DNA from: a virus
DNA length: 43,959 nucleotides
Virus record (IMG/VR): IMGVR_UViG_3300047563_000048
Span: 1-43,959 of that record
Direction: 5' to 3' (one strand)
Under the pieces are notes generated by a model. The model was not told where the DNA came from and made no database searches. It saw only the letters and a program-made list of their open reading frames with translations. Made by a program: the position numbers and the translations under genes. Below, piece by piece: positions 1-43,959 of this stretch. Position 1 is the stretch's first letter. Each line of letters starts with the position of its first letter.

Positions 1-428
1 CCGTTAATCTCACAGTACCGGAAGATCCAGTTATGCGTATCGAGTTTCACACTGTAGGTCTTGATAGTAAAGCTACCCCTATCGATACACTTGAACGTTC
101 TAAGAATCCATCTTTGTGGACTAAGCACAAAGCGATTCCTGAACACATTGTAGGTTTCGATGTAGAACATACGACATTTAGTACATTTACCTTAACGCCT
201 AAAGTGTGTAAGGTAGTTCGTGCAACAATGTCACCTGAAGAACTATCTCTTATGAATCCTTTGATGATTCACAAAGATATTCATGAATCATCCATTATCC
301 TAGAGACAGAGATCAAGAGCGACTCTGCTTCTAATGACGTAGTCTATATGTCAACACCTGTAACGCAAGTTACGTTTGAACACGCTGCACTCTTACTGGT
401 AGGTAAAATCTTCCAACTGAGACGTTAA
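1..428 (+). CDS. 3' end of an unidentified phage protein (partial)
   Basis: The frame is already open at base 3 and runs to a TAA at 426-428, so this is the last ~142 residues of a gene that begins before the window. An ATG at 33 lies in frame but has no convincing ribosome binding site, so I treat it as internal. The visible part mixes beta-prone segments with a short helical stretch and has no motif, signal peptide or membrane segment I recognise. It ends nine bases before a strong hairpin terminator and converges on the helicase gene of the opposite strand. Function unknown; that it is coding is likely. Confidence 0.75.
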   Translation, partial: VNLTVPEDPVMRIEFHTVGLDSKATPIDTLERSKNPSLWTKHKAIPEHIVGFDVEHTTFSTFTLTPKVCKVVRATMSPEELSLMNPLMIHKDIHESSIILETEIKSDSASNDVVYMSTPVTQVTFEHAALLLVGKIFQLRR

Positions 429-436
429 CGGACACA

Positions 437-490
437 ACCCATACCAGGAGCCTCAAGTGGGCTCCTGGTATGGGTATGTTCTTTTTTCTC
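437..490 (+). terminator. Hairpin terminator between convergent genes
   Basis: A 16-bp perfect stem (437-452 with 460-475) and a 7-base loop are followed by a T-rich run. It ends the + strand gene at 428. The hairpin could also stop transcripts of the helicase gene arriving from the right, but there is no good T-tract on that side. Confidence 0.85.
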
Positions 491-864
491 TATCCTAACT
501 GGAATAAAGAATCATTGGTGTTACTAGCTGCTGCTTTGATTTTCTTGAAAGACTCGTCTTCATCATTCATAGAGTATGGAATAGGCATACCCTTAGGAAA
601 CTTAAAGATAATGTACTTGTCATCCTCATCAATCACCGTTGGGATACGATGTTTGTCCAACATAAGACTAAGGTAAGTCTCTTTATTGTGTTTGAACAAA
701 TGGATGAGGATACAGCCATCATAGATACGGTCCAATGCTGAAGTACCTTCAAAGAATCCACGACCGCAGATCTCTTTGACAAATTGGTCTTCAGCAATAC
801 CGGAACGCAGCAACCCTTTGGCAGCGGTAGACAATTGATGTGGTGTCAGAAAAGTGATACCTTT
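490..864 (-). CDS. DnaB-like replicative helicase, exon 2
   Basis: This is the C-terminal part (124 residues) of the helicase whose first exon is at 2638-3789. It opens with KGITFLTPHQLS, a nucleotide-sensing motif typical of phage DnaB-like helicases, then continues through a RecA-fold C-terminal segment to a stop at 490. The frame has no plausible independent start: the nearest candidates are a TTG at 832-834 and read-through of intron sequence up to a stop at 904-906. Joining codon AAA at 862-864 to the TCT ending exon 1 gives a continuous protein of 508 residues with the spacing expected between the arginine-rich helix and the TPHQLS motif. The exact splice point is inferred from protein continuity and from the expected terminal G of the intron. 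Confidence 0.8.
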   Translation of the reverse strand, partial: KGITFLTPHQLSTAAKGLLRSGIAEDQFVKEICGRGFFEGTSALDRIYDGCILIHLFKHNKETYLSLMLDKHRIPTVIDEDDKYIIFKFPKGMPIPYSMNDEDESFKKIKAAASNTNDSLFQLG

Positions 865-2637
865 CTTAATGTCCAGATAGTTCGTGAGGCTATCCCGGTG
901 TGCTCAGACACCCGCCCGTACTTTCATACAGGAACAGACTATATCATCATCCGCCATTATGGTTAGGATGTTCTCTGCTTCGAACTCACTTGAGTCCTAC
1001 TGGGCGCTACCCCATAGTCGTTGAACGTTCACCTATACGGTGCTTCGCTGCTGATTGCCCAATCACGGTCATTTTCAAACATTCACGCTTACCGTTTCCA
1101 GTTACGTTGTAGTTGACCGCGCTCTAAGGGGTTTCCAGCAATTCAAAGAAATACATTTAAAGTATTACTACTCTAAAGTCCTAAAACTAAAACCCTTAAC
1201 CGATCCCCCGTTTTTAATCTTTAAGTCGATGGTTGCAGGCATTATACCTGTCAGACGTGAGGCATCTTTAATCGATCTTGCAACGGTTACAGTTCCGTCA
1301 CTATTTTTGGTGACTAGAATTTTACTGTAAGGAACCGGTTTATTCCTGTAAATGGTTTTATCTATCGCTTCTATTCCTGTCGCTATAATCCACTGTTCAG
1401 AGTATATGAACTTTAATTTCCTTCGAAGGTCAGATTTAATTTCATTCTTACCTCTTCCGGTTAACTCTGCCACCTCTTCCAAAGTTTTTACGACTGTAAC
1501 TGCCATACCTTTTAGATCATGGACCTGATATGGCCCATTTAGCGTATTGCGCTGGTAATTGATATCATGATTTCTATACCTGTCTTTAAATATAGTAATC
1601 GCTTCATCGAGACTATTAGCTCCCCAGATACCGTATGCTTTATAGAAATCTCTGACTTTACTGAAGATTTCTAAATCACCGGTTTCTTTGTTAAGAACTT
1701 TAATATCAAAAAAACGTCTACCAACTTTCTCAGACTCGTATGTATGCATTTCATAATACCATGCAGTTTCATCGTCAGCTCTCTTAATCTCATAACGTTT
1801 ATTAAATAAAAAACCAGGTGTTCTCTCTAAGAAACTCTTTGACGAGTATCCCTTAGATAGTCCTAGTTTAAACGTAAGTTCTGAGACAGAGTTATAGATC
1901 TCTACAGTGCCAGTTACCGCATCTCTACTTTTCATCTTAACTGATTGATTGTTAAGACCTGTTAACAGAGCGTGCTTAGAGTTCTCAGAATAGCTACACC
2001 ATTCTAAATTCTTCAAAGTATTGTTACTTCTGTTACCGTCGATGTGGTTTATAATTGGCCTATTTATGAAATCTATATTTGGAAGCCATGCAAGTGCTAA
2101 GAGACGATGGGCGCGTATGTGTTTGTTTACACAGCGATCAGGTGTGTGGATATATACCTGAACATAACCGTCCTGTTCATGTCTCTCAGTGATAACTTTG
2201 TTTTCTAAAGTATCGATTATATTGCAATTTACATCTATAGCGTATCTTGGGAAACTTGGCACATATCTAAAACCGTCTTTATAATAGATAGGTTCTAAGA
2301 ACTGCATAACGTGACCGCATCTTAATTTTAAATCCCTCCATGCCGGAAGAAACTTTATTTTATCTAAATGCAGCCGAAGATCTTCGATAAGACCACAGTC
2401 GTACCATGCCATTAAAGATACCCAAACCAAGGGTACTCTTTTAGTTTTACCAAACATATCTATAGAAACGAAGCCCTGTTTATCTCTAGGTAGAGATACT
2501 GGTACTCCATTGGAATCTATAATGTCTAATTTAAGACTTATGCGATAGTCTTTATTACCAGGAATTTTCTTGAACATTCTGTACTAAGATGAGTTGACTC
2601 ATTTAATGTACAAAAATGATGGGGTATTAATTTGTTA
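865..2637 (-). ncRNA. Group I self-splicing intron in the helicase gene
   Basis: On the minus strand the region after the endonuclease ORF contains the conserved core of a group I intron. There is an element reading AATTGCTGGAAACCCC (1128-1143), an R-like element GTTCAACGACTATGGGG (1010-1026) and an S-like element GATATAGTCT (937-946). The last two can pair through GACTAT/ATAGTC as P7. Exon 1 ends with T (2638), immediately followed by an in-frame TAA, and the proposed intron ends with G (865), as group I introns do. About 60 bases of 5' intron precede the HNH ORF and about 300 bases of core follow it. I could not assign the internal guide sequence (P1) with confidence, so the boundaries are inferred. 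Confidence 0.82.
1168..2577 (-). CDS. HNH homing endonuclease encoded in the group I intron
   Basis: A 469-residue protein that would cut intron-less copies of the helicase gene and so spread the intron. It has an HNH_3-type signature: H157 in RAHRLLALAWLP, then NHIDGN at 177-182 and NLEW at 190-193. The N-terminal ~110 residues resemble the recognition part seen before such nucleases. The C-terminal half carries helix-turn-helix-like segments of the NUMOD1 kind (for example near the end, around RSIKDASRLTG). The ORF starts with ATG 60 bases after the 5' splice site and stops just before the catalytic core. Its composition is visibly more AT-rich than the helicase exons, as expected for an invading element. 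Confidence 0.85.
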   Translation of the reverse strand: MFKKIPGNKDYRISLKLDIIDSNGVPVSLPRDKQGFVSIDMFGKTKRVPLVWVSLMAWYDCGLIEDLRLHLDKIKFLPAWRDLKLRCGHVMQFLEPIYYKDGFRYVPSFPRYAIDVNCNIIDTLENKVITERHEQDGYVQVYIHTPDRCVNKHIRAHRLLALAWLPNIDFINRPIINHIDGNRSNNTLKNLEWCSYSENSKHALLTGLNNQSVKMKSRDAVTGTVEIYNSVSELTFKLGLSKGYSSKSFLERTPGFLFNKRYEIKRADDETAWYYEMHTYESEKVGRRFFDIKVLNKETGDLEIFSKVRDFYKAYGIWGANSLDEAITIFKDRYRNHDINYQRNTLNGPYQVHDLKGMAVTVVKTLEEVAELTGRGKNEIKSDLRRKLKFIYSEQWIIATGIEAIDKTIYRNKPVPYSKILVTKNSDGTVTVARSIKDASRLTGIMPATIDLKIKNGGSVKGFSFRTLE

Positions 2638-3789
2638 AGAAGCACAAAAGCCCCTGACCCGACTTAACTGATCCATCACGTCATGACCTAAGGTACCTGT
2701 CTCGCAACCTGTCTTAGGAATCTTGTACAGGTAGTCAATATCCAGAACCTCAACACTGTAGCCTTGGGCTTCGAGTTCAATAACTTTGTTACAGACGTTC
2801 TTGTATGTCCATTGGTTAGGATCAATACGAATCATCTTGAAGTGGAATCCAGTAGCTTGCAAGTGTTCACGAATGCAATCTACCATTTCATCCGTTGTGA
2901 CGTTACGAATATCAACATGTTCGCGACGTTCACTGTAGGTAAGGAATTGATACAGGAATTGAAGGCTATTGACCAAGCTGTCTTCACAGGAGATAAAGAC
3001 AATCAAAGGCTTCTTACTGGGGTCTTTTAAGATAGGTTTATTAAACCGAGCAATCTGAGCAATAATAGACAGGTTAAAACCAGACTTGTACTTATGTTGC
3101 AAACCTGCAAACACCCAAGTCTCTCCAGGTCTAAAGCCACCTTGGAGCATTTTATTAACCGCAGGCCATCCTGTCCTATAAACTTTAAGACCTGCATTTT
3201 GTTCTCTGACGTTATCAAACATCGTACGGAGTGTTTCCGTATTACCTAAATCGATATCGTCAATGACTGCTGCATCTTTAGTACCAATTGTCATCTGCAA
3301 TGGTTCTAACTGACCAATCAGTTCACCAATAAAAGCATCGATACTCTTGATCTTCTCACGGTTGAACTTGAATGAAGTCGATGCCTTCGTTAACACATCA
3401 CCGATCTTGTTTTCACGAAAGTGATTGTTAATCGCTTTACGCATGTTAATGATACTACGTTTCAAAGACGATTCTTGGATCTCGTCTTCGATACCTTGCT
3501 TGAAGGCTTCGTAGAGTTTCTCATCATTACCACAGTTCACCTTCAAACGCTGAAGGAGATCGGTCTTCTCATAACTGTGATCTAGTGGTTGACTGCACAT
3601 CTCTAGGATGGTGGACTTCAGTGCCATGATGATCTCACGGTCACTACTCATCCCTATCCCAATATCCGATACCTGAACACTTTCCAAGACCGTGCGTACA
3701 AGGTCAGCGGAGTTCTCAGTCTTCTCAGACAACTGCGATTCACGGTATAGGAGTGTCACAGCTTTGCACAGTAAAAGTTTTTGGTCCAT
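2638..3789 (-). CDS. DnaB-like replicative helicase, exon 1
   Basis: The first 384 residues of a hexameric RecA-fold DNA helicase of the phage DnaB-like type, which unwinds the replication fork. A helical N-terminal domain (about 1-180) is followed by the ATPase core: a modified Walker A GLQHKYKS at 229-236, FISCED with the acidic residue at 269, and a Walker B-like VEVLDIDYLY with D350/D352. It ends RVRGFCAS and is followed at once by TAA, which lies inside the intron. Without splicing the protein would lack the TPHQLS motif and the C-terminal strands. The start is the ATG at 3789. The gene diverges from the + strand gene at 3965 across a 175-base intergenic region. Confidence 0.85.
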
Positions 3790-3912
3790 TGGTAGTCCCG
3801 GTCTAGTATTCTTGTTTCACAGTATTAGTCGGCAGAAAAGTAAATATTCTGACGGACAATGTATGTGTTGTGACAGTAAGTTTAAGCTTTAAGTCTTTCT
3901 TGCGACATAACA

Positions 3913-3935
3913 TAAAGACCTGGATACTTTTTATC
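3913..3935 (+). promoter_or_regulatory. Weak copy of the phage promoter-like motif
   Basis: The sequence AGACCTGGATACTTT (3916-3930) resembles the stronger AGTCATATATACTTT copies elsewhere and ends about 35 bases before the ATG at 3965, a similar spacing. Inferred from similarity only. Confidence 0.35.
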
Positions 3936-3964
3936 ATTTACCCCACAAAGGAACTCAGTAATTT

Positions 3965-4510
3965 ATGCAAACCTTATCTCCCATGAAGATCGTTGTGGTT
4001 CCTGCGTGGATCCAGCGTTCACTCATTCGTAATAATGTGAATACTATAGACCTGCTCAATTACCAGAAGGTACGATCTGTCCTTTCATTGGACGATTTAG
4101 CCGAATGGTTTTACATGAACGATCGTCTCACTGTAGATGATAATCTTCTGAGCAATTGTTCTTTGAGTCATTTTTGGACAAATTTAGCCCCTGACGCACA
4201 GCGGGAGCTTTTGAACTCTGTACTACCCTTATCAGGGTCAGAGGAAGTAGCCGGTAGCGCTAATCATAAACTCACGGTCACCAAAGATTTTCTTGGTAAT
4301 CCTCTGAGTAATCAAACATATCAGTTCATTCGAATTGAACATGTGCTCTTTATTGTCCTCTCTGAGGGCTTTATTACATCGGTCTCTGATGGGTCTAACT
4401 TGTTAGACTTTATCAAGAATTATTTGAAAGAGTGCTATGCTATGACGTCTGTTGCGGACGTTTCAAAGCTTGGCGTATTTAAATCGTACTTGAAACATTT
4501 CTCAATTTAA
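3965..4510 (+). CDS. Hypothetical protein upstream of the capsid gene
   Basis: A 181-residue protein beginning MQTLSPMKIVVVPAWIQR and preceded by AAAGGAACT about 10 bases before the ATG. It looks soluble and mostly helical; one hydrophobic segment near residues 120-135 is short and probably buried rather than membrane-spanning. I recognise no family. It ends 33 bases before the capsid start with no hairpin between them, so the two are probably co-transcribed. A scaffold or capsid-associated role is possible from position but nothing in the sequence shows it. Confidence 0.7.
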   Translation: MQTLSPMKIVVVPAWIQRSLIRNNVNTIDLLNYQKVRSVLSLDDLAEWFYMNDRLTVDDNLLSNCSLSHFWTNLAPDAQRELLNSVLPLSGSEEVAGSANHKLTVTKDFLGNPLSNQTYQFIRIEHVLFIVLSEGFITSVSDGSNLLDFIKNYLKECYAMTSVADVSKLGVFKSYLKHFSI

Positions 4511-4543
4511 CGCTACAACTTTTTTTTCTGATAAGGATTTGAC

Positions 4544-6685
4544 ATGACAGTTTTTAAGAAAATTCGCGGTGCTCACGCCAACCGTAACCAGTTGACCGGC
4601 ATGGTTGACATGCTCCAAGCGCAAGTTGGTAACAGCCACATTGTGACTCCCGCTATTGCAAAGTCTGCTTTGGCCATGGAATCTTTGAGCGACACCGAAC
4701 AAGGTAACCTGCAACAAGCTGGTACCGCTTTGGAAGCTGCTCTGGAAAGCATTGTTGCTAACCTGGGTATCGCAGTGAAACCCACTCGCGCTCAAGTTGA
4801 AGCCGGTACTATCGCTGGTGTTCTGGGTGGTGACTACCAAGCCTTCTTGACCCGCAAGCTGGACATGCCTTTGATCGGCACTGAATCCATGGGTATCGTG
4901 AACGCCAACGTGGCTGACGGCTTGGATGCTCGTAGCTTCGGTTTGGAAGCTTACGACGACCGTGAAAACCGTAACGCAGTGATCTACTCCATTGCTTACA
5001 ACTACCAAGCTGCTCGTCAAGACGAATTCGGCGAAGCTTTCTTCCCCACTATCACTTTGGCTCCTGACCAAGTTGGTTTCGGTGTTTCCGTTGACCTGAT
5101 GATGGTGTATGATGGTTACGAGCGTAAAGTCGCTGGTACCTTCGAAGACTTCAAGAAGAAGAACATCATCCGCGCTGTGGCTGATCCTTCCGTGCTGAAG
5201 AAAGAGCAAACCCGTGTTACTCCTGTACACCGTGCTCAATCTGCTGCTATGTTCTCTGCTGACTTCGCACCCACTGCCGTGGTTATCGAAGGCGAGTCCA
5301 TCCTGACAGCTCCTTTGGCTTTCGGTAAGAAGTTGGACCTCTTGGGCATTTCCCAAACCGACGCTCTGTTGACCACTGGTGTGATGGACCAAACTGATAC
5401 TTTGGATCCTACCATCAACCTGAAGAACGTGTACGCTGTGTTCGGTGCAGACAAGATTTCGATCCCTGTCTCCAACCTGCCTCTGTCGAACTTCACCTAC
5501 AGCACACAGAACAACAAGTTCGTGCAAACTTTGTCTTTCAGCACCACTTCCGTGTTGTTGAACAAGGATAGCAAGAACGTTGATGGTTCCGCTTTCACTG
5601 TGTTGAACGAAATCGCTACCAACAACTTGGTGGTTCGTTTGGAAGTTGCCGTTAACGGTACTGTGAACATCGAAACCGGTGAACTGGTTGTGTACGGTAA
5701 CACTATTGCTGTGCATAGCGTGCAAGATGCCAACGGTAACCTGTTGGATCTGTCTGCTGGTGTTGCTGCTGCTTTGGTAGCTGACGTTGCCGCTGGTAAA
5801 CTGTCCGGTTACGACCTGCAAGCTTACCGTACCAACGTGAACCGTCGTCAACGCGGTCAGCTGATCGATGTGACCAAGTACACTCAACTGTACAACGTTC
5901 CATTGCGCAGCCCTATCACTGCTATGCACCCCGCTACTGTGGACGGTCAAACCGACGCATCTGACGTGCAAGCTCTGATCACTGCTACTCGTATCCGTAC
6001 TAGCAACGAATCCGTGGCAACTTTGTTGACCGCTGCTTCTACTCTGAAGAGCTATGTGGATTCTCGTGATGAAACCGGTACCGGCCCTGACGTGTTGGGT
6101 GTTGGCCGTTTCTTCGTGCGTCCTGCCTTCATGTACGAAGACCTGGATGTGACTGCTTCTATCGACTCCTTGAAGTCGCATGAACGCGCTCGCGATATCC
6201 AAGCCGTGCTGATCAACAAGCTGCGCGACATGGCTTACCGCCTGTACCGTGATTCCGAGTACAAGGCTGCTGCTGACGCTTTGGCTGGTGGTATCGCTCC
6301 TGTGCCTACCGTTGTGATCGGTACCGATCCTGTGATCGCCCGTTACATCAACGTTGAAGGTGATCTGCGTACTTTGGGCGGCGAGTTCAACGTGCAAGTG
6401 GTCTCCACTTTGGACGTGCGTATGAAGGGTAAGATTGCTGTTGCATTCGCGTCTATGGACGAGAACCGTAACACACAACCTTCTCCTTTGAACTTCGGTA
6501 ACATGGTGTGGGCTCCTGAACTGGTGCTGACTGCTAACCTGTCTCGCGGTAACACTTACTCGCGTGAAACAGTGGTGCAGCCACGTTTCCTGTTCATCGT
6601 GAACACTCCTGTGATGGGTCTGTTGGAAGTGAAGAACATTCCCGACACACTCAACAAAGTCCCACTCCATATGTTGGCGATCTAA
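4544..6685 (+). CDS. Probable major capsid protein
   Basis: A 713-residue protein that looks like the major head subunit of a jumbo myovirus. Residues 1 to about 100 are helix-rich (AMESLSDTEQ, TRAQVEAG) and resemble the N-terminal pro-region that a head protease removes in phiKZ-like capsids. The remainder is beta-rich with an alpha-helical part (SLKSHERARDIQAVLINKL), and the C-terminus (VQPRFLFIVNTPVMGLLEVK) has the character of a HK97-fold capsid core. The gene has the strongest codon bias in the window (GGT, CGT, AAC, TTC, GAA) and a higher GC content, as expected for the most abundant virion protein. AAGGAT precedes the ATG and a strong terminator follows. No catalytic motif is present. 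The family assignment comes from size, bias and overall pattern rather than a diagnostic motif. Confidence 0.72.
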   Translation: MTVFKKIRGAHANRNQLTGMVDMLQAQVGNSHIVTPAIAKSALAMESLSDTEQGNLQQAGTALEAALESIVANLGIAVKPTRAQVEAGTIAGVLGGDYQAFLTRKLDMPLIGTESMGIVNANVADGLDARSFGLEAYDDRENRNAVIYSIAYNYQAARQDEFGEAFFPTITLAPDQVGFGVSVDLMMVYDGYERKVAGTFEDFKKKNIIRAVADPSVLKKEQTRVTPVHRAQSAAMFSADFAPTAVVIEGESILTAPLAFGKKLDLLGISQTDALLTTGVMDQTDTLDPTINLKNVYAVFGADKISIPVSNLPLSNFTYSTQNNKFVQTLSFSTTSVLLNKDSKNVDGSAFTVLNEIATNNLVVRLEVAVNGTVNIETGELVVYGNTIAVHSVQDANGNLLDLSAGVAAALVADVAAGKLSGYDLQAYRTNVNRRQRGQLIDVTKYTQLYNVPLRSPITAMHPATVDGQTDASDVQALITATRIRTSNESVATLLTAASTLKSYVDSRDETGTGPDVLGVGRFFVRPAFMYEDLDVTASIDSLKSHERARDIQAVLINKLRDMAYRLYRDSEYKAAADALAGGIAPVPTVVIGTDPVIARYINVEGDLRTLGGEFNVQVVSTLDVRMKGKIAVAFASMDENRNTQPSPLNFGNMVWAPELVLTANLSRGNTYSRETVVQPRFLFIVNTPVMGLLEVKNIPDTLNKVPLHMLAI

Positions 6686-6710
6686 TCGGTAACGGTTAAG
6701 TAAACCTTAT

Positions 6711-6763
6711 AGGTACATCTACGGTTAATTCCGTAGATGTACCTTTATTGTTTTTTTTTTATT
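6711..6763 (+). terminator. Terminator after the capsid gene
   Basis: A perfect 14-bp stem (6711-6724 with 6731-6744) with a 6-base loop is followed by a long T-tract. It should isolate capsid transcription from the homing endonuclease downstream. Confidence 0.92.
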
Positions 6764-6767
6764 TTCC

Positions 6768-6795
6768 CATTTATATGTATGATAAGTGAGGACAA
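6768..6795 (+). promoter_or_regulatory. Possible promoter of the GIY-YIG gene
   Basis: TTTATATGTATGATAAGTGAGG resembles the consensus promoter-like motif and its GAGGA tail but diverges in the centre. It lies directly after a terminator and just before the start at 6802. The GAGG may simply be the ribosome binding site. Confidence 0.3.
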
Positions 6796-6801
6796 TAAAA
6801 C

Positions 6802-7713
6802 ATGAAATTTATTACCCAACCAACCGCAGAACCCGGCGCTTATGTTATTTTTGATCCAAAAACCGATATCTCATATTTTGGCGGTACTGCAAACTTAAAA
6901 AGAAGACTCGCTCACCATAGTACAAGTCTTAAGAACGATCATCATCACAATGAAGGTCTACAGAATTTATATAAAGAAACCAATGGTGAACTTCATGTTA
7001 TCGTTACCCCTACTGAAACAAGGGAAGACGCTTTTGGTTTAGAGCAAGCACTACTTACTGAATTCTTTGATACAGGTCTTCTAGTTAACGTGTCTAAACG
7101 GGCTTTTCAAGCTTTTAAGGACATACCTACATCCGAGGACACAAGAAGAAAACTCAGTGAAAGAATGAAAGGTAATAAGCTTGGCTTAGGTAGGATAGTA
7201 ACAGAAGAAACTAGAAAAAAATTAAGCGAATCTCTTAAGATTACATTTTCAAAGAATCCTAAATCCCAAGAAACTATAGATAAATGGAGAGAAAGTAGAA
7301 AATCTTACGTACCTTCTCAAGAAACGTTAGAAAAATATAAACTTATCGGAGAGAGTCGAAGAGGTATAAGTAGACCCCCGGAAGTTGGACAGAAAGTTTC
7401 GAAAGCTCGGAAGGGTATTGTTTTCTCTGATGAACATAAAGAAAAACTTTCCAAGGCTAAAGTAAATCCTGTTACCATTAACGGTGTTGTTTATGGTAAT
7501 CGGGCTATTGCCTCTAGAAGTTTAAATCTTTCACTAGAGAAAGTGGACACCTTGGTAGCAGGTAAAAAACCTACACATACACCAGTCGTAGTTGAAGGTA
7601 AGCACTACCCGTCTATGAAAGCCGCTCAAGAGGATCTCAACATAACTAAATCTATGCTTACGCATAGGTTAAACAGTGAAAATGAGAAGTATAAGGACTA
7701 TAGAAAAGTGTAA
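6802..7713 (+). CDS. Free-standing GIY-YIG homing endonuclease
   Basis: A 303-residue Seg-like endonuclease. The GIY-YIG nuclease fold is at the N-terminus: GAY at 12-14, YFG at 25-27, the catalytic arginine in LKRRL (34/35) and a conserved glutamate at E81 in GLEQALL. It is followed by about four NUMOD3-type DNA-binding repeats of the form TSEDTRRKLSERMKGN, and then by two NUMOD1-like helix-turn-helix segments. The gene is AT-rich with codon use unlike the capsid gene before it. It has its own terminator and interrupts no reading frame, so it is a stand-alone mobile gene that probably targets a neighbouring locus in related phages. Confidence 0.87.
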   Translation: MKFITQPTAEPGAYVIFDPKTDISYFGGTANLKRRLAHHSTSLKNDHHHNEGLQNLYKETNGELHVIVTPTETREDAFGLEQALLTEFFDTGLLVNVSKRAFQAFKDIPTSEDTRRKLSERMKGNKLGLGRIVTEETRKKLSESLKITFSKNPKSQETIDKWRESRKSYVPSQETLEKYKLIGESRRGISRPPEVGQKVSKARKGIVFSDEHKEKLSKAKVNPVTINGVVYGNRAIASRSLNLSLEKVDTLVAGKKPTHTPVVVEGKHYPSMKAAQEDLNITKSMLTHRLNSENEKYKDYRKV

Positions 7714-7738
7714 TCTACGTTAAGTAGATAACTCAATG

Positions 7739-7776
7739 GACCCACATAGCTCTTCGGGGCTATGTGGGTCTTTGTT
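7739..7776 (+). terminator. Terminator after the GIY-YIG gene
   Basis: A 12-bp stem (7739-7750 with 7759-7770) encloses a TCTTCGGG loop and is followed by TTTGTTG. Confidence 0.88.
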
Positions 7777-7794
7777 GTCCGTTTATTAAAATTT

Positions 7795-7815
7795 ACTGAG
7801 TCATATATACTTTGA
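7795..7815 (+). promoter_or_regulatory. Phage promoter-like motif before the PP-loop gene
   Basis: GAGTCATATATACTTTG lies immediately after a terminator and about 40 bases before the start at 7851. It is one of five close copies of the same motif in the window. Confidence 0.65.
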
Positions 7816-7850
7816 TTTATACTAACCCCTTATTATAGAAGGCAACCATC

Positions 7851-8699
7851 ATGCAAAGTTTAGACTTCATCGTAAAGAGTTTTCAAGAAACAGGTAAACG
7901 TCCACTGGTTTTATTGTCAGGTGGTTTAGACTCTACCTACCTTGTTAGTGAATTGTTGAAACAGATTCCGGTAGACACGATGTATATCAAAGCATCGCTG
8001 TTACCACAGAAAGCAGAATGTGAACTGCTTGCAAGACAGAAAATCATTGACTACTTCAATGCGAATAATGACAATAAGATAGTGAAAGATAATGTTCACG
8101 ACATTGGACACGCTATCGTAATGGGTACTAACCTTCCTCAGCCGTTGTTTTGGTTCTATGCTGCTATGACGATGTATAACTCAGATATCCATTCGTGTGT
8201 CTGCATAGGGTATGTAACGGGCGACGCTGTTTGCCAGTATCTGGATAGATTAGAGGCTGCGTGGAATCAGATCAATCCAGTAGTGAAGAAGGAACATGTT
8301 CCTTTGCTGTTTCCTTTGCGTAATCTTCGTAAACGCGATATACTGACTAAGTTACCTGCTGAGATCGAGAAGATGACTCTGGTTTGTGAGCGTCCGTTCA
8401 CTCAGTTACAATCTCTAGAAGCTCTACGGGGTAACACAGTCCATATAGGTGATAAGCACAGCTTACCTAAAGAAGGTGTTACTGGAACTATCTACGTCAC
8501 CGAGCTGGATAATAACCGCGAATACCGATGGATGCATAATCAGTTTGTAGAAGTCTTTGAGAGTACCTACAGTACCTTAGAAGGCACGTATGACGGTAAG
8601 TACATCTATCAGTGTGGAGATTGCGGCACATGTCTGACATCTGTTGCTGAGAAGATGATCAGTAAACGACAGCGTGGTCAAGGGTTTCCTTTACGTTAA
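7851..8699 (+). CDS. QueC-like PP-loop ATP pyrophosphatase
   Basis: A 282-residue member of the PP-loop (N-type ATP pyrophosphatase) superfamily. SGGLDS at 23-28 is the nucleotide-binding loop. C179 and a C-terminal CxxCxxC (C255, C258, C261) match the four-cysteine zinc site of QueC, the enzyme making 7-cyano-7-deazaguanine. The protein is longer than cellular QueC (about 230 residues), with an extra segment between the first cysteine and the triad. Some phages use such enzymes to make 7-deazaguanine bases for DNA protection. No queD, queE, folE or transglycosylase gene is visible here, so a different adenylating reaction is possible. It is a single-gene unit with its own promoter-like motif and terminator. 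Confidence 0.75.
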   Translation: MQSLDFIVKSFQETGKRPLVLLSGGLDSTYLVSELLKQIPVDTMYIKASLLPQKAECELLARQKIIDYFNANNDNKIVKDNVHDIGHAIVMGTNLPQPLFWFYAAMTMYNSDIHSCVCIGYVTGDAVCQYLDRLEAAWNQINPVVKKEHVPLLFPLRNLRKRDILTKLPAEIEKMTLVCERPFTQLQSLEALRGNTVHIGDKHSLPKEGVTGTIYVTELDNNREYRWMHNQFVEVFESTYSTLEGTYDGKYIYQCGDCGTCLTSVAEKMISKRQRGQGFPLR

Positions 8700-8703
8700 A
8701 TAC

Positions 8704-8745
8704 TAGGAGAAGAGTGGCATATGCCACTCTTCTCCTATGTTCCTC
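8704..8745 (+). terminator. Palindromic terminator after the PP-loop gene
   Basis: A perfect 34-base palindrome (8704-8737) is followed by TGTTCCTCTT. The T-tract is weak, but the hairpin is strong and lies just after the stop codon. Confidence 0.8.
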
Positions 8746-8756
8746 TTATAAACTTT

Positions 8757-8782
8757 TTCAGTCATATATACTTAAACTGAGG
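8757..8782 (+). promoter_or_regulatory. Phage promoter-like motif (best copy)
   Basis: CAGTCATATATACTTAAACT followed by GAGGA is identical over 25 bases to the copy at 24965. It follows a terminator and precedes a ~130-base leader to the gene at 8911. Confidence 0.72.
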
Positions 8783-8837
8783 AACAATAGTAGTTTCTTT
8801 AACCCCATTCTGTTATAGGTATTATTTTAGTATCTAT

Positions 8838-8888
8838 AGTAGAGTGCTTGCCCGGCTATTAGCGGGATTACTGGGTTTTCAGTAACAA
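8838..8888 (+). other. Two small hairpins in the leader of the gene at 8911
   Basis: CCCG GCTATTAG CGGG and TTACTG GGTTTT CAGTAA form adjacent short hairpins in the untranslated leader. They may affect translation or RNA stability; no known riboswitch is recognised. Confidence 0.35.
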
Positions 8889-8910
8889 TCACATTAAGGT
8901 TTTTTATAAC

Positions 8911-9159
8911 ATGTCAACAATGACTATCACGGTGTTTGGCGATCAACGTCGCCTGAGCAATGCCAAGTATTTGGCAGAGAAGAAGACGGTACCAGAGTCC
9001 ATCCGGTCCCTGGTTAGTAGGCTCATTGAAAAGGTTCGACACAACGATAGCGAGGATATCACTATCCATCGTAACGTGTTGTCTCTGAACGATCAGCGAT
9101 GGTTGGCTCGTAACTGGGTCAACGTTCGTACCTGTGTGGATCTCGTCGAACACTCATAA
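8911..9159 (+). CDS. Small hypothetical protein, 82 residues
   Basis: A basic, soluble small protein (MSTMTITVFGDQRRLSNAKY) with alternating helices and no cysteines apart from one near the C-terminus. It starts at an ATG with AAGG about 12 bases upstream, behind the best copy of the promoter-like motif and a hairpin-bearing leader. The antisense frame is also open, but the + frame has the promoter and codon use typical of this genome. Small genes directly behind strong phage promoters are often early host-interaction proteins; here that is inference only. Confidence 0.65.
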   Translation: MSTMTITVFGDQRRLSNAKYLAEKKTVPESIRSLVSRLIEKVRHNDSEDITIHRNVLSLNDQRWLARNWVNVRTCVDLVEHS

Positions 9160-9162
9160 GTA

Positions 9163-9290
9163 CGATACCACGGCAACACCTGCTACCGTGGTTAACTATA
9201 GCAGGTTCTCTAGTACGAGAGTGGACTAGAGATAAACACTTCTCGTGTCTAAAGAGAGACGCTCATACGGCGTATGTACCGTATAACAAC
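9163..9290 (+). other. Hairpin-rich leader between two small genes
   Basis: This 184-base gap (9160-9343) contains several inverted repeats: ACCACGG with CCGTGGT (about 9167-9193), CTCTAGT with ACTAGAG (about 9210-9232) and ATACGG with CCGTAT (about 9265-9285). No tRNA features or reading frame longer than a dozen codons are visible. It could be a processed or regulatory leader for the gene at 9344 or a small structured RNA. Confidence 0.35.
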
Positions 9291-9343
9291 GTGTAAGAGT
9301 CTACGGATATAAGTGACTCAAAGGTTACCACTAGGAGTTTATC

Positions 9344-9748
9344 ATGAAAGTTTTCTACACACACGCCGAGTTCTCTTCCCAGTTCAGCATGATTGTCGCG
9401 GTCATGAAGGAAGCCGGTGTTACCGGCAGCGACCTGGAGAAGTTTAAAAAGGTGTCTGAAGGTGTCCTCCCTATGGAAATTGTCAACCATCCACACATCA
9501 CTGTGGACATTAATGGCGTGACAATCGAGGTACCGGAGGAGTTCGTTCTCCGGTACTTGAAGATTGTAACTAAGGTGACCGTACGCTTGGTACCTTTGGT
9601 TATGGCGTTGAAAGGTCTGTTCAAGGGCATGAAGAATGTCCTCGAGGACTTCAAAGGCGAAGTCGACTCTATTGAAAAGGACTACGCCAAGTGCGTAGAG
9701 GAAGCTGCCATCACACGTAAGAGCGACGAAGAGTTGACACCTCAGTAA
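9344..9748 (+). CDS. Hypothetical protein, 134 residues
   Basis: Begins MKVFYTHAEFSSQFSMIVAV with AGGAG eight bases before the ATG. The middle (about residues 70-95) is a hydrophobic, positively charged helix (RLVPLVMALKGLFKGM) that could be amphipathic and membrane-associating. The C-terminal third is an acidic helix. No family recognised. It follows a hairpin-rich leader and is closed by a strong terminator, forming with the gene at 8911 a small-protein block behind one promoter-like motif. Confidence 0.7.
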   Translation: MKVFYTHAEFSSQFSMIVAVMKEAGVTGSDLEKFKKVSEGVLPMEIVNHPHITVDINGVTIEVPEEFVLRYLKIVTKVTVRLVPLVMALKGLFKGMKNVLEDFKGEVDSIEKDYAKCVEEAAITRKSDEELTPQ

Positions 9749-9760
9749 CGGTTAAGACAT

Positions 9761-9809
9761 ATCTACAGGACTGGTTACCCCAGTCCTGTAGATGCTCTTT
9801 TCTTTTTTT
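9761..9809 (+). terminator. Terminator after the small-gene block
   Basis: A 14-bp stem (9761-9774 with 9780-9793) with a 5-base loop is followed by a T-rich tract to 9809. Confidence 0.92.
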
Positions 9810-9852
9810 CACCCCTTCGTAAATGTTATGTCACAGAAGAGAAAAGGGTTAC

Positions 9853-10245
9853 ATGTCTTACCACATAAAAACAGGAAAACCTAAGAACAAGGAAGATAGT
9901 ATCAACCTTGACCGTTTCACACATTTACAGATCCCTGGCTCCATTAAGGTAGGGTTAGTCAATCGTGCAGAGCGTTATAAGGACTGGTTAGATCTCTCTT
10001 TGGAAGCTGAAGGTACCGGTAGTTTGGCAGAAAGACTCCATAGCCTGGCATATATCCACCGTCTTGTTAAAGAAAAAGGTACACTGCATCTTTATGCAGC
10101 AGGTCCACTAGCAAGTATCCAGGTTAACTGTGTACGAGACTTCCTTATAGAGCATCGGAGTTTCTTAGAATCCATGCTTCCGTACATTTTCAGTGATGTA
10201 GTCCATGTCACTGATAGCGATAGTAAGAAATCTTCCACTAACTAA
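9853..10245 (+). CDS. Hypothetical protein leading the nrd operon
   Basis: I chose the ATG at 9853 (MSYHIKTGKPKNKED) because AAAAGGG lies just before it; an in-frame ATG at 9823 has no ribosome binding site. The product is about 130 residues, soluble and mainly helical, with a serine/aspartate-rich C-terminus and no recognised domain. It ends 18 bases before nrdA with no terminator between, so it is probably co-transcribed with the ribonucleotide reductase genes, though a functional link is not shown. Confidence 0.7.
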   Translation: MSYHIKTGKPKNKEDSINLDRFTHLQIPGSIKVGLVNRAERYKDWLDLSLEAEGTGSLAERLHSLAYIHRLVKEKGTLHLYAAGPLASIQVNCVRDFLIEHRSFLESMLPYIFSDVVHVTDSDSKKSSTN

Positions 10246-10263
10246 GACCAAAGGGCGTATAAC

Positions 10264-13200
10264 GTGCTGACGAAAATTATTAAACGTGATGGTAAGACTA
10301 TAGAGAATTACGATCCAAGTAAGTTAGTTAAATGGGGTATCTGGGCCGCTAAGAAGCTTGGTAACCGCGTAGACTGGTCTGGCGTGATCATGGATGCTCA
10401 GGCACTCGTTCCCAGTAAAGACGGCGTTGCTTACTCCCAAGATCTCCAAGATACCTTGATCAGTTTGTTGCTTGCTCGTAAAGACTGGCCACATAACCTG
10501 ATGGCTGGACGTCTGCAAGTCGCTAAGTTGCGTAAGGAACTCTACGATGAGTACATTCCCACTGTAGCTGCCCTGCATAACAAACTCTTCAAACTTGGTT
10601 TGATGAAAGAGTTGAACTACAGTGAAGATGATTATCGTCAAGTGGAGACGATCATCAAACATGAACGTGACTTCGATCTTGCACACTTCCAAGTGGAATA
10701 CAGCGCTATCAAGTACGGTTTGAAGAATCTGAAGACTAAAGAGCAATATGAGTCACCTCAGTTCATCTTTATTCGACTGGCTATGCATTTGGCAGAAGAA
10801 GAGACTGGTGCTAAACGCATGGAGATCGTGAAGGATCTCTACGATGAACTCTCAGAGTACCGTTTGAACCCTCCAACTCCGGCACTCAATAACTTAGGTA
10901 CTAACGATACAGGGTTAGCATCTTGCTGCCTGTATAAGACCGGGGATACCATTCCTTCTATCGAAGCAGGTGACAGTATTGCTTACCTGATGACGGCAGC
11001 TTCTGCTGGTATCGGCGGCATCATCAGTACCCGTAGCGTGAACGATCCTGTTCGCAGCGGAAAGATCCAACACCAAGGTAAAACTCATTACCTCAGAGCT
11101 GTTGCAGGTGCTGTTAAGGCTAACAAGCAAGGTTCACGTGGCGGTGCTATCACAAGCTTTGTTCCTGTGTTTGATCCTGAAATCGAAGCTATCACAGTAC
11201 TTCAAGGTGTTCGTACACCTACTGACAAACAGAACCGTGATGTCCATATCGCGTTGCAAAGTAATCAGTTCCTGACTCAGCTAGCACTTGATCGTAAGAA
11301 GATGTTCCTCTTCAACCCTTTCACGGCTCCTGATCTCTACGAAGCGTTCTTTGCTAAAGACCAAGATTTGTTTCCGTTCTTGTATCGTAAGTACGAGAAC
11401 GACGAAGGTTTCAAGAAGGTTTACGTAGACGCATACGCTATCATGCGTAAAGGCCTGGTAGAGAGCCTAGAGGTTGGCACTCTGTACGAAGCGATGATGG
11501 ATGAGATCAACCGTCATACACCGCACTTGGATCCGATTCATAGCTCCAACCTTTGCGTATCGTACGATACGCCCATCTTGACAAAGGAGCACGGCTACGT
11601 TGCGATTGGAGATTACATTGATAAAGAAGTTCACGTATGGAACGGACAAAACTGGTCTAAGACAACAGTTAGGAAAACTGGTGAAAATCAGAAATTGTTA
11701 ACTGTTGTAACTAAGCAGGGTTCTGTTTTAGACGCTACCGAGTACCACAAGTGGTATGTTCAAACGCAAAACATTTTTGGCGGATTAGGTAAAGTCGTTG
11801 AAAAGCGTACGCACGAGCTACTTCCTGGGGACAAACTCATTAAGTTTGACCTATCTACAGTGGACCATGGGAATGAAACACTACCCTTGGCCTATGAGAA
11901 CGGTTTCTTTACTGGCGATGGAACACATATCTCTGATAGAGCAATTTCCAGAATCTATCTATATAACGACAAACGTTATCTGTTAGATCATTTCAACACC
12001 TCAGGTTCAATCTGTAAAATCTATCCTTATAAGAATAGAATTTCTTTAGACTATAAAGAAGAAACACTGTTACCAAAATTTAGCATACCTTCCAACAGTT
12101 ACAGTCGTTTGAATTGGTTAGAAGGGTTGTTAGATTCTGACGGTTGTATCACTGACAATAAAGGCTGCAAGAGTCTTCAGCTAGCGTCTGTTAATTTTGA
12201 TTTCCTTACAAAACTCAGACTGATGCTTCAAGAGCTGGGGGTTAATTCCTCTATATCTAAAGCGGCAGCTGCCGGCTATAGACCCATGCCTGACGGTAAA
12301 GGTGGGACTACTCAATACTATTGTAATGAAACATGGCGTATTCTCGTTTCTAATTCCGAATTAGTGAAACTTAAACTTTTAGGTCTAAAAACTAAGCGTT
12401 TGGACTTGACAGATGTCAGAGAAGGAAACAGAGACGCTAAACAGTTTGACAGCATTGTTACCGTTTTAGATAACGGAATCAATTCCGATACTTATTGTTT
12501 TACTGAACCTGAGAAAAATATGGGCATGTTCATGGGTGTCTTGACAGGTAACTGTCTTGAAATTACTCAGCCAACATGGCAATATGAGAGTTCTAAAGAC
12601 CTCTACGCAGAGTCCGATCCAGGTTACATTGAAGTAGAAGTTGAGTATCCACACACTGGTATGTCTGAGACTCGCCAGTTTGAATACTCTGAACCTATTC
12701 AGTTCAATAACGAACTCTTCCGAGATCGTCCAGTGTTGCGTAAAGCAGGTGCTATGAAAATAGGTGACTCCTATATGCACCTTGATAACCAAGACTTCAC
12801 AGTCAAAGCTATCAAGAAGGTCAAGATCTCTCCTGAAGTCTCTCTGTGCTCCCTTGCAGCTGTCGTAGCGCACAACGTGCATACAGATGAACAGTACGCA
12901 AAGACTGCCTACTATGCTCTATATGTCATCGATCGCTGTATCGATATTGCAACCTATCCGTTGCCGCATATCAAATACACATCCATGCAACGTCGTAACG
13001 CAGGTGTAGGTATCTCCGGTGTAGCAACTGTCATGGCTCGTTTGAACTTGAAGTACGATACACTCGAAGGTCGTAACCAAGCGCACATCATGGCTGAGCG
13101 TCATTCCTACTTCTTGATCAAGGCCGCTTTGCAGCATGGTAAGGAAAAGGGAAATGCACCTTGGATGCATAAAACCTTATGGCCTCAAGGTTGGCTCCCT

Positions 13201-13737
13201 ATCGATACTTACAAGAAAACCGTAGATGAACTTGTCTCCGTAGGCTTACAGTACGATTGGGAAACTCTACGCGAGGAAATCATTGAGAATGGCGGTATCC
13301 GCTTCTCCTCATTGGTTGCCCATATGCCACTGGAGTCTTCCTCTAAGTCTAGCGGCGGTCCTAACTCTTTGTACGCTATCCGTGATCTCACTGTAAGTAA
13401 GACAGATGGATCTAGTAAGATTGACTGGGCTGCAACGGACTCCGATCTTCTTAAGGATAACTACCAGATTGCTTGGACTATTGACAGTGTAGACATGTTC
13501 AAGTACTATGCAGTCTGGCAGAAATTCGGTGATCAAGCTATCAGTGCCGATCTTCACAAGGATCGTCGCGGTAAGAAGTTGATGTACTCGGAGCGTAAAC
13601 TCATTGAGGAACGCTGCGCTATGGTTCGCTATGGTAACAAGACTCGCTATTATCAGAACATCTTAACTGATGAATCTGAAGGTCGCTCTACAGAGACAGA
13701 AAAAGATGATTGCGCTGGCGGCGCGTGTAAAATGTGA
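10264..13737 (+). CDS. nrdA: Ribonucleotide reductase large subunit with intein
   Basis: Class Ia ribonucleoside-diphosphate reductase alpha chain, which makes deoxynucleotides for phage DNA synthesis. The start is a GTG at 10264 after AGGGCG. An N-terminal ATP-cone (about 1-95) suggests allosteric control. Catalytic residues are present: the SCC cysteine pair (near residue 220) for C225 of the E. coli enzyme, the thiyl cysteine in SNL-CLEI (precursor residue 764), C862 in SLCSLAA, the RYYQN tyrosine pair and the C-terminal redox pair in DDCAGGACKM. Residues 431-763 are an intein, so the mature protein is about 824 residues, larger than the usual ~760. The excess comes mainly from a ~75-residue insertion between C764 and C862. 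nrdB begins nine bases downstream. Confidence 0.96.
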   Translation: MLTKIIKRDGKTIENYDPSKLVKWGIWAAKKLGNRVDWSGVIMDAQALVPSKDGVAYSQDLQDTLISLLLARKDWPHNLMAGRLQVAKLRKELYDEYIPTVAALHNKLFKLGLMKELNYSEDDYRQVETIIKHERDFDLAHFQVEYSAIKYGLKNLKTKEQYESPQFIFIRLAMHLAEEETGAKRMEIVKDLYDELSEYRLNPPTPALNNLGTNDTGLASCCLYKTGDTIPSIEAGDSIAYLMTAASAGIGGIISTRSVNDPVRSGKIQHQGKTHYLRAVAGAVKANKQGSRGGAITSFVPVFDPEIEAITVLQGVRTPTDKQNRDVHIALQSNQFLTQLALDRKKMFLFNPFTAPDLYEAFFAKDQDLFPFLYRKYENDEGFKKVYVDAYAIMRKGLVESLEVGTLYEAMMDEINRHTPHLDPIHSSNLCVSYDTPILTKEHGYVAIGDYIDKEVHVWNGQNWSKTTVRKTGENQKLLTVVTKQGSVLDATEYHKWYVQTQNIFGGLGKVVEKRTHELLPGDKLIKFDLSTVDHGNETLPLAYENGFFTGDGTHISDRAISRIYLYNDKRYLLDHFNTSGSICKIYPYKNRISLDYKEETLLPKFSIPSNSYSRLNWLEGLLDSDGCITDNKGCKSLQLASVNFDFLTKLRLMLQELGVNSSISKAAAAGYRPMPDGKGGTTQYYCNETWRILVSNSELVKLKLLGLKTKRLDLTDVREGNRDAKQFDSIVTVLDNGINSDTYCFTEPEKNMGMFMGVLTGNCLEITQPTWQYESSKDLYAESDPGYIEVEVEYPHTGMSETRQFEYSEPIQFNNELFRDRPVLRKAGAMKIGDSYMHLDNQDFTVKAIKKVKISPEVSLCSLAAVVAHNVHTDEQYAKTAYYALYVIDRCIDIATYPLPHIKYTSMQRRNAGVGISGVATVMARLNLKYDTLEGRNQAHIMAERHSYFLIKAALQHGKEKGNAPWMHKTLWPQGWLPIDTYKKTVDELVSVGLQYDWETLREEIIENGGIRFSSLVAHMPLESSSKSSGGPNSLYAIRDLTVSKTDGSSKIDWAATDSDLLKDNYQIAWTIDSVDMFKYYAVWQKFGDQAISADLHKDRRGKKLMYSERKLIEERCAMVRYGNKTRYYQNILTDESEGRSTETEKDDCAGGACKM
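11554..12552 (+). mobile_element. LAGLIDADG intein inside NrdA
   Basis: 333 residues, starting at Cys431 (CVSYDTPIL, block A), with the block B residues T492 and H495 (DATEYHKW). Two dodecapeptide endonuclease motifs follow, ENGFFTGDG (545-553) and LEGLLDSDG (619-627). It ends in MFMGVLTGN directly before the +1 Cys764. The penultimate residue is glycine instead of the usual histidine. Splicing joins SNL to CLEITQPT, restoring the conserved reductase sequence. It should be a full homing intein able both to splice and to cut intein-less nrdA alleles. The insertion point lies exactly before the catalytic thiyl cysteine, so unspliced protein should be inactive. Confidence 0.93.
12619..12829 (+). 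other. Beta-rich ~70-residue insertion in NrdA
   Basis: The segment between GYIEVEVEY and KKVKISPEV lies between the thiyl cysteine and the redox cysteine C862. These are 98 residues apart here against 23 in E. coli NrdA. The segment AGAMKIGDSYM followed by FTVKAIKKV has the strand-turn pattern of Hint/intein-like beta domains but lacks splice residues. It may be a family-specific surface domain or a degenerate remnant. Confidence 0.5.
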
Positions 13738-13746
13738 TAGGACGAT

Positions 13747-14880
13747 ATGACAGAAACAACTAACCTCAGCAGTCGCGTTATCAATACTGAGAAAACAGAC
13801 TATAACGTTGCATCCCTCTTCATGGGTCAACCTCTTGGTTTGATGGATAGTATTAACGTTCATTACCGGGAACTCTACGACATCTATAAAGAGATGAAGT
13901 CTAAAGATTGGGATGAATTGGAGTTTCGGTTTGCTACGTCTACGTTGAACGCTGAGTTCAAGCAAGATGAACGCAATTCCCGTGACATCATGATGTACAC
14001 GCTTACCTGGCAATGGGAAGGCGATACTGCTGCTGCTCGTTCTATCGTTCCTATCATTGCACCGTTCGTCACTAACAACGAACTGTTCTACGGATGGCAA
14101 CGTATTGCGGATAATGAAGTAGTGCACGCGCTTACCTACTCTGAAATCGTGAAGTATAGCTTTGATGATGCTGAAGAAGCACTCAAAGAAGTACTTGAAC
14201 TCAAACAAGCTGTCAGTCGTGTCTCTATTGTGGCAGAGATCTTTGATCGGGCGTTTATCACTGGTTCTAAACTGAATCTGGGTTTGATTCAGAAAGACCA
14301 AGAGGCTTACGACGATATCTTTATGTTCATCGTTGCACTGTATTGCCTTGAAGGTATTCAGTTCATGTCGAGCTTTGGTATCACGTTTGCATATGGTAAC
14401 CGTAATAAATATCTACCAGCAGTACTTGCAGTGCAAAAGATCGCCTTGGATGAACACAAGATCCATAAGCGTTGGGACCGCGCTGTTCTGGATATTGAAC
14501 TGGCGACCGAACACGGTCTTATGGCATTCTCTCGTAACCGTAACCGCATCTTGCAGCTGATCGGTGATATTGTACGCTCTGAGATGGAATGGAACAAGTT
14601 TACCTTCTCTGAAGGTCGTAGCCTTCCTGGTGTTTCCGAAGAGACTATGAACAAAGTGGTTCTTCATTACGCTAAGGAAGTATACGACTTCTTCCGTTTC
14701 AGTCCTAAGGAAATCGAGTTTGAGTTTCCTACCCGTCATCCACTTCCTTTCATGCAAGATTGGTTGGAGATTGGTAACACTCAGACAAGTCCCCAGGAAC
14801 AAAAGAACGGTAACTACATCTTAGGTATGATCGAAGCTGACGTAGCTGCTGACGAAGTGATTGATTTTAACTTGGGGTAA
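13747..14880 (+). CDS. nrdB: Ribonucleotide reductase small subunit
   Basis: 377-residue class Ia beta chain holding the di-iron tyrosyl-radical cofactor for NrdA. Helix ligands can be placed by spacing: D93, E124, H127 and the radical tyrosine Y131 (D to E 31 residues; E to H +3; E to Y +7, as in E. coli). On the second half E202 and E236 are 34 apart, also as in E. coli. The usual ExxH is altered: the sequence is DEHKIH, giving histidines at +1 (H237) and +4 (H240) rather than +3, where I239 sits. The acidic C-terminal tail (EVIDFNLG) should dock to NrdA. It is followed three bases later by the nuclease gene. Confidence 0.94.
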   Translation: MTETTNLSSRVINTEKTDYNVASLFMGQPLGLMDSINVHYRELYDIYKEMKSKDWDELEFRFATSTLNAEFKQDERNSRDIMMYTLTWQWEGDTAAARSIVPIIAPFVTNNELFYGWQRIADNEVVHALTYSEIVKYSFDDAEEALKEVLELKQAVSRVSIVAEIFDRAFITGSKLNLGLIQKDQEAYDDIFMFIVALYCLEGIQFMSSFGITFAYGNRNKYLPAVLAVQKIALDEHKIHKRWDRAVLDIELATEHGLMAFSRNRNRILQLIGDIVRSEMEWNKFTFSEGRSLPGVSEETMNKVVLHYAKEVYDFFRFSPKEIEFEFPTRHPLPFMQDWLEIGNTQTSPQEQKNGNYILGMIEADVAADEVIDFNLG

Positions 14881-14883
14881 ACC

Positions 14884-15237
14884 ATGGCAGTTAAAAGACT
14901 CTATAACTACAATGCCCGTGTAACACGGGTAGTAGATGGCGATACCTTTGATGCAACGATCGACCTTGGCTTTGATGTGAATCTGAACGTACGTATTCGT
15001 ATGGCAGGTATTAACACACCAGAGATGAAGTCTCGCTTGGTTGCTGAACGTCAGAAAGCTGCAAAGGCCAAAGACTTCCTCACTGATAAGCTCACAGGTA
15101 AGGATATCTTACTGGATTCTTCTGGTCAAGATAAATACGGTCGTTGGATTGGTGTTGTACATTTGGGTAAAGAAAATGTCAACGATACCATGATTGCCGA
15201 AGATTTGGCTGTGAAGTACATGGAAGAGAAAATGTAA
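14884..15237 (+). CDS. Staphylococcal-nuclease-like (SNase) endonuclease
   Basis: A 117-residue protein consisting of a single SNase OB-fold domain. VVDGDTFDA (D18, D20) supplies metal ligands, the RIRMAGINTPE segment supplies an arginine and E47, and DKYGRW supplies R87. These correspond to the catalytic D21, R35, E43 and R87 of the staphylococcal enzyme, with Asn in place of one acidic residue as in many family members. There is no signal peptide, so it should act in the cytoplasm, for example on host DNA, feeding nucleotides into the reductase pathway encoded just upstream. Last gene of the nrd operon. Confidence 0.9.
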   Translation: MAVKRLYNYNARVTRVVDGDTFDATIDLGFDVNLNVRIRMAGINTPEMKSRLVAERQKAAKAKDFLTDKLTGKDILLDSSGQDKYGRWIGVVHLGKENVNDTMIAEDLAVKYMEEKM

Positions 15238-15242
15238 ACCAT

Positions 15243-15281
15243 AGATACCTAGGAAGCGTAATGCTTCCTAGGTATCTTTTA
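15243..15281 (+). terminator. Terminator of the nrd operon
   Basis: A 15-bp stem (15243-15257 with 15263-15277) with a 5-base loop is followed by TTTT. Confidence 0.9.
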
Positions 15282-15299
15282 TGTCCCCTTTCTAAAGGG

Positions 15300-15320
15300 A
15301 GGTAGTCACATATACTTTAC
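15300..15320 (+). promoter_or_regulatory. Phage promoter-like motif
   Basis: GTAGTCACATATACTTTAC differs by one base from the core AGTCATATATACTT alignment. It follows a terminator and ends about 40 bases before the ATG at 15360. Confidence 0.6.
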
Positions 15321-15359
15321 TTGTATCAGCCGGTGTTATCATTGGCGAGGAGAATATTC

Positions 15360-16520
15360 ATGATCGAAATTATAAAGTATATTCGTCTGACCAACGATGA
15401 AAATCATGCAGCGGTTAACTATTACCGTGATGATCGGGGCTTTAAGGTCACTCGCCATTTTGAGACTACCTCTACGCGTAAAATCTATGCCGTGGATCGT
15501 AATAATTTAAAGGCACCTATACCGACATCTAACTCGGTATATAAGAACCGTGGTCGTATATATGTTGCAACAACGTATACATTCCTGAATGCAGATATGG
15601 CTGAGGTTGTCATGATACTTGAGAAAACAATTCAATGTTCCAAGTACGATAACAGTAAACTGTATTCCATACAGAAGTCAATGTTGCAGAACGTTGACAA
15701 GGATAAGTTCTCTTGCAGACAAACCTTTTCAGCATGTCACGTAGAGAGCTTTGATGAAGACGCTTTGAATGGCGTACCTGGCGTGTACTCTTATAGTGTT
15801 GACACCCTGTTTACAACTGACAGTTCACCGTTCTTTCTTCCTCACCCCTTTAGTGAGGAAGGTCGTATTGTAACTGATCTTAGTAAGCAAGGTGTCCCTG
15901 ATAAGACCAGCGGCATGTTCATCGAGATCCTTCAAAGTGATAAAAAGTTATCTGATCGATATATTTATGTAGCAGGCAAGATTGTCAAGGTGGCCCCTAA
16001 GCTAGATACTTCTCGAGAAGAGGGTGTTTACTTAACAACCATCGAGAACGACACTGTCCACGATGAGACGGGCTTTCGTACTAGTAAGATCGAAACAACT
16101 CGGTTGACTATCGAAGAAGCGCAAACCGCTATCGGTTTATATCCCGATATGGAGAGCGCTATGACTAAGGGTAACCCTGAGAAACTCTTAGACATGAAAC
16201 TCGGTGAGATGACAATGCAGCTTAACGAAGCAAAGCTTGATTTACAACGAGCCACTGTCCTTGCGGATACGGCTAAGCGTGAACAAGAGATATTGGATTT
16301 AGAATCCAAGCAACGTATTGCTGATTTGACACGACAGATCGAAGAGCAGAAACAACTTCGTGCCGATAAGTACGATGAGGTTAAGCAAAAACGTAACGAC
16401 TATTATGAAGAGCGTAGCTACGTTCGCAAAGATAGTAATGATGCGTGGAAGTTTATCTCTACCGTAGCTATCACTGCACTTGGCGTCTATGCCGCTACAG
16501 TTAAAGCAAATTCCAAGTAA
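15360..16520 (+). CDS. Unknown protein with coiled coil and C-terminal membrane anchor
   Basis: The ATG at 15360 is preferred because GCGAGGAG precedes it and the promoter-like motif overlaps the longer frame that begins at 15321. The product is about 386 residues: a beta-rich region of about 250 residues, then a charged coiled coil (roughly 265-355; LNEAKLDLQRATVL, LTRQIEEQKQLR), then a short hydrophobic C-terminal segment (ISTVAITALGVYAAT) ending in KANSK. The layout suggests a tail-anchored membrane or virion-associated protein. I do not recognise the family. It is likely co-transcribed with the gene at 16545. Confidence 0.75.
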   Translation: MIEIIKYIRLTNDENHAAVNYYRDDRGFKVTRHFETTSTRKIYAVDRNNLKAPIPTSNSVYKNRGRIYVATTYTFLNADMAEVVMILEKTIQCSKYDNSKLYSIQKSMLQNVDKDKFSCRQTFSACHVESFDEDALNGVPGVYSYSVDTLFTTDSSPFFLPHPFSEEGRIVTDLSKQGVPDKTSGMFIEILQSDKKLSDRYIYVAGKIVKVAPKLDTSREEGVYLTTIENDTVHDETGFRTSKIETTRLTIEEAQTAIGLYPDMESAMTKGNPEKLLDMKLGEMTMQLNEAKLDLQRATVLADTAKREQEILDLESKQRIADLTRQIEEQKQLRADKYDEVKQKRNDYYEERSYVRKDSNDAWKFISTVAITALGVYAATVKANSK

Positions 16521-16544
16521 GTTCAAACCCCTGAAAGAAGAACT

Positions 16545-18152
16545 ATGCACTATCTATTCGCAGAACTCATCGACAAGCACATGCCTCCGGTCAATGATGC
16601 GGTGATGAAAGGTCTAGCGACAACTTACATGAGTAAGACAGAGGAATACATTGACGCAGTCTTCCGGTCTGCAAGTCGGAGCTTTCCAGCAGGTCTTGTC
16701 TATCTTGGTTACGAGCGTTGCACCCCTGCTGAGGAATACGCCGAGATTACTAAGGTGAAGAACAACAAACGTATCTTCGACCTTGCAAAGTCTAGTCTGT
16801 ATCTGGTGAAGTACAAGTTCACGTTCCAAGACCAACCCTTACCTGATCGGTTCGTGTATCTCCCATTTGTGGAAGATGCAGGTATCTTCAGTTTGGGTGG
16901 AGCGTTGTTCCATATCACACCGGTGCTCTCAGACAAGGTGATCTCTCCGGGTTTTGATAGCATCTTTGTTCGACTCCTTCGGGATAAGATCATCTTCAAG
17001 CGCTGCTATCACAGTTTGTTCATCGACGGTATCCGTGAGACGACACACGTTATCTGGAGTCAGATCTATCGTAAACCACGTGACAACAAGAATGTACCTG
17101 CTACTACGAAAGCGGTAACTACGGTTCCTCATTACTTGTTTGCTAAGCATGGGTTCACTGAGACGTTCCGTAAGTATGCAGGTTTCGTGCCCGTGGTTGG
17201 TGAAGGTGAGATCACAGAACATAACTACCCTAAGCAGGATTGGATCATTTGTGAATCATCACAAGTGAAACCTAAGACGTTTATTGGTGAGTTCTATCCA
17301 GTGACATCTATCAAGTTGGCTATCCCACGTGACAAGTGGACTCCTATTACCAAAGCTTTGGTGGTTGGTTTCTTCTACGTCATCGATCACTTCCCGGATC
17401 GCTTCAAGCCAGGTTACTTGGATAGTCAGAGTTTGTGGATGATTCTGTTGGGTCACATTGTCTTCTCCGGTGTCTACGGTGAGAACAAGTTGTTTACCAG
17501 TATCCAAGAACACTTCATGTCTTTGGACGACTACGTGGATACGTTGATCACAGAGAAACTCCGAGAGAACAACTATGAAGTGAATAACTTCTACGACTTG
17601 TTGTCTTTGATTCTGTCGATCTTCAATAACTTGGTACTCGATAGTGAACACAGTACGTTGTCTATGTATGGAAAGTCTTTGGAGGTTCTGTACTATGTCA
17701 ACTACGATATCACAGCCGGTATCTTCCGTGTGAACTTCCGTTTGAGTAAGCTTGCTAGTAAGAAGCCTCTCACACTCAAGGATGTAGTTGAAACGTTCAA
17801 CAAGAACATGAAGATGGGTGCAGCATTCGGACTCTCCTCCGGTAAGATCATTACCGAGAGTGTGTCCTATAGCGGTGACCACATGTATCCGAAGATCACT
17901 TCTAAGATCACTGAACAAGAAAGCTCTCCCGGTGCAACCCGTGGTAAGAGTAAACGTTTGGTAGTCGGTGAAGGTCAACACATCGACATCTCGATGGTAG
18001 AAGCCGGTAGCGTCTTGTTCCTATCCAAGTCCAACCCTACACCTACCAATCGCGTTAATCCCTACATTAAGCTCGACTTGGCAACAGGTACCATTCTTCC
18101 TAATGAGAAGTTTGCAGAGCTTCGTGCTAAGACGGAACCTATGTTCCGATAG
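16545..18152 (+). CDS. Unknown 535-residue phage protein
   Basis: Starts MHYLFAELIDKHMPPV with GAAAGAAG upstream of the ATG. It is a soluble mixed alpha/beta protein. Distinct regions include a beta-rich part around residues 80-150 (FVYLPFVEDAGIFSLGG, RLLRDKIIFKR), a helical middle (DSQSLWMILLGHIVFSG) and a basic segment near residue 465 (TRGKSKR). No catalytic motif or structural-protein signature is recognised. It lies between the coiled-coil protein and the 638-residue protein, with no hairpin before its own start, and a new promoter-like motif follows it. Its size and full-length coding make it certain as a gene but not as a function. Confidence 0.8.
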   Translation: MHYLFAELIDKHMPPVNDAVMKGLATTYMSKTEEYIDAVFRSASRSFPAGLVYLGYERCTPAEEYAEITKVKNNKRIFDLAKSSLYLVKYKFTFQDQPLPDRFVYLPFVEDAGIFSLGGALFHITPVLSDKVISPGFDSIFVRLLRDKIIFKRCYHSLFIDGIRETTHVIWSQIYRKPRDNKNVPATTKAVTTVPHYLFAKHGFTETFRKYAGFVPVVGEGEITEHNYPKQDWIICESSQVKPKTFIGEFYPVTSIKLAIPRDKWTPITKALVVGFFYVIDHFPDRFKPGYLDSQSLWMILLGHIVFSGVYGENKLFTSIQEHFMSLDDYVDTLITEKLRENNYEVNNFYDLLSLILSIFNNLVLDSEHSTLSMYGKSLEVLYYVNYDITAGIFRVNFRLSKLASKKPLTLKDVVETFNKNMKMGAAFGLSSGKIITESVSYSGDHMYPKITSKITEQESSPGATRGKSKRLVVGEGQHIDISMVEAGSVLFLSKSNPTPTNRVNPYIKLDLATGTILPNEKFAELRAKTEPMFR

Positions 18153-18167
18153 TACCGTTCCTAAGTA

Positions 18168-18193
18168 GGGATAGTTATATATACTCTACTTGA
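18168..18193 (+). promoter_or_regulatory. Phage promoter-like motif
   Basis: ATAGTTATATATACTCTACT then TGAGA ends about 22 bases before the ATG at 18215. It shares the ATATATACT core and the TGAG tail with the other copies. Confidence 0.58.
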
Positions 18194-18214
18194 GAACAAC
18201 CAAAGGAAATCCCT

Positions 18215-20131
18215 ATGTCCTTACCATTTAGTCCCCATGGATCGCAAGCTCCCTTTGATTTTATAGACGGTAAGGAAGTTCTCGAACTCCTACCTATCAG
18301 TGGTGTCCCGGAGATGGGTTCACTGTTAGTGGCGTTAGCTCATGAGGTTGTCGACCAAGCTGTTGAGAGATCGCGTAGTAATCCTGCACGGATGTTTTAC
18401 TTTAACATGCTTGCCCGCATGGACTGGTTAAACGAATCTATGCAAGAAGCTATGCAGTTTGCAGCGGACCTTGCAACCTTTGAGTACCAATCGGGACGAA
18501 CCACTAAACTTGCACACGGTATAACGGAAGCAGTTCGACTAGGACTGACCATGTTGACTAGTATGCAATTGGTACATTTCCCGGAACTGAGAAGTTATGT
18601 GAGTGCTGAGGTACTCCGAGCATCTCAACAAAACAATGAAAATTTCCATAACCTTAAACAGGAACTCCTTGACATGACGAGCAATATGAATAACTACGGA
18701 CCTCTGGTACCCGTTGGCAATATCAACGTACCCGCCCATGGTCCAGTTTATCAAAATGGTCAACCGATGTACCCTCAGATGCAAGGTCATTATGGACCTC
18801 AGCCTCCGATGTACCCAAACCAGTACCCTAGTCACGCTCCTCGTGCTGCTTACAACCCTAACCAAGGTCGTCCTGGTGTTTTCCAACAAGGTGGATTTCA
18901 GCAGCCTACGTTCCAAGCTGGTCCAGGTGGTAGTAACTACGGCAACTCCGGTAACGATACCATTGGTGGTCGCTATACAGGTGGTGGTAACCCGGATCAA
19001 CCGACTCATCAGCGTCAACCTGTGCGAGATGTGCGTGCCATGATGAACCAACCTCAAAACCAGGCTAACAGCCGACCAACTCCTTTACCGTCCTCCTATC
19101 GTACGGTAGAGCCAAGTGTCGAAGTCTTGACGGATGTGACTGAGGTGGTGGTGAACGTTCTTACTTTAGAAATTGAAGGGGGTAGTGAATTGAATCGCTC
19201 CAAACATACGGTGAAGTACTTTAACGGCGCTGTTAGTTCTCCGCTGCGAGACCGCATGGTAAATATGGGTGACAAGTTGCCCAACATCACCAAGTTCAAT
19301 CTTGCCGATGGTAGCGCCAACCAGTTTGTGGATCCCAATCCGTTTGTGGAGACATCGATTGCAGCTGCAATCAATGAAGGTCGTGAACGTTTGATAATCA
19401 AGCAAAAGCATCAGACTCTGGATGTTCCTTACCGCTGTGCAGCGTTCATCATGGATCCCATCATGACGCCGTTTGACTTGAAGGACTACATTGAGAAGAT
19501 TATGGCCTGTGAGTCCTTCGAGGACTTGATCGTTGTGATGCGTTTCATGGCGGTAGAGTCTTCACGTGTCACGGATCAACCTGATTACGTTCACGGTCTC
19601 ATGACCTTCTTGGCTCAGTTGGACAAGCGCATGTCGGACGTGATCAATGACTTCCTTAAGGGAAACCTGCGGATGAAGACTCGTATCGACAGTTTCTGCG
19701 AAGACTCCAGCGCATTGGCAGATCACCTATACAAGAAGGGTCAAGTGTTCTCGATTGCATACCGTGAATTCGAGACCAAAGTGATGCAGAGTATGTTCAT
19801 GGGTATGGACAAGGAAATCATTGACAACGTCATCGATACCTATGCCAATGGACCTGAACTCACCTTCATGTTCTTGCCACAAAGCACTTCTCTGACATAC
19901 CTTCCCTTTACAGCGGAAGAGCTGGGTTACAAAGTTACTGCGGAATCTGCGGTAATCGACCGTTTGACAGCTCCAACCTTGTACGCATTGGCCAGCAGCG
20001 CCAGTAAGTTCAAGCTTACCGGTGGTGAACATGAGAACATGTTTGACTACATCATCACCTCTGATGATATCTGCTATCGCATTTACCATAGTGCGTTGGA
20101 CAGCAACCAGTACCTTATCAGCAAGAAGTAA
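18215..20131 (+). CDS. Unknown protein with low-complexity linker
   Basis: A 638-residue protein with three parts. Residues 1-165 are helical (VALAHEVVDQAVERS, LKQELLDMTSNM). Residues about 175-300 are a disordered linker rich in Gln, Pro, Gly, Tyr and Asn (MYPQMQGHYGPQPPMYPNQ). Residues 300-638 are a globular alpha/beta domain. AAAGGAAAT precedes the ATG. The linker resembles disordered regions of DNA- or RNA-associated and phase-separating proteins. I do not recognise the family, and no membrane segment or signal is present. It has its own promoter-like motif and a strong terminator, so it forms an independent unit. Confidence 0.8.
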   Translation: MSLPFSPHGSQAPFDFIDGKEVLELLPISGVPEMGSLLVALAHEVVDQAVERSRSNPARMFYFNMLARMDWLNESMQEAMQFAADLATFEYQSGRTTKLAHGITEAVRLGLTMLTSMQLVHFPELRSYVSAEVLRASQQNNENFHNLKQELLDMTSNMNNYGPLVPVGNINVPAHGPVYQNGQPMYPQMQGHYGPQPPMYPNQYPSHAPRAAYNPNQGRPGVFQQGGFQQPTFQAGPGGSNYGNSGNDTIGGRYTGGGNPDQPTHQRQPVRDVRAMMNQPQNQANSRPTPLPSSYRTVEPSVEVLTDVTEVVVNVLTLEIEGGSELNRSKHTVKYFNGAVSSPLRDRMVNMGDKLPNITKFNLADGSANQFVDPNPFVETSIAAAINEGRERLIIKQKHQTLDVPYRCAAFIMDPIMTPFDLKDYIEKIMACESFEDLIVVMRFMAVESSRVTDQPDYVHGLMTFLAQLDKRMSDVINDFLKGNLRMKTRIDSFCEDSSALADHLYKKGQVFSIAYREFETKVMQSMFMGMDKEIIDNVIDTYANGPELTFMFLPQSTSLTYLPFTAEELGYKVTAESAVIDRLTAPTLYALASSASKFKLTGGEHENMFDYIITSDDICYRIYHSALDSNQYLISKK

Positions 20132-20137
20132 ATAGTG

Positions 20138-20175
20138 ATACCTAGGTAGCGGACGCGCTACCTAGGTATTCTTTG
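20138..20175 (+). terminator. Terminator after the 638-residue protein
   Basis: A 13-bp stem (20138-20150 with 20157-20169) is followed by TCTTTG. Confidence 0.88.
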
Positions 20176-20196
20176 TCCTATTCCTGAAAGTGTACC

Positions 20197-20727
20197 ATGG
20201 AAAAGATAGAAATCAACCTACCCTATGATAAGGGAGTCTTTAACAACCGTATTGGATACATCACTACCTCTGACATCATTGTAATCAACGGAACTGAAGT
20301 GACAGCGTTGGATTCGTTCAACATCTATAAGCTTCGTTCTACGTATGGAAGGATCAATCGAAATAAAGAAGACGAACTGAATGATTTCGTCGACTGGCTG
20401 ATTAAGAATAACTACGTTGTGGCGTCACAACCTTTTCTTGAGGAAGAAGAACTTAAAGAAAGATCTTACACACTTTTCCGTTTCTATCCTTCGTATAAGG
20501 ATGTCCTTTGGGTTGCACGAGTCCTTCAGACTCAAATAGAAAGCTTTACGACACAGGAAATACTACTACTTGCATTGTACCGAGGTACAGAAATTAAGTC
20601 ATTGAACGACGTTATGAGCATCGATTCAATCGTTATCAAAAGAGAACTCCCAGCTCTGGAGCAGCTGATCAAACTACTTACCCTTCAACATGTGAGGTTT
20701 ATCTCTAACGAGTTACAAAACAATTAA
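20197..20727 (+). CDS. Hypothetical protein, 176 residues
   Basis: Begins MEKIEINLPYDKGVFNNRIG, with CCTGAAAG about 12 bases upstream. It is an acidic, soluble, mostly helical protein with no recognised motif. It lies between two hairpin terminators with no clear copy of the promoter-like motif, so it may depend on read-through from the gene before it. It converges on the peptidase-like gene of the opposite strand. Confidence 0.72.
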   Translation: MEKIEINLPYDKGVFNNRIGYITTSDIIVINGTEVTALDSFNIYKLRSTYGRINRNKEDELNDFVDWLIKNNYVVASQPFLEEEELKERSYTLFRFYPSYKDVLWVARVLQTQIESFTTQEILLLALYRGTEIKSLNDVMSIDSIVIKRELPALEQLIKLLTLQHVRFISNELQNN

Positions 20728-20741
20728 TGAAACACAAACAT

Positions 20742-20790
20742 ACAGAAGACGATGCGGCCGCATCGTCTTCTGTACACGTTTATTTTTTCG
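20742..20790. terminator. Bidirectional palindromic terminator
   Basis: A perfect 32-base palindrome (20742-20773, containing GCGGCCGC) sits between convergent genes. The right side is followed by a T-rich tract and the left side, read on the minus strand, by TGTATGTTTGTGTTT. Confidence 0.88.
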
Positions 20791-20792
20791 TC

Positions 20793-21410
20793 TTAATTCC
20801 TAGTTTCAAAGACAACTTCGAAATCCTCACAGTCATACAGCATCTGCGGTGACAGATTCTTGTATTTCTTAATCATTTCCTCAAAGTGCTTGAAGTCCTC
20901 AGCATAATTGGGTTCAGCCATGAGAATCTTACGAGTCAATTCAATACAGCTTAACTTAGAGTCATCTGCAATATTGAACAAAGTATCGTAAGGTTTACCT
21001 AGCTGAGCTTTGGCAGTGTCCATGACCGTAGTCCATTCGTCTATAGTCATGCACTTCGGTTTCATCAATGCTGCCGATTGAGAACTGAAGATATCGTCAA
21101 ATGTAGCGTAATGTACGCCGATACCGGTCGCTTCCATCAAGCGAAAATCAGTGTCCTCAGTTACGGTATCTTCAAGGTTCATCACTGAGTGAGCCCAGTA
21201 AGCGATCTTAAAGCGTAAGAAGAACTCTATCGCACAGATGAAGTAAGTGGAGAGGTGATTATTACGTCGTGTCATGATGATGTAATAATCTTTCTTCAAC
21301 ATCTCTTTAATCTTCTCTTTGTCAGAGTCGCTAATCGATGTCTTAGATGTCCACTCAATAGAACCGATGTAGGCTACGATCTTATTGAAAATGCTTAAGA
21401 GGAATTTCAT
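20793..21410 (-). CDS. Permuted NlpC/P60 (YiiX-like) cysteine hydrolase
   Basis: A 205-residue protein with the layout of circularly permuted papain-fold hydrolases. The histidine comes first (WAHSVM, H74), then the LMEATGIGV strand (E93, common to this family), and finally the nucleophile in DDSKLSCIELTRKIL (C155) after GKPYD. A preceding hydrophobic helix (about 55-72) may associate with membrane but could also be the buried first helix. Family members cleave amide or ester bonds in cell-wall peptides or lipids. It is the last gene of a minus-strand operon headed by the long tail fibre, so a role in host envelope penetration is plausible but inferred. Confidence 0.75.
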   Translation of the reverse strand: MKFLLSIFNKIVAYIGSIEWTSKTSISDSDKEKIKEMLKKDYYIIMTRRNNHLSTYFICAIEFFLRFKIAYWAHSVMNLEDTVTEDTDFRLMEATGIGVHYATFDDIFSSQSAALMKPKCMTIDEWTTVMDTAKAQLGKPYDTLFNIADDSKLSCIELTRKILMAEPNYAEDFKHFEEMIKKYKNLSPQMLYDCEDFEVVFETRN

Positions 21411-21428
21411 AGTTGTGTTATCCCTTAG

Positions 21429-21884
21429 TTAAATAGGCGATCTCTCCACGTCTGTTACTGGACTATCAAGAATAGCAAGAGCACGTCCTGCTCCGATGAT
21501 ACCGTATTGCTCGAGCATCATAACACCATTACGTGTATCGGTACGACTGAGGTCAATGAACGTTGCACTCTCAGTGTCCCGTAAAAGAACCCGTACAGCA
21601 GGAGCTAACTGACGCGCAGCCATTGCTGCACTTGGGTTATCCACTGCTGCGAGTTCCGTTGCAATCTTCTCGTTCACAGTGAAACGATTACGGAAAGCAA
21701 GAACAGTGACACGGGTGCCACTTGACACGTTACCTGCGTTGGCTGCAATGTACTCATCAAGTGTTTGTTTAGAAGGCAGGGCGTTACCTGCATCCCAGAC
21801 GATACTCTCATATGTGTCATCTAAACCCTGGCTGTGACAGTGCACTCCAGGGAAGCCTTTGGAAATAGCTTCCATGTATGTCAT
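21429..21884 (-). CDS. Small protein in tail-fibre operon, possible fibre chaperone
   Basis: A 151-residue protein starting one base after the stop of the 1007-residue fibre gene, so translation is probably coupled. The N-terminal part (GLDDTYESIVWDAGNALPSK) resembles small tail-fibre assembly or XkdW-like proteins that often follow fibre genes. The rest is helical (NEKIATELAAVDNPSAA) and has no catalytic motif. The position directly after a fibre gene is the main reason for suggesting a chaperone. A short accessory virion protein is the alternative. Confidence 0.65.
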   Translation of the reverse strand: MTYMEAISKGFPGVHCHSQGLDDTYESIVWDAGNALPSKQTLDEYIAANAGNVSSGTRVTVLAFRNRFTVNEKIATELAAVDNPSAAMAARQLAPAVRVLLRDTESATFIDLSRTDTRNGVMMLEQYGIIGAGRALAILDSPVTDVERSPI

Positions 21885-21885
21885 A

Positions 21886-24800
21886 TTAATTCAATTCCTC
21901 GAAGTAAACAGGGTTATTAGTACTCATCATACCGTTAAGCATGACGGTAGCCATGCGGTTCACATACCAAGTAGCAGCTGTTGCAACACCAAAACGAATA
22001 CTATACACACCGGTAGTTCCGTTCAACGTAGAACCGTAGTTAACGTCATAGAATGCAAACGGGAACATCTGCGGTTTAGCGATCGTCAAGAAGTTGATAG
22101 CCTGTGCTCCAATACAGACACTATCACGGAAACACGCTACGATCATAGTTCTTACCGCAGTGTTACAATCTACGGAGAATGCTCCGTTGATATAAAGTTG
22201 AGATGTAGCGCTTGATGGTCCTAGAGTAATACTCGTAAGTTGTGTACCTTCAGTAACCAACGGTGTCGTGTTATCAAAAGGTATCAGCGTGGTTCCAGTT
22301 AATGCCGGGATAAACGCAATGTCTTTCGTAAAAGCAATGTTAGCAAAAGGTAGTTTACCATTCGCATCCAAAGGCGCAACACCGTTAGCTATACCTACGT
22401 CACTCTCCGGTACTCGTAAAATAGCATCTACTGCATTGATAGTGATATCTGAAGAACCGTTGAACGATACGCCGTTAATCAAACGCGCGGTCTGTAAGAC
22501 TGTTGCACTTCCAGCATTCCCAGATACAGTGGTTTGATCTCCGGTATTAGTACCAAGGATTGCATCTAGCTTTGCTTTGTCCGCAGCAGACATGAAACCT
22601 GCAACACTATTGGAAGCATTAGCGTGACTTGTACCGCCAGATCCTACGTGACTACTTGGTGCACTTGCTGCAATAGCAGCATTTTGTGCATTAGTAATAG
22701 CAGTCTGTTGTGCAGTACTGACAGGTTTTGCAGTATCGGCCGTATTGTCCACGTTACCTAGTCCAACATCACCTTTAACTAAAGTCACGACACCTGTCTT
22801 ACCTGCTACGCTATCCACCGCACCAGAAGTGATAAAGATGTAGGCACTTCCGGACCAACGGTATGTTTTGTTGGTATCCAAAGCAACATAAATCTTACCT
22901 GTTTCGCCAGTAACCGGGAAAGCCGCTAAGTTAGTAGCTTCGATCACATCGTCGACAAACGATGGCAATTGTGCACTAGGTACCTTACCACCAGAATCCA
23001 ACGTAGCTACTCCGTTAGCAACGCCTTTCTCAGTGGAAGCGATACGAGCGGTACTGTCTACAGCATTGATAGTGATATCTGAAGAACCATTGAACGATAC
23101 GCCGTTGATAGTGCGAGCGGTCTGTAAGACGGTAGCTGAACCGGCGTTACCGGTAATCGTTGTCTGGTCACCTGTATTGGTTCCAGTAATAGCGTTCAGT
23201 TTAGTCTTGTCTGCGCTGCTCATGAACCCGGCTACTGTTGTAGTTGCCACACTATGCGCAGTACCGCCTGAACCCACGTGAGCAATGGGGGTACTTGCAT
23301 TGATAGCGTTAGTCTGAGCCATGTCAGACTTCAAGTTCACAAACGTGGTCATCACGTTCAAACCGTCACGCGTATAGGCACCTGCGGCATCTAACGTAGC
23401 AGTAGCGCTGGTGTTGATAGCTGCCTGTTGAGCGGTACTGACAGGTTTATCAACGTCACTCGTATTGTCAACGTTAGCTAGACCTACATCACTTTTTACA
23501 AGGGTTACCACTCCAGTTTTACCTGCTACCGAATCGACAGCCCCTGATGTAATATAGACAAACGCACTTCCGGACCACCGGTAAGTTTTATTGTCGTTCA
23601 ATGTGACGTAGATTTTACCGACTTCACCGACCGGTAAAGCTGCAAAATTAGCTGCTTCAACTACGTCGTCAACAAAGGACGGTAATTGAATACTAGGTAT
23701 CTTCCCAGTACCATCTAAAGTAGCTACCCCGTTAACTGCGCCCTTCTCCGATGAAGCAATCCGTGCAGTACTGTCAACAGCATTGACCGTGACGTTAGTG
23801 CTACCATCAAAAGAGACACCATTGATCAAAACAGGTACTTTGAGCTTTGTCGTTGTAGCAGAGTTACCAGGAATGTCTGTTTGATCGCCCGTGTTGCTAC
23901 CCGAGAGTACAGTCACTCCTAACTTAGTCTTGATCGTGGTCGCAGTTTCATCACCGGTATTGGTACCTGTAATGGCATTAAGCTTGACCTTATCGGTTGC
24001 TAACATGAAACCGTTGACCGCTGTACTCACAGCGGCATGCGTTGTTCCACCGGATCCTACGTGACTACTAGGGGCGCAGGCAGCAATTGCTGAGGTCTTA
24101 GTGGCACTATCCCTGGCATCCACATACAGTTGCATACTAGTAAACGCATCTAATGTATTAGCCTCAGCAGAACCTAACGTATCGCTGGCACTGAGATCAA
24201 TAGCAGCTTGTGTCGCTGTACTCACGGGTTTATTGATATCACTGGTGTTATCTACGTTACCAAGACCAAGATCGACCTTAGTGATAAATACTGCTCCGCT
24301 TCCTCCATTGACGCTATAGACCAGTTCAGGCAATTGAGAATACGATACAGCGCCATTACTATCGAGGGTAGCTACACCGTTAGCAACACCTTTCTCCCAT
24401 TCGCCGATACGAGGAGTTAAATCAATCGCGTTAACTACGATATTACCCGTACCATCAAAGGGAACACCGTTAATAGTACGTGGAGTTTCCAGTTTCAAAG
24501 CACTGTCAGCAGTACCAGAGAGGCTAGAGACTTCAAAATACGCAGATCCAGACCAACGATAGACCCGGTTAGTGACAGTAGCGATATAGATCTTACCGCT
24601 TTGACCGGTTACTGGGAAGTTCTCAACGTTAGGGTACTCGATAACGTCATCGACAAAAGACGGCAAGACGTTACTTGGAATGAGACCTGATCCATCCAAG
24701 CCTACAATTCCATTAGGTACATTCTTTAAGGTTTCAATCAGAGCTAAGACATCAGCTGCAGAATAACTATGTTCTACGAGCTGACCGTCTGCGGAACTAA

Positions 24801-24909
24801 GGTAGATATCGAATACGATAGGGTTCGGTGTATCTACAAGGTACAACGTGTTACGACTAACTGGGTTAGGCAGTTGGTTAACACGTACAATTCGTAATGT
24901 TGCTGACAT
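21886..24909 (-). CDS. Long repetitive tail fibre protein (1007 residues)
   Basis: A trimeric-fibre-like protein built from repeated units. At least three repeats contain a segment like LPSFVDDVIEA, then KIYVxxxxNKTYRWSGSAY, then SVAGKTGVVTLVKxDVGL, then GNVDNTxDxxKPVSTAQQ; a fourth, partial copy lies near the N-terminus. Units such as TINGVSFNGSSDITINAVDS recur between them. The C-terminal ~150 residues are non-repetitive and beta-rich (YSIRFGVATAATWYVNR), the likely receptor-binding tip. The sequence GGAAGGGATATA precedes the ATG at 24909. It heads the operon with the possible chaperone and the hydrolase. The repeats are shared with the fibre at 38342-40966. Confidence 0.9.
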   Translation of the reverse strand: MSATLRIVRVNQLPNPVSRNTLYLVDTPNPIVFDIYLSSADGQLVEHSYSAADVLALIETLKNVPNGIVGLDGSGLIPSNVLPSFVDDVIEYPNVENFPVTGQSGKIYIATVTNRVYRWSGSAYFEVSSLSGTADSALKLETPRTINGVPFDGTGNIVVNAIDLTPRIGEWEKGVANGVATLDSNGAVSYSQLPELVYSVNGGSGAVFITKVDLGLGNVDNTSDINKPVSTATQAAIDLSASDTLGSAEANTLDAFTSMQLYVDARDSATKTSAIAACAPSSHVGSGGTTHAAVSTAVNGFMLATDKVKLNAITGTNTGDETATTIKTKLGVTVLSGSNTGDQTDIPGNSATTTKLKVPVLINGVSFDGSTNVTVNAVDSTARIASSEKGAVNGVATLDGTGKIPSIQLPSFVDDVVEAANFAALPVGEVGKIYVTLNDNKTYRWSGSAFVYITSGAVDSVAGKTGVVTLVKSDVGLANVDNTSDVDKPVSTAQQAAINTSATATLDAAGAYTRDGLNVMTTFVNLKSDMAQTNAINASTPIAHVGSGGTAHSVATTTVAGFMSSADKTKLNAITGTNTGDQTTITGNAGSATVLQTARTINGVSFNGSSDITINAVDSTARIASTEKGVANGVATLDSGGKVPSAQLPSFVDDVIEATNLAAFPVTGETGKIYVALDTNKTYRWSGSAYIFITSGAVDSVAGKTGVVTLVKGDVGLGNVDNTADTAKPVSTAQQTAITNAQNAAIAASAPSSHVGSGGTSHANASNSVAGFMSAADKAKLDAILGTNTGDQTTVSGNAGSATVLQTARLINGVSFNGSSDITINAVDAILRVPESDVGIANGVAPLDANGKLPFANIAFTKDIAFIPALTGTTLIPFDNTTPLVTEGTQLTSITLGPSSATSQLYINGAFSVDCNTAVRTMIVACFRDSVCIGAQAINFLTIAKPQMFPFAFYDVNYGSTLNGTTGVYSIRFGVATAATWYVNRMATVMLNGMMSTNNPVYFEELN
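22427..23131. repeat. Near-identical direct repeats inside the fibre gene
   Basis: The stretches 22433-22501 and 23062-23131 are almost identical, and more divergent copies lie near 23780 and 24430. The period is about 630-720 bases and corresponds to one protein repeat unit. Confidence 0.75.
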
Positions 24910-24962
24910 AGGTTATATCCCTTCCTTTTCATAGAATTGAACTAAAAGACCTTATAAAAAAT

Positions 24963-24989
24963 TTCAGTCATATATACTTAAACTGAGGA
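24963..24989 (+). promoter_or_regulatory. Phage promoter-like motif (best copy)
   Basis: CAGTCATATATACTTAAACT followed by GAGGA, identical to the copy at 8759. It lies in the divergent gap between the fibre operon and the small membrane gene and points towards the latter, about 45 bases from its ATG. Confidence 0.72.
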
Positions 24990-25032
24990 TACATGTCGTA
25001 TCTTTGTAACGTGTCTATTTTGGAGAGACAAT

Positions 25033-25245
25033 ATGAACACAAAGTCTTGGGTTATTTGGATGGCTGTTAACGTTTTGTTCCTGGTATTGGGAACCACAGC
25101 CGTAATTGGCTGGTTCGACATACTGCCAATGCGTACTGTGAGCACTACACAAGTAGTGTTGTTGGGCGCGTTTGTGATACTCGTTTTGGGAATGGCGATT
25201 GACCGCCAGGTACGTTGGGCTAAGGCTATCTGGGAACGTAGCTAA
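25033..25245 (+). CDS. Small two-helix membrane protein
   Basis: A 70-residue protein with two hydrophobic helices: about residues 5-26 (VIWMAVNVLFLVLGTTAVIG) and 40-57 (TTQVVLLGAFVILVLGMA). Between them is a short loop, and the C-terminus is basic (RQVRWAKAIWERS). TGGAGAGA precedes the ATG. The size and topology fit a class II holin, but many small phage inner-membrane proteins look alike. It is a one-gene unit behind the best copy of the promoter-like motif, away from the spanins, so an early membrane role is equally possible. Confidence 0.72.
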   Translation: MNTKSWVIWMAVNVLFLVLGTTAVIGWFDILPMRTVSTTQVVLLGAFVILVLGMAIDRQVRWAKAIWERS

Positions 25246-25256
25246 CAAAAAAGAAG

Positions 25257-25302
25257 ACTAGGTACCTTAACGGTACCTGGTATTCTAGTATGTTTTTTTT
25301 TC
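25257..25302. terminator. Bidirectional terminator between convergent genes
   Basis: A 10-bp stem with one G-T pair (25257-25266 with 25272-25281) and loop TTAAC. T-rich runs follow on the plus side (25292-25301) and, read on the minus strand, on the other side. Confidence 0.82.
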
Positions 25303-25308
25303 TACAAA

Positions 25309-28059
25309 TTAAGCATCAGCAGGCGGAGCATCGTCCGTCTTGGTATCGTCAGTGCCAGTAGTATCCTCAGGTGGAGATGCGTCGTCACCGCCTAAGTCAC
25401 CCATACCGTCATCACCTCCTCCAAGATCTCCGAATCCATCGTCACCACCACCGAAGTCATCACTTCCAGAGTCAGAACTAGACGAGCTAGAGCTATCTCC
25501 TTCTTGGATACCTAAGGTTTGCAAGTCTTTGTTACCAGCCTGTACCATAGGTTGCAGGCTTTCCAAGAACTTAGCACAGCTACGAATCAATCCGTCCATA
25601 TGGTTACGATTCATATCAAAGATGTCAATGGTAGGTTTGCCATCTTCATCCGCTGTTACGATATCGTTGAGTTCAGCCATATAACCGTTATCAGCCATCC
25701 AACGACGTAAGAAGTGTGCCTTAAGCACGGCCTTGATACTATCGATGTTTGAATTGATATCACCAGCAAGATCAGACGTCATGAACGAAGTACTGATCCA
25801 GCTATCCAATGCTTTCTCCAATGCTTCTTCGTATTGGTTAAAAGCTTCAGACTGACTTGCCAGTGCGGTAATGTCCGGTTGTGGCAGATCCACTTGCATG
25901 TTTTCCAAGAAACGTTCAATGACATTACGAATAAAGACATCGTTATTCGCATCGTATTCAGCCTTCTCTTCATCGGTCAATGATTTCTCAATGAGACCTT
26001 TGTTCTCTTTCAGAACGTCCGAGAGTTCTTCAAGAGCGTATTGGTCGTTACCGATCACCTTACGAATATAGTCCGAGAGTTGTGGAGTAAAGATACTCTG
26101 CAACTGAACCACACGTTTAGAGAGAAGAATGTTGTTAGCCACTACCGTAGTCGCAAACTCAGCATTAAAGCCTTCGTCCACTACTTCAGGTGTCAAGCCA
26201 AAAGCCATGTAGGTCTGTTTACGCAAGAGTTCATCTAACTCGCTATCCGGCACTTCACGCTGAAGGTTCTTTGTCTCAAAGTCAAACTTAGTCTGAGGAA
26301 GACCAGGGTGACCTTCAAAAGAGAACTCCAAACCAGCACGTTGGATCCAGTTCACCAAGTCAGCAGAAGAGTTGATCCCCAGCGGGAAATACTGTTGACG
26401 CATCTTGAGTACTTCATGCTGAGCAATCTCAATCGTCTTCTGTGGATCAGGATCGTTAGGATCCAATGTCATTCCAACGTGGGTCAAGGAAATGGCGCTC
26501 TTAACCTGAGCCATCACCTTAGAGAACAGAAGAATAGCCCGCAAGGATGTGAGGTTCTTCACGCTGTCAAGGTACGACTTACCCACACCGTTAGGATAGT
26601 GGTTAAATGCAAAGTACGTGGTTAACTCGCTTGGGATATAGATCAACCGTGTGAACTTAGAAGCTAACGAGCGAGACAGCATGATCCGGTAGACTTCTTC
26701 GTTATTAGAAATCTTCACGTTGTTACCATAGATACCGTTGGAGAGACGCTCCATCAAGTTATTTTCTACGATAGACGTATAGACCTGCGTCATGTGGTCA
26801 ATGGTAGGTGCAGAGTCTTGGTTAGCTAGGTTAGCCTTTGCTTTGCTAAGCAAATAGCTAGACATACTCTGACCTTGACCTGTTGGGTTACCATTACGCT
26901 GACTCAAACCTGCAAGACCTGACATAGCTTCCTGGGAAGTATCCGTACTGTTACGACTCACAGGGTTACCATCTACGTCCACTAGCACAAAGTAACCAAT
27001 GTGTTTCTTCTCGTCACCGGGAATGTAGACTGGAATAACTGCTTCAGAAGGGAGTCGCAGAACCAAAGGACGGCCAATACTCTTACGTTTACCGTTCTTA
27101 CCGTCAGTCAGTACTACAAAGGTACGGCTTGTGGTGCGTTGGTCTTTGTAGGAGAGTTGACGTAAGTCTTTAGCCGTGATCTTCTTGTCGCCACCGAAAG
27201 CTTCCATAGCAGCAACTTTACCATTATGGATCTTACGTTGGATGTTCTGTTTAACAGCGCGCTCTACAACCTTAGGGAGTTTCAAGAGCTGAATGTTATC
27301 AGTCACTTCTACGTGAGTACCAAAGGCTGTCCCTTTATCATCCGTCACCATGAGACGAGACTCTATGGCAACGGTAGGTCCAGAAGTACTGAGGAAAGAT
27401 TCCAAAGCACTGATGGTTGTAGTCTCGCGTTTACCAGGACCACCTAGGATACCTAGGGTACGAATCTTGTCTTTACCCTCCACAGTCTTACCATCAAAGA
27501 TATCAACTAAGGATTCAGTAGAGATAACCTCGTTATGGTTAATCACCTCGTCCACTACGGACTCAGGAATAACTGCCTTGATGTAACTGCCTGTATTAAA
27601 CAGTGTGTCACGCAAAATCTCTTGAAGATCACCTACGACACCATAGTGACCTTCGATGTGTGACTTCACAACCTCTGACAATTTCAGTAAAAGTTCAGAG
27701 GGGAGGAACGGTTCTTTGGACTTGTATATTAAATCCGTCTTCACCATATCCTTTGGTGACAAAATCGAGCTAATCAATACCTGAATAGCGAGTTCAATGT
27801 CAGGGAAAACATTCGTGATATCCTCGTTGTCGAGGATACGGGACTTTGTGGAGTCTGAAATTGCTTGGAGTTGACTCCGGTTAAGACTATTCTCAGCGTT
27901 CTTCTTCTGAATATCAAAGTCGCCTCGGGTCTTTGGCGTGATAAGCTTACTTATCATTGCCGCAGTCTCAGGGTTATTTTGAACAAGCTTCATAGCCGGG
28001 TATGCTTTACCCTTATTCAGACCTTGAACGACTTTCTTTAAACTGTCATTATTTTCCAT
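25309..28059 (-). CDS. Probable portal protein
   Basis: A 916-residue protein resembling portal vertex proteins of jumbo myoviruses. A beta-rich wing-like part (about 320-370, PVYIPGDEKKHIGYFVLVD) is followed by RLIYIPSELTTYFAF, then by a helical stem and clip region (SLRAILLFSKVMAQVKSAIS, QQYFPLGINSSADLVNW). The C-terminal ~60 residues are an acidic Ser/Asp/Gly-rich tail with repeated GDDGFGDLGG-like units. AGAAGG on the minus strand precedes the ATG. The portal forms the dodecameric ring through which DNA enters and leaves the head. Its gene is on the opposite strand to the capsid gene and is not next to a terminase in this window. Confidence 0.72.
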   Translation of the reverse strand: MENNDSLKKVVQGLNKGKAYPAMKLVQNNPETAAMISKLITPKTRGDFDIQKKNAENSLNRSQLQAISDSTKSRILDNEDITNVFPDIELAIQVLISSILSPKDMVKTDLIYKSKEPFLPSELLLKLSEVVKSHIEGHYGVVGDLQEILRDTLFNTGSYIKAVIPESVVDEVINHNEVISTESLVDIFDGKTVEGKDKIRTLGILGGPGKRETTTISALESFLSTSGPTVAIESRLMVTDDKGTAFGTHVEVTDNIQLLKLPKVVERAVKQNIQRKIHNGKVAAMEAFGGDKKITAKDLRQLSYKDQRTTSRTFVVLTDGKNGKRKSIGRPLVLRLPSEAVIPVYIPGDEKKHIGYFVLVDVDGNPVSRNSTDTSQEAMSGLAGLSQRNGNPTGQGQSMSSYLLSKAKANLANQDSAPTIDHMTQVYTSIVENNLMERLSNGIYGNNVKISNNEEVYRIMLSRSLASKFTRLIYIPSELTTYFAFNHYPNGVGKSYLDSVKNLTSLRAILLFSKVMAQVKSAISLTHVGMTLDPNDPDPQKTIEIAQHEVLKMRQQYFPLGINSSADLVNWIQRAGLEFSFEGHPGLPQTKFDFETKNLQREVPDSELDELLRKQTYMAFGLTPEVVDEGFNAEFATTVVANNILLSKRVVQLQSIFTPQLSDYIRKVIGNDQYALEELSDVLKENKGLIEKSLTDEEKAEYDANNDVFIRNVIERFLENMQVDLPQPDITALASQSEAFNQYEEALEKALDSWISTSFMTSDLAGDINSNIDSIKAVLKAHFLRRWMADNGYMAELNDIVTADEDGKPTIDIFDMNRNHMDGLIRSCAKFLESLQPMVQAGNKDLQTLGIQEGDSSSSSSSDSGSDDFGGGDDGFGDLGGGDDGMGDLGGDDASPPEDTTGTDDTKTDDAPPADA

Positions 28060-28063
28060 AGCT

Positions 28064-30265
28064 ATGCAACCTTCTTACGGTAATAGCTTTGTCCAGTCGT
28101 ATCTTAATTCGAATATTGCACTAGCAAAATTGCTTTGCATCAAATCCGAAACAAGTGCTGTCACGATTAACAATCGTTTGATACAGCTATACGGACAAAG
28201 TAGTGTCGATCAGGGTATTCCACGGTCGTGGAAATACTATCGTAACATCAGCGGTCAGTATCATACTACTGACACGATGATGACGGTCACATCATTAGAT
28301 ACTCTCGAGGAAATTAACTTCACGGTTGAGAACTTGACTACCCACACTGCTACCATGGAAGCATACCGGGATAGTACAAGTCGTTTCTTCTATAGTCTCG
28401 TCAATAAGTATCCAGAACAAGTGATCTTGATCAAAGGGATCTTGAACCCTGTGGATATTGACAATGCAGTTACTGCCAAGGATGGCGCTATCCTTGGGTA
28501 TCCTAGTGAGTTAGTAGAAGAACAAGAGCAAACCCTCATTAAGGATCTGGAAGGGTTCATTCAACGACACTTGATTCGTTGGAACGTTCAAGCTTACGGT
28601 CTTGTGGATACCTTGTACAATACCAGTTACCATGCTCAGTTGTACTTGGCAATTCTTCCTAAGATCTTGAACTTACGTCTTCTTCGTTGTAAAACACCGG
28701 AAGCTCACAGTTTTCATATCCGGCAATACCTTGCAAGTCATGGCGGTTTAGATAAGTATCTTCCCTATATGACGTTGAAACAGGCTTTGTTCTTGTACCG
28801 TAACATCCAGTACATTGAACGCAACGTTGGCAAGAGTACAATCTTTGAGTTGTTGATTGACCGTATTCTCACGGATCGCCAGATCCCTATTGCAGAATAT
28901 AGTATCCGCCATTTGAACAGTTTCGATGATAAGCACTACCCGCTTATCCGTGCACGACGTAAGGCTATCAACAGTCAGTATAACATTGCTGAGAAAGACT
29001 ACGTCACTACTGAACAACTGTATACCAAGGAAGATGCTTTGGTAGGTGGCAATGCACGGTATCACCTAGCTAAAGCCGATGTCGATGATCTGAAGTTTAA
29101 GACATCACCTTCATCGGTGATTCAGACGAAAGATCTTGAATCTAACATGATTGACTATAGTGATGCGGTACCCGATCCTTTAGAATCAGTACTGATGCGT
29201 CAATGGTCTTATATGGCGACGCATGGTTTGTATAACGTTGTGGTTACGTTCAAAGATCCTAAGACCAGTGAGTTCCGTACACTGTATACGAAGGATGCAT
29301 TGATTTACTTCAATTACATCTACTTGAAGTCGATTGGGATTGAGTACAACTACGTAGCGCCTGTCTACATTGAGAAGTTTAGACTTCCTCAGAAACCTGC
29401 CTTGACGGAACTCTTAAAAGGAATCGACATCAAGAGCACAGGTGCACGAGCTAGCGCTGTTGCTCTGTGGAATCGTCAACCTCAGATCGTTCAATGTAAC
29501 TCTTCCAAGTCATTCTTTACGTTAGCACATACCTTGTACGAGGAAAGCTTACGTCACTGGGTGACATTGGGTAATACCCATGACTTGAAGGAACGTGGAA
29601 CCTTAGAGGGATTTATCCTGAAACTGTACGGTGATAAGGTCGTTACCCCTAGTAACAATGGATCTGACATTGAAACATGGTTGGTAGTGAATAACCTTCC
29701 TACTTATGACTACACCTATAGTCAAGCGCAAGAGTTGTTGACTAACGTCTTCTCCGCTGCTACTGGTTACGTAGTGGATGAAACTAAGTTACTGAAGAAT
29801 ATCCAGAAGAACTTGATTGAGCTTCTGTCTCACTTAAGTAGCTATACCGTACAGTTCATCCGGCAAATCAATGACAGTAAGATCCGTCTACTCAATTGGC
29901 AAGCTGCAAGACATAGTAAGGAACTGGCAACTGCTGAAGCTTATCTTTGGGTTGAAATCAATAACCGTGTTAACAATACCAAAGGTTCTATTAACACAAG
30001 TGGTTTCATGGACACGACTCCTGTAGAGTTCTTAGGTAGCGAATGCTCTATCACTAAGAACGTCACGGTGAAGAACGTCGTAGCGGTAACTCAAGAGTAT
30101 TCTTGGACACTCAACAGTGATTTACCATTGAGTCCTAGCTATCTGAGTGCAACGTATCCGGGTTACGACCCTGCGGTATCTGCGCAAGCAGGTTTCATAG
30201 GTAAAGAACTATTTGATGCTTTATCGGATGAACAGAAGAATTCGATAAAATCTATTTACAATTGA
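28064..30265 (+). CDS. Large probable virion protein (733 residues)
   Basis: Starts at an ATG only four bases from the divergent portal start. An in-frame stop at 28025-28027 limits any upstream extension, and no Shine-Dalgarno sequence is visible. The protein is soluble and mixed alpha/beta (RHLIRWNVQAYGLVDTLY, SVLMRQWSYMATHGLYNV) with no signal or membrane segment. It is followed ten bases later by another likely structural protein. A structural role, for example head-tail or baseplate, is inferred from size, neighbours and the portal pairing. No family is recognised. Confidence 0.78.
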   Translation: MQPSYGNSFVQSYLNSNIALAKLLCIKSETSAVTINNRLIQLYGQSSVDQGIPRSWKYYRNISGQYHTTDTMMTVTSLDTLEEINFTVENLTTHTATMEAYRDSTSRFFYSLVNKYPEQVILIKGILNPVDIDNAVTAKDGAILGYPSELVEEQEQTLIKDLEGFIQRHLIRWNVQAYGLVDTLYNTSYHAQLYLAILPKILNLRLLRCKTPEAHSFHIRQYLASHGGLDKYLPYMTLKQALFLYRNIQYIERNVGKSTIFELLIDRILTDRQIPIAEYSIRHLNSFDDKHYPLIRARRKAINSQYNIAEKDYVTTEQLYTKEDALVGGNARYHLAKADVDDLKFKTSPSSVIQTKDLESNMIDYSDAVPDPLESVLMRQWSYMATHGLYNVVVTFKDPKTSEFRTLYTKDALIYFNYIYLKSIGIEYNYVAPVYIEKFRLPQKPALTELLKGIDIKSTGARASAVALWNRQPQIVQCNSSKSFFTLAHTLYEESLRHWVTLGNTHDLKERGTLEGFILKLYGDKVVTPSNNGSDIETWLVVNNLPTYDYTYSQAQELLTNVFSAATGYVVDETKLLKNIQKNLIELLSHLSSYTVQFIRQINDSKIRLLNWQAARHSKELATAEAYLWVEINNRVNNTKGSINTSGFMDTTPVEFLGSECSITKNVTVKNVVAVTQEYSWTLNSDLPLSPSYLSATYPGYDPAVSAQAGFIGKELFDALSDEQKNSIKSIYN

Positions 30266-30275
30266 AGGAAAGTTT

Positions 30276-31124
30276 ATGCAAGAATTTGTACGTACCGTAC
30301 ATGGAGCTGCGCTTCAGACTGCTCAGTTGCTCGGTAAACCAGTCGTGATCAAGCCTAACACTTCTTTGAACCAGAAGTTTGAGATCCAAGAAGCTACTGC
30401 GATTGCTGACACTGACGTTGTTAGCATGAAGTATGTGACTATTGGTAACGGCGGCACCAAGGTCGTCCAAGGTGTGAATGGTATCAGTCGCTTGAAAGCG
30501 GTTCAACATGAACCACGTCACGCTGCATTGTACAACCATTTGCCTTTCGTGCTGCGTTTGCCTAACAACGATCTGGATGCTGCTCGTCGTAGCAAGTATC
30601 GTCTTCGTCGTTACATTACGCAAGACGGAACTACCTACGTGGCTTATTACATGAAGGTTTTGGACTTGGATCAAACCAGTCCTCAACTGGAATTGCGTAC
30701 AGTCACTAACGGTGTTACCACAAGCGTCCCTTACACTCCTTCTTTGAGTGACTTGAACCCTACACCACCTACTGTAGATGATACCGTTCTGACAACGACT
30801 GGTAACTACATTGCAGCTACTGCAAAGGTTCCTTTCACCTTGGACTCTTGGGAAATCGAAGAGTTCTTGAATGTCTGTAACGTAATCTACGGTGACGATA
30901 GCTACGCTGTGATCTCTGAGATTGGCGTATGCTCTGGTGTAGACCGTGCTGTGACTGGTGACTTCAATGGAACTAGTGCAGGTTACACGGAAGCTATCGG
31001 TACACAGATCTGTACCTTTATCAGCACCAGCATCCCTGTGAAGTTTATCAATACAAACTTTACCTTGATGCTTGACACTGGTTCTTTGGAGCCTTTGCTT
31101 GAATTGACACCTACTACACCTTGA
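30276..31124 (+). CDS. Probable virion structural protein (282 residues)
   Basis: A beta-rich protein starting MQEFVRTVHGAALQTAQLLG after AAGGAAAG. Features include an arginine-rich strand (RRSKYRLRRYIT), a proline-rich link (SLSDLNPTPPTVDD) and the compact segment SWEIEEFLNVCNVIYGDDSY. There is no catalytic motif. Its codon bias (CGT, GGT, AAC) is stronger than that of neighbours, consistent with an abundant virion component such as a tail or head-completion protein. It closes the two-gene + strand block with a hairpin. Confidence 0.75.
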   Translation: MQEFVRTVHGAALQTAQLLGKPVVIKPNTSLNQKFEIQEATAIADTDVVSMKYVTIGNGGTKVVQGVNGISRLKAVQHEPRHAALYNHLPFVLRLPNNDLDAARRSKYRLRRYITQDGTTYVAYYMKVLDLDQTSPQLELRTVTNGVTTSVPYTPSLSDLNPTPPTVDDTVLTTTGNYIAATAKVPFTLDSWEIEEFLNVCNVIYGDDSYAVISEIGVCSGVDRAVTGDFNGTSAGYTEAIGTQICTFISTSIPVKFINTNFTLMLDTGSLEPLLELTPTTP

Positions 31125-31132
31125 CGTGTTTG

Positions 31133-31172
31133 AGACTCTATAGTTCCTGTGAAGGAACTATAGAGTCTTATC
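31133..31172 (+). terminator. Hairpin terminator
   Basis: A perfect 16-bp stem (31133-31148 with 31153-31168) with loop GTGA. The following T-tract is short (TATCATGTT), so termination may be partial. Confidence 0.72.
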
Positions 31173-31204
31173 ATGTTATGAGCTTGTTTGAAAAAAGGTA
31201 ACCT

Positions 31205-31789
31205 ATGCCTCTTTATATACCAGAGCAGCACGTTACCTATCGTATTGTAGGTATCGATCCCGGGTTAGCTAACCTTGGGTTTGCTGTCTACACCGTCTCA
31301 TACGCAACAGGAGAAATACTATCCGTAGAGGCTTTTACACTCGTCAACGATAAACTACCCGACTACACTGGTCTAGATTTGGAAATAGTACCAGAGCGCA
31401 CTGTGAAGTTGTATAAGTTGAAGTCAGCTATTCAATGGTACTTACAGTACTATGGTCCCGTTCACGTTATCTGTGAGGCGCCGTTCTACAATCGTTTCAT
31501 GCCCATGGCATACGGTGCACTCTTGGAAGTTGTTAACGTTATATATGCTGCGGTTCTAGAATGGAATCCTAACATCGGGTTTCATACAGTAGCTCCTTTG
31601 TTAGTCAAGAAGCTAGTAGGTACTAAGGCGGTTAAGAACGATTCATTGAAGGGTAAGGAATTGGTAAAGTCAGGTGTTATGGCTATTCCTGAAATCATGA
31701 ATGTTCTTCAAACACCGATACACACCTTGAGTGAACACGCAATAGACGCTATAGCCGTTGGTTATACCGTATTTAATCAGAAAGGTTAA
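31205..31789 (+). CDS. RuvC-like Holliday junction resolvase
   Basis: A 194-residue RNase H-fold nuclease of the RuvC type. GIDPGLANLGFA carries the first catalytic aspartate (D18), VICEAPF the glutamate (E91), and SEHAIDAIAVG the C-terminal histidine and aspartate (H178, D181). A KKLVGT segment and lysine-rich helix precede the last motif, as in RuvC. It would resolve four-way junctions formed during recombination and branched replication before packaging. AAAAAAGG precedes the ATG. It leads the + strand group that contains the spanin genes, ending four bases before the inner spanin. Confidence 0.9.
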   Translation: MPLYIPEQHVTYRIVGIDPGLANLGFAVYTVSYATGEILSVEAFTLVNDKLPDYTGLDLEIVPERTVKLYKLKSAIQWYLQYYGPVHVICEAPFYNRFMPMAYGALLEVVNVIYAAVLEWNPNIGFHTVAPLLVKKLVGTKAVKNDSLKGKELVKSGVMAIPEIMNVLQTPIHTLSEHAIDAIAVGYTVFNQKG

Positions 31790-31793
31790 TACC

Positions 31794-32276
31794 ATGTTTT
31801 CTATGATCATTAAGAAGTTGACAGGCTTTGATCCTGCGGCTATCCTGATTACTATCTTCTTGGCTTTGATTGCTGTGATTGCAATCCCTAACTACGAACG
31901 GATCTTAGGCGTCTTCGGTTATGAGACCCGTGCTGTTCTGAAAGAGAAGTTAAACGTTGCCAATAACAACGTAACGATTGCTGCTGATGTCAATAAGACT
32001 AACCAGATCAACACTAACATCATTGAGCGCAATAGCACTATCAGTGAGAACGCGATTGTTGAGAAGGTCAAGGAAGATAAACTTATCTTGAAGTCTAGCA
32101 GTGAGATCAAGGTAAAGAAAGAGAAGGTTATCAAGGTCATCTACGATAACCCTACTAAAACGAATGCAGACAAAGACAAAGAGATCAGTGAAGTACAGAT
32201 CTCCAGTATCTGGGACGCTTATTGTCAAGGTAACCAAAACGAGGGTTGTTCTACTAATAAAACAGGGAGTTCATAA
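31794..32276 (+). CDS. Probable inner-membrane spanin (Rz-like)
   Basis: The ATG at 31794 has AAAGG about nine bases upstream and is preferred over an upstream TTG. The product (160 residues) has one transmembrane helix at about 14-32 (PAAILITIFLALIAVIAIP), then a long charged, Asn/Lys/Glu-rich periplasmic region with coiled-coil tendency (EKVKEDKLILKSSSEIKVKK). Two cysteines near the C-terminus (YCQGNQNEGC) could form disulphides. With the lipoprotein gene downstream it forms a two-component spanin that disrupts the outer membrane at lysis. The identification rests on topology and on the neighbouring lipoprotein, not on sequence family. Confidence 0.75.
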   Translation: MFSMIIKKLTGFDPAAILITIFLALIAVIAIPNYERILGVFGYETRAVLKEKLNVANNNVTIAADVNKTNQINTNIIERNSTISENAIVEKVKEDKLILKSSSEIKVKKEKVIKVIYDNPTKTNADKDKEISEVQISSIWDAYCQGNQNEGCSTNKTGSS

Positions 32277-32402
32277 ATGGCTGACGTCATAGAGATCACG
32301 ACTATCATTGTTGTGATATGCGCAGGCTTTCCCTGGGCAGCTTGGACACTTATCTTTAAAGACATGTATAAAACCTGGAAACACCAAAATGACAAAACTT
32401 AA
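32277..32402 (+). CDS. 41-residue membrane peptide between the spanin genes
   Basis: This ORF runs from ATG 32277, the base after the inner-spanin stop, to TAA 32400-32402 and overlaps the next gene by 14 bases. CAGGGAG precedes the start. The sequence is one hydrophobic helix (about residues 7-27, TTIIVVICAGFPWAAWTLIF) followed by a basic tail (KDMYKTWKHQNDK). Tight packing with both neighbours and a good ribosome binding site argue that it is translated. It could be a small holin-like or lysis-accessory peptide. Confidence 0.6.
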   Translation: MADVIEITTIIVVICAGFPWAAWTLIFKDMYKTWKHQNDKT

Positions 32403-32718
32403 TATCTTCAAACTCTTCACAGTTCTGATTACACTACTCTTAGTAGGATGCGGTACAACGATCCAAGAACGCGTCGTGATCAAGACTGAGATCCGTACTG
32501 TCAAGATCCCTGATACCCTGTTGACTCCTTGTGAGGTTACCGTACCTCCTCAACGGGAAACTTACATCAATAGTAACGCTAAAGAGAAAGAGAAACTCTT
32601 AACTGATTTCAGCATTGATCTCTTGAAAGACTTGCGTCTGTGTAATGCACAGATCAAGAAGATCCGAGATCTCCACAAAGAACAAGTCAAAGCCATCGAA
32701 GACTCACAAGTGAAATAA
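32389..32718 (+). CDS. Probable outer-membrane spanin lipoprotein (Rz1-like)
   Basis: A 109-residue lipoprotein: signal peptide with lipobox LLVG-C (C21). The mature part has a proline-containing segment VKIPDTLLTPCEVTVPPQ, close in style to Rz1 proteins (P-x-L-L-x-x-C-x-x-P). It ends in a helical region (DLRLCNAQIKKIRDLHKEQ). It should be anchored to the inner leaflet of the outer membrane and bind the inner spanin across the periplasm. Its start overlaps the preceding 41-codon ORF. This gene is the main evidence for a Gram-negative host. Confidence 0.82.
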   Translation: MTKLNIFKLFTVLITLLLVGCGTTIQERVVIKTEIRTVKIPDTLLTPCEVTVPPQRETYINSNAKEKEKLLTDFSIDLLKDLRLCNAQIKKIRDLHKEQVKAIEDSQVK

Positions 32719-32723
32719 AGATT

Positions 32724-33437
32724 ATGAATATTTTAGCACGTCTTTGGGAACATACGTTGTCTATCGCAGTGGAAGATAACAACGCTAAAGAAAAGCTCGA
32801 AACTGAGATCGTCATCTACTCTAAAGTAGGTGAACCTGCTCGTCTGGAAGAATGTAAGAGTAAAGAGCACCATATTCAACTTGAAGCCAAGTTTGAGAAT
32901 GGAACACGTAGTCGTGTACGCAAGGTTACTAAAGACGGTAAGACAGAGTTTCTGTTTACCTTTAAGGTACCTACTAAACCCGATGAACGCACTGGCTTAG
33001 ATTCTAACGTTGAACATACCGTAGAAGTGGATGAAGACTTCTTCAATGGTTTTGCGTCAGTTGCATCACGTCGTTTAGTGAAGACTCGTTATAACTTTGC
33101 TAGTGAAAACGTTACATTGAAGTTGGGTAGCGGCGATGATGCTCGGGATATCGTTATTCCAAATATCGAATACGAAGTCGATATCTACACGAAGAGCGAT
33201 GGATCAGTATCTGAGTGGTGTAAGATCGATGTAGAAGTGGACAACATCCTGAATTACATTGACAGCAACCACAAAGAGGTGGGCGACATTAGTCTTCAGT
33301 TGAAAGTCAGTCATCTGCCTTTTGCACCTAGCAACAGTATTTTGTCATTCAATGCATCCGATGAGAATCGGATCAAGATCGATGCAATCTGGAAAGAATT
33401 TAGTCAAGAAATCACCGGAGGCGTTTACAGTCGGTGA
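32724..33437 (+). CDS. CYTH-like (triphosphate tunnel fold) protein
   Basis: A 237-residue protein with the strand pattern of CYTH/triphosphate-tunnel proteins. In order there is an acidic first strand (LEAKF), a basic strand TRSRVRK (R62, R64, R66), FTFK (K81), an acidic strand VEHTVEVD, a KTR segment (120-122), YEVDIY and a final acidic strand KIDVEVD. These match the alternating Glu and Lys/Arg rows that line the tunnel binding triphosphates and metal. Family members include thiamine triphosphatase, polyphosphatases and class IV adenylate cyclases. The first ExExK motif is imperfect, so this is a structural-pattern call. It directly follows the spanins, six bases away. Confidence 0.45.
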   Translation: MNILARLWEHTLSIAVEDNNAKEKLETEIVIYSKVGEPARLEECKSKEHHIQLEAKFENGTRSRVRKVTKDGKTEFLFTFKVPTKPDERTGLDSNVEHTVEVDEDFFNGFASVASRRLVKTRYNFASENVTLKLGSGDDARDIVIPNIEYEVDIYTKSDGSVSEWCKIDVEVDNILNYIDSNHKEVGDISLQLKVSHLPFAPSNSILSFNASDENRIKIDAIWKEFSQEITGGVYSR

Positions 33438-33458
33438 TCCAAAGTTAAAGGGATACAC

Positions 33459-33986
33459 ATGGCTACTACAGCACAAGAAGATATCGATGCAGCCTTAATA
33501 GAGGAAGTCAAACACGAACAACGCTCGTTACCTGGTGTTATCATGAAGATGAAGACGATTGCTGTAGAGCAATACGATGGTAAGATTTATGATAACGTCT
33601 ATAGTATCTTTAACCAACTCTCCGCCTCCGAGAGACGCATGTTCTTGAAAGGTGTTATGAATATATTGTTGATTATTGATGACAAAGTCAATAGCGGCGT
33701 CTTGGTTAATCAAGCATATATTCCATCTGCCGGTTTGAACAACATCAAGAACTCGGTCTTACAAGCTGAGCAGCATATCACGGATAACTTAAGCAGCATC
33801 GAGCAGTTCAATGCAAGAGAGATGATTAAGTTAAAGTCTACGATTACAAAGATTGCAGTCATTACTGTTGCAGTCGCTATCGTAGGTATACTTCTGACAG
33901 CGGTTTATTTGTCCAATAGTCGAGGAGAAACTATAGGACTGTTTACGGAGTTTGGAAAGATTATTGCTGAGGTTATGGGAATATAA
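33459..33986 (+). CDS. Tail-anchored membrane protein (175 residues)
   Basis: A mostly helical cytoplasmic part (1-125; LSASERRMFLKGVMNILLII, VLQAEQHITDNLSSIEQF) is followed by one transmembrane helix at about 130-152 (TKIAVITVAVAIVGILLTAV) and a short C-terminal tail. AAAGGGA precedes the ATG. It is last in the + strand resolvase-spanin group and ends at a bidirectional terminator. Its place in the lysis region would allow a holin or antiholin role, but a single helix and a long N-terminal domain are unusual for that. Function unknown. Confidence 0.72.
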   Translation: MATTAQEDIDAALIEEVKHEQRSLPGVIMKMKTIAVEQYDGKIYDNVYSIFNQLSASERRMFLKGVMNILLIIDDKVNSGVLVNQAYIPSAGLNNIKNSVLQAEQHITDNLSSIEQFNAREMIKLKSTITKIAVITVAVAIVGILLTAVYLSNSRGETIGLFTEFGKIIAEVMGI

Positions 33987-33992
33987 GTGAAC

Positions 33993-34043
33993 AGATCATC
34001 CAGAAGCCCATAAGGCTTCTGGATGATCTTTGTTACGTTTTCT
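33993..34043. terminator. Bidirectional terminator between convergent blocks
   Basis: A perfect 16-bp stem (33993-34008 with 34014-34029) with loop CATAA is followed by TTGTTACGTTTTCTTTT. It separates the + strand lysis-associated genes from the - strand fibre genes. Confidence 0.88.
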
Positions 34044-34048
34044 TTTGG

Positions 34049-35878
34049 TTAAGAAATAGCACCTAAGCGAGTACCTGTAGCGTTCCAGGTAATGTTAGAG
34101 TTACCGTTAACAGCAACACCTGCACCGCCACCACCACCACCAACGGTGTTATAAACGCTATCGTTATAACCGCCGCCGGTACCACCTCCAGCACCTAGAG
34201 CACCACCTGCTCCGCCGGCTCCACCTGGAAGATAGACGGAAGCACCAGGTCCGCCACCGCCACCGCCGCCTGTTAAGGAACCGGCGCCACCACTGCTACC
34301 CGGACCATCGCCGGATTCAGAACCTGCACCACCTGCTCCTCCTGGGCCAGGGTTATAACCCGCACCACCGCCACCACCGCCACCTGCACCACCAGGGTGA
34401 CCGCTACCACCGGAAGTACCTAATCCACTAGTGCCGCTTCCTCCACCTCCGCCGCCGCCACCGATGGTGCCGTTATTAGTGACCGATAATGCGGTTTGCG
34501 CGTATAAGGCAGGACCTCCAGTGCCACCTGCGTTACCAGGCGCTATACCGCCACCTTGACCCACTGCGTTTGCACCTGCAGCACCGCTACCACCCATACC
34601 TACGATATAACCGTTGTTAATCAACGCCAATGAAGATCCAGATGGATAAGAGGCACCGGTATCAAACGCATAGGCACCTGTACTTGTAGAACCAACAACT
34701 ACACCGCCTGCAATCGTCACACCCATTTGCAACGGAACTACTTGGTTCCATCCGGCAGCAATCGCAGCAGAACGCATGTTATAGTTAGTTGTCGTAGCAG
34801 CGATCGTTGTATTGTAAACAAATACGTTAATAGTTGTGAACGTAACAGCGTTACTCCAAGCAGACACTTTACCATTACTGGAACGGTGACGCACCCGTAC
34901 ACGGTAAGCGGTATTAATAGTCAGACCACTTGTTGCCCAAGCTACCTTATTAGCAGCATCCGTACTCGTAGACTTAACCACATTAGTGAAGCCTGCGTCT
35001 GTAGCGACCTGCCAGTCGGAGCTTGCATGGGTACTGCTATCGGCCATAACACCAAACGCACTACTAGTAAAAGTAGGTGTAAGAGAGATGTCCGTAGCAT
35101 TGTTACCGGGAGCCGTGATACTAGGTGTTGCAGGAACAGGGATAAGAATAGAGAACGCGCGAGCATCGCTCCAATCACTGTTAGCGCCGTTGGAAGCACC
35201 ATAACGCACTCGAACAAAGTAACTGACACCATCGATCAAACCAGTCACGTTCCAAGATAACTTATTCGTAGCGTCATTCAGACTTTGGAATGCGATACTG
35301 GAGAAGTCAGCTAAGGTGGAGACCTGCCAATCTGTGGTTGCATGCGGCAGACCGTTACCTACAAACGCAGAGCTTGTAAAGGTATAAGTAACCGCACCGA
35401 TCACGCCGTTAGCAACAGGCGCTACAATACTGGGTTTACTAGGGGCTCCCGACTTCACTAAGAACACACACTCGCGACCATTGACAGTCATAGTGATCGA
35501 CTGTGCGGACGCAGGCGCAGTGAACGTAATCGTTTTACCTACGTTAGTCACAGTACCAGCTGACACTGTAATCACGTACGTGGTTGCGATGTCGAAGTTG
35601 GTAATAGTGAACTCAACAACTTGATTAGGGAAGATCTCATCAGGACCATCGATCGTAACCGAGGGCATCGCAGAGAACGGGAGTTGACTGCTTTTGATGA
35701 AACCGTTACCATCTAAAGTTGCAACACCGGAAGGGACATTCAACTTGTTAGTAGGAATGATACCAAGGGTAGTGGCAAGCGTAGCTTCACTAGCCACGCC
35801 AGTACCTCCCTTAGCAACAGGAACAATCACCTTCACGCCGCGAATAGCGGGAGTAGGTGTGTAAATATCACGTGACAT
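34049..35878 (-). CDS. Tail fibre with glycine-rich tip
   Basis: A 609-residue fibre. Residues 1-145 are the anchor module shared by three fibres here (VIVPVAKGGTG, then PSGVATLDGNGFI, then TVNGRECVFLV). Two FN3-like repeats (about 147-245 and 248-350) follow, each with a xHATxDWQVST-type core and a VRVRY/H strand. The last ~170 residues are dominated by glycine runs in GGGGGGGG- and GGAGGAG-type patches separated by short non-glycine segments. Such poly-glycine sandwiches occur in phage adhesins of the gp38 type, where the intervening loops bind receptor. AAAGGA precedes the ATG. Last gene of a - strand fibre series. Confidence 0.88.
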   Translation of the reverse strand: MSRDIYTPTPAIRGVKVIVPVAKGGTGVASEATLATTLGIIPTNKLNVPSGVATLDGNGFIKSSQLPFSAMPSVTIDGPDEIFPNQVVEFTITNFDIATTYVITVSAGTVTNVGKTITFTAPASAQSITMTVNGRECVFLVKSGAPSKPSIVAPVANGVIGAVTYTFTSSAFVGNGLPHATTDWQVSTLADFSSIAFQSLNDATNKLSWNVTGLIDGVSYFVRVRYGASNGANSDWSDARAFSILIPVPATPSITAPGNNATDISLTPTFTSSAFGVMADSSTHASSDWQVATDAGFTNVVKSTSTDAANKVAWATSGLTINTAYRVRVRHRSSNGKVSAWSNAVTFTTINVFVYNTTIAATTTNYNMRSAAIAAGWNQVVPLQMGVTIAGGVVVGSTSTGAYAFDTGASYPSGSSLALINNGYIVGMGGSGAAGANAVGQGGGIAPGNAGGTGGPALYAQTALSVTNNGTIGGGGGGGGSGTSGLGTSGGSGHPGGAGGGGGGGAGYNPGPGGAGGAGSESGDGPGSSGGAGSLTGGGGGGGPGASVYLPGGAGGAGGALGAGGGTGGGYNDSVYNTVGGGGGGAGVAVNGNSNITWNATGTRLGAIS

Positions 35879-35895
35879 GAAGGGTATCCTTTATG

Positions 35896-37845
35896 TTAAC
35901 TCTTAAAAATACTGACACTACCGGCATTTTGGATACCGTTAGGGTTACCATTTTGCGACACAGCAAGGAAGGTACCATCATTAGTAATGGCAACACCGCC
36001 ACCTAAGTTACCAGCCGCAACTTTGTAGGACGAAGTAGCTTTAAGGTCTTGAGTCCAGACTGCGGCTGAACGCTTAAAGATGTAGTATGCACCGTTATTA
36101 GTCAAACCATCTGTATCGGCGCCAAACGATGCTGCTGCAATAACTGCACCATCACCGGTCATGTCTAAACCATAACCGAAGAAATCAGAAGCTGCAACGT
36201 CAGAAGAAACAATAGTAGCTTCTTTTGTCCATGTAGTGTTAGCTCGGCTGTAAACATCAATCGAACCTGCATTAGCTTTACCACCTACTGTCTTACGTCC
36301 AGAAGAGATAGCTACTCTTATACCAGTAGTATCTGTCGCCATGGTCAAACCAAACTGTTCAGTGACTTCTGGTGTAATCGGTACAAACATAGCTTCTTGA
36401 GTCCAGACTGTACCAGAGCGAGAAAAGCAGTAAGCTGCACCGCTTGTAACTCCGCTTACAGTCTGGTTATATGCACCTACAAAGAGCCGAGTACCATCAG
36501 GTGTGAGGTTAACGGTTCTACCAAAGTAATCGTTAGCGCCGGGCACAGTAGGTGTAAACTTAGCTTCTTGCGTCCAAGTTGTATTCACACGCGTGAAGGT
36601 AAACGCTGCACCTGCTGCTGCTAAAGAACCATTTAGTTTAGCATAAGCGCCGGATGCGATACGTGTACCGTCAGCGGATATTGACACAGAAGAACCGAAT
36701 GCATCACCACTTGACAGACCGTTAGTCACCACTAACGTAGCTTCCAATAGCCAGCTTGTACCGCTGCGTAAATAAACATAGACAGCACCTGCGGCGCTAC
36801 CGGCGCCATAAGAACCTATAACAACCCGTGTACCGTCTGCCGACACTGCTACTGTAAAACCAAAGTAACCATTAACAGCAAGGGTAGGTGCAACGATCTT
36901 AGATTCAAATACCCAGCTCAGATTCTCACGACGGTAGATATAGGCGGCACCTGCATTTGAAGTACCACTCACATCAGCAGCATAAGAGCCCACTACTAAA
37001 CGAGAACCGTCTGTAGAAATAGCTATGTCACAACCATAATAGTCGTTCAAAGCTGCGTCTGATCCTACAATAGTAGCGATCTCAATATTGAGCTTGTAGC
37101 TACTCTTTGTAGTGATAGCGTACGGTTGACTCCAAGAGCCCACTTGACCATTGTTATCTCGGTAACGTGCACGTACAAAGTATTGTGTTGCAACGTTATA
37201 ACCCTTGGTCAGCAAACTCACTAAACCAGTGGTATTAGCGTAGCTTGTATAGAACAGGGTTGCAAATGTAGAACTTGTAGAGACTTCCCAGTCAGTGCTT
37301 ACATGTGTACCTGTACCAGAGATCATCTCAAAAGCAGAAGCACTCAGGTTAAGACCTACCGTAACGGTAGTACCAAAGTCTAACGCTGTGACGGTAGGTG
37401 CCTTAGGACGAGACGCCACAATAGGAAGAGTAATAGTACGACCATTGATGATAATTTGTGCAGTTTGTGCAGTTGCAGGTGCAGTGTACGTAATCACGTT
37501 ACCTGCCAAGGAGATGGTACCTACAGTAGCACTAACGTTGTAAACGGTTTTGGTATCGAAGTTGGTGATCAAAAATGTAGTGGTTGCACTAACACCCAGT
37601 TCACGTACACCTTTGACAGTTACGTTATTGATCGAAGACAAGGGAAGGGATCCAATACCGATCTTACCGTCTGCTCCAACGCCCAAAACACCAGACGGCG
37701 CATTGATCTTAGCCCGGTCGATAGCATTCAGCGCAGCAGCTGCTAGTGCTGCGGTATCGCCTGCCACGCCACCTTTGTTAACGGGGACCACTACCGTAAT
37801 ATCTGACATCTCTGCCGTGGGAGGACTTAATGTACGACTATTCAT
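35896..37845 (-). CDS. Tail fibre with seven-bladed beta-propeller tip
   Basis: The ATG at 37845 (MNSRTLSPPTAEM) is chosen because AAAGGA lies seven bases upstream; the longer frame uses a GTG. Residues 1-145 are the common anchor, and 148-247 an FN3-like repeat. Residues ~250-649 contain seven repeats of about 57 residues, each with FGxxVAISxDGTRLVVGSY then GAAYIYxRxxxxWxxEA, the pattern of FG-GAP/integrin-type propeller blades. A strand before the first blade (SYKLNIEIATIV) could close the ring with the truncated last blade. Propellers bind glycans or proteins, so this is a likely receptor-binding head. Confidence 0.85.
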   Translation of the reverse strand: MNSRTLSPPTAEMSDITVVVPVNKGGVAGDTAALAAAALNAIDRAKINAPSGVLGVGADGKIGIGSLPLSSINNVTVKGVRELGVSATTTFLITNFDTKTVYNVSATVGTISLAGNVITYTAPATAQTAQIIINGRTITLPIVASRPKAPTVTALDFGTTVTVGLNLSASAFEMISGTGTHVSTDWEVSTSSTFATLFYTSYANTTGLVSLLTKGYNVATQYFVRARYRDNNGQVGSWSQPYAITTKSSYKLNIEIATIVGSDAALNDYYGCDIAISTDGSRLVVGSYAADVSGTSNAGAAYIYRRENLSWVFESKIVAPTLAVNGYFGFTVAVSADGTRVVIGSYGAGSAAGAVYVYLRSGTSWLLEATLVVTNGLSSGDAFGSSVSISADGTRIASGAYAKLNGSLAAAGAAFTFTRVNTTWTQEAKFTPTVPGANDYFGRTVNLTPDGTRLFVGAYNQTVSGVTSGAAYCFSRSGTVWTQEAMFVPITPEVTEQFGLTMATDTTGIRVAISSGRKTVGGKANAGSIDVYSRANTTWTKEATIVSSDVAASDFFGYGLDMTGDGAVIAAASFGADTDGLTNNGAYYIFKRSAAVWTQDLKATSSYKVAAGNLGGGVAITNDGTFLAVSQNGNPNGIQNAGSVSIFKS

Positions 37846-37932
37846 GACGTATCCTTTAGAGTAAGAGGTCACACGACCTAAAAGTAATTCTTAGGGTATA
37901 GATACCCGCCACTTGATGACTAAAACAAATAA

Positions 37933-37964
37933 GACTACTGTGATCCCGAAAGATCACAGTAGTC
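37933..37964 (-). terminator. Terminator for the - strand fibre pair
   Basis: A perfect 13-bp stem (37933-37945 with 37952-37964). On the minus strand it is followed by TTATTTGTTTT, and it lies just after the gene at 37979-38308. Confidence 0.85.
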
Positions 37965-37978
37965 TTTAAGTTTATGGA

Positions 37979-38308
37979 TTAAGCAGCAGGTTGCTCCAAG
38001 CCCGAAACACGAACAGCAACACCAGCGCGGTCAGACCACACCATGATCTTGTCACCTGGGGACAATGGAATGCAGGTACGGTCCATCACACCACCGTTAG
38101 CGGGGACGATAGCGCCATATTCCACGTGGTCCTGTGCCAGAGGTGTAGTTGCTTCAGTGCTGATAGCAATGCGCATAGCTGCATCGTTAGCAGTGCCGTT
38201 ACATACGTAGATGGTAACAGTTGCAAATTCAGCAGTTGCTGGAACAGTGTAGACTGTAACGTAAGAAGTCGCAGTGGTGAGTTGTTTACCTAAAGTACCG
38301 TTAGCCAT
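37979..38308 (-). CDS. Small virion-like protein (109 residues)
   Basis: A compact all-beta protein beginning MANGTLGKQLTTATSYVTVY, with AGGAGTCTTTA upstream. The pattern of short strands (TVTIYVCNG, MRIAIST, YGAIVPANGGVMDRTC, DKIMVWSDRAGVAVRV) resembles small decoration or fibre-associated proteins. These sit behind fibre genes in many phages and are annotated as virion structural proteins. It is transcribed with the fibre at 38342-40966, 33 bases away, and is followed by a terminator. An alternative is a minor collar or head-decoration protein. Confidence 0.72.
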   Translation of the reverse strand: MANGTLGKQLTTATSYVTVYTVPATAEFATVTIYVCNGTANDAAMRIAISTEATTPLAQDHVEYGAIVPANGGVMDRTCIPLSPGDKIMVWSDRAGVAVRVSGLEQPAA

Positions 38309-38341
38309 TAAAGACTCCTAAAGAAAAAAGATAGTTATGAA

Positions 38342-40966
38342 TCAACCGCGAGCGATATACAGAGAAGCCGCAGTCATGTACCGTGTCTTGACAGGTGGCG
38401 TAGTTAAGCTAATGTAAGCACTTCCAGACCAACGATAGGTATTGTTCGTATCTAGCGCGATATAGATGATACCTTGCGCACCTGTCACTGGGAAAGCAGC
38501 CAACGATGCAGCTTCAATCACATCATCTAAGAATGCTGGCAACTGTGTAGTGTGGATAAGACCGTTAGCATCCAAGGATGCCACGCCATTCGCTACACCC
38601 TTCTCAGTTACAGCAATCCGAGGAGTGCTGTCTTCTGCATTGAGCGTGATGTTAGCCGTTCCGTCAAAGGCTACGCCGTTGATAGTGCGCGCAACCGCCA
38701 GCTTCGTCGCAGATCCTGCATTAGCCGTTGTAGGAACACTCAGAGTACCTGTTGTGATCTTACTAGCATCAAGCACCGGGATATCGGTAGCTGACAAAGC
38801 AACACCAGCAGTCACACGACCCTTAGAGTCTACAGTAACCTTAGGGTAAGTACCACCTGCCACACCGGTAGCTGACAATGTCAAACTACTAGTAACATTA
38901 GTACTTCCGTCAAACGAAACGTTCCAAGTCCCATCGCCAGTCAAGGCAATAGTGCGTGGTGTTGCTAACTTGACTGCTGCATCACTGGTTCCAGTGGTTG
39001 GCGAGATCTCAATGTAAGAACTACCAGTCCAGCGGTACGTACGGTTATTATCCGTCGTCACGTAGATCTTTGATGTCTCACCAGTTAATGGTAGTGCTGC
39101 AAAGTTATTGAACTCTACAACGTCATCAACATAGGAAGGTAGTTGACTGCTAGGAATCAGACCTGTGGCATCCAGAGTAGCCACCCCGTTAGGGATACCC
39201 TTCTCAGTCACCGCAATACGAGCCGTAGCATCTACCGCATTAAGGGTAATGTTAGCACTTCCGTCAAATGTGACCCCGTTAATCGTGCGAGGTGTGGCTA
39301 AACGTGTAGCAGTTGCAGCATTGGCAGACGTAGGAACAGACAGAGTACCTGTGGTAATCTTACTGGCATCCAATGCAGGGATATCCGCAGGTGTCACGTT
39401 GGTCGCAGAAGTAACACGACCCTTAGAGTCTACGGTTACTTTAGTGAACTGGCCAGGTGATACACCAGTATCGGCTAACGTAAAGACACTACTAGCGTTG
39501 AGCGAGCCATCGAAGTTAATACTCCAAGAGCCATCTCCTGTCAAAGAGATACTGCGAGTAGTCAATAACTTAGTGGCAGTTGCAGAATTACCCGATGTAT
39601 CCCGTGTAAGGATACCTGTAGTGATCTTTGCAGCATCCAAAACAGGAATGTCAGCGGCAGCTAGAGTTGAGTTACCAACTACACGACCCTTAGCATCCAC
39701 TGTTACTTTAGTGTAAGTGCCAGATGCAACACCAGTGTTACTCAGTGTAAGGGTAGCAGATACGTCGGTAGAGCCATCAAAGGTAGTTACCCAAGCAGCG
39801 TCGCCAGTTGCAGTGATCGTACGTGCATTCTGAAGCTTACTGGCAGTTCCAGCGTTACCTGTGATCGTCGTCTGATCGCCACTGTTGTTACCAGAGATAC
39901 CATCTAGCTTTGCTTTGTCCGCAGCAGACATAAAGCCAGCTACTGTTACACTTGCGTTACCGTGAGCAATACCAGTCGAGCCAATGTGCGCAGCTGGAGT
40001 ACTGGCAGTCTTTGCAGCGTTTTCAGCAGCATTGGCTTTAGCAGTAGCGTCCGAGGCAGCAGCAGCAATAGCAGCCGCTTGAGCAGTGGCAGCTTTTGTA
40101 GTTGCATCAGAGGCAGCAGTTGTGATCGCTACGTTACGTGCATCGAAGATAGCCGTCTGCTGAGCGGTACTCACAGGCTTATCGGCATCACTGGTGTTAT
40201 CTACGTTACCTAAACCGATGTCTGCTTTCGTAAACATACGGTTTTGTTCAAGGTCCATGACCTGACCAAGTGTCACATACTTGGGAACGTGGTTACGGTT
40301 AGTGATATCGTCAGGAGTAGCCAACGGCAAGTTCTCTACGTCGCCTAAACCTACCTGCGCTTTGGTAACCTCGTGAGGGTTATCTTTACGTGCAGGGTGC
40401 AATGCAGCCGACATTGCGTTATTGCTAGGAGCTAAAGCACCTGCTGTAATCTGTGCTGCAATACGGTCCAAAGATGCAATCAGTTCCTGTTGACCATAGA
40501 TAGTGTCAGCAGGTTGAGCGTGTGCAGTTGGTGGGAACTGATCTGGCTTGTCAGTTACGATGTCCCAAATGGTCAGACGAGGGTTATAGACCTTCTCAAT
40601 CAAACGTTCACGGACATACGCTGCATCTGCTGTCCAGTCGCCGCCGATAGTTTGGTAGGTGACTTTGACAGTACCATTGATGATACTGTCATTAATAGTG
40701 ATACCACCATACACGAACTTACCGATAGAGCGACTCGCACCAATGTACGGTAAGCACAAGTAGAAGTCAGAATCAGCAATCAGGTTCGTACTTACACCAG
40801 TAGAACTAATGTGTGTAAGAGTGAAATTGTCCAGATAAAATGGAGCAAAGGTAGGGATAAGTATGCGGTAAGGTGCAGTATTTATCTCTGTCAATGTATG
40901 GATTTCATTGGAAACCAGGTTTCCTGGTGAAAGTCCAGTGGTGTCTAAAGGGTAAGAAGACGGCAT
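38342..40966 (-). CDS. Long tail fibre protein with repeats (874 residues)
   Basis: The ATG at 40966 (MPSSYPLDTTGL) has AAGGA five bases upstream; the longer frame begins at a TTG. The N-terminal ~200 residues (FAPFYLDNFTLTHI, NPRLTIWDIVTDKPDQFPP) look like a baseplate-attachment domain. After HPARKDNPHEVTKAQVG come an alanine-rich helical stalk (~280-325) and repeats such as TISGNN/TITGNAG, VTVDSKGRVT and DIPxLDASKITTGTL. The TYRWSGSAY units of the 1007-residue fibre also recur. The C-terminus is only ~25 residues past the last unit, so no large tip is present; a separate tip protein may bind. Confidence 0.87.
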   Translation of the reverse strand: MPSSYPLDTTGLSPGNLVSNEIHTLTEINTAPYRILIPTFAPFYLDNFTLTHISSTGVSTNLIADSDFYLCLPYIGASRSIGKFVYGGITINDSIINGTVKVTYQTIGGDWTADAAYVRERLIEKVYNPRLTIWDIVTDKPDQFPPTAHAQPADTIYGQQELIASLDRIAAQITAGALAPSNNAMSAALHPARKDNPHEVTKAQVGLGDVENLPLATPDDITNRNHVPKYVTLGQVMDLEQNRMFTKADIGLGNVDNTSDADKPVSTAQQTAIFDARNVAITTAASDATTKAATAQAAAIAAAASDATAKANAAENAAKTASTPAAHIGSTGIAHGNASVTVAGFMSAADKAKLDGISGNNSGDQTTITGNAGTASKLQNARTITATGDAAWVTTFDGSTDVSATLTLSNTGVASGTYTKVTVDAKGRVVGNSTLAAADIPVLDAAKITTGILTRDTSGNSATATKLLTTRSISLTGDGSWSINFDGSLNASSVFTLADTGVSPGQFTKVTVDSKGRVTSATNVTPADIPALDASKITTGTLSVPTSANAATATRLATPRTINGVTFDGSANITLNAVDATARIAVTEKGIPNGVATLDATGLIPSSQLPSYVDDVVEFNNFAALPLTGETSKIYVTTDNNRTYRWTGSSYIEISPTTGTSDAAVKLATPRTIALTGDGTWNVSFDGSTNVTSSLTLSATGVAGGTYPKVTVDSKGRVTAGVALSATDIPVLDASKITTGTLSVPTTANAGSATKLAVARTINGVAFDGTANITLNAEDSTPRIAVTEKGVANGVASLDANGLIHTTQLPAFLDDVIEAASLAAFPVTGAQGIIYIALDTNNTYRWSGSAYISLTTPPVKTRYMTAASLYIARG

Positions 40967-41082
40967 GAGATTCCTTGTTACCAAGTTGTTTGTCTGCTCA
41001 GCCTTGTTTCATCAAGGTGGAGTATTATGACAATCCTATATTCAGGGTTGTCAGCTCATAGTATCACGTAAAGGAATACCAA

Positions 41083-42327
41083 GTGTATACATACGAAAGA
41101 GCACTTGCGCTCTCACGAAGCATAGGATCACAGTGGACACAGGTTGACCTTCACGATCAATTGGTGTTTGATATTTTTCAAAACTATACAAAAGTCTACC
41201 TTGTTCTGCGTAATGACGCATTGGTTGAACCTGTTTTTGTAGACATGGACGTTTTGCGTCCTTTGTACGGCAGTTACGCAGATACCCTAGATAATTTACT
41301 GATTACATTAGGTAGTACTACTTTACCTACCGTTGCAACTCTGCCTAACAGTGAAGTTAAGTACGCTAAGTATAGCGATGCAGTGCGTGTCGGTTACAAA
41401 ATCAAACCCACGATCTCTGGTTTTACGATTCCAGAAGGATACCCTAGTTCTTCTTTGGTTGATTTGGAGATCACACGCCCTGACTACAGTACTAACATGG
41501 ATTTGATCCAGGACTATTGTTTGGTATCGGTGAACGGTTACTACCATTGGACAGGCGCCACTAGTAAAGCAGCTTATGTCTTTGACGGCGCCATTACGAT
41601 GCGCCATAGTGCGATTAACCATTTGGGCATCTTGAGTTTCTTAGATGTGGGTAAACTCACTAAGATTCGTTTGGATCCCTCACTGATTACACCTGTAACT
41701 GTCGGAACTACGCTGCGGGATAAGATCAATATCAGTGTTGAAGAGAATCTGGATAACAAGAGCTACATCCTGATCCTAGGTGGATACATGATTCTTCCTC
41801 AAGAAGGTGTCTTCTGGAGAAGTGGTGAGAAGGGGTTCACTCTGGATATCAACCGTATCCAATACAAAGAGCGCCTCTTGGAATCTATGAAATACATGGA
41901 TCTTAGTAAATTAGAACTTACTAAGAACACGTTAGGTGACAATGTCTATAGTCTAGATGAAATGCTAGCAGATGACACTATTAAGAACTACATGACTTTG
42001 AGTCAAAGCTTCTTGGTGCTTGTCGATACACCTAACCTTGTATGTAATAAGATTCATATCCGTCATAGTTCGTTACCTGGTATGTTTACCAGTTACCAAG
42101 ATCCCGTTTATCCGCTTATCGTGAATTACGGTAAGGTAGCAGAATATTGGAAAACGTATGAAGACGGTCATTGGTCTGTGTCAGTTCAGGATAGCTATCT
42201 TCGTAACTACGTAGTAAGTCAACAGGCTACTAAAACAGGACAAACGATTACAGATAACCTTCTGTCATCTAATCCTTTCTACCATAGCCGTGGGTTCCTC
42301 TTAGAACTTGCAGGTTATCGTACATAA
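41083..42327 (+). CDS. Probable virion structural protein (414 residues)
   Basis: Begins at GTG 41083 (MYTYERALALSRSIG) with AAAGGA about eight bases upstream. It is a mixed alpha/beta soluble protein with strands such as KVYLVLRNDALVEPVFVD and a possible globular core VSVNGYYHWTGA. There is no signal, membrane segment or catalytic motif. Position between fibre genes suggests a baseplate or fibre-connecting protein. I do not recognise the family. It starts divergently from the long fibre gene across a 116-base gap with no clear copy of the promoter-like motif. Confidence 0.75.
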   Translation: MYTYERALALSRSIGSQWTQVDLHDQLVFDIFQNYTKVYLVLRNDALVEPVFVDMDVLRPLYGSYADTLDNLLITLGSTTLPTVATLPNSEVKYAKYSDAVRVGYKIKPTISGFTIPEGYPSSSLVDLEITRPDYSTNMDLIQDYCLVSVNGYYHWTGATSKAAYVFDGAITMRHSAINHLGILSFLDVGKLTKIRLDPSLITPVTVGTTLRDKINISVEENLDNKSYILILGGYMILPQEGVFWRSGEKGFTLDINRIQYKERLLESMKYMDLSKLELTKNTLGDNVYSLDEMLADDTIKNYMTLSQSFLVLVDTPNLVCNKIHIRHSSLPGMFTSYQDPVYPLIVNYGKVAEYWKTYEDGHWSVSVQDSYLRNYVVSQQATKTGQTITDNLLSSNPFYHSRGFLLELAGYRT

Positions 42328-42334
42328 ACCACAA

Positions 42335-42370
42335 AGAGACGGCTACATGCGTAGCCGTCTCTATATTGTT
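42335..42370 (+). terminator. Terminator between structural gene and fibre gene
   Basis: A 12-bp stem (42335-42346 with 42351-42362) with loop ATGC is followed by ATATTGTT. The T-tract is weak, so some read-through into the fibre gene is possible. Confidence 0.72.
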
Positions 42371-42385
42371 AACTAAGGAGTTTTT

Positions 42386-43959
42386 ATGAGTCGTACTATT
42401 GGCGCCCCTACGGTTGACTATGAGGATTTAGTTCTTCCAAGGGCCAACGGCGGCACAGGTGTTGCTAAGGTTGCTGAAATCCCAGCAGCTCTGGGGATTG
42501 TTGGATACGCAGAACGTAACCGAGCTAACGGTGTAGCTGGTCTTGACAATACTAATAAAGTGTTGACTTCCCTGTTACCTGACGGTATCGCTGGTAATGC
42601 GGTAAACGTGACAGGTACATTTCGGATGATTGCCAATGCTACCGTTACATTCACGATCACTGACTACGATAGTTTCAAGAACTATACGGTTAGCGCATCT
42701 AACGGTTCTATCTCTCGTAACGGTGAAATCATTACCTATATCGGTAACGCAGTATTGGGTAACCACACATTTACTGTGAACGGTCGTACGTTTGATTTCA
42801 GTATTGAACTTCCAGCTCCCGAGACACCTCGGATTACTAGCCCAGTCACTAACGCTAACGTACTGACAACATCGTACAACTTCACTTCTAGTGCTTTTGT
42901 TGAATTTGGTGACTTGGCAACACACGCAGCATCTGACTGGCAGATCTCTACGAGTTCCACATTTGCAAGCCTTGCTTTCTCGACAAGTAACGACGTTACT
43001 AACAAGATTGCATGGACAGTTCCCGGTTTAGTCGATGGAACTGTGTACTATGCCCGGGTTCGTTACAAGGCAAGTAATGGTAACTACAGTGCTTGGAGTG
43101 CTACTAGTGTCTTCACTATTGCAGTTCCTACGCCTGTCAAACCTACGATTGCTAGTCCTACTAACAATGCAACAGGTGTTGCCACTGCTCCAACGTTTGG
43201 TTCTACTGGATTCGTAGCGCTAGGTGATAACAGTACCCATGCGAGTTCCGACTGGCAAGTGGCGACCGATGCAGCGTTTACTAACATTGTGAAGACCGCT
43301 ACCTCAGATGCTGTGAACAAGACATCTTGGGTTACATCTGGTTTGAGTGTTGTAACTACGTATCGTGTACGAGTGCGGCACCGTTCGAGCAACGGTAAGG
43401 TCTCTGATTGGTCGGATGCTGTTACTTTCGTTACTACCAATGCGTTTGTCACTAATTTGACTATTGCTTCAAATACACAGAACTATAACTTACGTTCTGC
43501 TGCTGTTGCAGCAGGATGGAATCAATCCGATCCATTGATTACAGTGGTTACAATTAACAGTGGTATTGAAGTAACATCAGGTAGTACTGGTTCCTATGCG
43601 TTTGATACGGGTAGCGCAATGCCAGCTGGCAGTGACGTTACGTTGATTAATAATGGAACTATTGCTGGTAAAGGTGGTAACGGAGGCGTCGACGGTACAG
43701 GTGGCAGTGGTGGTCCAGGACTCCGTGTTCAAACTGCTATTAAGATCACTAACAATAACGTGATTGCAGGTGGCGGAGGCGGGGGTGGTCAAGGTGGTAA
43801 CGTTAACTACTACGTGACTTCCAGCGGTGAAGACGGTAACTACACTTGGTACGGTAACATGGTCGGCGGCGGAGGCGGTGGTGGTGCAGGATATGGTCTT
43901 GCCAGTGGTCCACGTTCCGGTTCTCAAAACACTAGCTGGATTATGTACAGCTATGCTAC
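42386..43959 (+). CDS. Tail fibre with glycine-rich tip, 5' part (partial)
   Basis: An open frame from ATG 42386 (MSRTIGAPTVDYED; AAGGAG six bases upstream) runs past the window end, so at least 524 residues. It is a paralogue of the - strand fibre at 34049-35878. It has the same anchor module (LPRANGGTGVA, FTVNGRTFDF) and two FN3-like repeats with HAASDWQIST and HASSDWQVAT cores. A NYNLRSAAVAAGWNQ segment and a tip opening with AFDTGSAMPAGS and glycine runs (GGGGGGGQGGN) follow. The differing tip between glycine blocks probably sets receptor specificity. The 3' end lies outside the window. Confidence 0.88.
   Translation, partial: MSRTIGAPTVDYEDLVLPRANGGTGVAKVAEIPAALGIVGYAERNRANGVAGLDNTNKVLTSLLPDGIAGNAVNVTGTFRMIANATVTFTITDYDSFKNYTVSASNGSISRNGEIITYIGNAVLGNHTFTVNGRTFDFSIELPAPETPRITSPVTNANVLTTSYNFTSSAFVEFGDLATHAASDWQISTSSTFASLAFSTSNDVTNKIAWTVPGLVDGTVYYARVRYKASNGNYSAWSATSVFTIAVPTPVKPTIASPTNNATGVATAPTFGSTGFVALGDNSTHASSDWQVATDAAFTNIVKTATSDAVNKTSWVTSGLSVVTTYRVRVRHRSSNGKVSDWSDAVTFVTTNAFVTNLTIASNTQNYNLRSAAVAAGWNQSDPLITVVTINSGIEVTSGSTGSYAFDTGSAMPAGSDVTLINNGTIAGKGGNGGVDGTGGSGGPGLRVQTAIKITNNNVIAGGGGGGGQGGNVNYYVTSSGEDGNYTWYGNMVGGGGGGGAGYGLASGPRSGSQNTSWIMYSYA

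Follow-up and report, generated by a model that had tools for sequence, protein, structure and literature searches.

The window, a viral record 43,959 bases long and analysed over its whole length, carries five copies of a repeated element that very likely serve as early promoters for the virion RNA polymerase (vRNAP) of a phiKZ-type jumbo phage. The promoter type is very probably one already known from related phages, with a core spelling, ATATACT, that is absent from the named phages examined. As this core stands in place of ATATTAC, the element would constitute a new variant within a known promoter class. The motif, its spacing and positions, the synteny, the strand bias and the gene content are all read directly from the DNA.

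Characterization of the window

Its gene content marks the window as a fragment of the genome of a phiKZ-type jumbo phage (Table 1). A near-identity search of named phages with the window region gave zero matches, and relatives were therefore gathered by capsid protein searches. By capsid, the closest named phage is Burkholderia phage FLC9 (46% identity), and the capsids of uncultured relatives are 59-65% identical to that of the window. Since the window is a fragment, gp123 is the only RNA polymerase subunit gene found in it, whereas the relative G005 carries both the vRNAP and the non-virion RNA polymerase (nvRNAP) gene sets (gp080, 149, 178 and 180, plus gp055, 068, 071 and 074).

Identification of the repeated element

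The 14-mer AGTCATATATACTT occurs exactly at 7799, 8760 and 24966, with one mismatch at 15304 and with two mismatches at 18173; all five sites are intergenic and lie on the plus strand. With three mismatches allowed, a search of the window returned 10 matches against 5.8 expected, which is weakly above chance, and the short word alone is thus weak evidence. A profile of 46 positions was built from 42 training sites of four related contigs, with the window left out of the training, and was used to scan both strands of the window, with 300 dinucleotide shuffles as the control. The five sites scored 21.1-38.5 bits, while the remaining positions of both strands reached at most 1.3 bits and none of the 300 dinucleotide-shuffled windows reached 20 bits. 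The best score on the minus strand, which holds no copy, was -1.5. The repeated motif is real.

Run over the window, the genome-wide motif search proposed in the initial annotation thus yielded exactly five sites, all intergenic and set apart by a wide score gap. These are the copies described there, although their coordinates had to be corrected by 1-2 bases. Their location in gaps of the plus strand and the lack of a minus-strand equivalent were borne out, as was their placement upstream of start codons (each copy points at the beginning of a gene or operon, at promoter distance). A position just after a terminator, reported for most copies, holds for three of the five (terminators at 7738-7771, 8704-8737 and 15243-15277), but not for site 18173, directly after gp123, or site 24966, in the gap behind a divergent gene. 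The two copies described as identical over 25 bases (8760 and 24966) in fact share 28 nt. Weaker forms had been suspected at 3916 and 6770; strongly negative profile scores (-12.9 and -9.0, respectively) rule both out.

Table 1. Predicted promoters, genes and possible stem-loops of the window (scores are from the profile scan; leaders run from the predicted start to the first supported start codon)
Feature	Position	Strand	14-mer	Predicted start	Score (bits)	Leader (nt)	Remarks
Major capsid protein gene, phiKZ type	4544-6685	+					phrog_3231, E=2e-173; without motif upstream
Predicted early promoter, weakest site	7784-7818	+	7799-7812	7818 (less confident)	21.1	33	before QueC-like gene 7851-8699
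Predicted early promoter	8745-8779	+	8760-8773	G8779	37.4	132	before gene 8911 and the ribonucleotide reductase operon
Possible 5'-terminal stem-loop, from +1	8779-8799	+					GAGGAAC / GTTTCTT; 7 pairs, span 21
Predicted early promoter	15289-15323	+	15304-15317	G15323	38.5	37	before gp122-gp123 operon
phiKZ gp123 homologue (nvRNAP subunit)	16545-18152	+					PDB 7ogp chain E, E=1e-64
Predicted early promoter	18158-18192	+	18173-18186	G18192	27.6	23	before gp124 homologue 18215-20131
Predicted early promoter	24951-24985	+	24966-24979	G24985	34.1	48	before 70-aa ORF 25033-25245
Possible 5'-terminal stem-loop, from +1	24985-25005	+					GAGGATAC / GTATCTTT; 8 pairs, span 21
phiKZ gp128 homologue	28064-30265
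phiKZ gp130 homologue	41083-42327

Structure of the element and its conservation

In full, the element spans about 45 bp and consists of TTtNtAAa, TTTCA and AGTCAYATATACTT, followed at a fixed distance by a G, the predicted +1. Its consensus in four uncultured relatives (G001, G002, G003 and G005) is CcNTTtNtAAa-N2-atTTCAGTCAYATATACTTTANyTG(A). The G lies 7 nt after TATACT and is present at four of the five window sites. It is also found in 30 of the 32 matches to the 14-mer alone in the relatives, in whose selection the +1 base played no part; both exceptions lie inside genes and depart from the strand or series of the rest. As in early vRNAP promoters, the core is AT-rich, highly conserved, about 10 nt long and centred near -10, and it reads ATATACT in the window and in the four relatives. 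The core spelling of phiKZ and OBP (TATATTAC or ATATTAT) is not that of the window, and the window spelling occurs in phiKZ at background level only. Points that count against reading the sites as early promoters include the core itself (ATATACT, not ATATTAC) and site 7799, which has T instead of G at the predicted +1 (7818) and whose upstream element is displaced by about 2 nt.

The sites keep to one strand, i.e. plus in the window (5/5) and in G005 (29/29), and minus in G001 (9/9). In G004, which has 34% GC and a capsid 59% identical to that of the window, no site was called with confidence by the profile; positions 11448 and 33621 are similar by eye. Compared with all viral contigs, the exact 14-mer was found in at least 118 stretches, mostly as single matches and therefore mostly by chance. 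The longer pattern GTCAYATATACTTWAHYTGA was found in 13 stretches, and two contigs newly reached with it encode capsids 59% identical to that of the window.

Recognition of the element

An element of this type separates the capsid gene from gp122-gp123 in the window, phiKZ, FLC9, LucasX and SNUABM_54, and the window element can be aligned without any shift to the early (virion-RNAP) promoters of these four phages. The gap before gp122-gp123 contains TATTAC in phiKZ and FLC9, TATCAT in FLC6, TATTAT in SNUABM_54 and TACCAT in LucasX, each followed by 6 nt and then G; the window spelling is found there in the window (15304), G005 (206692) and G002 (21047). Seeds taken from this gap alone recovered 38 sites in phiKZ, 25 in FLC9, 24 in SNUABM_54 and 30 in LucasX. 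In each phage these lie on a single strand, and TTNAAA precedes the G by about 34 nt and TTTCA by about 22 nt.

The register with early promoters, the synteny, the gene content and the one-strand layout therefore support a phage-specific polymerase, which the initial annotation had named beside a phage sigma factor. The enzyme is most likely the multisubunit vRNAP of phiKZ-type phages rather than a phage sigma factor. We infer that transcription initiates at these sites early in infection, with the vRNAP as the enzyme and the G as the exact +1. Injected along with the phage DNA, the vRNAP would read the long element (TTtNtAAa at -34 to -27, TTTCA at -22 to -19 and AYATATACT with its last base at -7) and start at the G 7 nt beyond TATACT. 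This would switch on early genes that include gp123 (a subunit of the second polymerase), the ribonucleotide reductase operon, the QueC-like gene and small accessory genes, while the virion operons without the element would be read later by the nvRNAP.

It is very improbable that the sites are instead ordinary sigma70 promoters served by the host RNA polymerase, with TATACT as the -10 box. This hexamer, at -12 to -7 from the predicted start, shares five of its six bases with TATAAT, a greater likeness than was conceded when the element was first described as unlike a sigma70 -35/-10 pair. That description nevertheless stands in so far as a sigma70 scan found none of the five sites (TTGACA and TATAAT separated by 16-18 nt occur at none of them) and fewer sigma70-like sites in the window than in shuffles. 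Moreover, conservation extends far outside the hexamer (AGTCA, TTTCA, TTG), a -10 box is absent from the orthologous sites of phiKZ, LucasX and FLC6, and phiKZ development is independent of the host RNA polymerase (PMC10612078).

Genes located downstream of the element

In the relatives, the sites precede the genes of the nuclear shell (gp054), the nvRNAP (gp055, gp068 and gp071), the PhuZ operon, TK/TS, NrdAB and gp124; the nvRNAP subunits of phiKZ are early genes (PMC4666361). A site within 300 nt upstream was found in the relatives for 0/32 homologues of phiKZ virion genes and for 8/59 other genes (p=0.047). This contrast is marginally significant and, taken by itself, modest evidence, as the simple gene calls of G005 contain noise. 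In the window, neither the genes for the capsid, gp128, gp129 and gp130 nor the minus-strand structural operons have the element. The earlier suggestion that minus-strand operons may use another promoter class agrees with their content, mostly virion genes, for which late transcription by the nvRNAP is expected.

Late or middle promoters of the nvRNAP are an even less probable identity of the sites. The middle promoters of phiKZ likewise have an AT-rich upstream element (PMC7598289), but its late class is defined by TATG with G at +1 and without other conservation (PMC4666361), and the predicted starts of the window lie in a ...CTG or ...TTG context; furthermore, the element is missing from every one of the virion homologues tested (32/32) and stands before the nvRNAP genes themselves. 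Least probable of all are protein-binding operators or some other repeated DNA site (e.g. for segregation or packaging), since, for all the length and conservation of the element and the inverted repeats just downstream of some copies, every copy is directed at the beginning of a gene or operon, as far from it as a promoter would be, the +1 G is conserved, and the copies are in register with known early promoters.

Several of the predicted early promoters recur at the same place in relatives: a G005 site (200456) matches site 8760 in location, and the promoter before gp124 is also found in G005 (209847) and G002 (24371). The supported start of the gp122-gp123 operon is ATG 15360 (SD GAGGAG), which follows the predicted transcript start; the mechanical start TTG 15321, in frame with it, precedes that position. 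The 70-aa ORF (plus strand), probably a small membrane protein, has a putative early promoter and a terminator of its own inside the late structural cluster.

Sequences at the predicted 5' ends

Sites 8760 and 24966 have a GAGGA tail in common. Given the starts predicted at 8779 and 24985, the RNA would begin with GAGGA, which would also form the 5' arm of a small stem-loop; the interpretation of GAGGA as a ribosome-binding site was rejected. The 3' arms of the two stem-loops differ in sequence, with the pairing kept. Stem-loops that begin at the predicted +1 or beside it are strong in G001 and G003, occur at these two window sites, are weak in FLC9 and are absent in phiKZ and G005, and were thus discarded as a general feature of early promoters. 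That they protect the 5' end is a conjecture. In G001, the long stretches that border the early promoters predicted at 16382 and 23281 on either side are almost the same, as though a duplication had covered both promoter and leader.

We tentatively propose, as a possibility somewhat short of probable, that in an uncultured phiKZ-type clade (GC 44-57%) the whole early promoter set has moved to an ATATACT core within a conserved bipartite 35-bp frame, that the specificity of the vRNAP has therefore changed in step, and that early mRNAs of some members start with a 5'-protecting stem-loop at +1. With the element as a marker, early genes of nucleus-type jumbo phages in an uncultured clade would be recognisable from their sequence alone. 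The variants also represent natural variation in a promoter whose polymerase finds its target by a mechanism that is little understood. One and the same promoter position can be traced through ATATTAC, TACCAT, ATCAT and ATATACT cores, which should help to find the core-reading residues of the vRNAP.

Other features of the window and its relatives

A group I intron (915-1200, minus strand; Rfam RF00028, E=1.4e-22) carries an HNH endonuclease ORF (with 1168-2577, minus strand) and splits a DnaB-like helicase gene into two parts (2635-3789 and 490-834). The large subunit of ribonucleotide reductase (10264-13737, plus strand) has an intein-like insert near residue 431 (window about 11554-12800) with a LAGLIDADG_3 domain at residues 616-700. 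In the window (6802-15237), G002 (14722-20952) and G005 (200456-206612), the reductase block separates the capsid gene from gp122-gp123; in phiKZ, the reductase genes are located at the end of the genome record. The window block also includes a GIY-YIG homing endonuclease and the QueC-like gene.

The sequence TTTATGYC, which contains the late-promoter word TATG, often stands behind terminator hairpins in phiKZ-type phages (FLC9, SNUABM_54, LucasX, phiKZ; window 15278-15284). It occurs 27 times in FLC9 (4.6 expected) and 38 times in SNUABM_54 (8.1 expected), in 16 and 22 cases, respectively, directly behind a hairpin, and it might couple termination with late starts. It was rejected as a part of the early promoter, being a terminator-tail feature of both strands with few copies near early promoters.

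Comparison with promoters of known phages

According to a review of jumbo-phage RNA polymerases (PMC7598289), the virion RNA polymerase of every such phage reads an early motif that is AT-rich, about 10 nt long and centred at -10, and that varies between phages. The early vRNAP promoters of phiKZ (TATATTAC) resemble those predicted in the window in the spacing of the +1 G, the upstream TTNAAA/TTTNA, the location before gp121-gp123 and the restriction to one strand; they differ in the core (ATATTAC in phiKZ, ATATACT in the window), which in the window is preceded by a fixed AGTC. The motifs predicted for OBP and N1M2 (TTTYARRYAKATATTATYWAADTG-like; PMC7058600) have the same spacing, and their TTTCAGNCA-ATAT and terminal TG coincide in position with the window consensus, but their core ends in TAT instead of ACT and their upstream part is richer in A/T. 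The same spacing is seen in AR9, whose vRNAP-dependent early promoters read AAATATATATTAT-(6N)-G, where G is the mapped start (PMC5312081). The AT-rich core, the 6 nt and the G start are thus shared with the window, whereas AR9 has a Bacillus host, uracil DNA and no AGTC.
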